This document shows positions 1-64,000 of a stretch of DNA of 64,000 nt, piece after piece. The stretch's first letter is position 1, and each line of letters opens with the position of its first letter. Source of the stretch: a virus; IMG/VR virus record IMGVR_UViG_3300023119_001136, positions 1 to 64,000 of that record; one strand, given 5' to 3'. The notes beneath the pieces are model-generated. The model saw only the letters and a program-made list of their open reading frames with translations, did not search any database and was not told the origin of the DNA. The position numbers and the translations under genes were made by a program.

Positions 1-52
1 GTATGGCTAGTGCTACCACTGCTATAGCATGTTTCGCATGTTCGTCCAACAT
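1..52 (-). CDS. possible 5' end of a gene running off the left edge
   Basis: On the minus strand an ATG at 52 opens a frame that stays open for 17 codons to the window edge. The only support is its upstream sequence: TATATA followed by exactly 6 nt and then ATG, with a poor -35 match (GTGACT) 16 nt further upstream. This is the same geometry as the promoters of the helicase and primase genes in this window. The peptide is Ala/Val-rich and not recognisable. This may be chance. Confidence 0.25.
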   Translation of the reverse strand, partial: MLDEHAKHAIAVVALAI

Positions 53-87
53 ACTGTATATATAACCTCGACAAATAACGAGTCACG

Positions 88-150
88 AAGTATGAGTGCT
101 ACGAGTTATCGAGTGTAGCGAGATATTATCAAGTGTAACAAGATATATCA
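88..150. repeat. imperfect 20-nt tandem repeats
   Basis: Two adjacent 20-nt units (106-125 and 126-145) differ only by G/A changes. A degraded third copy lies at 88-105 and a partial one follows. The repeats lie in about 275 bases at the left edge that hold no convincing gene apart from the possible gene start at 1-52. A CTAAATA box at 153-159 follows on the plus strand and could be a late promoter. The repeats might be an intergenic remnant or a protein-binding array; nothing visible decides. Confidence 0.6.
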
Positions 151-276
151 ACGCTAAATAAAATCACTGCGTACAGTGCTTACTCGCAGTTTGAACACTC
201 TAGTTAGTTTTGGAATAGTCATAGACCCAATTCGAAAAAAACAAACTAGCCGACACACTGTACGCATAATTACTAT

Positions 277-519
277 ATGTTTCCAAGAAGACTATATCCA
301 GAAACGCATCGTACTGCGTATCAAATTCAAATATCATACGCTACAGCACCAATGGCTTGGGAATCACAAACACAGTATTGGGTACTACACTTGTACACTC
401 AACACGGTGTAGATTCCTATCAGACTTCGGAGCGTACTATAGCATTTACGTGCGAGCGTGATAGAGCTTTTGCGAGTATGGTTATACAGGATAAGAACCG
501 TTATTTAGTTACCCTTTGA
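277..519 (+). CDS. hypothetical protein (80 aa)
   Basis: This plus-strand ORF encodes an 80-aa, aromatic- and charge-balanced soluble protein that I do not recognise. It has no signal peptide or membrane segment. No Shine-Dalgarno precedes the ATG. A CATAAT hexamer lies 6 nt upstream, but no -35 box is evident, so initiation is uncertain. A CTAAATA late-promoter-like box lies at 153-159. It converges on the minus-strand ORF at 701-982. An overlapping frame (176-412) is less protein-like and was left out. Composition here differs from the rest of the window (more CG dinucleotides), so the gene may be a recent arrival. Confidence 0.45.
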   Translation: MFPRRLYPETHRTAYQIQISYATAPMAWESQTQYWVLHLYTQHGVDSYQTSERTIAFTCERDRAFASMVIQDKNRYLVTL

Positions 520-700
520 TTTCGACACCGTTTAGCAGGTCGTTTGGTATCGTTTTACACGGTATCTAGGAAATTGTTTTGTTATAGTCATCAAGTACTG
601 TGATACTCTAACTGAAATTTTTGCGTAGCAAACGCTTCGCGCTGTTAGAAAAATCTGCGTACCGTTTCACGGCTTTTGGGAATCGCGCACCGCTTCGCGG
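520..700. other. hairpin-rich spacer between convergent ORFs
   Basis: This stretch has no gene. It contains two related short inverted repeats, each with a CCGY/RCGG stem and a TTC-type loop: about 661-675 (accgtttcacggct) and about 688-702 (caccgcttcgcggct). An AACGCTTCGCG stretch lies near 630. The two ORFs flanking it converge here, so a bidirectional transcription stop is plausible, but no clear U-tract follows either hairpin. Confidence 0.4.
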
Positions 701-982
701 CTATACGGGCTTGATGTGACTGTGTTGTAGTGCGAATATAGTGTGTTCTGGTTCAGTTGAGTCACAGTCTACATATATGTCACAACGGCAGTATACATCA
801 CCGGGCAGTGTTTGTGAGTTGGATCTTTGTAATACCCACTCCCATGCATTTTCTTCTATGGTTTTGTAAACTGCTTCGCCAACTGCTCTGCGTACCCATA
901 ACTGTTCTAGATTGGTGTTACGGTGCGACCATTTGTACTCACACTGAGCGAGATAGTAACGAACGATTGTGCCATTGTTCAA
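701..982 (-). CDS. hypothetical protein (93 aa)
   Basis: This 93-aa protein is not recognised. It starts with TTG at 982, preceded by TAGGAG about 9 nt upstream, which supports translation. It is Trp/Glu-rich with a central helix-like stretch (residues 25-50) and three Cys residues near 67-75 (CRCDIYVDC), which could bind a metal or pair. It lies downstream of the GNAT-like gene (1020-1439) in the same direction with a 37-nt gap, so it may be the last gene of that operon. Confidence 0.5.
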   Translation of the reverse strand: MNNGTIVRYYLAQCEYKWSHRNTNLEQLWVRRAVGEAVYKTIEENAWEWVLQRSNSQTLPGDVYCRCDIYVDCDSTEPEHTIFALQHSHIKPV

Positions 983-1019
983 AAGTATATACTCCTAACT
1001 TATATAGTTAGCAAACCGT

Positions 1020-1439
1020 CTAGAGGGGATATTCGAAATTCTGGCAACTTTCTCCTTTGCGTAGAAATGTTGCACCGTTTGAAATATGGAAGCGTTCTGC
1101 CATTTCAGTTAACGGTGATAGTGTAACCATTCGAGAATATAGATCTTGTGCATTGTCTCTTAGTTGGTTAATTATAGTCCTACCTGCACCTTTGTTATAA
1201 CTCCAAACAGTATATGCAACACATACCGTACCTTCAGGATCAGATAATTCAAACATTTCTTGTTCTGTAATAGGAACATCTTTACACAGTGCAAAACACA
1301 CAACAGCATCTACACGATCGTTGTTTTCAAGCACCACTATGCTTCGACCACCGCCCACACGTTTTTCAAATGGGATATGAGGACGTACTGGATCCTCTGT
1401 AATTAAATCACGTTCATTAAATGTGATGTTTCTTATCAT
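1020..1439 (-). CDS. conserved phage protein, possibly GNAT-fold
   Basis: This 139-aa protein overlaps the end of the gp41 gene by 4 nt (ATGA), so it is translationally coupled to the helicase. The central part (VCVAYTVWSYNKGAGRTII) and the C-terminal segment (TLSPLTEMAERFHISNGA) resemble N-acetyltransferase folds, in particular the C-terminal half of malonyl-CoA decarboxylase-like GNATs. That likeness comes from motif memory, not an alignment. It has no membrane segment. The substrate is unknown. Its coupling to gp41 suggests early expression. The gene itself is secure; the fold assignment is tentative. Confidence 0.6.
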   Translation of the reverse strand: MIRNITFNERDLITEDPVRPHIPFEKRVGGGRSIVVLENNDRVDAVVCFALCKDVPITEQEMFELSDPEGTVCVAYTVWSYNKGAGRTIINQLRDNAQDLYSRMVTLSPLTEMAERFHISNGATFLRKGESCQNFEYPL

Positions 1440-2863
1440 TCCTCTGTACCTAAATTATTAATAAATGCTCTAAGCCGAGTTGAATCTGTTTCGGCTCGAA
1501 TCTTTCCTACAGTATCACCTTCACTTGGATCTTGTGATACTTCGTCTGGTGCAGTTGGCGAATTGCCACGCTTGAGTTGATCATAGATAGTTGCTTTGCG
1601 TTTGTCAAATTCTTTATAGTCTTCGTCGTCGCCTAAGTCGCGAATACGTAAACTGTCTATGTCAAATTCTAGATCAATTTTTTGTCCAACACCGCTTGAA
1701 CTTCTAGTTTTCATTAACTGTATCTGATAGCGCCCACGCTCACGCATTGCTCTACTTGTAAAGATACCTATGAGGTTGTCCGCCGTGTTAATTTTCGATA
1801 TACCGCCACTAATATGACTATGGTCAAATTCTATCTCCTCTACTGAACTTCTATTCAACTGAGATGCTGTAACAAAGATACAATTAAGTTCCATTGCCAA
1901 GTTGCGTAGTTCTTCTGATACATACTTGTCTTTAACAAACAAGTTTTCTGCTGAAATCTTTTGTCCAATTGGATGCATTAGATCCAAATAGTCTACAAGC
2001 ACAACATCTACTTTTTTGCCTGTTTTGATTTCATATTCTTTTATATATGCACGTAAGTCATTTGCATTCTTGCCTGTAGGCATATACTTAACTTGGAATG
2101 CACCTGACTTTTTACCAATCATTTTAACTTTCATTTCAACATCATCAATGCTCTTGAAAATGTCTCTGCTTGGAATGTCAGTTGTCATTGAATCAAGTCG
2201 CATACTAACCAATGCTTCTGAAAGTTCAAATGTAAGATACAATACATTCATTCCTGCTTCACACCAGTTTACACCCATGTTAGCCAAGAACAAACTCTTA
2301 CCTGAACCAGAGCCGCCTGCAAAGATATTCAGTTCGCCTCTGTTGAATCCGCCAAACAGTTTCTTGTCTAGACTTGGCCAACCTGTGCTTACCTGTCCGT
2401 TTTTATCTTTGATGCCTTCTAATCTGCTTCTAGGGTCTGCAAAATAATCTGTACCTAAATCTTTTTGTAGTCCAATCTGTACAGCCTTCTTAACTAGGTC
2501 TTCAACTGGTCCATACTCACCTTTTTCAAGCAAGTCTGCACTCTTTAAAATTGCTGTCTCTAGTGCTTTGTGTCTTGAAAATGTTTCAAATTCTGCCAAT
2601 AACCAATCATAGTGATTTTCTTGTAGTTGCCCTGGATCTTTTAAATTTTGATCTGTTGCTGCGTTGATCATATCAAATGTAGGCAGAGCATTGTGTTCTT
2701 CTACATAGTCTTTGATAAACTTTGCTGGTTCTTGTAAACGTCTGTCAAATGTCTGTGGATCAAATACACCTTGACAGCGCACAAAACTTTCTGCGTCTGT
2801 CATAAACATTTCTAGATATACCTTTTGTATATCATAACCATAATCTGTGTTCTGTCTTGTCAT
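1436..2863 (-). CDS. 41: replicative DNA helicase gp41 (DnaB-like)
   Basis: This is the hexameric 5'-3' replicative helicase of the T4-type replisome, working with primase gp61. At 475 aa it is about the size of T4 gp41. The N-terminal half is helical. The RecA-like domain starts near residue 158, with Walker A GGSGSGKS at 183-190 and Walker B (VVLVDYLDLM) near 280-290. A DnaB-type motif with SGGISKINTADN follows near residue 350. No Shine-Dalgarno precedes the ATG. A full-consensus sigma70 promoter ends 6 nt upstream, so the mRNA should start at or next to the ATG. The GNAT-like gene follows with a 4-nt overlap. Confidence 0.96.
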   Translation of the reverse strand: MTRQNTDYGYDIQKVYLEMFMTDAESFVRCQGVFDPQTFDRRLQEPAKFIKDYVEEHNALPTFDMINAATDQNLKDPGQLQENHYDWLLAEFETFSRHKALETAILKSADLLEKGEYGPVEDLVKKAVQIGLQKDLGTDYFADPRSRLEGIKDKNGQVSTGWPSLDKKLFGGFNRGELNIFAGGSGSGKSLFLANMGVNWCEAGMNVLYLTFELSEALVSMRLDSMTTDIPSRDIFKSIDDVEMKVKMIGKKSGAFQVKYMPTGKNANDLRAYIKEYEIKTGKKVDVVLVDYLDLMHPIGQKISAENLFVKDKYVSEELRNLAMELNCIFVTASQLNRSSVEEIEFDHSHISGGISKINTADNLIGIFTSRAMRERGRYQIQLMKTRSSSGVGQKIDLEFDIDSLRIRDLGDDEDYKEFDKRKATIYDQLKRGNSPTAPDEVSQDPSEGDTVGKIRAETDSTRLRAFINNLGTEE

Positions 2864-2869
2864 ACGTTA

Positions 2870-2898
2870 ATTATACTCGCAAAATTAAAAATTGTCAA
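2870..2898 (-). promoter_or_regulatory. sigma70-type promoter of gene 41, no leader
   Basis: TTGACA (2893-2898), a 17-nt spacer and TATAAT (2870-2875) read on the minus strand: a full consensus match. The -10 box ends 6 nt before the helicase ATG, so the usual start point (+7 from the box) falls on the A of ATG. The -35 box overlaps the stop codon of the upstream MIP18-like gene. Confidence 0.85.
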
Positions 2899-3194
2899 GC
2901 CCAACCCATTACTAATTTTGTATCTTCAGGTACCATGTCTAGACTAAACGGTGGGTCAAACACCAGTGTAGTGTTAGCAGTTTCTATACCATCAACACCG
3001 AGGATTGCTTCTCTAATATCTTCACATATTTGATCAGCAAAAGGACACATCATACTTGTTAGTGTATGTCTAACTTCACAGTGTGAATCTACAACATCAA
3101 GTTCATAAATTAGTCCTAGATCTACTACGTTGATACTTATTTCTGGATCATGCACTTGCCTTAGTGCTTCAATTACTTGCTCTTTTAATTCCAT
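2895..3194 (-). CDS. MIP18/SufT-like iron-sulfur assembly protein (DUF59)
   Basis: This 99-aa protein has the hallmarks of the MIP18/DUF59 family: HDPEISINVVDLGLIYEL at residues 16-33, a TSMMCPFAD segment near 46-54 with the conserved Cys, and a terminal VFDPPFS segment. Bacterial relatives (SufT, PaaD-like) help insert Fe-S clusters into target enzymes. A phage copy might mature a phage or host Fe-S protein; which one is unknown. It overlaps the end of the SGNH-like gene by 26 nt. The whole family-length domain is present, with no extra domain. Confidence 0.8.
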   Translation of the reverse strand: MELKEQVIEALRQVHDPEISINVVDLGLIYELDVVDSHCEVRHTLTSMMCPFADQICEDIREAILGVDGIETANTTLVFDPPFSLDMVPEDTKLVMGWA

Positions 3195-3870
3195 ATTCTT
3201 TCCTTAAAAACGGTAATATGATTCTTTTTGTATAGAATCGTTGCTGCTTAGGTGATGGATGATCGTCTCCTGGTACAGTAAACGGTGTGCCTTGAGATAA
3301 TGAGAACTCATAGATACTAGGTAAAAATTTACTATGATCTAACATGTCATAAAGATGTTTACATGCAGGATGATCTACAAATTCAAATACTGCGTCTTTG
3401 TAGTTAGTAAAAAAGTATTTTATATTGTTTGCTTGCAAATACCATTGCACTCTCAACATGTGTTCCAGAGTTTCTATTTGGTGTTGTATTTCGTTGGCCT
3501 GTCTAAAATAATCTCTGCACATTTTGTTTTGCCAAAATGCATTAAGCAGTGTCCATGCACCAGTATCGTCCGGATTAAACTTATAGGGATTTGTAACCCA
3601 TCCGTCTGCTGGATCACGCCAGTCTTCCATGTTATTGCCATACTTTTCTTTTCTATCAATTCCACTCCACATAACACCAACTAATATATCTCCATAGTTG
3701 TGATTGTGTAATTTAAAAAGCAAGTCTCTTGATATAATGCCATTTCCTGCGCTAGGCAATCCACAGTGTGTAAGAGGCACATCTAGTGCTATAGATAACC
3801 ACTGTGGCCATGTTCGTGGATCCTCACTTGTAGCATCACTAAAACTACAACCGCTACTAATCAATCGCAT
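3169..3870 (-). CDS. SGNH/GDSL-like hydrolase
   Basis: This 233-aa protein has block I SGCSFSDA near the N-terminus (nucleophile Ser in GCSFS), an SAGNGIISR segment near 40-48 that fits the Gly/Asn block, and DDHPSPKQQRFY near 203-214 carrying a D-x-H catalytic pair. This arrangement is typical of SGNH esterases that add or remove acetyl groups on sugars or lipids. No signal peptide is seen, so it should act in the cytoplasm or on the virion. It overlaps the carbamoyltransferase gene by 10 nt, suggesting that both modify the same small molecule or glycan. Confidence 0.65.
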   Translation of the reverse strand: MRLISSGCSFSDATSEDPRTWPQWLSIALDVPLTHCGLPSAGNGIISRDLLFKLHNHNYGDILVGVMWSGIDRKEKYGNNMEDWRDPADGWVTNPYKFNPDDTGAWTLLNAFWQNKMCRDYFRQANEIQHQIETLEHMLRVQWYLQANNIKYFFTNYKDAVFEFVDHPACKHLYDMLDHSKFLPSIYEFSLSQGTPFTVPGDDHPSPKQQRFYTKRIILPFLRKEYGIKRASN

Positions 3871-5321
3871 GTGAAAACTTTTACTCCGTAGTGCTGTTCA
3901 AATTCTTGTGCATCTTCAATTGTATTAACAATAGGTTTGCCTTTGATGTTTAGGCTTGTGTTTAAAAGTATAGGACAGCCTGTTTCTTCATACCAACGTT
4001 CTAGCAGTTTTCTAAAGCCCACGCTTTGATCTGCAGAAACTGTCTGAACCCTACTGGTGCCGTCCCCGTGGATGATTGCAGGTAGTCCAGTATCCTTGCA
4101 AGTTGCAGTGTATTGCATAAAGGGTCCGACATGTCCGTCGAAATAGGTAGGCGCATGTTCCTCCAGTACTGCTGGTGCAAATGGTCTAAACTTCTGTCTT
4201 CGTTTGATTTCGTTAACTCTGTCTTTGATGTCTGTACCTCTTGGATCTGCGAGTAGACTTCTGTGTCCAAAGGCTCTAGGGCCAAACTCGGCCCTGCCAT
4301 TAGCCACACCAACAATACCAGTAGTAAGTAATTCTTGTAGTGCTTTTTCAACAGGATATTCTCCTTCAATATTATACCCTGTGTACACATGCTTCAGGGG
4401 CATAAATTCTTTTTTGTGTGCAAGTACACACCCAACGCTAGACCCTGCATCACCTGGATTAGGCATTATCCATACGTTGTTAAAAAAGTCATGGGTAATG
4501 TGATTGGCTGAGCAATTTAATGCACACCCTCCCATTAATACAAGATTTTTGCTATCAACTAGGTTGCTGGCTACATCTAATACGCCTTTAAATATCTGCT
4601 CATATGCTTTCTGGGTAGCAGCAGCAATGTCAAACATGTCTTGTTCACTAGTAAGATCAGGACGCCACCATAGGCATCCTCTGTGTAAATTTTGTTTAAA
4701 ACTTACAGGGTCACCTTTTAAATCAATAAAGTCTTCAACAATATCCTTTAACAATCGATTAGGGTCGCCATAAGCAGCCATACCCATAAGAATATATTCA
4801 TCTTCTTGAGGCTTTAATCCTAGTCTTTGTGTGAGTGCCGAGTACCATAATCCAACGGAGTTAGGGTACGATCTAGAATAGACCTTTGTGAGTTTTGTTT
4901 CATTTGCTTCCCAGATTGTGAGTGTGTCAAATTCTCCAATACTGTCGATACTAACAACACAGGCTTCTGTAAAAGGACTAGTATAATAACCGGCAGCAGC
5001 ATGGGAAAGATGATGATCAGTATACCTAATAGGAACAGATATCCCATAAGATCTAAGATAACGTTTAATATTGTTTTCCCTAAATTTGATCCCTTGCCCT
5101 GCTCGAAACTGTCTAAGAGTTTTGACAAGGGGTCTTTCATACCAAATAACTTCATCTGGTTCTCCCCAACGTTTTGCATACTCTATTAATTTATCATTTA
5201 AATGCGCATCGTTTTTTACACCACTAAAGCGTTCGCTGTGGCTTGCAAACTCTAATCCGTCATCTGTAAATACTGCTAATGCAGCATCATGGCTGTTAGC
5301 ACTTATACCCCATGTAATCAT
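3861..5321 (-). CDS. NodU/CmcH-family carbamoyltransferase
   Basis: This 486-aa enzyme should transfer a carbamoyl group from carbamoyl phosphate to a hydroxyl through carbamoyl-AMP. The N-terminal Kae1-like domain begins GISANSHDAALAVF and has DHHLSHAAAGYY near residue 102, GGCALNCSANH near 265 and GRAEFGPRAFGHRSLLADPR near 345. The C-terminal YrdC-like part has KFRPFAPAVL, then a segment ending in LLNTSLNIKGKPIV. It is somewhat shorter than many NodU proteins. Relatives carbamoylate Nod factors, antibiotics or sugars. The acceptor here is unknown. The gene overlaps the 101-aa gene upstream by 4 nt (ATGA). Confidence 0.9.
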   Translation of the reverse strand: MITWGISANSHDAALAVFTDDGLEFASHSERFSGVKNDAHLNDKLIEYAKRWGEPDEVIWYERPLVKTLRQFRAGQGIKFRENNIKRYLRSYGISVPIRYTDHHLSHAAAGYYTSPFTEACVVSIDSIGEFDTLTIWEANETKLTKVYSRSYPNSVGLWYSALTQRLGLKPQEDEYILMGMAAYGDPNRLLKDIVEDFIDLKGDPVSFKQNLHRGCLWWRPDLTSEQDMFDIAAATQKAYEQIFKGVLDVASNLVDSKNLVLMGGCALNCSANHITHDFFNNVWIMPNPGDAGSSVGCVLAHKKEFMPLKHVYTGYNIEGEYPVEKALQELLTTGIVGVANGRAEFGPRAFGHRSLLADPRGTDIKDRVNEIKRRQKFRPFAPAVLEEHAPTYFDGHVGPFMQYTATCKDTGLPAIIHGDGTSRVQTVSADQSVGFRKLLERWYEETGCPILLNTSLNIKGKPIVNTIEDAQEFEQHYGVKVFTCD

Positions 5322-5623
5322 ACTTCTATATCTATAATTTGTCCTTGGACTTCTAATTCGCTGACTGTGCTTAGATCTCTGTTGTATCTAAGAGCAGCCT
5401 GTTGTCTAAGATCGGCAATTTCTTGCAATCGATCTTCTATTGCTTTTTGCCAAGCTAGTTTTACTTCTGTTCTGCTTGCTGCTTCAACTACACGCCTACG
5501 ATCTTTTTCTATAGGAGGTGTAATGTTTTCACTGTTTGCGTAAACATGTTGATGCCCGTATAGTTGTGCTTGTATTTGTTGTTGCACATCAAAGGGCATC
5601 CCATTGGTTGGTAATGCTTTCAT
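5318..5623 (-). CDS. hypothetical protein, helical (101 aa)
   Basis: I chose the ATG at 5623, which has AGGAG 7 nt upstream; a TTG further upstream in frame has no such support. The 101-aa product is Gln/Glu/Arg-rich. A long helical, possibly coiled-coil stretch runs from about residue 40 to 85 (charged, with repeated Ala/Leu). No known motif is seen. It sits between three tiny genes and the carbamoyltransferase gene, and overlaps the latter by 4 nt. Function unknown. Confidence 0.7.
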   Translation of the reverse strand: MKALPTNGMPFDVQQQIQAQLYGHQHVYANSENITPPIEKDRRRVVEAASRTEVKLAWQKAIEDRLQEIADLRQQAALRYNRDLSTVSELEVQGQIIDIEV

Positions 5624-5624
5624 A

Positions 5625-5726
5625 TCAACTCCTGTCAATTGCCATCTGCATTAGTTTTTCTGGTAAACTGCATACCCAAATATATGGTACCCAAAATAGT
5701 ATGTTATAGATTATTAGTTCTATCAT
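5625..5726 (-). CDS. tiny membrane peptide (33 aa)
   Basis: This 33-codon ORF starts at ATG 5726 inside the end of the 57-aa gene and stops 1 nt before the ATG of the 101-aa gene. Residues 4-21 are almost entirely hydrophobic and aromatic (LIIYNILFWVPYIWVCSL), long enough for one membrane crossing, followed by a short charged tail. The tight fit in the operon supports it, as does the Shine-Dalgarno of the next gene lying inside its 3' end. Function unknown. Confidence 0.5.
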   Translation of the reverse strand: MIELIIYNILFWVPYIWVCSLPEKLMQMAIDRS

Positions 5727-5877
5727 TGTGTACTTTCTCCCAATACTGTTCTGTGTCTAACTGTGGCATAGTCTTTTGTTTCTCTTCATATGCTATTCTG
5801 CGTTTACGTGCTTGGCGTATACCCCACCAAAAATATAGACGCCAAAACAATTTTGTACCCATTAACCATTTTTTCAT
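5704..5877 (-). CDS. small basic aromatic protein (57 aa)
   Basis: This 57-aa ORF overlaps the stop of the 40-aa gene by 4 nt (ATGA) and runs into the start of the next tiny gene. Residues 4-20 are rich in Trp, Phe and Leu (GTKLFWRLYFWWGI) and are followed by a strongly basic patch (RQARKRR). This suggests membrane association with a cytoplasmic basic anchor. The C-terminal third is acidic and polar. It is not recognised. Conserved spacing with both neighbours argues that it is translated. Confidence 0.6.
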   Translation of the reverse strand: MKKWLMGTKLFWRLYFWWGIRQARKRRIAYEEKQKTMPQLDTEQYWEKVHNDRTNNL

Positions 5878-5996
5878 TTGTAGATGAACGGATCTCGTTT
5901 CTTCATCTCTGCAAGTTTCTTTTTGAACTCGCGTTCTTCTTTATACCATGTAATAGGCCAAATAATAAATGACCAAATCTTTTTTAAGTAAACCAT
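5874..5996 (-). CDS. small membrane-associated protein (40 aa)
   Basis: This 40-aa ORF starts at ATG 5996, inside the last codons of the primase gene, and ends in an ATGA overlap with the 57-aa gene. The first half (VYLKKIWSFIIWPITWY) is hydrophobic with Trp at the interface; the second half is highly charged (KEEREFKKKLAEMKKRD) and probably helical. This layout suggests a peripheral or single-pass membrane peptide. Function unknown. Confidence 0.6.
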   Translation of the reverse strand: MVYLKKIWSFIIWPITWYKEEREFKKKLAEMKKRDPFIYK

Positions 5997-6979
5997 TTCT
6001 TTGCTTTCAATCTTATTTTTAAAGGACTGCTTTCGGCAGCAGAAGTAATACTGTATAGCGTATATAACCTACCGTACTTATCGACTGCATCTCCTATATC
6101 ATTTATGTCCTGACTCCAGTCTGGCATACTCACAGACCATCCTAATTCTATTGCACGTTCGACAAGTTTGCTGCCTGCTTTATCTCTATCTGGAACAACA
6201 TATATATCTTTTTGAAGTCTATTGAGAAGTAGTGCTTGTGCGTCATTTATATCACTTCCTCCTATAGCACAACCTTCTACGTGTAGTGCATCGATCTGTC
6301 CTTCACATAATATACAGAATACTTTGTTAGGACCTTGTTCATCTAAATTAAACACATAACCAGGTTGCATGGTAGTTAGGTACTTACTTTTGCTTTCCCC
6401 TATTGCACGGGCTGTATATCCAACTACACGACCTTCGTAGTAGAAAGGTATAATAAGCCTATCACGGTAACCTAAACTAGGCGACCAATAATATTCAATA
6501 TCATCTACACGCAGATTACGTTCTAGCATATATTGAAATACACGCACCATGCGCTGATCTAACTGTCCTGCTTCGACCCACTGGTGCTCTGATAGTTTAA
6601 CGGCATCATCTGGCAACGAGACAGTTTTGAATGAAGGCATTTCGGCAATACGTGTTTTTGCTTCTACGCCTTCATTCTCTCGCATCACTTCAAGTGCTAC
6701 CTTGTTGATTATATCGTCAGGTGTACCCATCCATTGTAGTAACTTACGCATCTTGTGTGAAAATGGTCGTCCTGGTTGCCATGAAGCTTTGTAACCACAG
6801 TTAAAGCAATGATAACTTATACCGCCATCTGTGTTACTTATAAGGCCGCCTCGGCCTCTAGTATCTGCACTATGACCGTTATGATGACAACAAGACGCAT
6901 TAAAGGATAGCCACCCGCTAGGCGTTGTTTTACGCTTTTGCGGCAAGAATGTCAGAACTGTATCAGCGACTATACTCAT
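5984..6979 (-). CDS. 61: DNA primase gp61 (DnaG-type)
   Basis: This primase makes RNA primers for lagging-strand synthesis together with helicase gp41. At 331 aa it is close to T4 gp61. An N-terminal zinc-finger region carries Cys/His pairs (SCCHHNGHS near residues 29-37 and HCFNCGYKAS near 57-66). The TOPRIM domain begins with CILCEGQIDALHVEG near residue 220 and has the acidic D-x-D in VPDRDKAG near 258. The ATG has no Shine-Dalgarno. A sigma70-like promoter ends 6 nt upstream, the same layout as gene 41. The tiny genes follow in the same operon. Confidence 0.93.
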   Translation of the reverse strand: MSIVADTVLTFLPQKRKTTPSGWLSFNASCCHHNGHSADTRGRGGLISNTDGGISYHCFNCGYKASWQPGRPFSHKMRKLLQWMGTPDDIINKVALEVMRENEGVEAKTRIAEMPSFKTVSLPDDAVKLSEHQWVEAGQLDQRMVRVFQYMLERNLRVDDIEYYWSPSLGYRDRLIIPFYYEGRVVGYTARAIGESKSKYLTTMQPGYVFNLDEQGPNKVFCILCEGQIDALHVEGCAIGGSDINDAQALLLNRLQKDIYVVPDRDKAGSKLVERAIELGWSVSMPDWSQDINDIGDAVDKYGRLYTLYSITSAAESSPLKIRLKAKKWFT

Positions 6980-6985
6980 ACAATT

Positions 6986-7014
6986 ATAATAGCATCAAGC
7001 TAGGTTAAAGTCAA
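6986..7014 (-). promoter_or_regulatory. sigma70-type promoter of the primase gene, no leader
   Basis: Minus strand: TTGACT (7009-7014), 17-nt spacer, TATTAT (6986-6991), then 6 nt to the primase ATG. As at gene 41, the -35 box overlaps the TGA stop of the upstream gene, and the predicted start point is the A of ATG. There is no Shine-Dalgarno. Confidence 0.8.
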
Positions 7015-7376
7015 TGATTTAATTTAATACTGCCAATAGAACCATCTGTCCAACTGTTGACAGTTGCTCTTACCCATACATAATTACCTGTAAAGTTTTT
7101 GATAAAACTACCATCGCTTTCTGTTGTGTCAGTAGCAGTGCTTTCGTGTTCTGTTGTATCTAATGTAAACCAGTCGGCTGTGCTTGGATCTACAGCAAGT
7201 GTTGCTTGCATAACGATTTTGCCAATAAAACCTGTAACAGTATATTGCACACTATGGAAGCCATCACTACGTCCATAGTATCCGTCACCTCTGTATTTGT
7301 CTCCAGTGACAGTTTCAGTTGTGCTATCGCCCGGATGCACTTGATTTGATAATATTGTTTCACTATTACTTGGCAT
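7011..7376 (-). CDS. putative virion structural protein (121 aa)
   Basis: This 121-aa protein has a Ser/Thr/Gly-rich, beta-strand-prone composition. A YRGDGYYGRSDGFHSVQY segment lies near residues 28-45, followed by two strand-rich repeats. Related segments occur in fibre- or capsid-associated proteins of marine T4-like phages, to my recollection. No signal or membrane segment is present. A late promoter box sits 4 nt before the ATG, which supports a virion role, and the adjoining gene upstream is also a beta-rich late protein. Exact position in the particle is unknown. Confidence 0.65.
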   Translation of the reverse strand: MPSNSETILSNQVHPGDSTTETVTGDKYRGDGYYGRSDGFHSVQYTVTGFIGKIVMQATLAVDPSTADWFTLDTTEHESTATDTTESDGSFIKNFTGNYVWVRATVNSWTDGSIGSIKLNH

Positions 7377-7380
7377 AATG

Positions 7381-7388
7381 TATTTACC
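7381..7388 (-). promoter_or_regulatory. late promoter box abutting the 121-aa gene
   Basis: GGTAAATA on the minus strand, then CATT and ATG. The box ends 4 nt before the start codon, with no Shine-Dalgarno. Confidence 0.6.
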
Positions 7389-8183
7389 TTAATTACGTAC
7401 TAAAATTTTAGATATACTTGTTGTAGGATTGCTAGTTGTCTTAAATCTAAGATAACTAAACACACCATTAAAGTTTGTTGGTACAGGTTCTGTTTCGCTA
7501 CCTGTAAGTGTTATTGTAGATACAGTTGTCCAATTATTTGTACCTGTAATTTGATTATCGAGTGTTGCTTGTACTTCTACATCACCAGCATATCCGTTGT
7601 TATATATTGCTACAGTATGTAATGCTTCGTTGCCATTTAAACCAGGGTGTGCTGTAATCTTATCTGCATCGTCATTACCTGCAAACCATTCGTCTGTAAC
7701 TTCTTGCCAGTTAGTTACAGTAATACTATCTTTAGGACCAGGCATAGCATTGCCATCTAAATAAATTGTTCCAGCAGCACCAAAGTCTCTATCATTATAA
7801 GTTACTGTTCTAGTTTGATTAGACTCTAGAATCCAAACAGTGTATGACAAGTACTGTTGATTTACATTTAGTGTATCTGCATCAGTAAATGTAAAAGTAA
7901 AGGTTCCTTTTGTACTTGCTGTTGTGCCGTCGTCTGTAACTGTTGCTGCACGTTCTATAATTTTTGTATTTTCTCTATCAAAAACTGAAACATATACTGA
8001 CTTTCCAAATACGTTTACTGGTTTTTGATCTGCATTAAGCATACGGAATTGAACTGTATTGTCAACTCCTCTATAAATTTTTACTGTTCGTTGATACACT
8101 GGTCTATACTCCACGTTAAACCCGGCATCGTTTGAGATGACTAAAATTTGATCATTTACTAAATATCTAGGTATAAGTTGCAT
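7389..8183 (-). CDS. putative virion protein, beta-rich (264 aa)
   Basis: This 264-aa protein has no catalytic motif. Residues 1-125 look like an Ig-like or baseplate-adaptor fold (alternating strands with TVKIYRGVDNTVQFRMLN). The second half repeats a pattern seen in the next gene (NNGYAGDVEVQATLDNQ followed by Trp and Thr/Ser-rich strands), so the two may share a domain. The ATG has AAGGACC upstream, and a late box (GATAAATA) lies 21 nt before the start, giving this gene a normal leader. A baseplate or fibre attachment role is inferred from composition and late control only. Confidence 0.6.
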   Translation of the reverse strand: MQLIPRYLVNDQILVISNDAGFNVEYRPVYQRTVKIYRGVDNTVQFRMLNADQKPVNVFGKSVYVSVFDRENTKIIERAATVTDDGTTASTKGTFTFTFTDADTLNVNQQYLSYTVWILESNQTRTVTYNDRDFGAAGTIYLDGNAMPGPKDSITVTNWQEVTDEWFAGNDDADKITAHPGLNGNEALHTVAIYNNGYAGDVEVQATLDNQITGTNNWTTVSTITLTGSETEPVPTNFNGVFSYLRFKTTSNPTTSISKILVRN

Positions 8184-8204
8184 TACCAGGTCCTTTACTA
8201 AGTA

Positions 8205-8212
8205 TATTTATC
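8205..8212 (-). promoter_or_regulatory. late promoter box with normal leader
   Basis: GATAAATA on the minus strand, 21 nt upstream of the ATG at 8183. A Shine-Dalgarno (AAGGA) lies between box and start, in contrast to the boxes that abut their ATG. Confidence 0.6.
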
Positions 8213-8220
8213 GAGAGCAC

Positions 8221-8589
8221 ATGTTATTAAAAGAGATAGAAAAACAATTTCCATATATTAGCGTTGTAGCATACGGCGGAAAAGAGTATGTTGGTATAAT
8301 CACGAATCAAGATCAAACTGTTACTACAATGTTTGTATATACTGATTTAAAAACAGATAACGATAAAAAACTGTTACTTGATTTAGGAGAAATTTGGTGG
8401 TGGGAGTCAAATAGAATGTTACCAATTACAACATTCTTAAGAGAAGAAATTTCACCGTTAAAATATTCAATGATGACAATGAATACAAAAGATGTAAAAG
8501 TTAGTGTCGGACCTTGTGTTAATGTAAACAATTTGACAATTAAAAGAGTCAAAAGAAAAAGTGTTCAATTAATTAAAAAAGTTACTTAA
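8221..8589 (+). CDS. conserved hypothetical protein (122 aa)
   Basis: This 122-aa protein is one of few on the plus strand. Its first half is strand-rich and mixed. A distinctive motif, LGEIWWWESNRMLPI, lies near residues 56-70. The C-terminal tail is basic (KRVKRKSVQLIKK). I believe similar proteins occur in other marine T4-like phages, but I cannot name a function. The start has only a weak GAGAG upstream. It converges with the DnaE-like gene, overlapping its stop by 4 nt. The basic tail could bind nucleic acid. Confidence 0.65.
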   Translation: MLLKEIEKQFPYISVVAYGGKEYVGIITNQDQTVTTMFVYTDLKTDNDKKLLLDLGEIWWWESNRMLPITTFLREEISPLKYSMMTMNTKDVKVSVGPCVNVNNLTIKRVKRKSVQLIKKVT

Positions 8590-9143
8590 CTTAGTTGTTC
8601 ACAAAATAAGTTCATGTGTACAACAACACTTACAGCATATGCAATAGCATGTGCCTTCTTAAAGTAGTAACTACCGTCAGTGGGTGCGATCCACACATTT
8701 TCTAATATCGTTGGCCAAGTTTCGTTGACAAGATGGCGTTTGGCAGGCCGTATTATCGCTAGTACTGCTGCTAACTGCTCTATGCTCTGCGGCTTTGTTG
8801 TACGGAGTATATCGCCGTGTCCGGAGATATGAAAGATATTGTCTGTAAAATCGTCGTGCTGTAAAAGTTCCCATTGTGGTTCTCTTTCCATTAGTGTGTG
8901 TAAGTGTGTTTCATCTTTTACATCATTATAGATACTAACATTTAAAAAGTCTAGTTTAAAGTAGCCTCTATCTTCTGCTGTTTTGTAATCAATAGTAGAC
9001 AGATTATTCACAGGATTGTGTGGACACTCTGTAACGTATACACCTGTGTTGTGTTTTTTACCTGTATCTAATTTTGCCACACGGTGTTTAATTTGAGATA
9101 ATAATACGTCTCGGTTTGCAAAGTCTATATCAATATCAGGCAT
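8586..9143 (-). CDS. miniature DnaE-like protein (Pol III alpha fragment)
   Basis: I chose the ATG at 9143, with GGAG 7 nt upstream and an 8-nt overlap with the previous gene; it gives 185 aa. The protein begins MPDIDIDFANRD, matching the PDIDIDF motif of bacterial DNA polymerase III alpha that carries catalytic Asp residues. It ends with FKKAHAIAYAV, resembling the FxKSHAxAY segment that follows in DnaE. Most of the roughly 1,100-residue polymerase is missing, including the PHP domain and the rest of the palm. It may be a decoy, an accessory factor or a nucleotide-binding protein. Activity is doubtful. Confidence 0.65.
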   Translation of the reverse strand: MPDIDIDFANRDVLLSQIKHRVAKLDTGKKHNTGVYVTECPHNPVNNLSTIDYKTAEDRGYFKLDFLNVSIYNDVKDETHLHTLMEREPQWELLQHDDFTDNIFHISGHGDILRTTKPQSIEQLAAVLAIIRPAKRHLVNETWPTILENVWIAPTDGSYYFKKAHAIAYAVSVVVHMNLFCEQLS

Positions 9144-9354
9144 CTTCACGCTCCATTGCATATCTCCACATTTCACTTTCAGGAACACGATTCCAATGCT
9201 TTTCGTCCTCTTTAGGAGTAGCACCGATATACTGTTCACCTGTCTCTCTGTCAATCAATAACCACTTTGCTGGGGCTCTTGTTTTTACAACTAGTTCAAC
9301 AGGTTCATCAAGTTCGTAAACTTGTACACCATCTTGTAATTTTCTAAAATTCAT
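9136..9354 (-). CDS. hypothetical protein (72 aa)
   Basis: This 72-aa protein has a strand-rich core (VYELDEPVELVVKTRAPAKW, then LLIDRETGEQYIG) and a charged helical end rich in Glu, Arg and Trp. No catalytic motif is seen. The ATG overlaps the stop of the zinc-finger gene by 4 nt, and its own end overlaps the DnaE-like gene by 8 nt, so these three are probably translated from one message. Function unknown. Confidence 0.7.
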   Translation of the reverse strand: MNFRKLQDGVQVYELDEPVELVVKTRAPAKWLLIDRETGEQYIGATPKEDEKHWNRVPESEMWRYAMEREDA

Positions 9355-10049
9355 AAACTACTTTCTTTAGCAACATCTTTTGCTAATTGTACATCTTGTG
9401 GTTTACGCTTAAAACGCATTGCCCAGTGTTCTGGGTTTATAACATGATAGACCATTTCAAGTTGTTCGTCATTTAATTTACTTAGCATTTCCTTGCCACT
9501 ATTACAATTCAATATTAGCCAAGGACTTATTTTACCGTCTTTTATTTGCCATACTGCTCTGTTTAAACTTACATGTTGAAAGTAATGATTCCATGGTGCA
9601 GGTTCATTTTCGGCTGCCCATTCCATCATAGTTTTTACACTACGTTCTAGTGCTGTAATTGCATCTTCTTTGAGAATAAATTCTAATGCATATTTTTCAT
9701 ACATTTCTTCTCTACACCAATGATCAAGTTTTACATTACTAGTAACAACATAATCAATATACTTGTCAGGGTATAAAGGTCGAACATTATTAACAAAACT
9801 TCCAAACTTAACAAAAGCATTATAGAAACTGCTTTTGACAAAACCTTCATATGTTTTTTCTTTTCTATGCCCAGCACTTAGTTTGTAAAATCTTTGAAAT
9901 GCATAAAATCCTAATTGCACACGTTTTTCATCTTTTTGCAACCATCTACGTTTAGGCTCGCACATATGAGCAAGTAAAGTTTTTTCTCTAGTATAGCCTG
10001 TGTTACAGTACTCACAAACATATGGCTTAGGGTTTGTATTCGACGCCAT
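9351..10049 (-). CDS. C2HC zinc-finger protein (232 aa)
   Basis: I took the ATG at 10049, inside the end of the gp62-like gene; the longer frame has no ribosome site. The 232-aa protein starts with a compact zinc-finger-like motif, CEYCNTGYTREKTLLAHMC (two Cys pairs around a His), directly followed by a basic stretch. The rest is helical and aromatic with no enzyme motif. Its place among replication genes and the finger suggest DNA or RNA binding, perhaps in replication or late transcription. I do not recognise a T4 counterpart. Confidence 0.65.
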   Translation of the reverse strand: MASNTNPKPYVCEYCNTGYTREKTLLAHMCEPKRRWLQKDEKRVQLGFYAFQRFYKLSAGHRKEKTYEGFVKSSFYNAFVKFGSFVNNVRPLYPDKYIDYVVTSNVKLDHWCREEMYEKYALEFILKEDAITALERSVKTMMEWAAENEPAPWNHYFQHVSLNRAVWQIKDGKISPWLILNCNSGKEMLSKLNDEQLEMVYHVINPEHWAMRFKRKPQDVQLAKDVAKESSL

Positions 10050-10494
10050 GTTCTTTAGCCAATTCTTTGAGTTCTTTTTTTGTAGATATTCTAGCAAGTA
10101 ATTCTACCTCGTCCATCTTCATTTCAGGATATATTTGCGATAGCATTTTTACTGCCTTGCTACTATCATCCTTTTTCTTTTTCAATCCAATCCAAGGATG
10201 AAATTCTTTTTTTCCTGTTTTACCTGCGACACATAAAAGCTGCCATTGCAGTTTAATATGGTTAGTACCGCCTAGCACATTCCAATTTTTGTTATAGTAT
10301 TCATTAACTTTGAAAACTGCTAATGCTTGCTTTTCATAACTGCCTTTGACACTGCTTATATAACGATTAAGATTCCACAAGTCAAGTTTAATATCTTTCT
10401 TACCATCGTCGCCGGCAGCATCATAAAGTTCTTTAATTCCCATATCAATAGCAGGAATTAACTCCTTAAATAAATCTAGTTCTTTGTTTGCCAA
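10027..10494 (-). CDS. 62: probable clamp-loader small subunit (gp62-like)
   Basis: This 155-aa helical protein resembles gp62-type clamp loader subunits of marine T4-like phages: an ELYDAAGDDGKKDIKLDLW region near residues 22-40, LNRYISSVKG, an FHPWIGLKKKK segment and a C-terminal Lys/Glu helix (KKELKELAKEHG). gp62 pairs with gp44 to load the gp45 clamp; neither partner is in this window. It starts with TTG at 10494, with GAGGA upstream, inside the last codons of kdsB. The assignment is from memory of the family, so it is moderate. Confidence 0.5.
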   Translation of the reverse strand: MANKELDLFKELIPAIDMGIKELYDAAGDDGKKDIKLDLWNLNRYISSVKGSYEKQALAVFKVNEYYNKNWNVLGGTNHIKLQWQLLCVAGKTGKKEFHPWIGLKKKKDDSSKAVKMLSQIYPEMKMDEVELLARISTKKELKELAKEHGVEYKP

Positions 10495-11150
10495 AGTTCA
10501 ACATCCTCAGGTGAGTTTATCTCTACACCATTAAATTGTACACTAGAACAATGGATTTGCCAACCATTTTTTAACCAACGTAATTGTTCAAGACCCTCTA
10601 GTTCTTCTTCTATAGGAACATCTAATGTTGGATATTGTTCTAATGCTTCTCTTGTATATCCATATATTCCTATATGCCAATCGCCATATCCAGTTGTTCC
10701 TCTGCCAAACCATAATGCACGATCACCAGTTCTAATAAGTTTGACACTATTAGGATCGTTTTTCATTTCATCTGGCATTTCTGTATAAGCAGTTACTACA
10801 TTATAATTTTCTAATTGTTGTTTTACAGATAATATTATATCCTCTGTAATATCGGGCATATCACCTTGTACATTTATAAAATGTGTGTAGTCTTTTAATT
10901 TTTCTTGTCTTAAAGATATACCGCATCTTTCAGTTCCATTCATTGCATCATCAGTGTAAATTACGTTAGCATAGGGAATTTGGTGTGCAACTTTTCTACT
11001 ATCTGTTATAACATATGTATCAATACCTGTTGCAGTACACTTGTTGTAAACTCTATTTACTAGCGGCACACCATTTAACATTGCAAGTGGTTTGTTTGGA
11101 AATCGTGTGCTGCCTATTCTAGCGGGTATAAGAATAGCGTACGATGTCAT
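10476..11150 (-). CDS. kdsB: CMP-Kdo synthetase (KdsB)
   Basis: 3-deoxy-manno-octulosonate cytidylyltransferase activates Kdo with CTP for transfer into lipopolysaccharide. The ATG at 11150 follows AGGAGG and gives 224 aa, slightly shorter than the usual 245-255. Visible motifs: IPARIGSTRFPNKPLAML at the N-terminus (nucleotide loop), FINVQGDMPDI near residues 94-104 (metal and base site), WHIGIYGYTREAL near 160-172 and EGLEQLRWLKNGWQI near 185-200, which is typical of KdsB. It overlaps kdsA by 32 nt, so the two steps are co-expressed. Confidence 0.9.
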   Translation of the reverse strand: MTSYAILIPARIGSTRFPNKPLAMLNGVPLVNRVYNKCTATGIDTYVITDSRKVAHQIPYANVIYTDDAMNGTERCGISLRQEKLKDYTHFINVQGDMPDITEDIILSVKQQLENYNVVTAYTEMPDEMKNDPNSVKLIRTGDRALWFGRGTTGYGDWHIGIYGYTREALEQYPTLDVPIEEELEGLEQLRWLKNGWQIHCSSVQFNGVEINSPEDVELWQTKN

Positions 11151-11883
11151 ATACCACCTCCTCAAAATCATCTAGTCGAAGCATATTCGGACCGTCGCTT
11201 GGTGCGTTATCAGGCAGTTTGTGAACTTCGAGGAAGAAATTTGATATCCCGAGAGCAGCCCCGCTACGACTGAAGCCAGGCACAAGATCACGATTGCCGC
11301 CACTGCTAGTACCCTGTCCTCCGGGTTTTTGGGCAGCGTGAGTACAATCCAACACGATAGGAACAGGAAGATTGTTGAGCATCCAATCAAGGCCGCTGTA
11401 ATCAACAACAAGGGTGTTATATCCAAAACTTGTTCCTCTTTCTGTGATCCAAACTTCTTTTGCTTCCGCACACTTACTTAGTATTCCTTTGACATCCCAA
11501 GGCGCTAAAAACTGTCCTTTTTTAATATTTACAATGCAATCTGTTGCACATGCTGCTTGAATTAAATCTGTTTGACGACATAAGAATGCAGGAATTTGTA
11601 AGACATCTACAATGTGTGTCAAGTATTGTATTTGATCTCTTTCATGTATATCTGTTACAATTTTTAGATTAGGAATTTCTTCTTTCATATCAAGAAAATC
11701 TCTAACTGTATCATGTAAGCCTCTGCCTCGCTTACCATCTACACTTGTGCGATTTGCTTTATCAAAACTGGCTTTGAAATAATAATCAATACCTAGTTTA
11801 TTGCATACACGTTTACATTCTTTTGCAATTTCTAAACTTTGTTCTAGTGTTTCGTGCTGACACGGACCTGCAATTATTCTCAT
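11119..11883 (-). CDS. kdsA: Kdo-8-phosphate synthase (KdsA), metal-dependent type
   Basis: This enzyme condenses phosphoenolpyruvate with arabinose 5-phosphate to Kdo 8-phosphate. It has 254 aa, near family length. Motifs: IAGPC at the N-terminus, FKASFDKANRTS near 36-47, TDIHE near 77, IPAFLCRQTDL near 96, KKGQFLAPWD near 120 and TERGTSFGYNTLVVDYSG near 147-164. The metal ligands of class II enzymes are all in place: the Cys in AGPC, the His in CTHAAQ, the Glu in LEVHKLP and the Asp in PSDGPN. The other Kdo steps (KdsD, KdsC) are not seen here, so host enzymes must supply them. Confidence 0.93.
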   Translation of the reverse strand: MRIIAGPCQHETLEQSLEIAKECKRVCNKLGIDYYFKASFDKANRTSVDGKRGRGLHDTVRDFLDMKEEIPNLKIVTDIHERDQIQYLTHIVDVLQIPAFLCRQTDLIQAACATDCIVNIKKGQFLAPWDVKGILSKCAEAKEVWITERGTSFGYNTLVVDYSGLDWMLNNLPVPIVLDCTHAAQKPGGQGTSSGGNRDLVPGFSRSGAALGISNFFLEVHKLPDNAPSDGPNMLRLDDFEEVVYDIVRYSYTR

Positions 11884-12152
11884 TTTGCATCCTTTATAAT
11901 ATAATACATTGTAACTGTTTTATCAAGTTGCTTCATCAAACTTTTATTTTGCATTGCTAATTCACATAATTCTTTCCAACTACCATAATCCAACAACTCG
12001 CCTTGTGCTCGTGCAATTGCTCCAGGATCGCCACCAACAATCCATTTTGGATATTTGTTATATGGTGCATCTCGATACCTTGCCCATACAACTCCGTTAG
12101 TACGTTCGTATATTAGTGCAGCACCGGGAACAAGCTTATGTTGCTGAGCCAA
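11880..12152 (-). CDS. conserved hypothetical protein (90 aa)
   Basis: This 90-aa protein starts with TTG at 12152 (AAGGA upstream) inside the end of the cupin gene and overlaps kdsA by 4 nt. A strand-rich front (PGAALIYERTNGVVWARYR) leads to PKWIVGGDP and a helical back half. No catalytic motif is seen. Similar proteins occur in marine T4-like phages, to my recollection, without known function. Position alone ties it to the Kdo genes. Confidence 0.7.
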   Translation of the reverse strand: MAQQHKLVPGAALIYERTNGVVWARYRDAPYNKYPKWIVGGDPGAIARAQGELLDYGSWKELCELAMQNKSLMKQLDKTVTMYYIIKDAK

Positions 12153-12480
12153 CAGTCTTCCTTACTATATCATTATGATTAAACTCTGCCCAGTATAGTT
12201 CAAATGCTACACCGTCTTCAAGTCCTTCAAACTGATGAATTACACCTGGCTTGACTTGCGTAAAGTCTCCTGGCCCAAGGATAGTTTCATCTATTAGATC
12301 ATAATCTTTTTGCCATACACGAACAAGCATTTTGCCTGACTCTACAAAGAAGCCATTCCATTTAAATCTATGTTCGTGCTCGCTACATTTGTAGCCACCT
12401 TTAAACTCAATACGGTGAAACTCTAACACACCGTTAGCGTGGATAAGTTCAGTTTGTCCCCAAATCTTTCCTGCTTTCAT
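12136..12480 (-). CDS. cupin-domain protein, sugar-enzyme type
   Basis: I set the start at ATG 12480, which has AAGGAG upstream; the longer frame would begin inside the neighbour gene. The 114-aa protein is a single cupin. Motif 1 is HEHRFKWNGFFVESGKML (two His and a Glu), and motif 2 is PGDFTQVKPGVIHQFE. This fits small cupins linked to sugar isomerases or epimerases. It lies in one operon with KdsA and KdsB and could act on a sugar precursor or simply bind one. Activity is inferred. Confidence 0.75.
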   Translation of the reverse strand: MKAGKIWGQTELIHANGVLEFHRIEFKGGYKCSEHEHRFKWNGFFVESGKMLVRVWQKDYDLIDETILGPGDFTQVKPGVIHQFEGLEDGVAFELYWAEFNHNDIVRKTVGSAT

Positions 12481-12490
12481 TTTAGTCTCC

Positions 12491-12997
12491 TTATAATAAT
12501 TTTCCGTGATCAATAATTTCACTTTGTCTACTGATATCTTTAACAAAGAATGCACACAGGCTGTTTTCTTTTTCCTCGATAGGTACAGCAAGCAACTGAC
12601 CTGATTTCATTTTAGGAAAAAACCATTTTACATCATTATAAAAGTTTACAGTTTCTATATGTAAAAATTGAGGCAAAGTGCCTGTAATAGGATTGAAAAC
12701 AAACGCTTCAAATCCTCTATCATTTAAACTTGTTAACGGTAACACTTCTAAGTCGCTACCTGCTTGATTACATCCTACAGCAATGCACCAATCTAAAGGC
12801 ATTGTGACTTCGCTTTCGCCTATTTGTAAAACTATAGCAGGTGAATTAAAAGATTCTAAAAAAATCATAGGATTAAAAAAGAAGTCCGGATCTGCTGGAT
12901 TGCTATTATCTAGCACTGCAAATCTAATAGCATCGTCTACAGTATTAGGCACATTATTCATATCAAAGGTTGTATTGTCTAGTGTAAGTATTCTCAT
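12491..12997 (-). CDS. conserved hypothetical protein (168 aa)
   Basis: This 168-aa protein is mainly beta and hydrophobic with no signal peptide. Recognisable blocks are DWCIAVGCNQAGSDLEVLPL near residues 69-88, LNDRGFEAFVFNPITG near 90-106 and VKWFFPKMKSGQLLAVPIE near 121-139. The same blocks occur, I believe, in other marine T4-like phages, always unannotated. It starts 1 nt after the uvsW stop. Without a motif I cannot assign a function; adjacency suggests early or middle expression. Confidence 0.7.
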   Translation of the reverse strand: MRILTLDNTTFDMNNVPNTVDDAIRFAVLDNSNPADPDFFFNPMIFLESFNSPAIVLQIGESEVTMPLDWCIAVGCNQAGSDLEVLPLTSLNDRGFEAFVFNPITGTLPQFLHIETVNFYNDVKWFFPKMKSGQLLAVPIEEKENSLCAFFVKDISRQSEIIDHGKLL

Positions 12998-12998
12998 T

Positions 12999-14462
12999 TT
13001 ATTTCCAATCTACTTTTTCTATAGTGAAAGGATATTGTGCTTCCTTATAGAATTTTTTGCGCTGTGTTAAATGTCTCTTTGCAAATTTGCACGTTGAAGT
13101 GATATCCCAAATTTGTACAAAGTCTTTGTCCTTTGCCTTTCTTACGCCTCTGCCTATAGATTGAATAACTCTTACGAATGATTTGCCTGGTTCTATGAGA
13201 ACAAGATTAAAAATACGAGGAATATTAATGCCGACGGCAGCAACGCCATACGTAGCAATGACCACGTGATTTGTTCCTTCGTTAATTTCGTCATATGCGT
13301 CCTTTCTATCTTTTAATTTTACATCGCCTTTAACAAAAACTGATCCTGGAATAAGTTCTTGTAACATTTCGCCTGCACTAATTCTATCTACTAGAATAAG
13401 TGTATTGCCTGATTCTTTTACACTGTTTAATATTTTGCCTATATATTCTACTCTTTCTTTATTTGTAACTAGATATTTTAATTCTTCTTGATAGTTACTA
13501 TGTGCAACAGTATCCATTAGTTGCACAATATTAACATGACACTGCGCAAGTACGCCCTTGTCTTGTAATTCTTTTGCTGATATTTCACCGATAACTGGAC
13601 CTAAACTTGCATGTATACTTTCAAATTCAAACTTTTCTTTAGGTATAGTTCCTGTTAGTCCCCAACGTATTGGTGCATTTTTTAAGTTACGTGTTAATAA
13701 ATTTTTCAATACTTCCGCTTTTGCTTGATGAACCTCATCAACAATAACGGTGCTCACACCATCTAAGAACTCTGCAAGCGATAGTACTGCGGAACCGTCC
13801 TTGTGCTTCTTGTCAAGTATATTCAAACTTTGCCAAGTGCAGATGGTGTGAGTCTTACCCAACTCTTTTCTATCTCCAAAATAAACCCCTACATCAAGTC
13901 CGCAATTAATGTAATCTTCTTCTGTTTGTGTTACAAGAGATTTGTTTGGTACAATAACAAGACTGCGTCCATACTTTTCACTCATATGTGATAGTGTAGC
14001 AGTTGTAATAGTTTTGCCAGCGCCTGTTGCAATCTGTTGTAGGCTTTGTGGATTGTTTGCAAAGTTGTTGATTGCTTCTACTTGATAGTCACGCAGAATA
14101 ATTTCTTCACCTTCAGCAGGATGTCCTTTGGGCCAACGCACACCTTGGTCAGCCCAGTAGCGTTCCGTTACTTGATCAAAACTTAAATCAATAGGATGTC
14201 GTCTGTCTTCAATGTCAACTATTTGAACATTGTTTTTTGCAAGCACTTCGGTAACAGTATCTAAATGATTAACATAGCCAGTACCGCCGATACCAAAGAA
14301 AGCAACTTTGCCGTCCCACCTGCCAAGTTTATACTGTGGCATATATCGTGCGTATGGCACTTCAAACTTGAGAGCGTTGGAAAGTTTACGGCGTACATCT
14401 ACGTCTAAACCTTCTAGTTTGATGTTTACTTCATCTTCAATAATTAATTTGCAACTAGCCAT
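12999..14462 (-). CDS. uvsW: ATP-dependent helicase UvsW
   Basis: T4 UvsW unwinds branched DNA and R-loops and controls the switch from origin- to recombination-dependent replication. This 487-aa protein is shorter than the T4 one (about 587). Motif I is QIATGAGKTITT near residue 141-152, motif II is VIVDEVHQ, motif III is GLTGTIPKE and motif VI is QSIGRGVRKA. The N-terminal domain before residue 110 is the DNA-binding part. The start overlaps the preceding stop by one base (TAATG). Confidence 0.95.
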   Translation of the reverse strand: MASCKLIIEDEVNIKLEGLDVDVRRKLSNALKFEVPYARYMPQYKLGRWDGKVAFFGIGGTGYVNHLDTVTEVLAKNNVQIVDIEDRRHPIDLSFDQVTERYWADQGVRWPKGHPAEGEEIILRDYQVEAINNFANNPQSLQQIATGAGKTITTATLSHMSEKYGRSLVIVPNKSLVTQTEEDYINCGLDVGVYFGDRKELGKTHTICTWQSLNILDKKHKDGSAVLSLAEFLDGVSTVIVDEVHQAKAEVLKNLLTRNLKNAPIRWGLTGTIPKEKFEFESIHASLGPVIGEISAKELQDKGVLAQCHVNIVQLMDTVAHSNYQEELKYLVTNKERVEYIGKILNSVKESGNTLILVDRISAGEMLQELIPGSVFVKGDVKLKDRKDAYDEINEGTNHVVIATYGVAAVGINIPRIFNLVLIEPGKSFVRVIQSIGRGVRKAKDKDFVQIWDITSTCKFAKRHLTQRKKFYKEAQYPFTIEKVDWK

Positions 14463-15673
14463 TAATAGTTTCTTCCTGCAAAATATGAAACACGCTCATC
14501 GTGAAGTATAATTAAATCGCTTATACTAGTGCAATATGTTTGTACTAATGTGTGAGGTCTATGAGACGTTATGCAATACACGCTAGAAGGTTTCCAATCT
14601 GTTTTTAACAATAGTTTAGGTAATTTGTTTTTAGCAATATACACAACTTTTGTGTTTTTGTCAAGCCAGTTGTTTAAGGTGTTTTCTGAGATGTAATTAT
14701 TAAGATCTGATTGTGCTGAATTTTTTTCTACACGGAACAAAATAGTTTGATCTGAATCAGCAAAAACATATTTTAGACTCTTATGTACTTTGGTTACTTG
14801 ATTGTAAGCCTCATGTTCATCGATTAAAACTAAAAGTGGAAATCTTTCTAATTGTATTAAAGATTCTACAATAGAATCAAAGTTATGTTGGCTAGGCTGT
14901 ATTAATACACTTGTACTATTTCTATACGCAATTTTTTCTATTAAATGCCCATCAGAACTTTTTTCTGGCAAGTGATATTGATGTATAAATCTGTTATCAT
15001 ATGCTTTTAATTCTGTAAAAATTTTATCATCTAAATTTGCACTTTTTGGTGCATTTAAAATTTTACCATCTTTGTAATAGGGCAAATATTTATGAATACC
15101 TTCTTCTTTTATATGTACAATTTCTTCGTATGCATCTAAAATTTCTTGTTGTATTGAAAAGTTTTTTGATTTAAATACAGACACTAATTCAAAGATATTG
15201 TTTTCTGTAAGTCGTACAAAGTGTACTTGTGTAGATTTTATATGGTGTTTTTGTTGATAGGGAATGTTACAACTATCTAGTGCAACTATTAATTTTTTAG
15301 AAAAAGGAAATCTAATTTTCATCCACTTCCATTTTTCTTTGCTAGACTCATATACTTGATCTACGTAAACATCTTTAGTATCAACAAGTTTAATACTTTG
15401 TTCTCTGTTAATTGTCCGCAAAGGATACTTCAAACTTTCTACTACTGTTTGAAAGTTTGTTATACCACTCTCAATAAATTGATCTTGCATGTCAAACATT
15501 TTTTGTTTCATAAGATTAAACTGTCTATCAGTAAGTGCAGTGCCTTGAAAGGTTTGTCTAGCAATACTATAAATAATCTTAGAATCAGACGGATTTATAC
15601 TGTATTTAAAATCTGTTTGTTTTAATCCTGTGACAAGATGCAATAAATCTTCAATGTTTTCAACTGTATCCAT
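14462..15673 (-). CDS. unknown 403-aa protein upstream of uvsW
   Basis: This 403-aa protein has its own early promoter and runs directly into uvsW. It is mostly helical in the first 130 residues and mixed alpha/beta after that. FPLLVLIDEHEAYN near residue 275-288 looks like a Walker B or DEAH-like strand, but no Walker A is present. A C-terminal block contains VVYIAKNKLPKLLLK and CITSHRPHTLVQ. It could be a degenerate ATPase working with UvsW. The ATG lies 6 nt after the -10 box without a Shine-Dalgarno. Confidence 0.65.
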   Translation of the reverse strand: MDTVENIEDLLHLVTGLKQTDFKYSINPSDSKIIYSIARQTFQGTALTDRQFNLMKQKMFDMQDQFIESGITNFQTVVESLKYPLRTINREQSIKLVDTKDVYVDQVYESSKEKWKWMKIRFPFSKKLIVALDSCNIPYQQKHHIKSTQVHFVRLTENNIFELVSVFKSKNFSIQQEILDAYEEIVHIKEEGIHKYLPYYKDGKILNAPKSANLDDKIFTELKAYDNRFIHQYHLPEKSSDGHLIEKIAYRNSTSVLIQPSQHNFDSIVESLIQLERFPLLVLIDEHEAYNQVTKVHKSLKYVFADSDQTILFRVEKNSAQSDLNNYISENTLNNWLDKNTKVVYIAKNKLPKLLLKTDWKPSSVYCITSHRPHTLVQTYCTSISDLIILHDERVSYFAGRNY

Positions 15674-15679
15674 GTTATT

Positions 15680-15707
15680 AATATAACATCTATAGTTTGT
15701 TTGTCAA
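15680..15707 (-). promoter_or_regulatory. sigma70-type promoter, no leader
   Basis: Minus strand: TTGACA (15702-15707), 16-nt spacer, TATATT (15680-15685), then 6 nt to the ATG at 15673. It lies inside the 3' end of the upstream glycosyltransferase-like gene. Confidence 0.75.
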
Positions 15708-16541
15708 GTTTTTAAAAGGTAATCCGTTTGCAATTTCAGTAATTGTGTATTCTGTCCAAGCATAATCGTTACGCCATTGTATTCTATCAGGCATTAAAGG
15801 ATTTTCTATATCATGTAAAAAGTCTATATCATTGGCTACAGGATAAGCAAGACTAGAAGGACTAACAAAAGCAGGAACACCTTGAAGTATAGAATGACAG
15901 CCAGGATTACTACTATGGCTAATAGTAGCCCATATGTTATCAAAGCCCATATCAAAATCATCATAAGTCCCGGCAATGTGTCTTGGCTCCTGTCTTACTA
16001 CATATCGCAAACCACGTTCTATATGTTCAAGTCTACATCTTGGATGAGGACGGAATATAATAGGACGATTGGTATGTTTGCGTACTTCGTCATATGTATT
16101 TAAGAACCAATTGCTCATACGTGGCATGTCTTGCCATTGTAGACTTTTATCATGCTGTCCGCATATCAATATGTATTCGCCGTCTTTGCGCCAAGGCTTT
16201 AACGCCATTCCAAATGCACTAGCACGATGATTAGAGTTATCTGGTTCACCAAAATAAGCGTCTCTGTTTATACCGTCTAATCCTACTTTCCAAGTTGTGC
16301 CTCTTTGTATACCACCAACTTCTAAAACAACAACGGGTCTATTTTTTCTTTTTGCTGCTTCCCAGATTTTTTGGTTAGGAGCCATCCTGCCATTGAATAA
16401 GACACTCCATATGACATCGATACCATCAGTGCTATTATCAACACACTTATGACCATTAGCAATAGCGCCAACACGAAAGGCATCAAAAATAGGCTTAGAA
16501 TTAAGTGCGCCATAATTTGTCCATAAATTAAATAGGGCCAT
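15690..16541 (-). CDS. capsule-type glycosyltransferase-like protein (paralog 1)
   Basis: This 283-aa protein shares an architecture with 18275-19189 and 19176-19946. A central YILICGQHDKSLQW strand is followed by RPIIFRPHPRC, then SHSSNPGCHSILQGVPAFV and a C-terminal PLMPDRIQW block. The RPHP and SNP...GVP signatures resemble the nucleotide-sugar half of GT-B enzymes that build capsule or teichoic polymers. No signal peptide is seen. It is the last gene of the glycan island. The acceptor is unknown. Confidence 0.6.
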   Translation of the reverse strand: MALFNLWTNYGALNSKPIFDAFRVGAIANGHKCVDNSTDGIDVIWSVLFNGRMAPNQKIWEAAKRKNRPVVVLEVGGIQRGTTWKVGLDGINRDAYFGEPDNSNHRASAFGMALKPWRKDGEYILICGQHDKSLQWQDMPRMSNWFLNTYDEVRKHTNRPIIFRPHPRCRLEHIERGLRYVVRQEPRHIAGTYDDFDMGFDNIWATISHSSNPGCHSILQGVPAFVSPSSLAYPVANDIDFLHDIENPLMPDRIQWRNDYAWTEYTITEIANGLPFKNLTNKL

Positions 16542-17439
16542 CCGGTCCTAGTTTCCTTGCTATTGTGCCGTAATCTATTTCGTCTTTTAATCCTGCCTTG
16601 TAATGTTTCATATAAGGGTCTAGAACGCTTCTAGGCATACATGTTTTGTGTACATGTTCAGGATTTAAATCTAGCATTTGTGCTCCTGCGGCTTGCATTA
16701 CCTCTACAGTTTTACCATAAACTTCTCCGTCATAAAATCTACGGATATCTTTATGATCGTCATTGTAGTAGATGTTTTTATATGTTTCCTTAAAATCGTT
16801 AAATTGTTTATGATTTTTATTTAGAATAAAAAATCCTGTTTCACAACTAAACCATCTTTTGCCTTCTACATTATGCACTACGCCTAAGTGAGTGCTTAGA
16901 TATCTGTCGTCTGAAAGTAAATCTAACAATTGAGGGTGTATAGGTGCATTGATAATTAAGTCTGCATCTAACCAAATTAGTCTATCACAATCAATGTTTT
17001 CCATTGCATCAATAATAGTAAAACCTTTTTTTGCAAATGTTGCAACTTTTTTATTTACAGGCCACCAGCGTTCTTGAAACTTATTATATTCTTCTCCTAA
17101 GTCAAAGCCTCTTAATCTAATTCTAGATTTAACTTTAGGACGAAAAGCTTCATTATACAATTCAAAACGTATTCCTTTATTAAGATTATGGATTACACTT
17201 TTTAAAAAGTATCTTCCGTATTTGTTGAAATACTTATGATCCATACTACTGATTGCAGTAAAACGTTTAGCACCTCCACGTTTATTTTGTACAACTTCAT
17301 TTACAATATGTTTAATCCATCTTTTCTTTTCAAATGTATTAATAGATACATGTCCTTCTCTACATACATAAACTATTTCTTCATATTTTACAACCACACC
17401 TTTATCGTAAGTTGTATTTGGTTGCCAAATGTGTGCCAT
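16528..17439 (-). CDS. carbohydrate-binding module fused to a glycosyltransferase
   Basis: The start is ATG 17439 (TAATG overlap with the previous stop), giving 303 aa. Residues 3-32 (IWQPNTTYDKGVVVKYEE onwards) match the short CBM5/12 pattern of chitin-binding modules. After a linker comes a GT-A-like domain with LIWLDADLIINAPI near 160-173 (DxD metal site) and GFFILNKNH near 205. The fusion suggests an enzyme tethered to its sugar acceptor. Chain order and DxD are seen; the specificity is unknown. Confidence 0.65.
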   Translation of the reverse strand: MAHIWQPNTTYDKGVVVKYEEIVYVCREGHVSINTFEKKRWIKHIVNEVVQNKRGGAKRFTAISSMDHKYFNKYGRYFLKSVIHNLNKGIRFELYNEAFRPKVKSRIRLRGFDLGEEYNKFQERWWPVNKKVATFAKKGFTIIDAMENIDCDRLIWLDADLIINAPIHPQLLDLLSDDRYLSTHLGVVHNVEGKRWFSCETGFFILNKNHKQFNDFKETYKNIYYNDDHKDIRRFYDGEVYGKTVEVMQAAGAQMLDLNPEHVHKTCMPRSVLDPYMKHYKAGLKDEIDYGTIARKLGPDGPI

Positions 17440-18278
17440 TATATTGCTCCCCAATATGCTTCTTGTCGTTTTTCTATCAAGTCTTTAGATAAACTTTTTC
17501 CAGTATTCTTTCTTGCGCCTTTCATATGGTCTATCCAGCGTCCTAATTCTGTATTAATTAAAGGATGGCCGCCGCCACCTGTGTGTGCAGTTTTCATCAT
17601 AAATCCTTCGGTATAATCATAAACATTAGGATGATCTATTTTGATTCTGTTTAGTATTATTCCAAACACATAACTGTCATGCCATTCTTCCATTTGAAAT
17701 ATACCTGTTTCTGCATTTTCGTAAACATGCTCAAATTGACGTAAAAATTCTGTACAAACTTGGTTGTTTAGATTCATACCATAAAACCCACACTCTGGCC
17801 ATGTTGCTGCTTTTTTACCTCTGCCTACATATGTCATCCATTTATCATCTGGCAACAGTTCTTTAAATTGTTCGTATGACCACGGACTATGCACGTATGT
17901 ATCTGCATCCATCCATACACACCAGTCATCACAACGTTCGGCTGCGTCAAATACTGCATATACTTTGTTAGCAAATCTAACTGCGTCCCATTTAAATTCT
18001 TTATGATGGTCTCTTGGACGCTTTTGAGGCCATGGACATTTGCCATTTGCCTTGGGAACATTCTTCCAAGTTTCTTTAAACTTGTTTAGTTTTGGTAACA
18101 CTTGTTTTGCATCTAAAACTATAATTTGATCAGTATCTTTGACAATAGGATTACAGTCTTCTGCATATACATACATTTTAATTTTTTTGTCTACATTATC
18201 TTCAAAAGAAGTTATAAAGCGTTGACCATATTTTTCTAAACCTTCTTTATGAAATGTTGTTAGCACATTTATATTCAT
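17439..18278 (-). CDS. GT-A-type glycosyltransferase
   Basis: I used ATG 18278, an ATGA overlap with the previous gene, which gives 279 aa. The catalytic core includes CVWMDADTYVHSP near residue 126-138 (DxD) and CGFYGMNLNN near 160-170, the same layout as the GT half of 16528-17439 and of 24595-25359, so these three are related. No membrane segment is present. Donor and acceptor sugars cannot be deduced. Confidence 0.7.
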   Translation of the reverse strand: MNINVLTTFHKEGLEKYGQRFITSFEDNVDKKIKMYVYAEDCNPIVKDTDQIIVLDAKQVLPKLNKFKETWKNVPKANGKCPWPQKRPRDHHKEFKWDAVRFANKVYAVFDAAERCDDWCVWMDADTYVHSPWSYEQFKELLPDDKWMTYVGRGKKAATWPECGFYGMNLNNQVCTEFLRQFEHVYENAETGIFQMEEWHDSYVFGIILNRIKIDHPNVYDYTEGFMMKTAHTGGGGHPLINTELGRWIDHMKGARKNTGKSLSKDLIEKRQEAYWGAI

Positions 18279-19189
18279 TTTAAATAATCCTTCATTACTG
18301 ACCACGCTTTACCCGATTGTAAATCATCAAAGTTATAATGACTCATTGCAATCTTTTCAATCCATTGTTCTCTCACAGGCATCAAAGGATATTCTATTTT
18401 ACTAAGATCAAAATTTGCAACTTTATATGCTTGACTTTTGTTAGGTGACGGGTCTGTTACAAACACAGGAATTCCATCAATTGCTGCTGCTACACCAGGA
18501 GAACTATTATATGTTACCACTGCCCAACATTTATGAAAGTCTGCAAGTATACTTGCTTGTTTACTTATTTTTACACCAGGTATGTTTATTTTTTGCCATC
18601 TAGTGTTTTTCTTATCTCCAGGATGTCCTCGTACAATAATTTGTCTATCAGTATGTTGTCTTAATTGATGTATAGTTGCCATTAGCCATTTATTAGCATC
18701 TTGTCCGCCCATACTCCAACCGCCGTTACGTTGCATACAAATAAGAATATGTTTACCAGTTTTACGCCAAGGTTTCAACCCAATATTTAGATCTCTTTGT
18801 ATTTGCTGCCATCTTTCAGGATCTGGATTATCAGTAAAATATTGTCCTGTGTTAGGAAATACATCATTTAAACTAAATCTCAAATACGATTTAGTATTGC
18901 CGGGATCTCTATAAAGAAACAAATTACTATCAATTGCTAGTGTGTGTTTGCCTATTGCTTTTTGGTTATCTATTATAAGCCGTCTAAATTGTAGATGTGG
19001 TGAACGCTGGCTTCCAGGATGCACCCAGCCTTGTATGACAGCAAGATCGGAAGGCTGCCAGTGTTTAGTGTGAATTTGTTCGCTCCAAGGCTTAGGCACA
19101 CCTTCGTGGAAATTATCAAGAACTTTAACCTTTTCTTGGTTTTTATTTCTTGGCGGTATGCCTGCATAATAAACTCTAACTTTTTTCAT
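18275..19189 (-). CDS. capsule-type glycosyltransferase-like protein (paralog 2)
   Basis: This 304-aa protein belongs to the family of 15690-16541. Shared blocks are KHILICMQRNGGWSMGG, RQIIVRGHPGDKKN, VVTYNSSPGVAAAIDGIPVF and IEYPLMPVREQW, followed by a short LQSGKAW tail. These form the second Rossmann-like half of a GT-B fold. The N-terminal half (YYAGIPPRNKNQEKV) is unrelated to the other paralogs, which suggests different acceptors. It overlaps the next gene by 4 nt and the previous one by 14 nt. Confidence 0.6.
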   Translation of the reverse strand: MKKVRVYYAGIPPRNKNQEKVKVLDNFHEGVPKPWSEQIHTKHWQPSDLAVIQGWVHPGSQRSPHLQFRRLIIDNQKAIGKHTLAIDSNLFLYRDPGNTKSYLRFSLNDVFPNTGQYFTDNPDPERWQQIQRDLNIGLKPWRKTGKHILICMQRNGGWSMGGQDANKWLMATIHQLRQHTDRQIIVRGHPGDKKNTRWQKINIPGVKISKQASILADFHKCWAVVTYNSSPGVAAAIDGIPVFVTDPSPNKSQAYKVANFDLSKIEYPLMPVREQWIEKIAMSHYNFDDLQSGKAWSVMKDYLK

Positions 19190-19946
19190 CTACCAACATC
19201 CTGTATGCTTTGCCACTCTTAAGTTCATCTGTATGGAATTGTCCGTAAGCTAAGTGACATGCCCATTTATATATCTTTTCTTCCTCTTGTATTGTAGGGT
19301 TTTCTAATAAACTTATATCTTGATCACATACAACGTCTGCTGCTGTTGGTGCTAGTGTAAAGGCAGGTACCCCATATAACACACTTTCTACTGCTGCTAT
19401 ACTTTGATATGTAACTAATGCATGGCAATTGTTTAAATCATCATATATTGTTTTTATGATGCGTTCCGGTCTAGATGCTTTGTCTCTAATTACTATAGGT
19501 CGATCTGTGTATTGTTTGATTTTTTCTACTGTTTCTCTAACCCAGTTGTCTCTATCTATGCCGTAAAACTTACAAGGTTTTTCACTTGGTGTTACTAACA
19601 ATATATGTTTGCCTTTTTTAGGTTTATGTATTTCTTGCCCTAGTCTTCGCCATCTATCATCAGGTCTATCTATAATATGCTTGTGCTGTAAGTCGTTTTT
19701 TACAATTCTATGCCAAACTTTCCAACCTAATGGATTGCCTGGAGATTTATAATTTCCTATATACCCACTATCCATGTAATAAAACTGTCTACCTGTTTCC
19801 CAACATTCTTTTATTAATTTTCTTTTTGCCATAGATCTAAATATAATATCTCCCTTTGTTCCGGGTGATGTAACAATATCTAATCCAGATCCCTTTGCAA
19901 ATAAATTAATAAATTGATCAGTTTTATTTTTAGAGAGACATATCAT
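19176..19946 (-). CDS. capsule-type glycosyltransferase-like protein (paralog 3)
   Basis: This 256-aa member of the same trio has GKHILLVTPSEKPCKFYG near residue 113, RPIVIRDKAS, ALVTYQSIAAVESVLYGVPAF near 178-198 and the C-terminal LKSGKAYRML block. The RxHP motif of the other two is changed to RDKAS here, so a residue that contacts phosphate in many GT-B enzymes is missing. Its activity may differ. It is embedded in a gene string with 14-17 nt overlaps. Confidence 0.55.
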   Translation of the reverse strand: MICLSKNKTDQFINLFAKGSGLDIVTSPGTKGDIIFRSMAKRKLIKECWETGRQFYYMDSGYIGNYKSPGNPLGWKVWHRIVKNDLQHKHIIDRPDDRWRRLGQEIHKPKKGKHILLVTPSEKPCKFYGIDRDNWVRETVEKIKQYTDRPIVIRDKASRPERIIKTIYDDLNNCHALVTYQSIAAVESVLYGVPAFTLAPTAADVVCDQDISLLENPTIQEEEKIYKWACHLAYGQFHTDELKSGKAYRMLVDEKS

Positions 19947-20613
19947 CCATCATCTCGTATAATTCGTTTTTCCATAGATCGGCAAATTCACAATTACGAT
20001 AATTTTCAAACCATGGACCGCCTTCGGTATAATGAATTAATTTTGGAACATCAATGTCATCGTAAACACCAACAAGATAATTCCAAGTATGATCTAATTC
20101 TCCAATTTCTTCATCATTTAACCAACTAAATCTGTGTAAGTATGCTCCGTTAATTTCTGGATCATTTACTAAGTCTTGTGTAAGTGTAGCATTACTAGGA
20201 TGTGAACAGTTGAACAACATAACACTTGACCAATTTTTACGTGGATAGATAGTTTGTTTTTGCCCGTCCATCTTTGTACCTTCTTTAGGTGTGTAATCAT
20301 GCTTTACACACATTACAGCATATTTGTCATCTGCTTGATCGAATAGTTCTTTAATGTCTGTTGTAAGGATCATGTCGCAATCCATAAACAGTGCCCAGCC
20401 TTTAAAATCTGTAAGTTCAGGGATTAGAAATCTTGTAAATGTAAATTCTGTACTAGCAAGTTTATCTGCCTTTCTTTTATACCAGCCCGAATCTCTTAAT
20501 TCTTGCTGTTTTAGCGGGCGTACATCCGCTCCTGGCTGTTTGCTTAGTATACTATGCTTGCAAACTTGATATGCAATATCTTCTCTAGTATCATAACCTA
20601 CAAATATCTTCAT
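19930..20613 (-). CDS. glycosyltransferase, GT8-like
   Basis: This 227-aa protein begins IFVGYDTREDIAYQVCKHSI, typical of short GT-A enzymes of the GT8 type. It has WALFMDCDMILTTDI near residue 73-87 (DxD) and SSVMLFNCSHP near 129-139. LHRFSWLNDEEIGELDHTWN near 158-177 completes the donor site. The start overlaps the previous stop by one base (TAATG). It is likely cytoplasmic. The transferred sugar is unknown. Confidence 0.75.
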   Translation of the reverse strand: MKIFVGYDTREDIAYQVCKHSILSKQPGADVRPLKQQELRDSGWYKRKADKLASTEFTFTRFLIPELTDFKGWALFMDCDMILTTDIKELFDQADDKYAVMCVKHDYTPKEGTKMDGQKQTIYPRKNWSSVMLFNCSHPSNATLTQDLVNDPEINGAYLHRFSWLNDEEIGELDHTWNYLVGVYDDIDVPKLIHYTEGGPWFENYRNCEFADLWKNELYEMMDDMSL

Positions 20614-21383
20614 TAATCTCTTCTTTCAATATCATCTTCAGTTAGTTCGTCTCCCATCCATACTTCGATAACTTTTGCAGTAATATCGCCTACATTTGTG
20701 GCTTTGTGCCAAGTGTTTACAGGGATATCAATACTGTCTCCTGAGTAGTATGTTTTGTTTTCTCTATCCCCATTTGGATATTCTAAACTCATCATTATTG
20801 TACCTTGTACAATATGCCAATGCTCTGAGCGTACTAAGTGTCTTTGATCGCTAAGGCTTTTACCAACGTCAAACGCAAGTTCTTTTACTTGCCAGCCGCC
20901 GTTTTTATCTAAAATCTTATAAGTGCCCCATGCACGTTGAGTGATTGGTTTATCCCAATTACTAAGAATCCAACTACTTGAATTTTTCTTATTTGTGCCT
21001 CCTACGCCCCAAACAAATTCTACATCTTTTCGATCGCCATATGTTTTCCATTCTGGAGTATTTGTAGCACTGTCTCTATCGCCGCCGTTTGCAAATATAA
21101 TTTTAGAATTTTCAGTTGTTGCCATAGTTTTAAAAATTGCACCACATGCACTGTTATCGCTGTCATCAAATGCAACAATTCTATCAACAAAAGAAAGTTC
21201 GTCTATAATTGCTGCACGTTCTTCAAACGGCATAAAAGGTCTTCCTTTTTTACGTGTTAACCATTCGTCACTATTAATTCCAACAAATAACTTATCACCT
21301 AGTTCTTTTGCTGCTTTCATATAATCAATATGACCTGAATGTAGTGGATCAAAACCACCTGTTACTAATACAATTTTTTCCAT
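20613..21383 (-). CDS. HXGH nucleotidyltransferase fused to MPI-type cupin
   Basis: This 256-aa fusion protein has a first half like HldE-C/TagD sugar-phosphate nucleotidyltransferases: VTGGFDPLHSGHIDYM at residues 7-22 (HxGH), INSDEWLTRKKGRPFMPFEER near 37-58. The second half (about 155-256) matches the cupin of bifunctional mannose-6-phosphate isomerase (ManC/AlgA type): RAWGTYKILDKNGGWQVKEL, KSLSDQRHLVRSEHWHIVQG and IDIPVNTWHKATN. One chain may isomerise a sugar phosphate and activate it. A TATAAATA box ends 4 nt before the ATG and no Shine-Dalgarno is present. Confidence 0.8.
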   Translation of the reverse strand: MEKIVLVTGGFDPLHSGHIDYMKAAKELGDKLFVGINSDEWLTRKKGRPFMPFEERAAIIDELSFVDRIVAFDDSDNSACGAIFKTMATTENSKIIFANGGDRDSATNTPEWKTYGDRKDVEFVWGVGGTNKKNSSSWILSNWDKPITQRAWGTYKILDKNGGWQVKELAFDVGKSLSDQRHLVRSEHWHIVQGTIMMSLEYPNGDRENKTYYSGDSIDIPVNTWHKATNVGDITAKVIEVWMGDELTEDDIERRD

Positions 21384-21387
21384 ACTG

Positions 21388-21395
21388 TATTTATA
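21388..21395 (-). promoter_or_regulatory. late promoter box abutting the fusion gene
   Basis: A full TATAAATA on the minus strand, then CAGT and ATG. It would start transcription at or inside the start codon and lies inside the glycan island, so part of the island is under late control. Confidence 0.75.
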
Positions 21396-21418
21396 TACGT
21401 ATATAACTTAAAAAAAGT

Positions 21419-21988
21419 TTATTGGTTGTATCCTAGTATATCAAAGTCTTTGTAAAAATATTCTTTGACGATTTCTTTACTAGATTTATCATAATCATTT
21501 TGCCATATACTTTTTTTATTACTTTTATTACTTAAAGGCAAATCTGCTTCTATATTCAAGTATCTTTTTACTGGAATTATATCTTCGTGAATGTTTTCTA
21601 AATAACATAAGAATTTTACTTTATGATTAAAAAATTCTGTTTGGGTTTTTCCCATATCACCTTGCATCCAATTAGTATTTTGGATAAACCAATTGAATCC
21701 TTTTCTTTCATAATCTAGCCAGTACGACCATCTATTAGGTTTATGGCTCCATTTTTTTGCTATACCTACATGATAATAAAACCAACTATGAATTCTTGCA
21801 TATGGATTCCTTACAACAACAAAATGATCTTTTACAGTATATTTTTTTTCTATATCTAAAAGAGTATCATGCTTATCTCCTACATCATCGAAGGAAATAT
21901 TATTTTGAATCCATCCTCTTACACTGGTGCCTCCTGCTTTAGGTATGTGTAAAAAATAAATATCTTTTTTCGGTATATATAATGCCAT
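21419..21988 (-). CDS. sulfotransferase (PAPS-dependent)
   Basis: This 189-aa protein carries the two PAPS-binding signatures of sulfotransferases: IYFLHIPKAGGTSVRGWI near residues 10-27 (5'-phosphosulfate loop) and FVVVRNPYARIHSWFY near 56-71 (3'-phosphate site). The remainder is shorter than animal enzymes but close to bacterial Sulfotransfer_2 proteins. It should move sulfate from PAPS to a sugar hydroxyl. No clear Shine-Dalgarno is present; AAATATAGTATG resembles a weak late box. The acceptor is probably the glycan built by the neighbours. Confidence 0.85.
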   Translation of the reverse strand: MALYIPKKDIYFLHIPKAGGTSVRGWIQNNISFDDVGDKHDTLLDIEKKYTVKDHFVVVRNPYARIHSWFYYHVGIAKKWSHKPNRWSYWLDYERKGFNWFIQNTNWMQGDMGKTQTEFFNHKVKFLCYLENIHEDIIPVKRYLNIEADLPLSNKSNKKSIWQNDYDKSSKEIVKEYFYKDFDILGYNQ

Positions 21989-21999
21989 ACTATATTTCT

Positions 22000-22548
22000 T
22001 TAAACAAAACGTATTCGATATTTTCTACTTTTTTGTTGTGCAACAATTTCGTCTAAAATCTGTATGTTCTCTTGAGATTCTATATTACGTATGTCCATAA
22101 TAATAAAACTGTTTTCATTTGTATGTTTGTTAACAATTTCCATGTATGTATTTGCAGGATAATGAAATCCACAACTTAAAAAACTATAAACAAGATCAAA
22201 TGTTACATTTTCATCTATTTGAATATTGTTTGCATCTACAAAATTATATTGCATATTTTGACTATCGTAATAACGTTTTAAGTCTGTAATTTTATTATAA
22301 AAAGACATGTTTTCAACAGACCCGTATCTAACTTGTCTAGTGCCATTGCTTTCAGAAAATTCACCATCTAGTAAATATAATTCACTTCCGTATTTTTCTT
22401 GAAATAATTTTGATTCAGTAGCAAAGCCACATCCTATATCAAGGATACATTTAGGTTTAAATTTAATATAGGAATCAACTATATTAAAATTTACAGTCTT
22501 TCCGTGAATGTAATCATCACGTGTCCAAAATTCTTGCCAAGTAATCAT
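22000..22548 (-). CDS. class I SAM-dependent methyltransferase
   Basis: This 182-aa protein has the SAM motif CILDIGCGFATESKLF near residues 35-50, an acidic strand end LYLLDGEF near 57-64 for the ribose, and FDLVYSFLSCGFHYP near 118-132. These fit a Rossmann-fold methyltransferase. A CGTAAATA box ends 4 nt before the ATG, partly within the stop of the upstream gene. The target is most likely a sugar, judging by the neighbouring transferases, but small molecules or proteins are possible. Confidence 0.75.
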   Translation of the reverse strand: MITWQEFWTRDDYIHGKTVNFNIVDSYIKFKPKCILDIGCGFATESKLFQEKYGSELYLLDGEFSESNGTRQVRYGSVENMSFYNKITDLKRYYDSQNMQYNFVDANNIQIDENVTFDLVYSFLSCGFHYPANTYMEIVNKHTNENSFIIMDIRNIESQENIQILDEIVAQQKSRKYRIRFV

Positions 22549-22551
22549 ATT

Positions 22552-23310
22552 CTATTTACGCCTATTTTTACGTAAAAAATCATTTATTTGCTGATGTGTC
22601 ATGTCAAATTTTTCTTTAAATCTTTGAAAATATTCTTTTTTATTTGCTTTGAAATATTCTTTTTGTGTATGCTCGCCTCTACCTTCTCTAAATGTGCTAT
22701 TTCTATACCAATCTATACTTAATAATGGCGTAGTAAATTCATCCCAACCTGCATTTAAATTATACATACGCATATCTTCAGTTGCACCTTGACCGTGATG
22801 ATATGTAACATCATACCAGCCGTGTTTTTTTCTTTTTAATTCACTAATATATTTTGTATTCCATATAGTAAATATAGGCTGTGCAAACATAGGATTTTTA
22901 ATAAAATTATCAACGCCTATTTGTTCAGGTATAGCAACATCTATCCAACCATCAACATTTTCTATTTTAGAATATATTGCACTCCATTTTTCTTTCTTTA
23001 GAGATTTTGTAGTCTTTACAATAGTTTTTTTATAGTTTTGTTTTAATAATGTTGCACTAGTGGTAATAGTAACAAAGAAAGATTTTCTTTGATTTATTTC
23101 CCTATCAAAAATTACTCTATAAGCGCCGCTTACTTTCCTATTTGTTGGTAATGGAATTCTAGTTTTAGGATGCATGGGTTCTTTGTCAGAACCGTTATCT
23201 AGTATATAGATATCTTCTTCTAACATTGATCTACAAAGCATACGATATATTTTATCTGTATGCTCTGGCATATTATAGTTTATGATATAGGTATTAAAAG
23301 AGTCCGACAT
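22552..23310 (-). CDS. glycosyltransferase-like protein (252 aa)
   Basis: This 252-aa protein begins FNTYIINYNMPEHTDKIYRML with YILDNGSDKEP near residue 34-44, a GT2-like opening (strand, then D-x-GS). YRVIFDREINQRK and HGWYDVTYHHGQGATEDMRM later fit donor-binding and acceptor loops. The C-terminal 50 residues are highly basic (Lys/Arg/Phe). No DxD triad is clear. It overlaps the next gene by 17 nt. A glycosyltransferase role is likely, though weaker than for its neighbours. Confidence 0.55.
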   Translation of the reverse strand: MSDSFNTYIINYNMPEHTDKIYRMLCRSMLEEDIYILDNGSDKEPMHPKTRIPLPTNRKVSGAYRVIFDREINQRKSFFVTITTSATLLKQNYKKTIVKTTKSLKKEKWSAIYSKIENVDGWIDVAIPEQIGVDNFIKNPMFAQPIFTIWNTKYISELKRKKHGWYDVTYHHGQGATEDMRMYNLNAGWDEFTTPLLSIDWYRNSTFREGRGEHTQKEYFKANKKEYFQRFKEKFDMTHQQINDFLRKNRRK

Positions 23311-24598
23311 TGTTTAGTACATCAAAAGGATCTGAGCCAAAGGTTGCTTCAAATTTTACAAGCATTTCTTTTTTAAGTGCTGCTTTTACTTCTTCAAAAA
23401 CAAACTGCCATTTTTCTGCTGGTATGCACACAACACCGTCAGGATCACCAAAAATAATATCATTGTTGCGTACTCTTACACCGTTAACAGTTACTGGCAT
23501 ATTCATTTCTTCAAGTGTACCTTCGTATCTAATATCGTCAGGCATTCTTGTATGTGCAAACAATGGTAAACCGATTTGTGTAACCCTATCTACATCACGT
23601 GTGGGGCCATCTACAACAACACCCACTGCACCGCTTCTATATGCAAAGTGTGCGTTTAAATCGCCAAAGTATGCTTTGTCTTTTACATCTGTGGAAACTA
23701 TAATTACATCACCTGGTGCAACAAATTCATAACTTCCTAAGGCGTCAAATATACCTTCCCAATGTGGTAATGCAGGGTCTTTTTGATCTTGTGGTAATTC
23801 TTTTAATTTAAGCGTTTTTGCATATCCTAAAAATGTACCGTTGTTCATAGATTTTATTTCACTACTTAAAAAATGATCAATACCGTTTTCTTTGCAAATA
23901 TCACTTAACAAACAACTACTAATACTTTTGCTTAACATTTTAAGTTGTTGTACTTTTTTTGCTCGTTGTCCTGCACAAATATCTCTTGCAAATACAAGAT
24001 CTTCTTGATTGTTGATATCTACAAGTTGTAAAGGTGTGACAGGCCATAGCATTACATTATCTGTATAACGTTTTTCAACAGGATTTCCGTTTGTTTTTAC
24101 AGCATAAAAACTCATTGCTTCGATAATATGATTTGGTAAGTCTACACTGTTAGGAATACTATTACCATATGCAGGTTGATGATCGTCCCATAAGTATAAT
24201 TTTTGCTCAGATACAGCAACTAAACTTGTAGTAGGACTTTCCTTTAAATCTCTTAATGCAGGATCAATTACAGATTTATCTATAAACGGTGCTGTACATA
24301 ATACTTGCACTACTATATCTGCATCTGTAACTCTTGATTCGTTAGCAAACATTGCATGTCCATCAGTTTTGTTGTTTGCTAGGTTAGGATCTCTATAGTG
24401 ATGTTTAATCGGTAAGTCTCTTGCTAATCTGTGTAATTCTTCACTTTCACTATCTAGCCAAACCTCGTCTATTTCTTCACATTCTAATAACTGTCTTAAT
24501 TTACGCTTAAACAAATACTCTCCGTCTAATACTTGTAAATTTTTATTTTCAATTCTTTCACTAGTTCCTTTTGCAGGTACAAATGCTACTGTTTTCAT
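23294..24598 (-). CDS. CMP-sugar synthetase fused to RraA-like aldolase
   Basis: This 434-aa fusion has two parts. Residues 1-215 are a NeuA/KdsB-type cytidylyltransferase: FVPAKGTSERIENKNLQVLD near 6-25 and VVQVLCTAPF near 95-104. Residues 220-434 are RraA/HMG-aldolase-like: GDVIIVSTDVKDKAYFGDL near 295-313, GAVGVVVDGPTRDVDRV near 323-339, and IIFGDPDGVVCIP near 385-397. Class II pyruvate aldolases of this family make or split 2-keto acids. The chain could form a nonulosonate- or Kdo-like acid and load it onto CMP. A Shine-Dalgarno (GAGGAG) precedes the ATG. Confidence 0.8.
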   Translation of the reverse strand: MKTVAFVPAKGTSERIENKNLQVLDGEYLFKRKLRQLLECEEIDEVWLDSESEELHRLARDLPIKHHYRDPNLANNKTDGHAMFANESRVTDADIVVQVLCTAPFIDKSVIDPALRDLKESPTTSLVAVSEQKLYLWDDHQPAYGNSIPNSVDLPNHIIEAMSFYAVKTNGNPVEKRYTDNVMLWPVTPLQLVDINNQEDLVFARDICAGQRAKKVQQLKMLSKSISSCLLSDICKENGIDHFLSSEIKSMNNGTFLGYAKTLKLKELPQDQKDPALPHWEGIFDALGSYEFVAPGDVIIVSTDVKDKAYFGDLNAHFAYRSGAVGVVVDGPTRDVDRVTQIGLPLFAHTRMPDDIRYEGTLEEMNMPVTVNGVRVRNNDIIFGDPDGVVCIPAEKWQFVFEEVKAALKKEMLVKFEATFGSDPFDVLNNVGLF

Positions 24599-25359
24599 AA
24601 TTTCTCCTCTATGGTAACTTCTTTGCCTTTTTTATAGTTGCTCTTATTAGCTTTAGTCACCCAGTGTCTTAAATATTCTTTTAATTCTGTGTGCATAAAA
24701 GGTACAATACTATCAACTGCTGTTGCAAGATGTTTCAATTTAGAGCCTTTCTTTTCAGCAGTATGTATGGCATCCCACCATACACCTGTATCCAATCTCC
24801 TACTGACTTTTAATATCTGTAGGGAATTATGACACAATTTATAAAAGTCAATAACATGTTGTGTATTTTTATCTTTCATGTTAAGCATAAAAAATCCAGT
24901 TTCTGCTTCTTTTCCTTTTACTTTGCCGCCTGCTGGAATATCAACAGAAAGTGTGTCTTCTGGTAATAAGTTTTCTATAAACTCTAAAGGTATTTTTTTA
25001 TTAGTAATTACATCACTATCTAACCATATAAAAACATCTTGTTCACATTCTTGTAATGCTGCTGTAATTACATGGCCTTTAATCCAACTAAATTTGTATC
25101 TAGAAAATAAATCTTTTCCCTTAGGATCATGCGGTACATGTGGATATATTAATTCTAAAAATTTATCTAAGTCATTACGAACCTTTTCAAAATCTTTTAC
25201 AATCAATCTAGGATTATCAATGTCAGGTACAAACCCTTCAGCCCATAATTCTATTGAAATATTTTTAGGCCAGTATTCTAAAAAACTAGTAATACAATCT
25301 TTTCCAATTTGATTGTAGTACGGTTCGTGTTGTGATGTAACTACTCTAAAAGTTCGCAT
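24595..25359 (-). CDS. GT-A-type glycosyltransferase (first gene of the minus-strand run)
   Basis: This 254-aa protein carries VFIWLDSDVITNKKIPL near residue 108-124 (DSD metal site), ETGFFMLNMKDKN near 150-162 and WWDAIH near 197-202. These match the GT halves of 16528-17439 and 17439-18278. It starts the minus-strand glycan operon next to the divergent gmd gene and overlaps the fusion gene by 4 nt. AAGGA sits upstream of the ATG. Specificity unknown. Confidence 0.75.
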   Translation of the reverse strand: MRTFRVVTSQHEPYYNQIGKDCITSFLEYWPKNISIELWAEGFVPDIDNPRLIVKDFEKVRNDLDKFLELIYPHVPHDPKGKDLFSRYKFSWIKGHVITAALQECEQDVFIWLDSDVITNKKIPLEFIENLLPEDTLSVDIPAGGKVKGKEAETGFFMLNMKDKNTQHVIDFYKLCHNSLQILKVSRRLDTGVWWDAIHTAEKKGSKLKHLATAVDSIVPFMHTELKEYLRHWVTKANKSNYKKGKEVTIEEKL

Positions 25360-25389
25360 GAGAATCCTTATTCAATTAAGTACGTATAT

Positions 25390-25403
25390 TTAGTAAATAA
25401 ATA
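25390..25403 (+). promoter_or_regulatory. late promoter box upstream of gmd
   Basis: AGTAAATAAATA on the plus strand at 25392-25403, followed by a leader of about 30 nt that includes CGGAG, a Shine-Dalgarno, 8 nt before the gmd ATG. It gives this lone plus-strand gene its own promoter. Confidence 0.6.
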
Positions 25404-25432
25404 ACTGCGTATTTAAAAGTTCGGAGCATAAC

Positions 25433-26407
25433 ATGAAAAAACGTGCATTAGTAACAGGCATCACAGGACAAGACGGTGCTTATCTAGCAAAATTATTATT
25501 AGAAAAAGACTATGAAGTATATGGTTTTGCAAGTAGACGAGTCAACCAAAATTATTCAAACACCGATTACTTAGGAATCACTGGAAAAATTAACTTTGTA
25601 CACGGTGATGTAACAGATATTAGCAGTGTTAATCATGCTATTAAAGTTTCTAGACCACACGAACTGTATAATCTTGCTGCAATGAGTTTTGTAGGACTAA
25701 GTTGGCAAGAACCAATTCATACAGCAAATGTTGATGCTATGGGTCCATTGTATATTATGGAGTCTTTAAGACAACATTCACCAGATACAAAATTTTATCA
25801 AGCAAGCACAAGCGAAATGTATGGAAATAGTTATGAAGAAAATCATACACAAAACGAACTTACACCTATGCGTCCTAGATCACCTTACGGTTTTAGTAAA
25901 GTATTTGCACACAATGCTGTTGTAAACTATAGAGATAGTTATAGTTTATATGCAACTAGTGGCATTTTGTTTAATCATGAATCGCCTATTAGAGGTAAAG
26001 AATTTGTTACACGTAAAATTACAGACGGTGTTGCTCGTATCAAAGCAGGACTACAAGATACAATTGAGTTAGGAAATTTAGATCCTAGAAGAGACTGGGG
26101 ATTTGCAGGTGATTATGTTGAAGCAATGTGGTTGATGATGCAACAAGATACACCAGAAGATTATGTAATTTCAACAGGCAAAACTTGGAGTATTAAAGAA
26201 CTCTGCAATGCTGCATTTAGTGCTGCTGGAATAGATAATTGGGAAGATAAAATCGTAACAAATCCTGCATTTGTAAGACCTGCAGAACTTTATTATCTAA
26301 AAGGCGATAGTACAAAAGCAAAAGAAAAACTAGGATGGGAGCCTAGTGTAAGTTTTGAAGAATTAATTACAATGATGGTACAAGCCGATTTGGAAAGATA
26401 CAGTTAA
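25433..26407 (+). CDS. gmd: GDP-mannose 4,6-dehydratase
   Basis: This enzyme turns GDP-mannose into GDP-4-keto-6-deoxymannose, the precursor of fucose, rhamnose and perosamine. The 324-aa protein has the NADP motif TGITGQDGAYLAKLLLEK near residues 8-25 and ASRRV at 34-38. It has LAAMSFVGLSW near 83-93, STSEMYG near 126-132 (catalytic Ser/Thr) and SPYGFSKVFAH near 150-160 (Tyr and Lys). SIKELCNAAF and KLGWEPSVSFEELI mark the C-terminal domain. It is the only plus-strand gene of the island. Next steps (reductase, epimerase) are not seen. Confidence 0.95.
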   Translation: MKKRALVTGITGQDGAYLAKLLLEKDYEVYGFASRRVNQNYSNTDYLGITGKINFVHGDVTDISSVNHAIKVSRPHELYNLAAMSFVGLSWQEPIHTANVDAMGPLYIMESLRQHSPDTKFYQASTSEMYGNSYEENHTQNELTPMRPRSPYGFSKVFAHNAVVNYRDSYSLYATSGILFNHESPIRGKEFVTRKITDGVARIKAGLQDTIELGNLDPRRDWGFAGDYVEAMWLMMQQDTPEDYVISTGKTWSIKELCNAAFSAAGIDNWEDKIVTNPAFVRPAELYYLKGDSTKAKEKLGWEPSVSFEELITMMVQADLERYS

Positions 26408-26964
26408 CCTTTCCAATAAATTTTATCTTGTGCGACAGAAAAAATTAATTTATATCCCCAATCAGTCATAAAATTATGATACGTATTATCATTATTTCGT
26501 ACACCTGCATTATCTTCTATACAAATATAATCTATTGTATAATCATCTTCAATCGCACCTAGTATTTCTAGTTCACTACCTTCTGTATCAATTTGCAAGT
26601 AGTTGATATGTTTAGGAATAGGCAAACTACTAAATTTATAACTTTTTGCTTTTATTGTCTTAATTGCTTTTTCAGGATGAGCATGTGTTTCTTTTATACC
26701 TGTGTGTCCTCTTAGTCCTACATCGATAATATCAACATACCCATCTTCTTTCCACACAGCACCTTGAATAACTGGTGTTGTTCTATTTTTCTTAATTGCT
26801 CTTACATTTGAAGGAACGGGTTCAATTAGTAAACCTTGCCATCCTTTAAATTCTAAAACCTTTGTAGTGTTTTGAGTTTTGCCGTTCATTACGCCAATTT
26901 CAATAAAATATCCATCTTTGATATCTTTACCAATTTCTTTATAAAACCATTCAGTTGCCTTCAA
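26404..26964 (-). CDS. FkbM-family methyltransferase
   Basis: This 186-aa protein fits FkbM methyltransferases, which often methylate hydroxyls of sugars or polyketides. The SAM motif is YFIEIGVMNGKTQ near residues 19-31. VLEFKGWQGLLIEPVPSN and NYLQIDTEGSELEILGAI near 121-138 are the typical family blocks. It starts with TTG at 26964 after a strong GGAGG. It overlaps the gmd stop by 4 nt on the opposite strand. A sugar methylation role in the island is likely. Confidence 0.85.
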   Translation of the reverse strand: MKATEWFYKEIGKDIKDGYFIEIGVMNGKTQNTTKVLEFKGWQGLLIEPVPSNVRAIKKNRTTPVIQGAVWKEDGYVDIIDVGLRGHTGIKETHAHPEKAIKTIKAKSYKFSSLPIPKHINYLQIDTEGSELEILGAIEDDYTIDYICIEDNAGVRNNDNTYHNFMTDWGYKLIFSVAQDKIYWKG

Positions 26965-27416
26965 AGTGTTGCATCCTCCATACCTGCTACACGTAACTTT
27001 ACAACATTAGTGATTTGCCATTGTTTTTGATCAAGTGCTTTTAAAACACCTAACCACTTGTTACGCATTAATGCAAATTCATTAATAATTTTTTCGTAGT
27101 CAACAACATCAGATTCGCCGTCGACGTATTTTTCAACATCGCGACTTGATAGAGCACGTTGATAATTTTCAAGATATTTTTTGAAAAATGAGCTACGCAA
27201 TCTACGTAGCTCAATATTCAAGTAGTTGAGTATTGCTTCAATTTCTTGAAGTTGATTAAATCTATGCTCAACAATACCAGGCATAGCCGCTGCTGACTTT
27301 TCAACATTTCCTACAAGTTTACATTCTCGACGTGCATCTTGTAGTTCTTTTTCAAAGTACAAGATTGCGTCTGGAATTTTAGAAATATCTCTTGATACCT
27401 CTGAGTACCATCCCAT
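26961..27416 (-). CDS. uvsY: recombination mediator UvsY
   Basis: UvsY loads UvsX onto gp32-covered single-stranded DNA. This 151-aa helical, charged protein sits directly downstream of uvsX, a position seen in related phages. Its C-terminal region (WLGVLKALDQKQWQITNVVK) matches the YWGILLDF-type segment of T4 UvsY. The family is poorly conserved, so the call rests on size, helical profile and context. GAGGA precedes the ATG. The FkbM gene begins 3 nt inside its stop. Confidence 0.75.
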   Translation of the reverse strand: MGWYSEVSRDISKIPDAILYFEKELQDARRECKLVGNVEKSAAAMPGIVEHRFNQLQEIEAILNYLNIELRRLRSSFFKKYLENYQRALSSRDVEKYVDGESDVVDYEKIINEFALMRNKWLGVLKALDQKQWQITNVVKLRVAGMEDATL

Positions 27417-27418
27417 AT

Positions 27419-27643
27419 CTATTCCTCATATTCATCGTAATGATCTTCTTCGTCCATTTCAAGGAAATAATAGATAGCGTTGTCTAATATTTTATCATGC
27501 CCTAGAATTTCTTCTAATTGCACATCATCAAACCCGTAGTCCACTAGAAGATCAACATATCGCTCTGCGGCTGCTTCTACTTCTTTTTTGTCTAAGTGTA
27601 TCTTAAAAACATCCCAAATGTCGCATGCCTGCTCTTCATTCAT
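27419..27643 (-). CDS. acidic hypothetical protein between uvsX and uvsY
   Basis: This 74-aa protein is strongly acidic, ending in YYFLEMDEEDHYDEYEE, and is largely helical (residues 5-45). An acidic tail like that of single-strand-binding proteins can compete with DNA or bind partners, so a role in the UvsX/UvsY system is possible. It overlaps uvsX by 8 nt and sits 2 nt upstream of uvsY. AGGAG is present 10 nt before the ATG. No motif is recognised. Confidence 0.75.
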   Translation of the reverse strand: MNEEQACDIWDVFKIHLDKKEVEAAAERYVDLLVDYGFDDVQLEEILGHDKILDNAIYYFLEMDEEDHYDEYEE

Positions 27644-28718
27644 TTTCGACTAACTCCTCGTGGTCATCTACTTCTTCTGTAGTGCCGGTATTTACCACAT
27701 TACGTTCTTTTTCGAGGTAATCCGTCATGACCTTGTCGAGTAATTCGCCTTTCCAGTTTTTACGATATTCTAACAATTCTTCGCCTGCTATTGTTGTATA
27801 TTTTAATCTATTGCCTTGTTTTTCGATCATGCCTTTTGCTTCAAATAACTCAACAAGTCCGCTGTAAGGATTCATACCTGTTTCATATGGAATCTTTACT
27901 TGTACACCTTCGAAAGGTTTAGCGTAACGTGTTTTCATTACCTTACAACCAGCACGAATACCACGTACATCACTTACTTTGTTACCATCTTCATCTTCTT
28001 TTAGTTTTAGTTTTTTCATTGCTACAACAATTGAAGATGCATAGATAAATCCTTGACCACCTGAGATTTTGTCATCTGGATCAAACATATCTTGCGATGC
28101 ATAAGTATGATTAGTACAAACAAGTCCTACATTATGTGAACCAATCATATTAACTGTGTTACGAACAAGTGCAGTAAGTTGCTTAGGTTTGCGACCCATA
28201 TCACCTTTCATATCACCTTTGTTAAACTGATCAATATCAGTAGGAGTAAGTAACATGCCTAATGAGTCAACAACAAACAATACTTTAGGACGATCTTCTT
28301 CAGACATATCTTTATAGTCTGCCATAAACGTACTAATAGTTTTAGCAACGTCATCGATCATTGACATGTTTAGTTTTAGAAGTTTTTCTTCTGAAGTATC
28401 TACATCAAGTGCTTGTAACCACGACTCGTCAAGTGCATTCTCTGAGTCAATAAGAACTACAAAGATACCCTGGTCTTGTGCTGCCTTGACAATGTTACCC
28501 GAACAGATATAAGATTTGCCTGCGCCAGACTCACCGGCGAAAACAGTAACTTTTCCCAATGGGACTCCCTTATGGAAGTCCCCTGAGATCAAATAGTTGA
28601 GTGCAAAGTTTCCTGTGCTGATCCAATCAGTTGGATCATTAAAACCTGCACTCATTCCGCTAATCGACTTTGTTAAATCTTTACGGAATTTACTTGGATC
28701 AAATGCCTTAATTGCCAT
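27636..28718 (-). CDS. uvsX: recombinase UvsX (RecA-like)
   Basis: UvsX catalyses strand exchange for recombination-dependent replication. It has 360 aa (T4: about 391). Walker A FAGESGAGKSYICS lies near residues 60-73, and a Walker B-like strand KVLFVVDSLGML near 144-155. SGGQGFIYASSIVVAMKKLK near 219-238 and GIRAGCKVMKTRYAKPF near 253-270 form the DNA-binding loops. The C-terminus is acidic (TEEVDDHEELVENE). The start overlaps the 63-aa gene by one base. Confidence 0.96.
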   Translation of the reverse strand: MAIKAFDPSKFRKDLTKSISGMSAGFNDPTDWISTGNFALNYLISGDFHKGVPLGKVTVFAGESGAGKSYICSGNIVKAAQDQGIFVVLIDSENALDESWLQALDVDTSEEKLLKLNMSMIDDVAKTISTFMADYKDMSEEDRPKVLFVVDSLGMLLTPTDIDQFNKGDMKGDMGRKPKQLTALVRNTVNMIGSHNVGLVCTNHTYASQDMFDPDDKISGGQGFIYASSIVVAMKKLKLKEDEDGNKVSDVRGIRAGCKVMKTRYAKPFEGVQVKIPYETGMNPYSGLVELFEAKGMIEKQGNRLKYTTIAGEELLEYRKNWKGELLDKVMTDYLEKERNVVNTGTTEEVDDHEELVENE

Positions 28719-28909
28719 TAGTCACTCAAGTCCATTGATGTAAGTGAACGTACACCTTCGATCATTTCATCGGCAGTATTGTACATTACTTTGGCTGTAG
28801 AATAATCATCTTCATGATTTCTACCTGATACTTCAATGAAATATCCGTTATCTAGAATATTCACACTGAAATAATTGTCAATAGATTTTAATTTGTCAGA
28901 TACTTGCAT
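28718..28909 (-). CDS. hypothetical protein (63 aa) between gp32 and uvsX
   Basis: This 63-aa protein has an alternating strand pattern (NYFSVNILDNGYFIEVSG) and a helical tail. An AGGAG/AAGG ribosome site precedes the ATG at 28909, 15 nt after the gp32 stop. It ends at the uvsX start. No motif is seen. Co-transcription with gp32 and uvsX implies a replication or recombination role. Confidence 0.75.
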   Translation of the reverse strand: MQVSDKLKSIDNYFSVNILDNGYFIEVSGRNHEDDYSTAKVMYNTADEMIEGVRSLTSMDLSD

Positions 28910-28923
28910 CCTTATCTCCTATT

Positions 28924-29949
28924 TTATTGGTTTTGTCTTGCACGGATCATTGCAAGAATGTCCTGTGCGCTTCCGCTTTCTTCTGCAGGTGCTGCTTCTG
29001 CTGCTGGAGCAGGTTCTGGCGTTGCTGCCGGAGCAGGATCTTGCCAACCTGTGTCAGTTACAGTTTCAGCAACTGGTGCTGCTGGTGCTGCTGGTGCCGG
29101 AGCACTTTGACTTACCGCAGTTGCTTGTGGACTTGCTTTTACGTTAGGATCACCTGTACGTGCTTGCATACCCGCTGGACGGAAGTATTGTGACCAACGT
29201 TCTGCATCGTATGCTTCACCGTCTACACTTGCTTCAAACATTTCAGTCAAAACCTTAACTTCAACTTCGCCTGGTTTTTTAGGCAGGAAGTCATTAAGAT
29301 TAAACAATCCATGTTCATTGACTGCATTCATTTCACTATCACTTAGTGGACGTTCGCGACGTGCCCAAGTTGACGTGCCATAATCAGCATAACCACCTTT
29401 TGAAGTTTTGTTAAGACGGAAATCTACACCAGCAGTATAGTCCGTTGGTAGTTCTTCCATATCAGGATCCATAAGAGCCTGTTTAATAATTTGGAAAATT
29501 TGTGGACCAATAATAAACCTACGAATTGGATTATTAGGAGTAGTATCTTCACTCAAAGGATTATCTGATACAAATCCTTGGAAGATATAAGAACGTTTCT
29601 TCCAATACTTACGACCCATATCTTCTAGACTTGGATCCTTAAACCAACCACGCACTTCTGCTAGAATTGGACATGATTCTCCATACATTTCCATACATGG
29701 AACTTGTACCTGTACTGGACGTGAATCTGTTTCGCCTTTTACGCCAGCAAACGGAAGTTTAATCATCAAACGTTCTTTCCAAAAGAAAGTATTTGAATCA
29801 TCGCCGTCTGGCAAGAAACGCATAGTTACACTATCGCCTTCCTTGATATTCCAAAATGGGTAAATTGCGTTATCGCCACCTGATGTCGTGCCACTTGAGC
29901 GATTTTCTTGTTCTTTTAACTTTGCACGAATTTCTGCTAATGATGCCAT
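28924..29949 (-). CDS. 32: single-stranded DNA-binding protein gp32
   Basis: gp32 coats single-stranded DNA and links helicase, polymerase and UvsX. It has 341 aa (T4: 301). The OB-fold core starts YPFWNIKEGDSVTMRFLPDG near residue 30-49. VPCMEMYGESCPI near 85-97 gives a Cys pair that could belong to a metal site. YIFQGFVSDNPL and RFIIGPQIFQIIKQ follow. The C-terminal 60 residues are Ala/Pro-rich (PAPAAPAAPVAE), then acidic and polar: an extended flexible tail longer than in T4. AAGGAGG precedes the ATG. Confidence 0.93.
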   Translation of the reverse strand: MASLAEIRAKLKEQENRSSGTTSGGDNAIYPFWNIKEGDSVTMRFLPDGDDSNTFFWKERLMIKLPFAGVKGETDSRPVQVQVPCMEMYGESCPILAEVRGWFKDPSLEDMGRKYWKKRSYIFQGFVSDNPLSEDTTPNNPIRRFIIGPQIFQIIKQALMDPDMEELPTDYTAGVDFRLNKTSKGGYADYGTSTWARRERPLSDSEMNAVNEHGLFNLNDFLPKKPGEVEVKVLTEMFEASVDGEAYDAERWSQYFRPAGMQARTGDPNVKASPQATAVSQSAPAPAAPAAPVAETVTDTGWQDPAPAATPEPAPAAEAAPAEESGSAQDILAMIRARQNQ

Positions 29950-30010
29950 AGTAATGCCTCCTTATATATGCCTATGTTCTATGTGCCTTTATGTGTAGCA
30001 CATTATCTTT

Positions 30011-30059
30011 ATACTACACAAAGTTATTTATCTTGTCAACTGTTTTTTTTATTTTTTTT
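30011..30059 (-). promoter_or_regulatory. strong sigma70-type promoter with UP-like A-tract for gp32
   Basis: Minus strand: TTGACA (30034-30039), 17-nt spacer, TAGTAT (30011-30016). The expected start is near 30004, giving a leader of about 55 nt. Immediately upstream of the -35 (30042-30059) is a run of A with one T, like an UP element that binds the RNA polymerase alpha subunit. This would drive gp32, uvsX and uvsY. Confidence 0.8.
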
Positions 30060-30071
30060 GGACTCGGACTA

Positions 30072-30138
30072 CGCCGGGGCCCACTTGTCTACCTAGGCAG
30101 ACGGTTGGATGCCCCAAGGCGCTGTCACTGTTTCTACA
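30072..30138 (-). other. structured GC-rich element of unknown role
   Basis: In an AT-rich genome this stretch is markedly GC-rich and can fold on the minus strand. An outer helix (CGCC with GGCG, then GGGGC with GCCCC) encloses a 6-bp stem with a CTAG loop (stem GTCTGC/GTAGAC). It lies 60-120 nt after the stop of the 518-aa gene and just upstream of the gp32 promoter. It is followed by a run of A, not U, on this strand, so it is not a standard terminator. A second hairpin (CTAAC/GTTAG) lies at 30149-30163. I found no tRNA pattern. Confidence 0.55.
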
Positions 30139-30196
30139 AAGGGTCTTGCTAACCTTCGGTTAGGATCGTTAACAAGAGTATCTTTGCTCGAAAATC

Positions 30197-31753
30197 TTAT
30201 ACTCCTGCTAACGCTTTAATTGCGTCTGTTTCAGGATGCATACTATTGTTTAATTCTTCAGCCTTACGTTGCGCAACCATAGCCTCTACTTTTTTAATCA
30301 TTTTAGCGGCAGGTTTGACATATTCGTCGCCGTAATCTTTTTGCACCGCAGTTAATACTGCTGTCTCGCCTTTTGGAAATTTGCCTGTTTCTCTGTCAAA
30401 ATAACTTAGAATAAATTCTCCAATTGGTGTTTTTGGTTTTTGTTGCATAGGCTCTTGATCGGGCGGAGCAATAGTCATTGTTGGCATATCATCTGATTCT
30501 GGAACGGCACTTGCCATTTCTTTACAATCTGAACATCTACCATGCCCGTCATAAACATCCATAATCGGAGCGCCGCAACAATTGCTTACCATTCCTTCTT
30601 CGTTTTCATCGCCTGGTGAATATGCTTCTTTTTCATCATCATCATTGCCTTCAGCAAATTGTCCCATTAGGGCATTAATTGCTGCTTCTAACATATCATT
30701 GATTGATTCTTGTTTTGCTTTTTCCTTACGTTCTTCAGCCTCTACACTAGCACTTTCTTCGCCTAGTAAATCATCTGGACCTAATTCTTCTGGCTTCATT
30801 GATTCGCCTACTAAGTTATAGATATAAGGAAATACATCTTTTAGTTCTTCGTTGAACTGTTTGATTGTAAGTTGATCAATCCAGCTATCTGCAATATCTT
30901 CCGGAACTTCTTTTGCTTCTGTTTCTACAAAATTTTCTTTAGCCTGTAAATAGTGTGATTCTTTTTGTAAATTTTGTATTGTTTTTCTAACTTCGTTTAC
31001 TCTTTCACTTACTACATCCATGTAGCCTGCTAAACTTTCAGCCATTACACTTGAACGATTCATATACTTTTTAAATGAATTAAGTTTACTTAATTCTTCT
31101 GACAAACCGGAGATATATTTGCCAAACGAATCATACGCATTACCACCTTCACTAACATGTCTTGCCATTGCTCTTGCACCGCTTAGATGTATAAAAGGAT
31201 ATTTAAATCTTTCTCCATCTGCACTTTCAATGTAGATTGCGCCAATCTTTTTTGTACGATTTTCACCTTCTTCAATTGGTGCTGTATGTTTAATAGCAAG
31301 TCTTGCATTACCTATTTTTTGATAACTTGTTTTGTTAGTTCCATACATTCTTGATTCTGACATGGGATTCTCCGATTTGCGATTTGTGGCTAAAAAGTCA
31401 TAATCTCTTTTGTTTAGATTTGATTTATTAATGTCTCTTACTGAAAACTTCATGAGCCTTTTTTTAGCAAAAGTACGTAATTCTTTAAGAAAATTATACC
31501 ATTCTGTTTGTACATTTTGCTCTTCGTTTGATACAATATCTCTGCCTACAATTACTACCAGTCCTTCGTCAGTATCTAAATTGATACTTACTTTGCCTAA
31601 ATCACGTCCTTCATTATAATAACCAAAATCAAAAAAACGTGCTTCTGTAGGTTCGTTGGTTATTTCACCGTTTTCGTTGCCAATTGTTACGCTAGGAAAA
31701 CGACCTCTAATTTTATTAAATAGGTCAGATGCTATATTGTCAAAGTTCTGCAT
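30197..31753 (-). CDS. unknown virion-region protein with zinc ribbon (518 aa)
   Basis: I chose ATG 31753; a TTG five codons upstream would place the late box inside the gene. The 518-aa protein has no known catalytic motif. The N-terminal 120 residues are mixed alpha/beta, with KFSVRDINKSNLNKRDYDFLA. The middle is helical and charged. A small zinc-ribbon-like segment (NCCGAPI, then CSDCKE 14 residues on) lies near residues 407-428. It sits between gp17 and gp32 and has a late promoter, so it may be a head or packaging protein. Confidence 0.6.
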   Translation of the reverse strand: MQNFDNIASDLFNKIRGRFPSVTIGNENGEITNEPTEARFFDFGYYNEGRDLGKVSINLDTDEGLVVIVGRDIVSNEEQNVQTEWYNFLKELRTFAKKRLMKFSVRDINKSNLNKRDYDFLATNRKSENPMSESRMYGTNKTSYQKIGNARLAIKHTAPIEEGENRTKKIGAIYIESADGERFKYPFIHLSGARAMARHVSEGGNAYDSFGKYISGLSEELSKLNSFKKYMNRSSVMAESLAGYMDVVSERVNEVRKTIQNLQKESHYLQAKENFVETEAKEVPEDIADSWIDQLTIKQFNEELKDVFPYIYNLVGESMKPEELGPDDLLGEESASVEAEERKEKAKQESINDMLEAAINALMGQFAEGNDDDEKEAYSPGDENEEGMVSNCCGAPIMDVYDGHGRCSDCKEMASAVPESDDMPTMTIAPPDQEPMQQKPKTPIGEFILSYFDRETGKFPKGETAVLTAVQKDYGDEYVKPAAKMIKKVEAMVAQRKAEELNNSMHPETDAIKALAGV

Positions 31754-31758
31754 AGTAT

Positions 31759-31766
31759 TATTTATC
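31759..31766 (-). promoter_or_regulatory. late promoter box abutting the 518-aa gene
   Basis: GATAAATA on the minus strand, then 5 nt and ATG at 31753. It overlaps the last codons of gene 17. No Shine-Dalgarno is present. Confidence 0.65.
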
Positions 31767-33351
31767 AATAGTTGCTGCTAATAAAGATAGGCATTGGGGG
31801 TTCGTAATCTTCTTCTCCAGCCCCGTCCATTTGTGAAAAAGAATTATAAATGTTTACATCCCAATCTTTCATTACATTTATCATACGTAATGCAAGAAGC
31901 ATACTGCTGACTAAGTCATCTGTTTGACCCGGCTTTGCTTGATAACTGCTTCCTGTTGCAACATAGTTTTTTAGTTCTGATATAAATGGTTTACTACGAA
32001 CAATAAGTTTATTATTTTCTATCATAGTTTTCATTCTAGCACATGCAGTAACTTTTGCACTGTGCGTTGTATTAAATCCTTTACGGAATTTACGAACATG
32101 TCCTTTTCTAATAGGTTCACTAATAAACAACCCAGGTATCTGCTCTTCACCTAGATCAGCAATAACAAGTAGTGCTGCTTCACCTAATCCGTTATTTTCA
32201 ACACTCCAATATATACCGTTATCAGTTTTTCTTTCTGTTTCTAAGTACGTGCAAATATCTCGAAGCACTCTAATTTGTCCAGGAATACCTGTTGTATTAT
32301 GTTGCCATTCTCCTACTTGTTCGTATGTAGGTAATTCTACGATCTGTATTGCTGCATTATCACCTCCTGTGCCCATTGAAGGATCTAATGCAATAGCATA
32401 ATTATACTTGGCATTAGGTTTTTTATACCAACGAGTTTGCCCCATATTAATTGTAGGCGAAACGCCTTCCATGGTTGCAAGATGTAAACTTGCTATAAGT
32501 GTTTCGTCAAATACTAAGAATTCACAACCATATTCTCTACGGAAGCGCTCTTCTCCAATACGTCCAATTTCGTCTTCTTTCCATTTTTCATCACGGTCAG
32601 GATGCTCGTCCCAGTTTGCAAGAAAACTATGAAATCCGTTTCTTCCTGTTTCGCTTTCGTTTCCGAACTCGTCAAATTTATCTTCTGCTAGTTTCCAAAT
32701 ATTAGCAAACGTATCTTCGTCTGAGTTTGGCGTGCTTGTTATAATAGCACGACCACCTGTTGCTAGTGTAGGTGATATTGAAGTCCAAAATTCATCTGCA
32801 ATGTTAGGTTGCACAAATGCAAACTCGTCACAATATAGTAACGAAATAGACATACCGCGTCCAGTAGTGCCTGTTGTTGTTTGGCTTACTATACGTGATC
32901 CATTTTCAAATTCTATTGAGCCCTTATTATAGGATACAACACCTGCTCTAATATGATCAGGACATAATTCATATACATAACGAATACGCTGCATAATTTC
33001 TTGTGCACCTGTATATTTGTGTGCAGCAATTAGAATAGTTTGATCAGGATTAAACATTGCATACCAAGCAAGATAGATAGCAGCACAAGTAGTTTTTCCT
33101 GTTTGTCTAGGCATCATGTTTATATTAAATCTATAACTGTGATAGGAATGCATTAAGCGCAATTGATACTCATAGGGTTCAAATAACAATTTGCCTTTTA
33201 CAGGATGTTGAATGTAAGCAAATTGTCTTGCAAAGTACAGATATCCTTCATCAGGATCCATGCAATTCATGAGATCCTGTATTTGGTTTTCGTTAAATGT
33301 TTCTTGCTTATTAGCCTTTTTGACTAATACTCCGTCAAGTGATTTACTCAT
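31765..33351 (-). CDS. 17: terminase large subunit gp17
   Basis: This packaging motor pumps DNA into the prohead and cuts it. I chose ATG 33351; a GTG five codons upstream would put the late box inside the gene. The 528-aa product (T4: 610) has the ATPase Walker A MMPRQTGKTTCAA near residue 79-91, Walker B SLLYCDEFAF near 165-174 and the nuclease domain starting AIALDPSMGTGGD near 330-342 with further Asp residues (DDLVSSMLLAL) near 485. A terminator hairpin and late box lie just upstream. Confidence 0.95.
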   Translation of the reverse strand: MSKSLDGVLVKKANKQETFNENQIQDLMNCMDPDEGYLYFARQFAYIQHPVKGKLLFEPYEYQLRLMHSYHSYRFNINMMPRQTGKTTCAAIYLAWYAMFNPDQTILIAAHKYTGAQEIMQRIRYVYELCPDHIRAGVVSYNKGSIEFENGSRIVSQTTTGTTGRGMSISLLYCDEFAFVQPNIADEFWTSISPTLATGGRAIITSTPNSDEDTFANIWKLAEDKFDEFGNESETGRNGFHSFLANWDEHPDRDEKWKEDEIGRIGEERFRREYGCEFLVFDETLIASLHLATMEGVSPTINMGQTRWYKKPNAKYNYAIALDPSMGTGGDNAAIQIVELPTYEQVGEWQHNTTGIPGQIRVLRDICTYLETERKTDNGIYWSVENNGLGEAALLVIADLGEEQIPGLFISEPIRKGHVRKFRKGFNTTHSAKVTACARMKTMIENNKLIVRSKPFISELKNYVATGSSYQAKPGQTDDLVSSMLLALRMINVMKDWDVNIYNSFSQMDGAGEEDYEPPMPIFISSNY

Positions 33352-33355
33352 ACAA

Positions 33356-33363
33356 TATTTAGT
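33356..33363 (-). promoter_or_regulatory. late promoter box abutting gene 17
   Basis: ACTAAATA on the minus strand, then TTGT and ATG at 33351. It follows the terminator hairpin directly, so gene 17 restarts transcription here. Confidence 0.65.
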
Positions 33364-33364
33364 C

Positions 33365-33391
33365 ACAAAAATAGCGCCCTAAGGCGCTATT
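33365..33391 (-). terminator. intrinsic terminator upstream of gene 17
   Basis: A perfect 9-bp stem (AATAGCGCC with GGCGCTATT, 33370-33378 and 33383-33391) closes a 4-nt loop. On the minus strand the stem runs straight into a TTTTT run at 33366-33370, a typical rho-independent terminator. It separates the Ala/Gly-rich gene from gene 17. Confidence 0.85.
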
Positions 33392-33405
33392 GATGTCTGG
33401 GGGGT

Positions 33406-34515
33406 TTAAAGACCTGCTAGTTTTGTTAGCAAGTTCAATGCTTGTTGTTCGTTTTTCTGTGGTTTATCTTTAGAAATAGCTTTCGCTACTTTTTCACGAC
33501 GATTCTTTAGATAGTCATCGGTTTTGTCTTTTTTACCATCATTGTTAACATCATCGTCTTCTTTACCTACTGGATCAAGTTTGTTTTTCTTTTCATTTAA
33601 TGCTGCTAATAGTCTGGCTTTCATTTCTGTTGCCATTGGATTATCTCCTCCTGCTGCCGGCTTATACATTTTTTTGGCTCTGTTTAAGCCATGTGATAGT
33701 GACTTTGTCATATACTTTGTATCCATATATGATTCTTCACCTTCCGAACCTGCTGGAGTGTTTTCCCATTCTTCAACTGATTCTTCATCTTTGTCTTTTT
33801 TCATTAATGCTGCTGCACCTGCTGCACCGGCACCTGCTGCTGCCGCTGCTGGAGCATACTTACCAATTTTTGCACCAATTTCTGCACCTTTTGTGGCACC
33901 CATTGATGCACCTGCTGCGCCGCCCATTGGACCTGCTTTTGTAGCACCATATGCTGCGCCTGCTGCTTGGCCTACTGATTTTCCAACATTGCTACCGATT
34001 TCAGCACCTTTGTCCATTACGCCTTTTGCAAAGTCTGAAATTGCACCTGCTGCAAGATCTTGATCATCTGGATCTCCATCTCTTCCTGGAATGCTTGGAT
34101 CGTCATAATCAACATCAGTAATCTCGTCACCTGCTGCTGCGCCGCCCAATGCTCCTAATGCTGCACCAGGTACGCCGCCTAATGCGCCGCCTGCTAGTCC
34201 ACCAACTGCTGCACCACCTAATTTGCCCAACAATCCTGCTTTTAGATCCATGTCTCCTGGCACATCGTCGATACCCGGAATGGTCGGATCATCATCCATT
34301 GCTGCTGGCATACGCATTGATCCACCTTTAATGCCTGCTAGTGCTTGCATTACTTGTGCCATCGAATCTGTATCGCCTGAAATATTAATAGTAAGCGGGC
34401 CTTCTGCTTCAGCCATGTCTGGTGGACATTCTACAACAAATGACTCGTTTAAGTTTTCTTTCTTTTCAACACTGTCAAAACCTTGTAAAATGTTCAGCAT
34501 ATTTTGATCAGCCAT
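33406..34515 (-). CDS. Ala/Gly-rich protein with EF-hand-like motif (369 aa)
   Basis: This 369-aa protein is dominated by Ala/Gly-rich glycine-zipper stretches (residues about 88-128 and 162-240; [20 protein letters not shown] is one example) that could pack in membranes or as bundled helices. Near residues 318-332 the segment [17 protein letters not shown] has the D-x-N-x-D-G-x-x-D pattern of a calcium-binding loop. No homolog by name is recalled with confidence. AGGAGG precedes the ATG. Position next to terminase suggests a head or DNA-ejection protein. Confidence 0.6.
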
Positions 34516-34516
34516 A

Positions 34517-35062
34517 TTAACCTCCTATAACACTTTCTGTGTTTTGTGGCTCTTCTTTAACTGGTTCTGCTTTGTGTGCATTACCTTCTTGTTTTTCTTT
34601 ACGAGCAGTTTCTAATTCTTTTAAAAGATCCATTATTCTTTTTTCGCCTACTTGATCTTGTGCAGATTCGCCTTCTAATTCTTCTGTAGTTAGCATAGGC
34701 TCATATGTTTTTTCTTCTACTTGTTCTTGATATGCTTCTTGTGCTTCTCCTGGACTGCGTACAATTACGTATCCTGGCTGACATGCACAGCATTGTTCAA
34801 TATATTCCTGTAATATTAAAGTAGTAGTTGGGTAGCCTAATTCACACTCCCAATAAGTTACTTCCATATTTTCTAGTTGTGGGAAATCTAATGGACGTTC
34901 TTGAATAGGTGTTTTTTTACCTGAACTGCAATTTGCTACTTCAAATTTTCCTAAACACGCTTTCATTTGAGATTCAAAATCGTCAGCCAAATCACCTGCT
35001 ACTCCTATTTTAAAAGGATAGGTTTTCTTGGCTTCTGTTAAATATTCTTTAAATTGTTTCAT
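34517..35062 (-). CDS. conserved hypothetical protein (181 aa)
   Basis: This 181-aa protein has an alpha/beta front ([21 protein letters not shown]) and a Cys-containing middle ([20 protein letters not shown], then CCACQ near residue 92-96), followed by a long Glu/Lys-rich tail that is probably disordered. The IGVAGD start and Cys cluster could suit a small metal or nucleic acid binder. A GATAAATA box lies 24 nt upstream with AGGA between. It is located between gp16 and the Ala/Gly-rich gene, so a virion assembly role is inferred. Confidence 0.65.
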
Positions 35063-35085
35063 AGTAATGGATCCTGTTACTAGTA

Positions 35086-35583
35086 TTATTTATCCTTATC
35101 CATGCCTTTTAACTTTTCTAGTAGGCTATTTCTGTCAGTTACAACATAGCCGTCACCTTCTGTAAATCCATGGTCGATAGTATCGCTATCTAGTTTTTGT
35201 TTCTTAAGTTGCAATTCTATCATTTTTAATTTTTTATCAATTTTAGCAGTCTTTGCATCTAGGTTTGTTTTAAGCATTGTGCCTGCAACTTCAAATACTC
35301 TACCAGAATAACGTGACTCAACATTCATACCTAAATCCATTAGATCTTCATATGCTTGCATTGCTTTATCAGCAACCTCATTAAGTTCAGTATCTGCCAT
35401 TTCCCCTAGTCCTTTTACAGCGGGTAATGCACTTGCTATCTTATCAAATTCTTCTATGTCTCGAAAAGTTTGCTCTTGTTGTACAAGTGCTTGCTTATCT
35501 TCTTTTCTTTGTTGACGTTCTTGCTCTTTGATTATTTCTTTTGAATCTGGCAAGTTTAAAAGATCTTCTAGTTTTTTACTCAT
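35086..35583 (-). CDS. 16: terminase small subunit gp16
   Basis: gp16 recognises DNA and stimulates gp17. This 165-aa protein is the size of T4 gp16 (164). The N-terminal helical, Gln/Glu/Lys-rich section (residues 15-45) and the core YSGRVFEVAGTMLKTNLDAK near 91-110, followed by a long coiled coil (KIDKKLKMIELQLKKQKLD), match the small-subunit oligomerisation domain. A late box ends 4 nt before the ATG. The gp4 gene ends 8 nt upstream, and the late box lies across that gap. Confidence 0.8.
   Translation of the reverse strand: MSKKLEDLLNLPDSKEIIKEQERQQRKEDKQALVQQEQTFRDIEEFDKIASALPAVKGLGEMADTELNEVADKAMQAYEDLMDLGMNVESRYSGRVFEVAGTMLKTNLDAKTAKIDKKLKMIELQLKKQKLDSDTIDHGFTEGDGYVVTDRNSLLEKLKGMDKDK
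35087..35094 (-). promoter_or_regulatory. late promoter box for the 181-aa gene
   Basis: GATAAATA on the minus strand, inside the end of gene 16 and 24 nt upstream of ATG 35062, with an AGGA ribosome site in between. Confidence 0.55.
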
Positions 35584-35587
35584 ATAA

Positions 35588-35595
35588 TATTTAGC
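35588..35595 (-). promoter_or_regulatory. late promoter box abutting gene 16
   Basis: GCTAAATA on the minus strand, then TTAT and ATG at 35583. It overlaps the end of gene 4. No Shine-Dalgarno is present. Confidence 0.65.
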
Positions 35596-36025
35596 GCCCG
35601 CCTGTGTGGAACATATCTTTTTCAGTTATGATTCTAAAAGCAATACCTTTAGATTTACACCAGTTTCTAGCCGCTTCCCATTTTACTTGATTCAATGCCC
35701 AATGCAATTGATTTCTTCTGTTACGTCCTGTTTTTTCTTTTAATGTATGCATTTCAGGCTTTATTTCTATTACTTCAGTTTTTTGTTTACCATTTTGATC
35801 TACATAGTGTATAAAAAAGTCAGGTACATAAATTGTTTGTTTGCCAGTAAAAGGATTTCTATAAGGAATCTTAATCGCTTCACTGGCCCACTTGTATATA
35901 CTTGGATTCTCGTCACAAAACTTCATAAAGTGAAATTCCCAACTGCTACGATATGTAGGCATACTACCGCCTATATATTTGTCAGGGTTTTTTGGTCTGA
36001 ATTTACCCTGAGCATACTTGGTCAT
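35591..36025 (-). CDS. 4: head completion protein gp4 (TnsA-like nuclease fold)
   Basis: gp4 is added to filled heads before tail joining. This 144-aa protein begins with YAQGKFRPKNPDKYIGG and YRSSWEFHFMKFCDENP near residue 25-41. The catalytic-type core is YVPDFFIHY near 66-74, then EVIEIKPE near 84-91, which fits the D...ExK arrangement of TnsA/restriction-like nucleases. Length and blocks match the family. It follows the subtilase gene with a one-base overlap. The nuclease activity is inferred from the motif. Confidence 0.9.
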   Translation of the reverse strand: MTKYAQGKFRPKNPDKYIGGSMPTYRSSWEFHFMKFCDENPSIYKWASEAIKIPYRNPFTGKQTIYVPDFFIHYVDQNGKQKTEVIEIKPEMHTLKEKTGRNRRNQLHWALNQVKWEAARNWCKSKGIAFRIITEKDMFHTGGR

Positions 36026-37584
36026 TATCTTCTACCTATTTGTCCTACAATAGATAGGTTGAACGGTGTAAATAGATATCTATTTGGGCCATTTAAGATC
36101 CCAGATGTGTCTTGGTAATTATCTGTAGTACCATCAGTATAAAGTTTTCCAGTCTGTGCGTTATTATGAATATATGTTCTAATTTGTTCAGGTGTTGCTC
36201 CTGGATTTGCCTGTAGTATAGTAGCAATTACACCACAAACTTGTGGTGAAGCCATACTTGTACCGCTTATATTCATTTGTCTAAAAGAACTGTTTAGATG
36301 ATAAGCACCTGTTGTAAATTCATTTGTATTACTACTAGCACTCATAATGTCTGAACCTGGTGCATAGATATCAACTCCTGGACCTTTTTCGGAAGAGGAT
36401 CTTAATCTTTCTAATGTATCGTTGTGCATATCTGCTTCAATGTTTCCAGTCATTAATGCTCGTGTACTGTATGGTGAACTTCCTCTATGATAGTATGTTG
36501 TACCGCTACTAAGCACAGCAAAATTATCATAATCTAAACCACCACTTACATCTACTTTATGTGCTCTATTTCCTGCTGCAATACAAACATGAACTCCTGC
36601 ATCAATTAATTCTTCTACATCTGTGTCAACGCTTGCAATACGTACATTTGTTTGGTATGTGCTAAGTCCTACCAAATTCGGCACTAGCCCAAAATCGTAC
36701 CATTGATCAGTTGTTGCTATTGCTGTGCCTGTTTCTGATACACCTCTATAGTTTATTTCACTTACGCTTGTATAACTTCTACCATAACCCCAACTCATAT
36801 TTACAACAGTTGGTCTTTTCTTTCCAGTAGTAGGACTTACTGGCTTTGCATTATGCCATTCTTTAATAACATCAAAGCAATCAGTGACACTGATACCAGT
36901 GCCACTGTCGCCTGAACCTTCCAAGCCACTAACCTTTACACTATAAATTTCTGCTGCTTTTGCCCAGCCGTATGTTTTACCTGCTGCAATACCTCCACAG
37001 TGTGTGCCATGCCCATTGTAATCTCTATAATGATTTGCGTTTTGTGTACCGCCGCCGCTAAATCCATCATACCAATCAATTGCTTGTGTTCTATACCCGC
37101 CAAATTCATCTGTAAATTCAGGATGATCCATTTGCAATCCACTGTCTTGAATAACAACATCTACACCTGATCCATCTAAACTATATCTAAACGGTTCGGT
37201 AGAATTAGGTGTTGCGTTCAATGTGTTAGGATAAGGATTATTTGCAAAATGACAACGATACAATCCCCAGTTTGTGTAATCACCTGTGTCGCTACTTGTC
37301 TTTTGCCAGTTAGCATCTTGTGTTGCAAAATGTCCAATTTCTAAAGTATCATCCTGATCAGGTGGCACTGCTACATCCATTACTCTAGAATCATTTTTAA
37401 GTGCTTCTGCTTCTGCTTCAGACAAAGCATAGTGAGTATTACGGTTACTTGCTAATCTTGCATTTGCAACATCAACACTTCTATTAGGAACAGTTGATGA
37501 GCCTGTACTTTGTGTCATTTCTGCTGCAAAACTAGCAGGATCTACACCTTTGTTTAGTGTTACAATATATTCTTTTTCACTCAT
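36025..37584 (-). CDS. subtilisin-like serine protease (S8)
   Basis: This 519-aa protease has an N-terminal inhibitor-like region (about residues 5-75), then the catalytic domain. The Asp is in VVIQDSGLQMDHPEF (D147), the His in NGHGTHCGGIAAG (H192) and the Ser in GTSMASPQVCGV (S443); the oxyanion Asn lies in CIAAGN. All key residues are present. No signal peptide is seen. It sits among late genes between gp4 and the cupredoxin fibre gene, so a virion-bound or assembly protease is likely, either for host surface proteins or prohead/fibre maturation. Confidence 0.88.
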   Translation of the reverse strand: MSEKEYIVTLNKGVDPASFAAEMTQSTGSSTVPNRSVDVANARLASNRNTHYALSEAEAEALKNDSRVMDVAVPPDQDDTLEIGHFATQDANWQKTSSDTGDYTNWGLYRCHFANNPYPNTLNATPNSTEPFRYSLDGSGVDVVIQDSGLQMDHPEFTDEFGGYRTQAIDWYDGFSGGGTQNANHYRDYNGHGTHCGGIAAGKTYGWAKAAEIYSVKVSGLEGSGDSGTGISVTDCFDVIKEWHNAKPVSPTTGKKRPTVVNMSWGYGRSYTSVSEINYRGVSETGTAIATTDQWYDFGLVPNLVGLSTYQTNVRIASVDTDVEELIDAGVHVCIAAGNRAHKVDVSGGLDYDNFAVLSSGTTYYHRGSSPYSTRALMTGNIEADMHNDTLERLRSSSEKGPGVDIYAPGSDIMSASSNTNEFTTGAYHLNSSFRQMNISGTSMASPQVCGVIATILQANPGATPEQIRTYIHNNAQTGKLYTDGTTDNYQDTSGILNGPNRYLFTPFNLSIVGQIGRR

Positions 37585-37593
37585 GATATGTCC

Positions 37594-39315
37594 TTAAACT
37601 ATGTTTATTGTGTTACCCATTACAGAATGGATTTGACATTGATAGTAAAGTGTGCTAGGAGCACTCATTGGAACTGTAAAACTAACAGTTCCTACTGCTG
37701 CACCGTTGTTAGTAACACCTGTGTTATATTGTGCACCGCCGTTGCTTACTCTAATATCAAATGGATGTCCTGTTGCATCTACTGCAAAATCATATCTTTC
37801 ACCACGTCTTAGATATAATACAGGATTATCTTCTGCTATCGGAAACCAATTATTTCCAGTGTCACTAACTGTAAATGCTGTATTAAGGCCGTTGTCTTGT
37901 ACATCAAAAATATGTTTAATTACAGCACCATCCATAGTAATGTCATTTGTTACAGTTGGAGATGATGCACTAACATATCCTCCTGTGCTGTGATCTCCCC
38001 AACTAACCGCAGTGTCCCACTGACCTACTTTTGCATCAGTAATTGTGTTTGTACCCATGTCAATATCGTTTAGGTTGGCATCTAGTGTGCCACCTAATTG
38101 TGGACTTGTATCTTGTACAATATCAGTTAAGCCGCCGCCTGATGCACCTAGTGCTACCCATGAAAGTCCATCATACACTTCTACTGCTTGTGTAGACGTA
38201 TTATAAATTAAATCACCATCTGTTGGTAATAATGCATTTCTTTCTGTGGTAGTAACATTATTTAAATTCAACGGAGAAGTTACTTGTGTTCTATTTGTAG
38301 CTTCTAAAATAAGATCATTACCTGCTCTAAGATAGAATGGTCCAGTACCTTGAATTTCTAAATCTGCACAGTTTACAACATCATCGACATATATTCCGCT
38401 TTGGAAGTTTACACTAGGAACAACAACAATTTGACTAGAGTCGTCTGTATCAATTGTGTTTGCAGAAAATTCAAAATTTGCAATGTCAGGAACTACAGGC
38501 TGGTCTGTTAGATCATTGTACGATCCACTGAAAAGTAAATTACTGTCGTCTGTTAAATCATTAACGTCAGTAGGAATATCAGGAACATTTACAAAGTTTG
38601 TATAATCAATGTAATAACTTCCCGGTTGTCCGTTTAATGTAGTAGCATCTAAGCCGCCGCCTCCTGATGTTGCATCATCTGCTGCTGCCCATTCAAACCC
38701 ATTCCATTTTAAAACTTGTCCTGAAACTGCTGATGTACTTGCATCACCTGCAACATCACTTAAATCTTGTATACTTGTAGGAACAGTAGGTCTTCCGGTT
38801 AAACTAGAATAAGCACCGTCAAATAACAGTACGTCTGCATCAGTAAGTTGATTTATGTCTGTAGGAATAGTAGGAGCACCAGTAAGACTGCTATACAGTC
38901 CGTCAAATAACAAATCACCTTGGTCGGTAAGTTGGTTGATATCCGAAGGAACAACAGGAGCGCCTGTCAAATCGTTATATTGTCCGCTGAACAATAAACT
39001 AGATGCATCTGCCAATTGGTTAATGTCTGTAGGAATTGCAGGGGCGCCTGTTACATTTAACCAATCTAAATAGTATGATCCGTCTTGTCCGTCTAGCGTA
39101 TCTGCATCAGATGTTCCGCCTACTGCCGGTGCCCATTCGTCTCCGTTCCATTGTAAAACTTCACCTACATTCGGTGTTACACTTGCTACATCTGATAAAC
39201 TTGCTAGTGTACCGCTTTCTAATGCAACAATACGAGTATCAAGATCGGTAAAGTTACCGTCTAATTCGTCAAATGTAAGTGTTGATCCTTTGACTGTTCT
39301 TAACGTAATTGCCAT
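37594..39315 (-). CDS. fibre-like virion protein with C-terminal cupredoxin-like domain
   Basis: This 573-aa protein starts with KGSTLTFDELDGNFTDLDTR, a common phage fibre opening. Residues about 95-185 hold three 28-residue repeats (LTGAPVVPSDINQLTDQGDL, with a following LLFDG-YSS turn). Short W modules (LQWNGDEWAP, LKWNGFEWAA, VYDGLSWVA) recur. The last 75 residues resemble a cupredoxin: GHPF gives H517, and YYQCQIHSVMGN gives C560, H563 and M566, the full type 1 copper ligand set. AGGAG precedes the ATG. Confidence 0.75.
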   Translation of the reverse strand: MAITLRTVKGSTLTFDELDGNFTDLDTRIVALESGTLASLSDVASVTPNVGEVLQWNGDEWAPAVGGTSDADTLDGQDGSYYLDWLNVTGAPAIPTDINQLADASSLLFSGQYNDLTGAPVVPSDINQLTDQGDLLFDGLYSSLTGAPTIPTDINQLTDADVLLFDGAYSSLTGRPTVPTSIQDLSDVAGDASTSAVSGQVLKWNGFEWAAADDATSGGGGLDATTLNGQPGSYYIDYTNFVNVPDIPTDVNDLTDDSNLLFSGSYNDLTDQPVVPDIANFEFSANTIDTDDSSQIVVVPSVNFQSGIYVDDVVNCADLEIQGTGPFYLRAGNDLILEATNRTQVTSPLNLNNVTTTERNALLPTDGDLIYNTSTQAVEVYDGLSWVALGASGGGLTDIVQDTSPQLGGTLDANLNDIDMGTNTITDAKVGQWDTAVSWGDHSTGGYVSASSPTVTNDITMDGAVIKHIFDVQDNGLNTAFTVSDTGNNWFPIAEDNPVLYLRRGERYDFAVDATGHPFDIRVSNGGAQYNTGVTNNGAAVGTVSFTVPMSAPSTLYYQCQIHSVMGNTINIV

Positions 39316-39325
39316 TGTATTTCTC

Positions 39326-39781
39326 CTACGCTACATATCCAGGGGCAACATATCCCGGAGTTATGTATCCACTTGTTTCTTCTGTTGGTTCTGGTAACAA
39401 TGGAAAATCAAAGCCGTCGACGTTTCGTGCTTCAAAATTATTTGTTACGTCTACATCTGCTTTGAATCCTAATTTTGTTATAGAACTTCTACTGTTATTT
39501 AATATGACTGCTACTAAATTTGTTAATTGTACTTTATCATAGCCTTTTAAAGTATCTAATAAATCAAAAACAGGTATTCCATCTGCTTTTGCTTGTGAAA
39601 GTATGACTGATGCTATGCTTATAGAAGCAACTTCTTCAAATCCTCTTTTGACAAAAAATCCTACTACTGCATCGATATCTGCCGCATTATAATGAAGTGA
39701 TCTATCAAAGAATGAATTAAAAGTTCTTCTTGTGTCTAAATTACTATCATTTACTACTGTTATGTTTTCATAAGTAGACAT
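39326..39781 (-). CDS. putative virion protein (151 aa)
   Basis: This 151-aa protein has a helical core (FFVKRGFEEVASISIASVIL, then LLDTLKGYDKVQL) and an extended C-terminus ending in GYITPGYVAPGYVA, a Gly-Tyr repeat often found in linkers at fibre ends. Its gene lies between the tube-like and fibre genes, overlapping the former by one base. No name is recalled. The repeat tail suggests contact with the fibre encoded next. Confidence 0.6.
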   Translation of the reverse strand: MSTYENITVVNDSNLDTRRTFNSFFDRSLHYNAADIDAVVGFFVKRGFEEVASISIASVILSQAKADGIPVFDLLDTLKGYDKVQLTNLVAVILNNSRSSITKLGFKADVDVTNNFEARNVDGFDFPLLPEPTEETSGYITPGYVAPGYVA

Positions 39782-40992
39782 TATGCAGATTCCTGTCTAG
39801 GAACAACATAAGTTTTTCCGTTTACATTTACTAATTTTTCATTTTTGTTATCGTAACTGCCCTTAAAGGGTCTTGAGTTAGCAGGTAAATTATCTGTTAA
39901 ATCGGTTCTTTGTTGTGCAGATCTTTGTTCTGCTCCTGCTGCTTTTATATCTGCCCAATTAATACCACCTTGACCTTGCTGATTTATTCCTCTAGATGTA
40001 AGTCCTTGATTTACAATAGGTTGTAAACCTAATCTATCTAGATTTAATTTATCTCCTAAAAATTTAGAAGCAGATGTTTTTATAAAATTTTGTGCAAATG
40101 CTTCTATAGAATTAGTTCTTCCTTTTTGCGGAGACACACTTCCAAACGGTGTAGTTGTAACTCTACTGGTGCCAAAACTACTGCCTCCTTCTTGTATAGG
40201 ACTTGGTCTAGTATCATAGTGTCTTTGATCTCCAAAAGATGTAGGTGCTACACCTTCTAATAGTTCTCCTCTTTCGTAATGAACTGTTTCGTATGCTACT
40301 GTCATTGAATTAGTTGAAAATTCACTTCCTTCTGATTGCACATTATCGTGTTGGAAATCTTCTACTAATGGATTAATTAGTGTAAAGCATGTATAGTGTG
40401 TTTTTTTATTCAAAGGATGCAATTGGAAAATTTGAATAGAATCAAAAAATTGATACATTTTATTTGGTTTATCTAAACCATATCTGTAATTAAAGTTTTG
40501 AAAATATGTATTATTAGATCCAAATGCACTTCTTCTATATCTTTCGTCTGGAGCAATATCTGGTGCTGCTGAAGCACTTTGTTTTTGATGATCGCCGTCT
40601 GCATAATAATATCTAAAATATGCTTCCCACAACAATGTTGTTAGCCCTGCATTATCATCATGAAATTCAATTCTTACTGGCTGATAATCTATTCTTGTTT
40701 GTAAAAGTTTTTTTCTATTATACTGATTTAAAACTTCTACTTGTGGTCTATATTTTGGCAGTTCTGCACTTTTTGCTAAAATATGAATGTCTTCTTGTGT
40801 AAAATTATCAATGAGCGTGTCTGGTCTAACATCTGGGTTTATATTCAAAACTACATGATAGAGAAACTTGTGCTTAGGAGCAAGACGCATATTGTTAGAG
40901 CGGAATACTCTAGATGCATGATCATAATCGCCTAAATTACCTTTAGGACCATTATAGCTTTTAATATTATCAAAAAATCCTGTGAACGCCAT
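39781..40992 (-). CDS. tail-tube-like baseplate/tube-initiator protein (403 aa)
   Basis: Residues 30-230 resemble a tail tube fold: FRSNNMRLAPKHKFLYHVVL, a LAKSAELPKYRPQVEVLNQY block near 92-111 and RIDYQPVRIEFHDDN near 119-133. A polar Gln/Ser/Gly-rich C-terminal arm follows. Tube-initiator proteins (T4 gp48/gp54 type) share such cores, so that role is possible. It lies next to tube gp19 and has its own late promoter 4 nt before the ATG. The paralog-like relation to gp19 is weak at sequence level. Confidence 0.6.
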   Translation of the reverse strand: MAFTGFFDNIKSYNGPKGNLGDYDHASRVFRSNNMRLAPKHKFLYHVVLNINPDVRPDTLIDNFTQEDIHILAKSAELPKYRPQVEVLNQYNRKKLLQTRIDYQPVRIEFHDDNAGLTTLLWEAYFRYYYADGDHQKQSASAAPDIAPDERYRRSAFGSNNTYFQNFNYRYGLDKPNKMYQFFDSIQIFQLHPLNKKTHYTCFTLINPLVEDFQHDNVQSEGSEFSTNSMTVAYETVHYERGELLEGVAPTSFGDQRHYDTRPSPIQEGGSSFGTSRVTTTPFGSVSPQKGRTNSIEAFAQNFIKTSASKFLGDKLNLDRLGLQPIVNQGLTSRGINQQGQGGINWADIKAAGAEQRSAQQRTDLTDNLPANSRPFKGSYDNKNEKLVNVNGKTYVVPRQESA

Positions 40993-40996
40993 ACTG

Positions 40997-41004
40997 TATT
41001 TATC
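40997..41004 (-). promoter_or_regulatory. late promoter box abutting the tube-like gene
   Basis: GATAAATA on the minus strand, then CAGT and ATG at 40992. It lies just after the gp19 terminator. No Shine-Dalgarno is present. Confidence 0.7.
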
Positions 41005-41022
41005 GTTTATGTAAAGTGTGTG

Positions 41023-41054
41023 GATAATAAAAAAGGGAACCGAAGTTCCCTTTT
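41023..41054 (-). terminator. intrinsic terminator after gene 19
   Basis: Minus strand: AAAAGGGAAC, loop TTCG, GTTCCCTTTT, then more T (stem 41031-41040 and 41045-41054). The UUCG tetraloop and the following T run make a textbook rho-independent terminator. It separates the gp19 message from the next late promoter. Confidence 0.9.
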
Positions 41055-41077
41055 CTAAAGCAATCTCTTATTTGCTA

Positions 41078-41695
41078 TTAACCAGTTGTACCAGTTCCAA
41101 TTGTTCTAGGAACTGCTGCTCCTACTCCTTCACCATTTGGTGTTTGTACAGCATTATCATACTGTATTGTAACTGATGTTTGTACTGGTTCACTGTTTGC
41201 ATATGCTAAGGAATTATAGTTGACTTCTGTTAAGTAGCAACCATAAATTTCCCAAGTTTCTAACACACCTGCTTCTGCTGCTCCATTACCGCCATCTAAA
41301 ATTTCAATGTTAGTTTGGAACTTATAATCAATACCAGATGCAGCACTTGCTTGATTAATAAAGTCAAATTGTTTCTGAAGTTGTTCGCCAACTAGTTTTT
41401 GCACACTGTTGTTTACATCTTCACGTAATGTAATTGTAATTGGGTTCCATGTGTGTTTACCTGCCAAATGTACAGTTGAATTGTATACCGGAATTGGCAT
41501 GTTTTCGAACGTCAAGTTCGGTCTTGCAGCATCGATAACTTGTTTGGTTAATTCAGTAGTTGATGCAGTAACGCCAAAGTTAATAAAGTTTACTCTAAAA
41601 CGGTATTGTAGTTTTGGCATTAACAAGCCTTCAGATGTTGCACTCTGGTCGCTTGCTAATGGAACACTTAATTTTGTTAATGATGAGATTGCCAT
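41078..41695 (-). CDS. 19: tail tube protein gp19
   Basis: gp19 forms the inner tube through which DNA passes. It has 205 aa, longer than T4 (163) but usual for marine relatives. Blocks: LQYRFRVNFINFG near residue 29-41, ENMPIPVYNSTVHLAGKHTW near 64-83, PITITLREDVNNSVQKLVGE near 85-104 and LETWEIYGCYLTEVNYNSL near 142-160. An AGGAG site precedes the ATG, and a GATAAATA box lies 23 nt upstream of the start. It is followed by a strong terminator. Confidence 0.93.
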   Translation of the reverse strand: MAISSLTKLSVPLASDQSATSEGLLMPKLQYRFRVNFINFGVTASTTELTKQVIDAARPNLTFENMPIPVYNSTVHLAGKHTWNPITITLREDVNNSVQKLVGEQLQKQFDFINQASAASGIDYKFQTNIEILDGGNGAAEAGVLETWEIYGCYLTEVNYNSLAYANSEPVQTSVTIQYDNAVQTPNGEGVGAAVPRTIGTGTTG

Positions 41696-41718
41696 TTAAT
41701 ATTTCTCCTATTCACAAG

Positions 41719-41726
41719 TATTTATC
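41719..41726 (-). promoter_or_regulatory. late promoter box of gene 19
   Basis: GATAAATA on the minus strand, 23 nt upstream of ATG 41695, with an AGGAG ribosome site in between. Confidence 0.65.
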
Positions 41727-41728
41727 AG

Positions 41729-41756
41729 TTTAGGGTCAACTTTCGCTGACCCTAAA
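41729..41756 (-). other. long hairpin with GNRA-type loop between genes 18 and 19
   Basis: A 12-bp stem (TTTAGGGTCAGC with GTTGACCCTAAA) closes a GAAA loop on the minus strand, 8 nt past the gp18 stop. No T run follows, since the gp19 late box comes next. It is either a weak terminator, an RNA 3' stabiliser or a processing site. Confidence 0.7.
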
Positions 41757-41764
41757 TTCAGTGA

Positions 41765-44700
41765 TTATAAACTTGCAATTTCTCCTGTGTTTTTAAGACG
41801 TAGTGGAATGTAAATAAACTCAACACTCTTAACTGGTTCGATAGCAACGTCCACATATAGTTCGTTTTTATCAATTCTTGTTGGAGTATTGTTTGTTTCA
41901 TCACATACAACTAGATAGTCAAAAATTGCTCTCAATGATGTAAGTTCAATTAGTAGACTTTCAACTTGTCCTTTAATGCTATCTCTTGTAATCTTATCAT
42001 TTGGTTCAAAGACGAAAGGTTTAGCAAGTGTTTTAAGTTGACTACGTAAGTAAACTACAAGTCTAGCAACATTTACTCTATCTAGTGAACTTGCATTTGC
42101 TGCACGAGTTTTCTGTCCAAAGATAACAAGTCCTGCTCCGTTAATAAACGAAATTGGGTTAATATTCTTAGAATATAGTGTATCTCTTTGTCCTTCGTTT
42201 AGTGCAACACTAGTAAATTCTCCTTCACTATCAATGTAACCTGATGCTGTTGCATTAGTTACACTACCACGTCTTGTACCTGCTGGAGCAAACCAGGGGA
42301 ATGCAACTTGGTCGTTAAGTGCAATAGTTCTTAGTGCCATGTGCGATGCTGGAACAACAATATTGTTACCTGCATTGTCACTTGTAAATCCTGCTGGATA
42401 GTACATGCCTAAGTATTCATCACTTGTAACTGCACCGTCATCATTATCTTCTACTGCGCCTGCAATGTTGTTTGCCCAGTTTGTTAATGATGTGCTATCA
42501 GGTGTTAGTCTCATCGGAGTATCACCTACAACAAACGCTGTTAATCCACGATCGTTGTTTAGTGTTACCATTTCACCAATTAGTTCCGGATAACCTGGAG
42601 TTGAAATCAAGTTAAAGATTCTTGATTCATCATCGCGGATATCTTGGTTGCTGTTCATTTCTGCTTGTAACGCTTGTACAACAATTTTACGCTGTGCTTT
42701 GCGTCCAAATGATCCTGAACCATCTTCGTTGTTTGCTGATTTTGTTACCCAACGGTTAGCATAGTAGCCTGCCATTGATTCGTCGCCATTACGACCATTT
42801 TCAGCATTGATATCAATATGATCACGCTTGAATTCTTTTACGTTGAATCCACTTCTACGTGTATTCCATAGCAACATACCTTTTGGATATAGTGCTGGAT
42901 CTGGAGCATCTGGATCTAAATAGTTGCTTACTAGTAGATCTGCAATATCACCTGCTTCGTCACTGTTTGCGCCTGCTGTGTTATAACGTGCATCTGCAAA
43001 TAGTACACCATTTTCAGTTGTTTGATCTGTGCTGTCTAGTAATGCCCAAACACCTGCTGCTGTCCATCTGTAAACTTGTGGATAGTTTTCTAAGTCTGCT
43101 GTTGAAATCCAAAGATCGCCAACAACTAGCGCACTTCCGTCTGACTGTTCTGTTGGAGCACTTGCTGCAACAATCGGTCCTGCTGGATCGTTTGTGCTAC
43201 TTGCACCGACTAATCCGCCACCTGTGTGATCAAAATTATGATAACCAACCCATGATGTACCATTATGAATCATCATATCTACTTCATCTACTACGCTGCT
43301 ATACCATAGCGCACCATCTGCTGGTGTACTTGTAGGTGCACCTTCTGAAGCAGTGTATGATAATGTTTTCCACCATGTAACAATATATTGCTTAGGTGAT
43401 GTGCTTGAGTCAGTACCCGGTGTGTAATAGAAGTTTGTAGTAGTTGTAGGATCTGTTGAATCAAACACTGTATATGCATTATCAACAATACCATCTGTAT
43501 CAACAATACGAATTTCGCCACCTAGTGCATGTGAAATTACAACTCTGTTTTGTGAATCTACGTTTGCACTTACATTTGTAAATCCTGCTGAGTTAATATC
43601 ACCTGCTAGTGTATCTGCATCAGCAGTTGCACCTGTTGCTGTAAACGAAATTGTTTTTGCACTATCCATTGAGTTTTGTCCTGATAAACTTTCTGACATT
43701 GTAAATGAATATGTGCCTGCTGGGAACGTAGATGCTGTAATTTTTGTTGATGTAATTGTAACCGCACCGCTTCCACTCTTACGATAAATCTTAAAGTTTG
43801 CTAAGTTGTCGTAAGCTTCTTCGCTTGTGTTACTTTGTACATAGATAGAACCTTCTGCAATACCAGCACCGCCACCTGATGTATCCATTTCATAAATTGC
43901 TGTGTGGTTATTTGCATAGATTGGAGCATTTACAGTTGTCCAAGCATCTGTTGCTGAACTGTACTGTTTTACACTCCAGTTTGCACCCAAATTAGGTGTT
44001 GTTGTTTTAACCCAAATAGAACCTGTTGGTCTTGGTTCTGTGTCATTTGTTTTATACTCTGGAACACTTGTATGTGCAGCAATAGTTAGTTCTGGTGAGT
44101 AATATTCGCCAGCTGTTATGCCTAAAGCACTTAACAATGCTGCATCACCAAAAACATCGATCAAGTCGCCTTGGCCGCCAGTTGTACCACCAGCATTATA
44201 TAGTGAAAGTCTTCCGTTGTTATTTTTTGCAGTTACGCCTGCACTTGCAAGTCCTGCATCTACGTTAATTTGTCCAACTAAAGATGTAACAGTTGTACCT
44301 GTAAGTGTAATTGTATGCTCTGTTGAAGTACTGTTTGCTTCTTCAACACGAATAATTAATTCTTGACCAATTGTAAGTGTTGGATTTGCTGCTGTACCAG
44401 TTACTGCTGGCCAACTTTTTCTCCATGCAGCGCCACCTACTTCTACCCAAGTACCGTCTGCATTTTTATACCATAGTTTGTTAGTAGTTGTAACTGCTAC
44501 TAATGCATAGTCGCCTACAGCACCTACTGATGTTTTTGGTGTGTAGTCTGCACCTGCATAATCAACAACTTTTGTTGTATCTGTAATTACAGTAGGAACT
44601 CTGTTAGTAAAAGTTTGTCCACCTGTTGTTGTCGCTGCTGCGCCATTCCATTCAAATATACCGTAGAATGAATCATTTGTATCAAACCACCATGCACCAT

Positions 44701-45094
44701 TAGCAGGCTTGCCTGCTGTTTCTGTTGCACTTGCTGTGATTGCATCCATGTCTACTGGTGCTCTAACAACATACGCTCTATTTGCTACGCCTAAGAAACT
44801 GTATGCTGCTTGTAAACCATATTCGTTTTGCTCGCCCCCATGAATCGAAGCACCATTGTTATCTGTGTAGAACAATGGATCGCCGAATGTTTCTGATAGT
44901 TCACGCTGTGAACTCATCAAATATACTTTGCCAGCATTTGCTGCTGTTGTACCTGGGGCAATACCTGTGCCTGCAGGATTTGATTTATCTTGTTTTGTTG
45001 CCACAAAAATTAGTGGTGTTGTACCTGGTTCAGCAGGAGTGTAAAAACTCTCGTCTATAACGCTGACCTGTACGCCTGGTGATGTTAAAGCCAT
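41765..45094 (-). CDS. 18: tail sheath protein gp18, enlarged
   Basis: gp18 forms the contractile sheath. The N-terminus (MALTSPGVQVSVIDESFYTP) and C-terminus (EPVKSVEFIYIPLRLKNTGE) are typical. At 1,109 aa it is far longer than T4 gp18 (659). The extra length, residues about 130-770, carries repeated short modules of the type G-x-(L/I)-W...W (for example GAWWFDTNDSFYGIFEWNG and GALWYSSVVDEVDMMIHNGT). These look like surface-exposed beta insertions. GGAG precedes the ATG. Core contractile domains resume around residue 780. Confidence 0.93.
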   Translation of the reverse strand: MALTSPGVQVSVIDESFYTPAEPGTTPLIFVATKQDKSNPAGTGIAPGTTAANAGKVYLMSSQRELSETFGDPLFYTDNNGASIHGGEQNEYGLQAAYSFLGVANRAYVVRAPVDMDAITASATETAGKPANGAWWFDTNDSFYGIFEWNGAAATTTGGQTFTNRVPTVITDTTKVVDYAGADYTPKTSVGAVGDYALVAVTTTNKLWYKNADGTWVEVGGAAWRKSWPAVTGTAANPTLTIGQELIIRVEEANSTSTEHTITLTGTTVTSLVGQINVDAGLASAGVTAKNNNGRLSLYNAGGTTGGQGDLIDVFGDAALLSALGITAGEYYSPELTIAAHTSVPEYKTNDTEPRPTGSIWVKTTTPNLGANWSVKQYSSATDAWTTVNAPIYANNHTAIYEMDTSGGGAGIAEGSIYVQSNTSEEAYDNLANFKIYRKSGSGAVTITSTKITASTFPAGTYSFTMSESLSGQNSMDSAKTISFTATGATADADTLAGDINSAGFTNVSANVDSQNRVVISHALGGEIRIVDTDGIVDNAYTVFDSTDPTTTTNFYYTPGTDSSTSPKQYIVTWWKTLSYTASEGAPTSTPADGALWYSSVVDEVDMMIHNGTSWVGYHNFDHTGGGLVGASSTNDPAGPIVAASAPTEQSDGSALVVGDLWISTADLENYPQVYRWTAAGVWALLDSTDQTTENGVLFADARYNTAGANSDEAGDIADLLVSNYLDPDAPDPALYPKGMLLWNTRRSGFNVKEFKRDHIDINAENGRNGDESMAGYYANRWVTKSANNEDGSGSFGRKAQRKIVVQALQAEMNSNQDIRDDESRIFNLISTPGYPELIGEMVTLNNDRGLTAFVVGDTPMRLTPDSTSLTNWANNIAGAVEDNDDGAVTSDEYLGMYYPAGFTSDNAGNNIVVPASHMALRTIALNDQVAFPWFAPAGTRRGSVTNATASGYIDSEGEFTSVALNEGQRDTLYSKNINPISFINGAGLVIFGQKTRAANASSLDRVNVARLVVYLRSQLKTLAKPFVFEPNDKITRDSIKGQVESLLIELTSLRAIFDYLVVCDETNNTPTRIDKNELYVDVAIEPVKSVEFIYIPLRLKNTGEIASL

Positions 45095-45133
45095 TTTTTT
45101 AATCTCCTTTGGGATTTCACTATTGCTATATTA

Positions 45134-45141
45134 TATTTACC
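45134..45141 (-). promoter_or_regulatory. late promoter box of gene 18
   Basis: GGTAAATA on the minus strand, 39 nt upstream of ATG 45094. The ribosome site AAGGAG lies 7-12 nt before the start. Confidence 0.55.
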
Positions 45142-45192
45142 AGTATGCATAGAAATATACCTAAAATACATGGTAAAACACGCATTTTATAC

Positions 45193-45221
45193 TTGACAAA
45201 TATAATATTTTTTGTTATTAT
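45193..45221 (+). promoter_or_regulatory. sigma70-type promoter for the DUF3310-like gene
   Basis: Plus strand: TTGACA (45193-45198), 17-nt spacer, TATTAT (45216-45221). The leader contains AGGAGG (45234-45239), 4 nt before ATG 45244. This is a host-type early promoter facing away from the sheath gene. Confidence 0.85.
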
Positions 45222-45243
45222 CAAGGATAACTTAGGAGGCATC

Positions 45244-45519
45244 ATGAGCATAGATTATAAATTTGACGAAAACCAATATATTGAAGAATTTGCAAAATAT
45301 ATCGATTCAACATATGGTCAACATTATGCAAAGGACAAATTCCAAGCCACTGAGTTTATTGTTGATGGCGGACACGGAACAGGCTTTTGTATTGGTAATG
45401 TTTTAAAGTATGCACAAAGATATGGCAAAAAAGGTACACGCGAAGATGCACGTAAAGATTTAATGAAAGTTTTACATTATGCATTAATGCAAATGTATGT
45501 TCACGATAACAATCTATAG
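45244..45519 (+). CDS. DUF3310-like small protein (91 aa)
   Basis: The ATG at 45244 has a consensus ribosome site; the longer frame upstream lacks one. The 91-aa product contains FCIGNVLKYAQRYGKKGTRE near residues 48-67 and DARKDLMKVLHYALMQMY near 68-85, the pattern of DUF3310 proteins seen in many phages. Their function is unknown. It has its own early promoter on the plus strand inside a late minus-strand block. It converges with the methyltransferase gene, overlapping its stop by 6 nt. Confidence 0.75.
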   Translation: MSIDYKFDENQYIEEFAKYIDSTYGQHYAKDKFQATEFIVDGGHGTGFCIGNVLKYAQRYGKKGTREDARKDLMKVLHYALMQMYVHDNNL

Positions 45520-45996
45520 TTGTTTAAGCCAAACATTGTTTGTACCAACATCGTAATCTACTATCAGTTCGTTTACTGCTTGATAAACACCTGCATAATC
45601 AATATCATGACCAGTTAACCAGCCACCTTTTTTAACCTTAGGTGTATATGCTCTTATGTCTCTGCACACCCAAGGATAACTGTGATCTGCATCTATAAAA
45701 ACTAAATCTTGAGAATTATCAGGAATATTTTTTGCACAATAATCGCTTAATCCTGCAAACGGTTTTAGCCTATCTCCGTACTTTTCTTGGATTTGTTTAT
45801 TATAAAACCCTCTAATACTTTTATCTATTGCGTAAATCACAAGATCGGGATTATTATCTAATAAATGAAATGTTGTTCTGCCATCTCTTACACCTACTTC
45901 GGTCATTGTTTTAATATTGTGTTTTTTTATCCACCAATTTAAAAAATGTTTTCTATTAGGTTTTCCTGTGTATTCAATTGTCTGATCTAAATTCAT
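45514..45996 (-). CDS. class I methyltransferase (Methyltransf_24-like)
   Basis: This 160-aa protein has the SAM fold: MTEVGVRDGRTTFHLLD near residue 31-47, LVIYAIDKSIRG near 52-63, LVFIDADHSYPWVCRDI near 98-114 and GGWLTGHDIDYAGV near 124-137. The FIDADHS and GHD blocks are typical of the Methyltransf_24 family. It overlaps the next methyltransferase-like gene by 4 nt. The target could be a sugar or a virion protein. The gene pair sits between gp13 and gp18. Confidence 0.8.
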   Translation of the reverse strand: MNLDQTIEYTGKPNRKHFLNWWIKKHNIKTMTEVGVRDGRTTFHLLDNNPDLVIYAIDKSIRGFYNKQIQEKYGDRLKPFAGLSDYCAKNIPDNSQDLVFIDADHSYPWVCRDIRAYTPKVKKGGWLTGHDIDYAGVYQAVNELIVDYDVGTNNVWLKQL

Positions 45997-46685
45997 TTCA
46001 TACCTATCCGCATAAATCTTGTATATTTTGTTAAAGATAATTCTCCTTCATAAAAAACGTGCATAGGTGTTTGTTCAGCAAATGTTTGTAAATTAGAAAC
46101 ACAATTTATATGCTGTTCGTGTTCGTAATAGTTATTATTTTGTAATGCAACTATTGTGCCTGATGGAATGTCGTCATACCATTGCGTAAAATCTTCTATA
46201 TGTTCACAACTTGTATTGATAATTGTATTAGGCATTTCAGTTAGTTCTAAACTTGTACCGTTTGCCCTAAAAGTTTCATGTGTAGTAGGATATGTCATTT
46301 TTCTAATATCTAATGTGCTTGCTTTAAATTGCCAGCCATCCATTACATATGGTCGATTAATATTATCAGCAACATCTGCACAACTTGGATCTATATCAAA
46401 GCTTCTAATCTTTTCAAACTTATCAGGAATGTATTCAAACATCATACCTGCAAGGGTGCCAAACCAGCCTGCACATATAAAAACTGTACCCATATCATTG
46501 GGTAAGTTTTCTACCATCCATTTTTTACTTTTCAATTGTCCTAAACTATACGCATCTACCATTGCATATTCAACTTCAGGAAATTTATGTAAAGTCCTTT
46601 TAAGTTGAGACACAGTTACGTTTTCAGGGTATAAAAATTCTAAACCGTTTAGGAATTGAATTACACTGCTGCTAAATTGTTGCAT
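45993..46685 (-). CDS. methyltransferase-like protein (230 aa)
   Basis: This 230-aa protein resembles SAM-dependent enzymes, with FICAGWFGTLAGMMFEYI near residue 69-86 in place of the usual glycine loop, IRSFDIDPSCADVADNINR near 92-110 and NTIINTSCEHIEDFTQWYD near 152-170. The Gly loop is present but changed. Such proteins recur in marine T4-like phages, to my recollection. A TATAAATA box ends 4 nt before the ATG, so it is expressed late. The substrate is unknown. Confidence 0.65.
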   Translation of the reverse strand: MQQFSSSVIQFLNGLEFLYPENVTVSQLKRTLHKFPEVEYAMVDAYSLGQLKSKKWMVENLPNDMGTVFICAGWFGTLAGMMFEYIPDKFEKIRSFDIDPSCADVADNINRPYVMDGWQFKASTLDIRKMTYPTTHETFRANGTSLELTEMPNTIINTSCEHIEDFTQWYDDIPSGTIVALQNNNYYEHEQHINCVSNLQTFAEQTPMHVFYEGELSLTKYTRFMRIGMK

Positions 46686-46689
46686 AGTG

Positions 46690-46697
46690 TATTTATA
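46690..46697 (-). promoter_or_regulatory. late promoter box abutting the methyltransferase-like gene
   Basis: A full TATAAATA on the minus strand, then CACT and ATG at 46685, with no Shine-Dalgarno. It lies in the short gap after gene 13. Confidence 0.75.
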
Positions 46698-46710
46698 TTA
46701 AATGCGTAGT

Positions 46711-47472
46711 TTATCCTATAACAAAACTATAACCTGTGCCGCCTGCAACATTTAATGCTGCTTCTGCGTCAAGTTTTTCCATTTCTGCTTGCGCTTCTGC
46801 TTTTAAACTTGCACCGTTTAAACTAGTACCACCTTGTGGTCCTGCAATTGTTGCAAACTTTTCACGTGCTTCGCCTAACATATACTTACATGCTGCTAAT
46901 GTATAATCTTTGATCCATTGCTTTGAAAGATAGTCTTCTAGCAATTGCGAGTCAGGACGGAAATTGTAGCAATACAACAAAATTTCTTCATCTGCTCTTG
47001 GACGTTGTAGTATTGTTAACTTTTTTGTAGGACTATTCCATGTAAATTCTATAAAGGAACCAAACATTCTACCTACCAATTCTTGATAACTTGCAAACAT
47101 GTAGTAAGTTGCGAGGCCGCCTACAGCAGAACTTGCTAACAAATATGTATTAGTATATGCAAGATTAAATGGCTCGTATAGTGTTCCGCCATCACCTCCA
47201 GCAGATCTACTACCTACACTTCTTCTAAAACACTGTCTTACTTCTTGTATTTCATTTGGAAGAATATAATCATTTTGATCTTCAACTAAAGTTAATGTGA
47301 CATAACTTTCTTCTACACTATGATCAACACGCTGTCTATACCTACTAAGTGCCTTTGTTAAAGCAGTTTCATAGTGTATTGGATCAAGTTCAACATCGAC
47401 CATACCGCCACCTAAAAAGGCTTTTACATAGTCGAAAATTTCTTGTTTTTGTTCAATGTAGTTTGCTGCCAT
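46711..47472 (-). CDS. 13: neck protein gp13
   Basis: gp13 joins gp14 to close the filled head and receive the tail. The start is ATG 47472 (GGAG 9 nt upstream); the longer frame runs through the divergent promoter. The product has 253 aa (T4: 309). Blocks: YIEQKQEIFDYVKAFLGGGM near residue 5-24, ELDPIHYETALTKALSRYRQ near 28-47 and YVTLTLVEDQNDYILPNEIQ near 57-76, then an Arg-rich EVRQCFRR. It diverges from gene 14 on the plus strand. Confidence 0.88.
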   Translation of the reverse strand: MAANYIEQKQEIFDYVKAFLGGGMVDVELDPIHYETALTKALSRYRQRVDHSVEESYVTLTLVEDQNDYILPNEIQEVRQCFRRSVGSRSAGGDGGTLYEPFNLAYTNTYLLASSAVGGLATYYMFASYQELVGRMFGSFIEFTWNSPTKKLTILQRPRADEEILLYCYNFRPDSQLLEDYLSKQWIKDYTLAACKYMLGEAREKFATIAGPQGGTSLNGASLKAEAQAEMEKLDAEAALNVAGGTGYSFVIG

Positions 47473-47489
47473 AAAAGTTCTCCGTATTG

Positions 47490-47511
47490 TATTTATTCGT
47501 TGCGATAAATA
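47490..47511. promoter_or_regulatory. divergent pair of late promoter boxes for genes 13 and 14
   Basis: Minus strand: AATAAATA (47490-47497), 17 nt before the gp13 ATG with a ribosome site. Plus strand: GATAAATA (47504-47511), 5 nt before the gp14 ATG without one. The 44-nt gap holds both, so the two neck genes are turned on together in opposite directions. Confidence 0.75.
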
Positions 47512-47516
47512 TATGT

Positions 47517-48671
47517 ATGCCACGCTTAAGCTTATATAGACCAAATAAAACAAATGATTATACATTTTTAGATGATGTAATTAGAGAACAATTTTACATC
47601 GGTGGCACCGACGTGAATGTACACAAATATCTAGGACCAAGAAATCCTACAGAAGAAGAAGCAACAGCAGAACAGCCACGTTATGATGCAGTTAAAGAGA
47701 CTAACATTCAAGATATGCTGTTCTTGGAAAACAGAGATAGAAAATACGATCAAGATATCTACACAATACGTGGCATTTATAATGTAATAGATAACGATTT
47801 TAATCTAAGTCAGTTTGGATTGTTTTTAAGCAATGATACATTGTTTATGACTATACACATAAATGAAAGTGTAAAAACACTTGGTAGAAAAATTATGGCA
47901 GGTGATGTATTTGAACTGCCTCACTTAAAAGACGAATATGCTGCAAATGACTATAGTGTTGCACTAAAACGTTTTTATGTAGTTGATGAAATTACTCGTG
48001 CAGCAGAAGGTTTTTCACAGACTTGGTATCCTCATTTATATAGAGTTAAACTAAAACAAATATTTGATTCACAAGAGTTTAAAGATATACTGGATTTACC
48101 TGCAGGTGATGATGCTGATAATACTTTACGTGATGTACTAAGCACATTTGAAACTGAAATGAATATTAATAATGCTATTGTACAACAAGCAGAAGCAAAT
48201 GCAAAAGCCGCAGGATATGAAACAAGTCACTTTTTTACAGTAGCAGTAGATGATGACGGCGTACCTACATTGAGGACAGCAGATTCAACAGAAATAGATG
48301 CAAGTGGCAGTGAACTTTCAGATTCTATCTTAGATACTCCTATACGTGATGGTTATGACGGCTATCTAATAGGAGACGGACTTGCACCAAATGGTTCGCC
48401 TTTTGGTAGTGGGTTATCATTTCCTGACGCAAGTGCATCAGGAGATTACTTTTTGAGAACAGACTTTTTTCCAAATAGACTATTTAGATATGATGGGAGA
48501 AGATGGGTGAAAGTTGAAGATAACGTAAGACAAACACTAACTAACACATCAACAAGAGCGCATCAGAAAGGTACGTTCATTAATAACACAAACACAAGCA
48601 CTATTGGCGGTGAAGTTGTTGAAGAAAGACAATCACTATCAAAAGCATTAAAGATAAAGACGGATAACTGA
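47517..48671 (+). CDS. 14: neck protein gp14
   Basis: gp14 partners gp13 at the head-tail junction. I chose ATG 47517; the TTG start 30 nt earlier would put the promoter inside the gene. The 384-aa product is longer than T4 gp14 (256). The N-terminal part (MPRLSLYRPNKTNDYTFLDD and EQFYIGGTDVNVHKYLGP) and the EDRKYDQDIY-like turn match the family. The C-terminal extension (residues about 300-340) carries GDYFLRTDFFPNRLFRYDGR, a W module like those in gp18. Confidence 0.9.
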   Translation: MPRLSLYRPNKTNDYTFLDDVIREQFYIGGTDVNVHKYLGPRNPTEEEATAEQPRYDAVKETNIQDMLFLENRDRKYDQDIYTIRGIYNVIDNDFNLSQFGLFLSNDTLFMTIHINESVKTLGRKIMAGDVFELPHLKDEYAANDYSVALKRFYVVDEITRAAEGFSQTWYPHLYRVKLKQIFDSQEFKDILDLPAGDDADNTLRDVLSTFETEMNINNAIVQQAEANAKAAGYETSHFFTVAVDDDGVPTLRTADSTEIDASGSELSDSILDTPIRDGYDGYLIGDGLAPNGSPFGSGLSFPDASASGDYFLRTDFFPNRLFRYDGRRWVKVEDNVRQTLTNTSTRAHQKGTFINNTNTSTIGGEVVEERQSLSKALKIKTDN

Positions 48672-50155
48672 TGCAGTTTTTTTATGACGGACAAATACGT
48701 AGATATCTAACACAGATTATACGCTTATTAAGTAATTTTAGTTACCAAGACGGTGATGGTCAATTACGTCAAATACCTGTAACATACGGTGATTTGACAA
48801 GACAAGTTGCGAGCATTATACGTGACAATAGTGAAAATAAGGTTCCTAGTGCGCCGCGAATGGCAGTTTATATTACAGGAATCGAATTAGATAGACAAAG
48901 ATTAAGCGATGCAAGTTATGTTAACAAAGTTAATATTAGAGAACGTGCATATGATTCCGATGGACAAGAATACCTAAACGAACAAGGCAAAAACTATACA
49001 GTTGAAAGACTACATCCTGCTCCATACACATTAAGTGTAAATGCTGATATATGGGCAACAAATACAGAAATGAAGTTGCAAATTATGGAGCAAATTTTAA
49101 CATTATTCAATCCTAGTTTAGAAATTCAAACAACAGACAATTTTGTTGATTGGACAAGTTTAAGCGTAGTAAACTTAGAATTAGTAAACTTTAGTAACAG
49201 GAATGTACCTGTAGGTGTTGATAGTGAGATAGATATTGCAACTTTAGGTTTTTCTACTCCTATCTATCTAAGTGCTCCTGCAAAAGTTAAACGTTTAGGC
49301 GTTATTACAAATATCATTGCAAACATATTTAATGAAGAAAGTGGTGATATTGATTTGGGTAATAGTGAAGCAGAACTTGGTGCATATGAAGATTCATTAC
49401 ATCCTATAGAACAAACTACACAATCAACAGATGCTTCAGGCGAAGTTGATATTGAAACACAAAGATCGGTAGATCCACTATTGAATGAAAGAGTTACACA
49501 AAGTACAACATTTAAAGATTATGGATTGTATGTTGAAGGTACACAAGCACGTATTGTTTATAATCGTGAAGTAGGAACAACTAACTGGAGAGTATTATTA
49601 GAAGCATATCCAGGAACATATACAGCAGGGTTAAGCCAAATTAGAATGCGAACTGAAGGATCTGATAATTTTATTATTGGTACATTTGCTCTAAATCCGC
49701 TCGATGAAAGAATTATTAGTATTACATGGGATTCAGATACATTGCCTAGCAATGATGTAATAACAGGGCCTGCTAGAAATCCTGCAAGTTATACAAGTAT
49801 TGATTATGTTATAGAGCCTTCAAAATGGAATCCAAGTTCATATAAAACACCAGGACTTAGAGTGTTAGTAGTAAGCAATATTAATCCAAGTAATCAAGTT
49901 GGTGAAGCAGGATACGACGGACCCGATGCATGGAAAAATACAGACACAAGTGATCCTGTTGCAGAAGCAAACGATATTATTGAATGGACTGGCACAGAAT
50001 GGCAAGTTATATTTGACGCTAGTGCAACAACTGATATAACACATATTAAAAATCTTAATACAGGTGTCCAATACAAATGGACAGGATCTGATTGGATTAA
50101 GAGTTGGGAAGGTGAGTATTCAGGAGGTAACTGGATGCTATTCTTAGACGGCTAA
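48671..50155 (+). CDS. 15: tail sheath stabiliser gp15
   Basis: gp15 caps the sheath and connects it to the neck. This 494-aa protein (T4: 272) has the typical opening FFYDGQIRRYLTQIIRLLSN and FSYQDGDGQLRQIPVTYGDL in the first 43 residues, then YITGIELDRQRLSD and APYTLSVNADIWATNTEMKL near 118-137. The extra C-terminal 150 residues contain W modules (IIEWTGTEWQVIF, YKWTGSDWIKSW) like those in gp18 and gp14. The ATG overlaps the gp14 stop by one base. Confidence 0.88.
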   Translation: MQFFYDGQIRRYLTQIIRLLSNFSYQDGDGQLRQIPVTYGDLTRQVASIIRDNSENKVPSAPRMAVYITGIELDRQRLSDASYVNKVNIRERAYDSDGQEYLNEQGKNYTVERLHPAPYTLSVNADIWATNTEMKLQIMEQILTLFNPSLEIQTTDNFVDWTSLSVVNLELVNFSNRNVPVGVDSEIDIATLGFSTPIYLSAPAKVKRLGVITNIIANIFNEESGDIDLGNSEAELGAYEDSLHPIEQTTQSTDASGEVDIETQRSVDPLLNERVTQSTTFKDYGLYVEGTQARIVYNREVGTTNWRVLLEAYPGTYTAGLSQIRMRTEGSDNFIIGTFALNPLDERIISITWDSDTLPSNDVITGPARNPASYTSIDYVIEPSKWNPSSYKTPGLRVLVVSNINPSNQVGEAGYDGPDAWKNTDTSDPVAEANDIIEWTGTEWQVIFDASATTDITHIKNLNTGVQYKWTGSDWIKSWEGEYSGGNWMLFLDG

Positions 50156-50163
50156 TTATTTTT

Positions 50164-50595
50164 ATGAAAAAGATAATATGTAGTGGTGCATTATTTTATA
50201 CCCTCTCCACTAAAAGATTTTTAACTTTACATAGAACAGCAAAGAAAAATGCAGTATGGGGTCTTGTAGGCGGCACTAATGAAGAAAACGAAACCGCATG
50301 GGAAGGTTTGAAGAGAGAAATAGAAGAAGAAATAGGATTTATTCCAAAAATAAAGAAAACTATTCCTCTAGAAACTTTTGTAAGCAATGACGAACATTTT
50401 CATTTCCATACTTATCTTTGTGTAGTTGAAGATGAATTTTTGCCTATTTTAAATAATGAACATGATGGATATGCATGGGTACAATTTGGAAAATGGCCTA
50501 AGCCTTTACACCAAGGCTTGGCCAATACTCTACGTAGTAAAACTAACCAAAACAAATTACAAACTGTGTTTGAATTAATTAACCTTATCTCTTGA
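50164..50595 (+). CDS. NUDIX hydrolase
   Basis: This 143-aa protein carries a full NUDIX box, GGTNEENETAWEGLKREIEE followed by EIGF (residues about 37-60: G, five residues, E, seven residues, REIEEEIG). The catalytic Glu residues are present. The N-terminal half (VWGLVGG) is the strand before the box. Substrates of such enzymes include nucleoside or nucleotide-sugar diphosphates; the sugar-rich phage context makes the latter possible. No ribosome site is clear. It overlaps the end of the convergent repeat-protein gene by 21 nt. Confidence 0.85.
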   Translation: MKKIICSGALFYTLSTKRFLTLHRTAKKNAVWGLVGGTNEENETAWEGLKREIEEEIGFIPKIKKTIPLETFVSNDEHFHFHTYLCVVEDEFLPILNNEHDGYAWVQFGKWPKPLHQGLANTLRSKTNQNKLQTVFELINLIS

Positions 50596-53103
50596 AACAT
50601 TTTTTGGCAGTAAGAAAATACCATTATGGTATTGCTTACCCTCAACTTCATGTATAAACGAATGAGATGTACTTCTATCATACTCATTATCATGTGTAAA
50701 GTAAACATCAAAGTCAAAATTACTTGTATCGACGTTTGACGAAATAGCCCAAAACATTTCTGTTTTAGATTCGTCTAGTGCTTTTAAATAATCTTCGTAT
50801 GTATCAACAATAAATCTGTCGTATTCTACTGGTCCGCTTGCAACCGTATTCCATTCTTTTCTAGTAACAAGATGTCTGTGTTCAATTTCTTTTTTGCTTA
50901 CAGGTTTGTTTTTGCTCATCAAGAACACACCGTTATAATATTCTTTATCTCCTACTTTGTGTACAAAGACATGATTTTCGTTTCTTTCGTATTCAAATTC
51001 ATCATCTCTGTCATCAAAGAACAGATCAAACTTAAAGTTAGGATTAATTTCAACATTTCTGCTTTTAATCCAAAACATTTCTGTTGTAGACTTACTAAGT
51101 GCCTCTAAGTATTCATCATAATTATCTACTTCAAAAATATTGTAAAGAACAGGTCCAGTTACTATTTGTTCATACTCTTTTCTTTCAACAATATGTTTGT
51201 AATCAATTTCTTTTTTAGTTACAGGCTTATGCTTTGAAAACAAATATAGTCCGTCATAAGTTAGTTTATCGTTGACTTTGTGTAAAAACGCATGATTCAT
51301 TTTTCTATCAAACGTATTGTCATGTTTAAAATATAAATCAAAAATTGATTCATCGATAATTGTTAAATTTTGTAACTTACCCCAAAACATCTCTGTTTTA
51401 GATTTTTGCATTGCATCTAAATAATCATCATAAGATCCGATATCAAATACGTCATATCTAGTTTTTGTACTTGCAATTTCATTCCATTCTTTGCGTTTTA
51501 CTGGATGTCTAAATTCTATTTCTTTTTTAGAAATCTTTGAGTGTTTACTACATAAAAATACACCACTATAAAGTTTTTCACCGTCAACATCGTGTAAAAA
51601 CGCATGATTAATTTTTCTATCAAAAGCATTGTCGTGTGTGAAATACTTGTCAAATTTGAAGTTTTTCTTTATCTTTACATTTCTACTTAATGCCCAAAAC
51701 ATTTCTGTCTTGCTTTGTTCTAATGCATTTAGATATTCACCGTAAGTGTCAATATAAAATTTTTCATATTCTACTTGTGTTGAGCCAATGACTTTCCATT
51801 CTTTTCTTTCAATAATGTGTCTGTGTTCGATTTCTTTTTTGTTAAGAGGTTTTTTCGTTGAACAAAGGAATAAGCCGTTGTATAATTGCCTTCCATCAGC
51901 ATCATGTATAAAGGCATGGTTTGTCTGTCTATCATACTCGTTTTCAAAGTCAAAATATATCTCCGGTATATTGCTACTAATGTTTCTACTATCCATCCAA
52001 AACATTTCTGTTTTAGAATTATTCAATGCATATTCGTATTCTTCATATGAATCAATATAGAATCTATCATAAATTACTGGACCAGTTGCTACAATATCAT
52101 GCTCAATACGTTCTACAGGAAATCTGTAAGTAACTTCCTTTTCTGAAAGTATTTTGTTTTTAGAACACAAAAATAATCCGTTGTACTTGTTATTGCTATG
52201 CAAAAATGCATGTGTTTTGTTTTTAAGATCTTTTTCATGATGTGGAATATAAAAGTCAAGATCGATGTTAACTTTTATATTTTTACTGCTCATCCAAAAC
52301 ATTTCTGTTGTAGATGATTCAAGTGCAGTTTTATATTCATTATAATTATCAATTTCAAAAAAGTCATACTGCTTTGGTGTACTTGCAATCATACGTACTT
52401 CTTTTTTGTTAACTAAAAATCTATAGTCAATCTCTCTATCTGAGGGATTATAAAATTTGTTACACAAAAATATGCCATCAAATTGATTTCTTTTTCCATT
52501 TCCGAACACATGATTATATTTGTAACTCCATTCGTCTGGTTCAAAAGAAAAGTCAAAGTTTTCTGATACATTAACATCATTTGGTATTAACCAAAACATA
52601 TCAGTTGAGGTTAGTTCTTGTGCTTGACTATAAGTGTCAACAATTTGTATATTATATTTTTCTTTTAATTTTTTGTATTCGCTATCTTTACGGCTACCTA
52701 AGAAAAATATATCAAATTTTTCTTTGCCATAATATGGATCATATACGCCACAAATATTGCTGTGTGTATATTTCTTTTTTGCATCAAACTTTGTTGGAAC
52801 TAGTTGTACTTTATTCCAACTTTTAGGATGTCTACTTTTTTTTCTTACGTAAGGAAATAAGTGAATACCGTTACTTTGTTCAGCACTTGGTCTAAAATGC
52901 CAAGGAAATGTATCTAATACTTTAATTGACTTATCAACAAGCCAAACATAATCAGCAACTTCTGCATAATCTTTTACTTGTTCATAATCTTCTACATCGT
53001 CTGTATGTAGTATTGGATAACATTGAAAAATGTGGTTTTTTAGGACGTCTTGTCCGTTATAGATGTTTTTACTAAATCTTTCAAATCTACTAACTGAATT
53101 CAT
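50575..53103 (-). CDS. protein with seven TEMFW repeats (842 aa)
   Basis: After a unique N-terminal region of about 150 residues (VWLVDKSIKVLDTFPWHFRP), seven repeats of about 95-100 residues follow to the C-terminus. Each has F-x-I-D-x-Y-x-E-Y, then (S/T)xTEMFW with a following S-x-N-(I/V), a (Y/F)xF strand, NHAFLH and Y-x-G-(L/V)-F-L-C-S-K. TEMFW positions begin near residue 167 and recur every ~99. No known enzyme motif is seen. The next gene upstream is a glycosyltransferase. Function unknown; ligand-binding or scaffold repeats are plausible. Confidence 0.75.
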   Translation of the reverse strand: MNSVSRFERFSKNIYNGQDVLKNHIFQCYPILHTDDVEDYEQVKDYAEVADYVWLVDKSIKVLDTFPWHFRPSAEQSNGIHLFPYVRKKSRHPKSWNKVQLVPTKFDAKKKYTHSNICGVYDPYYGKEKFDIFFLGSRKDSEYKKLKEKYNIQIVDTYSQAQELTSTDMFWLIPNDVNVSENFDFSFEPDEWSYKYNHVFGNGKRNQFDGIFLCNKFYNPSDREIDYRFLVNKKEVRMIASTPKQYDFFEIDNYNEYKTALESSTTEMFWMSSKNIKVNIDLDFYIPHHEKDLKNKTHAFLHSNNKYNGLFLCSKNKILSEKEVTYRFPVERIEHDIVATGPVIYDRFYIDSYEEYEYALNNSKTEMFWMDSRNISSNIPEIYFDFENEYDRQTNHAFIHDADGRQLYNGLFLCSTKKPLNKKEIEHRHIIERKEWKVIGSTQVEYEKFYIDTYGEYLNALEQSKTEMFWALSRNVKIKKNFKFDKYFTHDNAFDRKINHAFLHDVDGEKLYSGVFLCSKHSKISKKEIEFRHPVKRKEWNEIASTKTRYDVFDIGSYDDYLDAMQKSKTEMFWGKLQNLTIIDESIFDLYFKHDNTFDRKMNHAFLHKVNDKLTYDGLYLFSKHKPVTKKEIDYKHIVERKEYEQIVTGPVLYNIFEVDNYDEYLEALSKSTTEMFWIKSRNVEINPNFKFDLFFDDRDDEFEYERNENHVFVHKVGDKEYYNGVFLMSKNKPVSKKEIEHRHLVTRKEWNTVASGPVEYDRFIVDTYEDYLKALDESKTEMFWAISSNVDTSNFDFDVYFTHDNEYDRSTSHSFIHEVEGKQYHNGIFLLPKNVSRDKVN
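50700..52640 (-). repeat. seven divergent ~295-nt coding repeats
   Basis: The repeat core (TEMFW-x-x-SxN) appears at seven places spaced about 290-300 nt apart, from near 52595 (first, variant TDMFW) down to near 50745 (last). Copies are clearly related but diverged at DNA level, so they arose by old duplication rather than recent slippage. Confidence 0.75.
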
Positions 53104-53701
53104 TTGTTTCCTTTAACATATATGCCTTAGTGCCGAAGTGTGCAACTTTTTCACTTATATCAGCATCTACATATATTTTATAACCATTATCTCTGGCTAA
53201 CTTACAAAAGTGAATATCTTCACCGCTAAGGTCATGTGTGTCGTCGTTCCATGTATAGTTAAACCAAGGTGAATCTAATACACGATACACATCTCTATCA
53301 ACTAACATACACCCAAGACCTACTGCAAAAACTTCATGCAAACCTTTTGACTCTGTTAGTCTACTATCTAAGTTGTATTGATCAGTAAACGCAACACTAC
53401 GTTGAGGTTTGACTCGTGTGCTGTATGTTGCAGCAACAATATCTTTTTTATGTTTAAGGAACACATCGACAACATTTGATGGTATGTGCATATCGCTATC
53501 TAACCAAAGTATGTGGGATGCCCCTTTGGCAAAGGCATCCCAAACTAGCGTGTTTCTTTGGTTGGCAATCACACTGCCAAGATTGAATAGAACATCAAAT
53601 TCTATTCCGTCTTGTTGCAGACGTGCTGTGAGATTTGCTAAACATAAAGCAAATCCTGTGTGAACTGTATCCCGTGCTGGAATACAAATCGCGATTCTCA
53701 T
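53090..53701 (-). CDS. glycosyltransferase family 2-like
   Basis: This 203-aa protein begins ICIPARDTVHTGFALCLANL and has ILWLDSDMHIPSNVVDVFL near residues 64-82 (DSD), YSTRVKPQRSVAF, VGLGCMLVDRDVYRVL and GEDIHFCKLARDNGYKIYVD near 163-182. These match GT2-like donor, acceptor and ED catalytic blocks. No membrane segment is present. It precedes the TEMFW repeat gene by a 14-nt overlap, so the two may act together. The sugar is unknown. Confidence 0.78.
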   Translation of the reverse strand: MRIAICIPARDTVHTGFALCLANLTARLQQDGIEFDVLFNLGSVIANQRNTLVWDAFAKGASHILWLDSDMHIPSNVVDVFLKHKKDIVAATYSTRVKPQRSVAFTDQYNLDSRLTESKGLHEVFAVGLGCMLVDRDVYRVLDSPWFNYTWNDDTHDLSGEDIHFCKLARDNGYKIYVDADISEKVAHFGTKAYMLKETNEFS

Positions 53702-53702
53702 C

Positions 53703-54101
53703 TTAAACTAGAGAATCATCAACTGTGTCTGTGTTTAATTCTTGCTCTGCAGCCACAGTATCATTATTCCACTGTCTTGCAGTACCAGTTGCTACTTTTA
53801 CTGCTTCGCGGAAATCTTCGGATGGAAGGTTGCCCATTTCAAGCATTGTTTCAGGCTGAACCTTACCAAGTGTTAGTAGATCAGCAGCGGCCTTTTTACC
53901 GATAGCACGAATCCAATGTTCTCTATCATCATCTGCTGCTCGCGCCATTACTACAGTTTCTTTTTCACCGTCAAGAATAGCGTCTTTGATTTCTGTTAGA
54001 ATACTTTCATCTACTTCAAGAGATGAAAGTTTAGTTAGTTTACGGGCCTTGCTGTATTCATTTGCAAGTTCGATATTTTCAATTTGATAACGTGTTAGCA
54101 T
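53703..54101 (-). CDS. hypothetical protein, fibre-linked (132 aa)
   Basis: This 132-aa protein is acidic and helical (EIKDAILDGEKETVVMARAA near residue 37-56, then AADLLTLGKVQPETMLEMG). No catalytic motif is seen. AGGAG precedes the ATG. It lies between a 57-aa gene and the glycosyltransferase in the fibre operon. It may be a chaperone or assembly factor for the fibre; this is inferred from position alone. Confidence 0.6.
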   Translation of the reverse strand: MLTRYQIENIELANEYSKARKLTKLSSLEVDESILTEIKDAILDGEKETVVMARAADDDREHWIRAIGKKAAADLLTLGKVQPETMLEMGNLPSEDFREAVKVATGTARQWNNDTVAAEQELNTDTVDDSLV

Positions 54102-54125
54102 ACGTCTGCTCCTTTACTTTGCTAG

Positions 54126-54299
54126 TTATACTCCTGGAGTTCCTAAACCGCCAAATGTTGAACTCATAGGAATTGTTGTACCACTTGAGATACCCAAGTA
54201 GCTACCCAAAAAACTCATTGTAATTGGGGTTGTTGAAGAGCCAAAATAGTTTCTAATTTGACTCATAGTAATTTGTGATCCTGTTGGAGGTAATGCCAT
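54126..54299 (-). CDS. small virion-like protein (57 aa)
   Basis: This 57-aa ORF starts at ATG 54299 (AGGAT 9 nt upstream). It contains two related segments: ITMSQIRNYFGS at residues 10-21 and ITMSFLGSYLGI at 26-37, each preceded by a Thr/Pro-rich turn. The MSxIxxYFG pattern recurs in short phage tail proteins. The end is Gly/Thr-rich. A sigma70-like promoter lies about 30 nt upstream, and a fibre or baseplate link is likely. Confidence 0.7.
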   Translation of the reverse strand: MALPPTGSQITMSQIRNYFGSSTTPITMSFLGSYLGISSGTTIPMSSTFGGLGTPGV

Positions 54300-54329
54300 A
54301 AGTGATCCTATCTACAGTTAATATAATAT

Positions 54330-54358
54330 ATACTAACTGCAAATAGAATCTTTGTCAA
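54330..54358 (-). promoter_or_regulatory. sigma70-type promoter of the 57-aa gene
   Basis: Minus strand: TTGACA (54353-54358), 17-nt spacer, TAGTAT (54330-54335). The expected leader of about 25 nt carries an AGGAT ribosome site. The same -10 hexamer drives gp32. Confidence 0.75.
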
Positions 54359-54367
54359 GAACTTTTT

Positions 54368-57300
54368 TTAATTTTTTTCAATTAATTTTTGCACCATTGC
54401 TTTAAGTTCAGCAATCTCAGCAGCCTGCGCTTCAATTTTGTCATCTGCTTCTTTTACTGCTTCGATTAGCAACGGAACCATACGCTCATACTTAACTGTT
54501 AGATAGTCTTCGCCTGACTTACTGTTACCATCTTCGTCTAAGTCGAACGGTGCAGCAACAACTGCTTCTGGTAGTACCTTTTGTACTTCTTGAGCACTAA
54601 CACCTACTTGTGTATTGTCATTGTTGTATCCGTACTTCTTAGCAGTTTCGTTTTCAACATATAGATAACCATTAAGTGCTTTTACTTTATCAAGGGCGCC
54701 TTCTAGTTTACCTGTGAATGTTTTCAAACGTTCGTCTGAGTAGTATGCTGTAACTTCGCTTGTTGCAAGCAATTGACCGTTTACATACCAACCTTCGTTT
54801 TGTGCTCTTGCTTTCCATGCACCATTATAGTAGATGTATGTGTAAGAGTTTTGTTGTCCGTATAAAGACCACTCGTTATTAGTATCGTTATAGATACCGT
54901 AAGCGCCCGCACCATTTGACATAAACACCCAGTCATCTCTAATAGACCACCCTGCGTATGATCCGCTTGTACCGTATACACCTTCTGCTCTGAATGTACC
55001 ATAGTTCTGTCCATTAGCAGGAGCAATATAGTTAGAAGTGTTACCACCGATACCAATAACATTTTTAACCATCAAGTTACCGGCAGTAGTAAGTGACATA
55101 GCACCATCAGATGCTGCATCGCTTGTATCTCTCCACAGGAAGCCTCTATCATTATCAGCGTTCATAGTAAATGTCATTGCATAGTCGTTAAGCCAACCAT
55201 AACTTTGAGCACTTATCATACCAATTGTATATGAACTCGAACTCCAAACCCTGAGCTTATCGTATGAGTTGCCACCATAACCGTCAATTAAGCCAATGTT
55301 ATAGCGTGTACTAGGACTAAATCTATCTGGGAATGTACCACTTGTAATGTTACCAGCATTGATACTAGTAATACTTGCACCATTACCACTAAACGTACCA
55401 CTAATAGTACCACCGTTGGTAATATTGTTTGAGTTCATATTCAATGTTGATCTCAATGTAGGAACAGCATTTCCAGTACCTAAATACAAGGTATTTGCAC
55501 TATGATCTCTCCAAATATAGTTTGTTGTGCCGTCTGTAGTATCTTGAACAATAAAGTCTGCATCGTTAACTTTAATCGTAGTAGCACCGTTGTCTACTCC
55601 TGCACCGTTAACAAAATCACCAATGTCTTGTCCGTCAACTGTATCAGCATCTAGACCTGAACCTGCACCATCATTGCCAGCATGCCATACTTTATTACCG
55701 TTAACATAGAAGTCACCCGGTCCATCGATAGCAACCATTAGGTTTGGTTCTGTTGTTTGGAACTTAAATGACGCACCGTATCCACTACCAACTGAAGCAC
55801 CGTCTGAATGTTCAAAGTTTAGTCTACCATACTGTGTATTTGATGCGTGGTCAGTAAAGTCGATTCTTGCGCCGCCTGCGTTAGTTGTGTTTCTAATAAC
55901 AAGTCTTTGTGCGCCAGAGCCTACCAAACTAATAACGCCACTTGCTGTATCATTTGCATCTGAACGTAAGAACTGTGTACTATCAATACCGTCTAGCGTA
56001 TCTGCACTAACATTTGTAAGCCCACTACCGTTACCAGTAAATGTACTTGTACCAATGTTAATGTTACCAAAGCCGCTTGTGATTTGACCTGCATTTAGAG
56101 CACCTGTACCTGTGATACTTGTATAACTACCACTAATTCTTGCGTTAGGTACTGTACCGCTTGACAAGTTACTTGCATTTAGTGATGTTAATCCGCTACC
56201 ATTACCTGTAATTGTTCCACCAACATGTAGGTTTTTAGCAATACCAACACCACCACTTACTTTTACAGCACCAGTTGTTGTGCTACTTGCTTGAGTTGTG
56301 TTTGAGAACGTCTTAATACCACTCATTGACTGGTTGCCACCTAGTCTTGCTCCAGCAACAGTACCACTTGACAAGTTACTTGCATTTAGTGTTGTCAATC
56401 CACTACCGTTACCAGTAAATGTACTTGTACCAATATTAATGTTACCAAACCCGGAACTAATTGCACCTGCGTTTAGCGTACCTACAGCATCAATGTCAGT
56501 TTCGTGTTGTGTTACACTTGAACTTGAAATTCTACCATCTGGTACAGTTCCGCTTGTAAGTTGGCTTGCATTAAGTGCAGTAAGTGAAGAACCAACACCT
56601 GCAAAGCCTGTAGTACCACTGAATGATAGTGTTGTAGTGTTAACAGTTAGTCCTACACCTGGTATTCTTACATTTGCATGTGAAGCATTACCTAATGTAA
56701 TTTCATTGTTTGTTGTGTTTGCTGTTGGTGCAGCATCTTTACCAATAACAATGTTATTACTACCTGTTGTAATTGTTGCACCTGCGCCGTAGCCAATAAT
56801 TACGTTATTACTTGCATTTGCAATTTCTAGTGCTTTATATCCAATAGCAACGTTTGCATTAGCAGTAATTGAGTTTTGCATACTTTCAGCACCGATTGCT
56901 GTATTACCGCCTGTTGCTGCATCAATTTGTGAAAGGGTATATGCACCCATTGCTGTGTTATTTGCTGAAGCAGTAGCTAATGCAAGAGCATCTTTACCAA
57001 CACCTGTGTTTTGATTACCTGTTAATACAGCACCAAATACACCATCTCCGACTCCAACTGAGTCAATACCAGTTGTTACAGCAGCACCGCCTCCTGCAAA
57101 GAAGTTGGTAGCACTACTGCCGCCACCTTCGCCAATTAAGTGTCCGTTTACTGTGATATCACTTGTAAATGTTTTGCCTGATTGTGAAGTAGGAAGCACT
57201 GCATCTGGGATAGTACCACTTAGTAACTGAGACGCATTTAAGTTTGTTAGTCCGCTACCATCACCGTATATAATACCACCAACTCTAAGTTTTTTAGCAA

Positions 57301-60300
57301 TACCAACACCGCCTGCTACAACTAAAGCACCGTCTGTTGCTAGAGTAGATTCAGTTGTGTCGCTGACTGTTACAATTGTACTCGTTGCAAAATTAATGCC
57401 TGTACCTGCATCTTTTTGAATTGTATCTAAACTAATTGTACCAACATTTGTGATGTTATTGTCATTAAAACTAGTAGCCCCTAGGCTTACTGTTCCTGTT
57501 GCTGTTAGATTTGATGATCCAATGTTAATATTACCAAAGCCTGAACTTATTGCACCAGTATTAAGTGTTCCTACAACAGTTAAACTTGAGTTTACAATAT
57601 TTGCACCTAGTGTTGTAGAATTTAGAACACTTACGTCATTGATATAATATGCTTTACCGCTTACAAGATTAATGTCTTCGCTTGAATCCCAACTAGTGTT
57701 TGTAGCATCATAAGTCCATGTTGCATTTGCAGCGTCTACAGTAAGTCCTGCGCCGTCTGCTGCGGCAGCATTCGCTGCGCCCTTTGCTACTGTAATGTTT
57801 AAATCTTCAACATCTAGTGTAGTTGTGTTGAGTGTAACAGTTGTTCCGTTTACAGTTAAATTACCGTCAATAGTAGTGTCACCTGTTGTAAAGTCAATTG
57901 TAAATTTGTTTAAACCGTCACCAAACAGTAAGTTACCAGTTGATGCAACTTGCATACGCTGTGTACCAGCAGTGTAAAAATCTAGTTCATCGTTATCTGC
58001 ACCAGCACTACTTTCTGCTTCAATTTTAGTATCTTGGTCTACATCTTTCACACCACCTAGTGATCCCCAGTTACTTCCATCGTAACCTTCAAATGTACTA
58101 TCGCTAGTATTATAACGAATTTGACCTTGTGCTGCTGCTGTACTTACACCAGTTTCGCCCGGACGTTGAGCACTTGTACCTACTGGAATTTTTAAACCAG
58201 TACTTGTTGTAAATACTGCATAACCTGTATAAGTTAAGACGCCACTTGTGTCAATACGTAATCTTTCTGTAGGACTTTGAATAAAATCGCTTGTTGTTGT
58301 AACTGTACCAGTTTCTACAACAAAGTCACCACCTGTACCTGCGCCAGTACCAAGGCCGCCTATAATTTTAATTTCGCCGCCGCCGATATCTGTACCAATA
58401 CCTGCTGCGCCGTGTATCTCAACATCTGCTGGTGTTGCACTTGCTTCTGCATCACCAAAAATTACTTTTTGATGTTTAACAATTAGTTTATTATTAATTT
58501 CTGCACTACCTGCAACGCCGCCTGAACTACTTACTGTAACATTTAATTCTGTTTGCACAGTAAACGAAGTTGCATTAATTGTTGCCCCTAATACTGGCCA
58601 TGTACCATCTAGTGAAGCAACACCGCTGCTTGCAATAGTTACAAAATCACCTGCTCTAATACCTAACACTTCTGGTGTGTAAGTAAATGTTAATGAAGTT
58701 GTTGTAGGAATAGTACCTACTGTAGGTTTGTCAATATATACAACATCATCTGCAACACCTGATACTACTGTGTTTGCTTGTATACTTGCACTTCCTGTAA
58801 CAACCATACCAACTTCAATTGTTGCTGTGCTAGAAAGCGGAATAAAGTCGTCTGTGTTGTTTACGTTTTCATTTGTTGTTCTAGAAAATCCGTTTAAGTT
58901 GACAGCAACAACTTGACTTGTTGCAGCATCATATCCGTCAATAAATGAAGTGATTGCTCTAGTTGTTGTGCTTGCACCAATTCTAGTTACATCTGCTTCG
59001 CCGCTTATTTCAACAGTTGTAAGATTTTCGTTGTAAACCTTACCAGTAGCAGTACTCTTAGAACCTGTATCTGCTGCACCGATATCTAAACTATCTATGA
59101 TATCAACCGCATCACCCCACACAGGATAACCACCATCTACTACAAGTATATTTCCTTCTCTACCAATATTAAGAGAATTAAGTGTACCTGATGTTTGTGC
59201 ATAAATTAAATCACCATCAGCATATGTACTTAGGTTAGTACCGCCTCTGTTAACAGGTACATTACTTGTTAGGTTAGCAGGATTGAGGAAATAACTGCTA
59301 TCTAAACCGTCTAATGTACCTGCATCAACAACACCATCTTTGATAAACACTTGGCCTGACCCAGCAGCGTCAACATCAAATTGTGCTTGGAAGAATCTAC
59401 TTGTACCTAGTGTAGAATATGTTCCACCTGGGTCATAATCAGCATTTGAAATACCAATATCTACTGCACCATAATAATCGCCACTGGTATTAGGACCAGT
59501 AAGTGTAATTGGATTATCAGTTGTGCTGGCTTTTGTAAGGGTTTGAACTGCAACAGCATAAGCACTGTCACCTCTTAAGAATGTGTCACTACTTGCAATA
59601 CCGCTTGCACCTAATCTGCTTGGTGATATAGTACCTGAAATAATGTTACTTGCATCAATGTTTGTAACAGCAAGAGTGTTCCAGTTTGCTTTCAATCTAC
59701 TTGATGTATTGATTACTACATTAACTTGCACATTGTTTGGAATAACCTCCGCATCGCCTGTACCAGTTGCAGTAATATCTGAAGCATTTGTTACAAGTCC
59801 GTTAATACTGCTTAAAGCATCTGATCGTAGTGTATGTAGTGTAACACTGTTAGTTGTAACAGAACCAATAAAGAATCTTGCACCTGATACAACTTGAACA
59901 CCGTTTATAGAAAATAGTCCAGTTCCAGAACTTCCATCATCTTCTTCTTCTATTCTAATAGCGTCACCAGTTGTTAAACCGTGGTTCGGAACAATAATAC
60001 TGTTATCATAAATGTTAACGTTAAATCTTGTCCATTGATGAGCATTATTAGCAGGAGTTGTTAAAAATTCAATTTGATTTAACAAACTAAAATCTTCGTA
60101 TACTTCGATAGTGTCTGCGTCAATACGCTTTGCATAGTACACACTACCATTTAGTAGTCCGCCGATTGCAACATTACCTAATGTATTATATCTAATAGGA
60201 TCACCGTCTGTGTACCCATGGGCTGTCATTGTAATTCTATCGAGTGTATAGTCAACATTACCACCGCCTCCTGTGGTACCTGCTAAAAACTGATTTACAA

Positions 60301-63300
60301 TGCTATCATCTAGTGTGATATTAATTTTAGAACTTACTGCATCATTGTCTTCAATAAAGTCAATTGACGATGCACTTGCTACGTAAAGTTCACCGCCTAA
60401 AATGTTTACATAAGCTCTATCCTCAATAGCAGCAATTTCAATTTCAAAACCACTACCTGTGCCGCCTACATCGCTTGCATTTAATTCAAGTAAATCACCT
60501 ACTGCGTAGCCTGTGCCACCTCTACGTAAATCAACATCGCTGATTTGTCCTGCTGTAACAGTAACATCTGCTTTTGCTCCTGTACCTACTCCAGTCTTTG
60601 CTTGCAAGTCTACCATTTCGTAAACAAGAGTACCTAGTGTAGGTGTATAACCACTACCGCCAGTGATATTAGCGTTATCTACGTTTGTACATATACCATA
60701 ACGTGTTTCTGTAACTGCACCTTGTGCGTTACCGTCCGCAGAAGTAACAATGGTCCTTACTGTACCTGTTGCTGATTTACTGCCTTCATTAGATCCTGTA
60801 TTTGCAATTGTAAAGGTTGTCGAACTTGGTACACTTGTAACTAGGCCATTTACGTTGTAAAGTGTATCATCACACTCAACTTCAACGTTATTACCAATTG
60901 ATAGATTATGGTTGCCGCTTGTTGTAATTGTAGCAACATTACTTGTTCTTTCAACATCTGTAATTGTTTCAACTGTAAAGTTGAAAGGCGCACCACTTGA
61001 ATCTAATACTAGATACTGACTAGAGTTAGAACTTTTTAAGAAGAAGTTATCGGTAATTTCTGATACTGCACCAAGTGTTAATGGTGCTTGTCCAGAGTCA
61101 ACACCCGCAATAAAGATATTGTTTGTAGTATCAAAGTCAGTACCTGTTGAGTCTTCACCTGGTTTGAATTGATTATCTAAGCTAGCAACTAGTAGGTTAG
61201 TTGATGAAGCATAATCACCTTTTGCATATCCAACGGCTCCTGTTGTCGGTTGTGTAATTAAATCACCGTCAGTTGCTGAAATTGGTGATGAAAACGTTAA
61301 TTCAATCTGATCATATTCTTCAGTACCAATATCACCTGCTTTTAGATCAATTGCTGGAATTTCATCAACTTGTGTAAGCCTTGACAAATATCCATCTGTG
61401 TTTGTACTTGTAAACTGTCTTGTAGCAGGAATCAAATCTGGGTTCAACTGACCGTTAGTATTCAACTGAACAATAGCACCTGGAACTGCCGCTGTTGACA
61501 CAGATTTATCAATAAATCCGCCCAATCTGTTTGATAAGAAACTTCTTGTTGCTAACTGTGTAGATAGTCTTGCATCACTTGGACCGCCGATTTCATCGTC
61601 ACCTAAGTTAACACTTGTTGAAATTTCTTCAATAGCAACATTAGAAAGACTTAGTCTCAAAGCATCAAGTTCGTCCACTTGAACTTTGTTTCTAAATGTA
61701 ATGTTACCAGTTCTGTTGAACGCTGTAATAAAGTCACCAACTTTAAAGTCACCAAGTTCGTTTGTACCTGATGAGTAACAACGTCCTGGTAATTCTTCAA
61801 ACTGTTCAAATTCAGTTCTTGTGTTACCGCCGTTTTGTGGTAGTGCGTTATAGTCTGTACCTGACCCTGCAAATTCCCAAGTATGTGATGATGAGTTAAC
61901 AATTGAAGGTCTATGTAACCAAATTGCTTTCTCAGGAAGTGCAACTAGATTTGTTAGTAGTTCGCCTGCAACTGTAGGTTCGATTGTAAATGTTGCAGTT
62001 GAATAACCATTAAATGGTTGAACTTCATTTACACCGATATTTGAAAAAGGACTAGGTGTATGATCATCATCAATAATACTTAAATTACTAAATTGCACTC
62101 TTTGTGTAGATTCACCTACTGCAACTTCTTCAATTGAAACTACAAGTTCTCTAAGATTAGGTGTCCAACTATATACAATAGCACGGTTATTTGCTGCGCC
62201 TGTTGTAGCAGTAATTTGTCTACCTGGAACAAATGCATAACCTTCACTACCTGATGGTAAAATAAGCTTTTGATATGTTGTGTGACTTGAAATAACTTCT
62301 TTTACAAAGAATTCTTTGATGTTTGTAAGGAATTTGTGAGTACCGCTAGATGTTGCAATAATATTAACATCAAACTCTAAACTGTCATCAAATGTCAAAC
62401 TAAATTCATTTAGGTTGATTAGTTTTACATAATAGGTTTGCTCTTCGTCAAGTCCTTGAATTGGAGGATTTCCGTTAGCACTATATACAACTTGTTCACC
62501 ATTTACAAGTCCGTGTGATGTTTTTGTAAAAATATTTGTTACTTCAGAAACACCTGATCCACCATTAATTAAAACTTCATCGGGCGGATCTTTAAATTGA
62601 TTTGTGATTTCACCTTCTGAACTTACGTCAAACGATGCTGGAATACTGTCTGGATCTGAAATTGCATCTTTTATCAAATCGAACAGTTCATCTACGTATG
62701 CTCTAGGCTCACTATCAAGATCTGTAAGTACAATGCCTGTTAGTCTACTTGCTTCTTCAATTGCATCAATTGTTTGTTCTTCTTGTCCACTGATAGTAAT
62801 GTTAGAACTATCTGCGATACGTTGTGAATAGTATGCAAGTGCTGCCTGTCTAGTCAAAGCGTTAGCAGTTGCCCATGTATCTCTACTCACAGCATCTAAT
62901 ATAATACTTAAATCCCTACGACACTTTGCTTCATCGTAATTAAACAAATACCATATATCGCCAGGCGTTGCTGCTGCAACACTGTTTGTGATGTAAGTTA
63001 TAGTATCGTCAATAATATTTTGTGTTTCACCTTGAATAAGATCGTAAGCAATTTTATATTCAGGATCTCTAAAGCGTAAAACGAATTCTTCAACTGGTGC
63101 AGTACGGTTTAAACCGACAATACTAATTGTTTGTAAGCCTTCACTTTGACCTGTTGCTGTAACATAAGCACGGTCAAACACAAATGCTTTAGGTGAATAA
63201 CCTGATGAACGTAGTGCATACAAACCAAAGTTTGTAGCAGAGTTAGTAATTGAACAATAACCACCTGACTGTGTATAAACACCGTTGAGTAGGAAAATTT

Positions 63301-64000
63301 GGAAACAAGACACGATCTGTGCGTAAGCATCATTGAGTAGTCGCCAGCCTGTACCTCCAAAACTAAGCATAGTAAATGCGTTAGCAACCATCGACTTACC
63401 TTGTTCAGGTGTAGCGCCAATTACTGGATTTTCTTGTTCGATAGGAATCAAACCGATGTTTGGAGAAACAATCTTAGCACCATCAATTTTAGCACCGTTT
63501 AGACCAAGGAAGGAAAGAATTGAACAGTTTTGGACATACGGTGATGTTGTAATAAAAGGAGCAGTATCAGGTAGATTTGTGTAACCTACTCTGTCTACAG
63601 TTGCATCAGACGGATCGTCAAATGCAACACAGTAATCACCTGTCCATAACGGAACAAAATTAGCATCAACCTTGTCTCTAAATGTAAATTCACCAAAGTA
63701 ACAAGCGTTACGAACACGGAGAATATCTTGGTTTGCATTTGCAGGACGAATAATACAACCACGCAAACCGTCACCTTTGATAACTGTGTTATCTGGAACA
63801 ATAACCGGGTTTTGTTCCTCGTAATCACCTACAGCAATTTTAACGTTTACACGTATACCATTTGTTGTACCATCAGGATTATAAACTAAACCAGAAGCAA
63901 TTTGACATGCACGTTTAATTGTTCTTACAGGTTTGTTCAGGCCATCATTAGAATCATTACCACGTTCTGCAGACACATACACAACGTTACCACCATAAAC
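54368..64000 (-). CDS. giant tail fibre/spike with S74 chaperone, 5' end outside window
   Basis: More than 3,200 residues; the frame is open to the right edge with no ATG, so the N-terminus is missing. The visible start (YVSAERGNDSNDGLNKPVRT) is the pectin-lyase-like opening of cyanophage fibres. Later come long stretches of Ser/Thr/Gly strands, YadA-like repeats (NVAIGYKALEIANASNNVII, then IGYGAG) and six GNGSGLTxLNASxLxSGT units. The last 123 residues are an S74 peptidase/chaperone: SDERLK with Ser3082 and Lys3087 (window numbering) is the self-cleavage dyad. It trimerises the shaft, then cuts itself off. Confidence 0.9.
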   Translation of the reverse strand, partial: VYGGNVVYVSAERGNDSNDGLNKPVRTIKRACQIASGLVYNPDGTTNGIRVNVKIAVGDYEEQNPVIVPDNTVIKGDGLRGCIIRPANANQDILRVRNACYFGEFTFRDKVDANFVPLWTGDYCVAFDDPSDATVDRVGYTNLPDTAPFITTSPYVQNCSILSFLGLNGAKIDGAKIVSPNIGLIPIEQENPVIGATPEQGKSMVANAFTMLSFGGTGWRLLNDAYAQIVSCFQIFLLNGVYTQSGGYCSITNSATNFGLYALRSSGYSPKAFVFDRAYVTATGQSEGLQTISIVGLNRTAPVEEFVLRFRDPEYKIAYDLIQGETQNIIDDTITYITNSVAAATPGDIWYLFNYDEAKCRRDLSIILDAVSRDTWATANALTRQAALAYYSQRIADSSNITISGQEEQTIDAIEEASRLTGIVLTDLDSEPRAYVDELFDLIKDAISDPDSIPASFDVSSEGEITNQFKDPPDEVLINGGSGVSEVTNIFTKTSHGLVNGEQVVYSANGNPPIQGLDEEQTYYVKLINLNEFSLTFDDSLEFDVNIIATSSGTHKFLTNIKEFFVKEVISSHTTYQKLILPSGSEGYAFVPGRQITATTGAANNRAIVYSWTPNLRELVVSIEEVAVGESTQRVQFSNLSIIDDDHTPSPFSNIGVNEVQPFNGYSTATFTIEPTVAGELLTNLVALPEKAIWLHRPSIVNSSSHTWEFAGSGTDYNALPQNGGNTRTEFEQFEELPGRCYSSGTNELGDFKVGDFITAFNRTGNITFRNKVQVDELDALRLSLSNVAIEEISTSVNLGDDEIGGPSDARLSTQLATRSFLSNRLGGFIDKSVSTAAVPGAIVQLNTNGQLNPDLIPATRQFTSTNTDGYLSRLTQVDEIPAIDLKAGDIGTEEYDQIELTFSSPISATDGDLITQPTTGAVGYAKGDYASSTNLLVASLDNQFKPGEDSTGTDFDTTNNIFIAGVDSGQAPLTLGAVSEITDNFFLKSSNSSQYLVLDSSGAPFNFTVETITDVERTSNVATITTSGNHNLSIGNNVEVECDDTLYNVNGLVTSVPSSTTFTIANTGSNEGSKSATGTVRTIVTSADGNAQGAVTETRYGICTNVDNANITGGSGYTPTLGTLVYEMVDLQAKTGVGTGAKADVTVTAGQISDVDLRRGGTGYAVGDLLELNASDVGGTGSGFEIEIAAIEDRAYVNILGGELYVASASSIDFIEDNDAVSSKINITLDDSIVNQFLAGTTGGGGNVDYTLDRITMTAHGYTDGDPIRYNTLGNVAIGGLLNGSVYYAKRIDADTIEVYEDFSLLNQIEFLTTPANNAHQWTRFNVNIYDNSIIVPNHGLTTGDAIRIEEEDDGSSGTGLFSINGVQVVSGARFFIGSVTTNSVTLHTLRSDALSSINGLVTNASDITATGTGDAEVIPNNVQVNVVINTSSRLKANWNTLAVTNIDASNIISGTISPSRLGASGIASSDTFLRGDSAYAVAVQTLTKASTTDNPITLTGPNTSGDYYGAVDIGISNADYDPGGTYSTLGTSRFFQAQFDVDAAGSGQVFIKDGVVDAGTLDGLDSSYFLNPANLTSNVPVNRGGTNLSTYADGDLIYAQTSGTLNSLNIGREGNILVVDGGYPVWGDAVDIIDSLDIGAADTGSKSTATGKVYNENLTTVEISGEADVTRIGASTTTRAITSFIDGYDAATSQVVAVNLNGFSRTTNENVNNTDDFIPLSSTATIEVGMVVTGSASIQANTVVSGVADDVVYIDKPTVGTIPTTTSLTFTYTPEVLGIRAGDFVTIASSGVASLDGTWPVLGATINATSFTVQTELNVTVSSSGGVAGSAEINNKLIVKHQKVIFGDAEASATPADVEIHGAAGIGTDIGGGEIKIIGGLGTGAGTGGDFVVETGTVTTTSDFIQSPTERLRIDTSGVLTYTGYAVFTTSTGLKIPVGTSAQRPGETGVSTAAAQGQIRYNTSDSTFEGYDGSNWGSLGGVKDVDQDTKIEAESSAGADNDELDFYTAGTQRMQVASTGNLLFGDGLNKFTIDFTTGDTTIDGNLTVNGTTVTLNTTTLDVEDLNITVAKGAANAAAADGAGLTVDAANATWTYDATNTSWDSSEDINLVSGKAYYINDVSVLNSTTLGANIVNSSLTVVGTLNTGAISSGFGNINIGSSNLTATGTVSLGATSFNDNNITNVGTISLDTIQKDAGTGINFATSTIVTVSDTTESTLATDGALVVAGGVGIAKKLRVGGIIYGDGSGLTNLNASQLLSGTIPDAVLPTSQSGKTFTSDITVNGHLIGEGGGSSATNFFAGGGAAVTTGIDSVGVGDGVFGAVLTGNQNTGVGKDALALATASANNTAMGAYTLSQIDAATGGNTAIGAESMQNSITANANVAIGYKALEIANASNNVIIGYGAGATITTGSNNIVIGKDAAPTANTTNNEITLGNASHANVRIPGVGLTVNTTTLSFSGTTGFAGVGSSLTALNASQLTSGTVPDGRISSSSVTQHETDIDAVGTLNAGAISSGFGNINIGTSTFTGNGSGLTTLNASNLSSGTVAGARLGGNQSMSGIKTFSNTTQASSTTTGAVKVSGGVGIAKNLHVGGTITGNGSGLTSLNASNLSSGTVPNARISGSYTSITGTGALNAGQITSGFGNINIGTSTFTGNGSGLTNVSADTLDGIDSTQFLRSDANDTASGVISLVGSGAQRLVIRNTTNAGGARIDFTDHASNTQYGRLNFEHSDGASVGSGYGASFKFQTTEPNLMVAIDGPGDFYVNGNKVWHAGNDGAGSGLDADTVDGQDIGDFVNGAGVDNGATTIKVNDADFIVQDTTDGTTNYIWRDHSANTLYLGTGNAVPTLRSTLNMNSNNITNGGTISGTFSGNGASITSINAGNITSGTFPDRFSPSTRYNIGLIDGYGGNSYDKLRVWSSSSYTIGMISAQSYGWLNDYAMTFTMNADNDRGFLWRDTSDAASDGAMSLTTAGNLMVKNVIGIGGNTSNYIAPANGQNYGTFRAEGVYGTSGSYAGWSIRDDWVFMSNGAGAYGIYNDTNNEWSLYGQQNSYTYIYYNGAWKARAQNEGWYVNGQLLATSEVTAYYSDERLKTFTGKLEGALDKVKALNGYLYVENETAKKYGYNNDNTQVGVSAQEVQKVLPEAVVAAPFDLDEDGNSKSGEDYLTVKYERMVPLLIEAVKEADDKIEAQAAEIAELKAMVQKLIEKN
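55340..57260 (-). repeat. coding repeats in the fibre shaft
   Basis: Six related units of the type GxGSxLTxLNASxLxSGT, several preceded by ISSGFGNINIG-TFTG, lie in the C-terminal third of the fibre gene, upstream of the S74 domain. Their DNA is similar enough to allow recombination between copies and length change of the shaft. Confidence 0.7.

Follow-up and report, generated by a model that had tools for sequence, protein, structure and literature searches.

Late promoter boxes placed 4-5 nt before the start codon suggest leaderless or nearly leaderless messages for a subset of phage late genes

Background

Leaderless mRNAs are known in bacteria and phages, with lambda cI, P2 V and the mycobacteria as examples. 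Among phages with dedicated late promoters, the T4 late box spans -13 to -6 in the part of the account given in PMC1524935, and a passage of PMC5312081 gives TATG as the late promoter of phiKZ, with the G as transcription start site. For pelagimyophage genomes, late-promoter prediction is described as unsuccessful in a passage of PMC7029224. In the open-access literature, none of the matches listed deals with leaderless late genes in T4-like phages, and a pelagiphage transcriptome paper of 2025 treats different phages, the words “transcription start” being absent from its text.

The present analysis deals with a 64,000-nt stretch of viral DNA, hereafter the window, whose source is an uncultured jumbo phage. 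Its late (virion) genes are preceded by an 8-bp TATAAATA-like box, a feature of T4-type late promoters. An initial annotation of this DNA had noted eight such boxes ending 4-5 nt before the ATG, and had read them as the mark of a late class of leaderless messages. We provide here a comparison of these sites with the other late genes of the window, with related loci and with named phages.

Results

Close-spaced late boxes in the window

A letter-by-letter check located the eight boxes exactly as annotated, five of them with the strict NATAAATA and three deviating from it at the second base (7376, 33351 and 35583). A gap of 4 nt separates box and ATG at six sites, all on the minus strand: 7376..7388 (box GGTAAATA, 7381-7388), ahead of a 121-aa virion-protein-like gene (7011-7376); 21383..21395 (TATAAATA, 21388-21395), ahead of a cytidylyltransferase/mannose-6-P-isomerase-like gene (20613-21383); 33351..33363 (ACTAAATA, 33356-33363), ahead of the terminase large subunit gene gp17 (31765-33351); 35583..35595 (GCTAAATA, 35588-35595), ahead of gene 35086-35583; 40992..41004 (GATAAATA, 40997-41004), ahead of a tail-tube-like gene (39781-40992); and 46685..46697 (TATAAATA, 46690-46697), ahead of gene 45993-46685, which directly follows gp13 and had no match in PHROGs and Pfam searches. 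The gap is 5 nt at 31753..31766 on the minus strand (GATAAATA, 31759-31766; virion structural gene 30197-31753) and at 47504..47519 on the plus strand (GATAAATA, 47504-47511; virion structural gene 47517-48671). This last promoter points away from the adjoining leadered promoter of gp13, and its gene is divergent from its neighbour. A ninth site, absent from the initial annotation, was found on the minus strand at 22548 (GCGTAAATAGAATATG, gap 4), where box GCGTAAATA and ATG occupy 22548..22560 in front of a 182-aa gene (22000-22548) with a weak methyltransferase match.

Among the annotated gene identities that of gp17 is supported; the label gp16 for 35583 rests on a weak terminase-small match (E 0.00044), and 47517, labelled gp14, has in PHROGs no more specific name than “virion structural protein” (phrog_11591).

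None of the nine sites has a Shine-Dalgarno (SD) motif (GGAG, GAGG or AGGA at -18 to -4), as had been claimed for the first eight. The leadered genes with which they had been contrasted were correctly described, with gaps of 17 nt at gp13, 23 nt at gp19, 21 nt at 8183 and 39 nt at gp18. The leadered controls, all on the minus strand, include gp13 (box AATAAATA, 47490..47497, 17 nt with GGAG, ATG 47472), the tail tube gene (box GATAAATA, 41719..41726, 23 nt with AGGAGA, ATG 41695) and two further GATAAATA boxes, at 8205..8212 (21 nt to ATG 8183) and 35087..35094 (24 nt to ATG 35062).

TAAATA stands 4-5 nt ahead of the ATG at 9 of the 60 gene starts of the window, and all nine TAAATA-N4/5-ATG strings of the window are gene starts. 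Random circular shifts (5000) gave a mean of 0.058 such starts and a maximum of 3, and ten control AT hexamers a mean of 0.40 (maximum 3). In the large related genomes G001, G002 and G003 the observed starts number 13, 14 and 15; the same ten hexamers averaged 0.40-1.60 per genome over these and the window, with a maximum of 7.

Distance classes among relatives and named phages

The distance from box to ATG (d) is bimodal in 80 related IMG/VR loci, with 140 distinct sites at d4/5, a single one at d6, 7 at d7-12 and 164 at d13-40. The peak at 4-5 nt, on which the reading of the initial annotation depended, is sharp in these relatives and in three large related contigs. G004, G005, Agrobacterium phage Atu_ph07 and Sinorhizobium phage phiM12 were left out of the histograms; the locus representing HTVC008M itself was excluded from the distance counts, and the Syn9-like set includes that of Syn9 itself. 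As the loci are related, counts are not independent, the 227 close-class sites (window and relatives) being spread over 16 families. The pattern is broader than initially stated, extending to a ninth window site and to many aquatic relatives.

Conservation of the close class differs between families. The 4-5 nt spacing is found in 52/53 members of the 40992 family and 23/25 of the 21383 family; the close class holds 60/81 of the gp17 family and 54/81 of the 31753 family. Among 12 distinct gp17 upstreams lacking TAAATA, 10 have GATAAGTA in the position of the box. The 35583 family shows the 4-nt gap in 3 of 62 loci and is leadered in the other 59. In a wider PA5oct-terminase-like set, leadered members account for 11/81 of gp17, 23/79 of the 31753 family and 14/47 of the 40992 family. 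In the wider clade, sites at d6-d8 are common (63 distinct upstreams) and the class to which a gene belongs is less fixed. The “distinct rule” of gene organisation proposed earlier is not absolute: the class varies within the 35583, gp17, 31753 and 40992 families, and for gp48 between HTVC008M on the one hand and Mosig and Melnitz on the other.

Among named phages, the close class recurs in a second lineage, with 12 genes in the pelagiphage HTVC008M, 6 in the pelagiphage Mosig and, weakly, 3 in the OM43 phage Melnitz; by the same count few or no genes show it in T4, Syn9, 121Q, Vibrio 2.275.O, PA5oct and Phosso.

A profile search identified a gp55 late sigma homologue in G001 and G002, with no match in the 64-kb window or G003, both possibly fragments. 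Searches for gp33 and gp45 with pelagiphage-type profiles gave no match in the jumbo genomes, nor in 121Q, Vibrio 2.275.O and PA5oct, and these profiles may be too narrow.

Start-site geometry and competing explanations

We consider it highly probable that, in a subset of late genes, a gp55-type late promoter is so placed that the mRNAs have no leader, or almost none. The boxes would be T4-type late promoters, recognised by a gp55 sigma through an 8-bp box at -13 to -6; for the subset, the first transcribed base would be the A of the initiator ATG or lie no more than about one base away, and the host ribosome would initiate on the resulting leaderless mRNA without an SD helix. The remaining late genes have this box at a distance of 13-40 nt, and most of them an SD.

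Several hallmarks of the close class agree with this reading. Of 145 distinct d4/5 upstreams, 99.3% have a pyrimidine at position -1, against 51.5% of 478 and 38.8% of 152 in the sets compared; in a second clade the fraction is 0.93 of 91. An SD is found at 22/227 close-class sites, against 148/233 leadered and 324/671 no-box sites, and at 0/91 in the close class of the second clade. A terminator lies within 70 nt upstream of 112/227 close-class sites, against 1/231 leadered sites and 36/648 in a further comparison (2/227 after shuffling). Terminators occur at two of the nine window sites and in 5 of the 16 close-class families. The two in the window are intrinsic terminators: a stem-loop at about 33371-33390 followed by a T-rich tail lies directly upstream of the gp17 box (33363..33390, minus strand), and one with a TTCG loop (about 41031-41054; 41023..41054, minus strand) lies upstream of the 40992 promoter.

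These data bear on the strongest alternative, in which the late promoters are real but protein comes mainly from read-through mRNAs, by translational coupling or a more distant SD, the short-leader RNA being minor. The layout of the window lends itself to this: a same-strand gene ends 3-35 nt ahead of six of the nine genes (7376, 21383, 22548, 31753, 35583 and 46685), and the box overlaps the upstream stop codon at 22548, at 31753 (the stop of gp17) and at 35583, where the TAA within the box is itself that stop, an arrangement also suited to coupling. Read-through is nevertheless unlikely in view of the upstream terminators and the scarcity of SDs in the close class, of the divergent orientation of 47517, and of a nearly invariant -1 pyrimidine that would be pointless unless RNA started there.

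The exact position of the RNA start is a separate question. As the T4 box covers -13 to -6, +1 falls on the sixth base after it, which at d=5 is the A of ATG; applied strictly at d=4, the T4 rule would give a start on the T, and the message would have to begin one base off. Among 127 leadered boxes of the lineage, base 6 is where the pyrimidine-purine step is commonest (0.57 against 0.39 expected), and so it is in 143 boxes of the second clade (0.41 against 0.32); 217 boxes from named phages show a tie between bases 5 and 6 (0.36). Box distance and the -1 pyrimidine make it probable that the RNA 5' end lies at or near the initiator AUG. Transcription might begin a few bases earlier, giving ultra-short leaders of 1-4 nt with translation still SD-independent. 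A d=7 class in PA5oct-terminase-like loci (38 distinct sites) points this way, the fifth base after the box being A in 39 of 42 d=7 occurrences, which would give a 3-nt leader; nine window-lineage loci also have d=7, the listed examples all belonging to the 31753 family. We judge this very unlikely for the close class, given the near-strict pyrimidine directly before the ATG at both d4 and d5 and the fall of the T4 start rule on A at d=5.

AT richness and proximity to the ATG could also make TAAATA an A/U-rich enhancer of translation initiation and no promoter. The same extended box, however, lies 13-40 nt upstream of SD-bearing genes, and 64-73% of the boxes, whichever the class, have a G at -8. 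Its position is moreover fixed at 4-5 nt, where eight AT hexamers not overlapping it give at most 4 matches each, against 227 for the box (ATAAAT and AAATAT peak alongside it, as they must, both overlapping it by sequence), so that we regard an enhancer as most improbable. The promoter motif itself does not include the ATG, since leadered boxes rarely have one at d4/5 (2/124 and 2/139). In-frame start codons comprise 113 ATG at d4 and 145 at d5, with GTG and TTG outside the eight commonest in-frame codons there. That the true start is a codon further on, preceded by a leader of its own, the listed starts being first-ATG calls, is hardly credible when N-termini are alike from the called ATG in the examples examined and deposited starts, themselves predictions, agree in HTVC008M (11/11 examined, RefSeq), Mosig (6/6) and Melnitz (3/3, both GenBank).

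The histogram, the -1 pyrimidine, the ATG, the few SDs, the upstream terminators and the family conservation together favour the late leaderless class initially suggested. Calling it a “second” class implied a first one of sigma70 type, which is at most marginal: TATAAT 6 nt before the ATG was found at 4 genes in G003 and 1 in the window.

Discussion

If the late regulon is split as proposed, the translation mode of a late gene would be decided by promoter position alone. HTVC008M in SAR11 would also offer a cultured system for leaderless translation in very common bacteria. It is a tentative and rather doubtful extension that T4-like phages of small-genome aquatic bacteria generally divide their late genes into leaderless and SD-led branches, and have come to do so more than once. 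Such a strategy would allow the phage to adjust gene dosage, or to go on translating part of its late proteins as initiation factors or SD-dependent initiation shift in the course of infection's late phase.

Other candidate explanations were set aside. A copy-number rule (low-copy proteins in the close class, tube and sheath leadered) partially fits the window lineage; the tail-tube-like 40992 speaks against it, as does gp48, which belongs to the close class in HTVC008M but has a leader in Mosig and Melnitz. A bS21-based ribosome switch is unsupported in the window lineage, no bS21 match being found in the window's 74-kb record, G001 and G002 (records possibly fragments). The bS21 protein of G003, searched against genome contigs, matched 8 distant loci from unrelated taxa, and no host is claimed from it.

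The close spacing may help explain the failed late-promoter prediction reported in part of PMC7029224. More generally, promoter searches requiring a leader and gene callers requiring an SD may misjudge close-class genes.

The T4 late promoters (gp55/gp33/gp45) have the same 8-bp AT box ahead of virion genes; by the same count, 31 boxes of T4 lie 13-40 nt from the start codon and no start has one at 4-5 nt. The phiKZ late promoter, as given in the passage cited above, likewise is a short motif able to touch the start codon, with a different multisubunit polymerase and a start on G, against the A proposed here. The leaderless mRNAs of lambda cI, P2 V and the mycobacteria share a fixed short promoter distance, an AUG start and no SD; unlike them, the present class would depend on a phage late sigma, involve a subset of one regulon and have 5' ends predicted from sequence. 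HTVC008M, Mosig and Melnitz, Kyanoviridae of 141-147 kb, show the same close class as the window phage; d is 5 in 20 of their 21 sites, and mostly 4 in those of the window.

Late boxes adjacent to start codons in the window

Late boxes, here T4-type 8-bp promoter boxes with the core TAAATA, had been reported in the initial annotation 4-5 nt before the ATG of eight genes, and the sequence read at every one of these places bears this out. The gap is of 4 nt at 7376, 21383, 33351 (gp17), 35583 (gp16-like), 40992 (tail-tube-like) and 46685 and of 5 nt at 31753 and 47517, and a ninth site absent from that annotation occurs at 22548. The window has 60 starts, defined as the first ATG in open frames of at least 90 codons that mostly do not overlap, and 9 of them have TAAATA at 4 or 5 nt; in 5000 random shifts this number averaged 0.058 and never exceeded 3. 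The nine TAAATA-N4/5-ATG strings of the window are all gene openings. These starts are referred to as close-class, and those with a box 13-40 nt upstream as leadered.

The window derives from an IMG/VR virus record of 74,083 bases. Judging from the terminase, its lineage is a T4-like jumbo one, since the closest named homologs among the matches listed are those of the Pseudomonas jumbo phage PA5oct and its kin (53%), followed by Sinorhizobium phage Phosso (46%), Cronobacter GAP32 (43%) and Escherichia 121Q (40%). The related contig G002 (256,558 bases) has a terminase identical to that of the window and carries the window sites at a constant 11,007-base offset; it was therefore handled as near-identical to the window and not as independent evidence. 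The late sigma factor gp55 is present in G002 and in another large related contig, G001.

Distance distribution and gene families

When the window is pooled with 80 related loci, starts being called as the first ATG throughout, TAAATA is found 95 times at 4 nt, 132 times at 5 nt and 11 times at 6-12 nt from the ATG, with a second, broad hump at about 20-27 nt. The loci being related, these counts are not independent, the 227 close-class sites being carried by 16 families; distinct sequences from the 80 loci number 140 at 4-5 nt, 8 at 6-12 nt and 164 at 13-40 nt. Among ten other AT hexamers used as controls, two share sequence with the box and peak alongside TAAATA, and the remaining eight have at most 4 hits each at 4-5 nt.

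Inside the window lineage, the class of the box goes with the gene: the families of 40992 (52/53), 21383 (23/25), gp17 (60/81) and 31753 (54/81) are close-class, and those of 35062 (63/66) and of the tube gene 41695 (51/52) are leadered. Of the 62 loci of the 35583 family, 3 are close-class and 59 leadered. Ten of the 12 distinct gp17 upstreams devoid of TAAATA have GATAAGTA at that position, and the other two resemble misplaced starts. A dosage rule was considered as the reason for the split between the two classes and fitted only partially.

Position of the RNA start

The T4 late box is described as occupying -13 to -6 (PMC1524935), therefore +1 is the sixth base after the box, which with a 5-nt gap is the A of the ATG. 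After leadered boxes the pyrimidine-purine step peaks at this sixth base, both in the window lineage (n=127; 0.57 against 0.39 expected) and in a second clade of PA5oct-terminase-like environmental loci (n=143; 0.41 against 0.32 expected); in named phages (n=217), bases 5 and 6 share the highest value, 0.36. Considering upstreams of at least 30 nt, a pyrimidine precedes the ATG in 99.3% of 145 distinct close-class sequences, compared with 51.5% of 478 box-less and 38.8% of 152 leadered ones. The codon at close-class spacing is ATG (113 and 145), which is not merely a part of the promoter since it occurs 4-5 nt after leadered boxes in only 2/124 and 2/139 cases. Taken from these sequence signs, transcription of the close class probably begins at the ATG.

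Shine-Dalgarno (SD)-like tetramers are found at -18 to -4 in 22/227 close-class starts versus 148/233 leadered ones and 324/671 other genes, and in the close class they would sit upstream of or inside the box, because it occupies about -11 to -5. At HTVC008M (a pelagiphage) 18916 (-) and 18943 (+), the two ATGs are 26 bp apart and their divergent late boxes overlap, leaving no space for leaders. A gp55-type holoenzyme would open the promoter and place the first nucleotide at the A of the ATG or one base off, and the resulting mRNA would require recognition of its 5'-AUG instead of an SD.

Alternatively, ribosomes finishing an upstream gene on a read-through mRNA could restart at the close-class ATG. 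In the window, a same-strand gene ends 3-35 nt ahead of six of these nine starts (7376, 21383, 22548, 31753, 35583 and 46685), and the box overlaps or supplies the upstream stop codon at 22548, 31753 and 35583 (22552-22558, 31759-31767 and 35588-35595), but 33351 and 40992 fall outside such coupling, having terminators, as does 47517, whose gene is divergent. With upstreams of at least 70 nt considered, terminators lie within 70 nt of 112/227 close-class starts, 1/231 leadered, 36/648 others and 2/227 shuffled sequences; 5 of the 16 close-class families have them, including gp17 and 40992, as do 2 of the 9 window sites.

Two side observations concern transcription and translation. TATAAT lies 6 nt before the ATG of a DnaB-like helicase gene (window 2863 (-), G002:13870 (-)) and of four genes of the related contig G003; from these motifs, a sigma70 leaderless class is possible but weak. 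Genes for ribosomal protein bS21 were found in 6 of the 15 phage records searched (G003, at 121276-121425, W02, W03, W05, W06 and W09); the record from which the window is taken gave no match, nor did G001 or G002.

Distribution among other phages and published record

Close-class starts number 9 in the window, 14 in G002, 13 in G001 and 15 in G003, 12 in HTVC008M, 6 in the pelagiphage Mosig and 3 in the OM43 phage Melnitz; Phosso has 2 in 389,473 of its 469,473 bases. The same count gave none in T4, Syn9, 121Q or Vibrio 2.275.O. Deposited starts agree with close-class ones in Mosig (6/6), Melnitz (3/3) and HTVC008M (11/11, over the annotated stretches covered, 142360 lying outside them). Relatives of the HTVC008M gp48 region (59 loci) have 59 distinct sites at 5 nt, 13 at 6, 3 at 7-12 and 6 at 13-40 nt; 20 more distant loci have 5 at 5 nt, 6 at 6-12 and 24 at 13-40 nt, and 18 Syn9-like loci none close and 31 leadered. 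A curli-type cassette (CsgF, CsgG, curlin-like, cyclase) at G003:126450-135299 is 44-62% identical to those of HTVC008M and Melnitz, and its cyclase start is close-class in all three; because of this common cassette, gene exchange between aquatic phages may spread the arrangement.

The 80 environmental loci with PA5oct-like terminases have 90 distinct sites at 4-5 nt, 16 at 6, 38 at 7, 9 at 8 and 150 at 13-40 nt, and SD-like tetramers are absent from 91 close upstreams and from 63 with 6-8-nt spacing. The 7-nt sites form a distinct spacing class, in which A stands at base 5 after the box in 39 of 42 cases; this suggests 3-nt leaders. The class of a gene is less fixed in this set than in the window lineage: with the window counted in, gp17 is close in 34 and leadered in 11 of 81, the 31753 family in 32 and 23 of 79, and the 40992 family in 12 and 14 of 47.

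Among the open-access matches listed, no description of leaderless late genes of T4-like phages was found, including in the portions available of PMC10504331, PMC3037559, PMC2988020, PMC2704228, PMC5780444, PMC3014915, PMC7403470 and PMC12753301. Prediction of late promoters is reported not to have succeeded in pelagimyophages (PMC7029224), and 15 were counted in Melnitz, box-to-start distances not being given in the portion available (PMC9004378). Leaderless transcripts are described as frequent in phages generally (PMC5312081). In uncultured relatives, late genes that are leaderless or nearly so seem to be common, though PA5oct itself has one close-class start.
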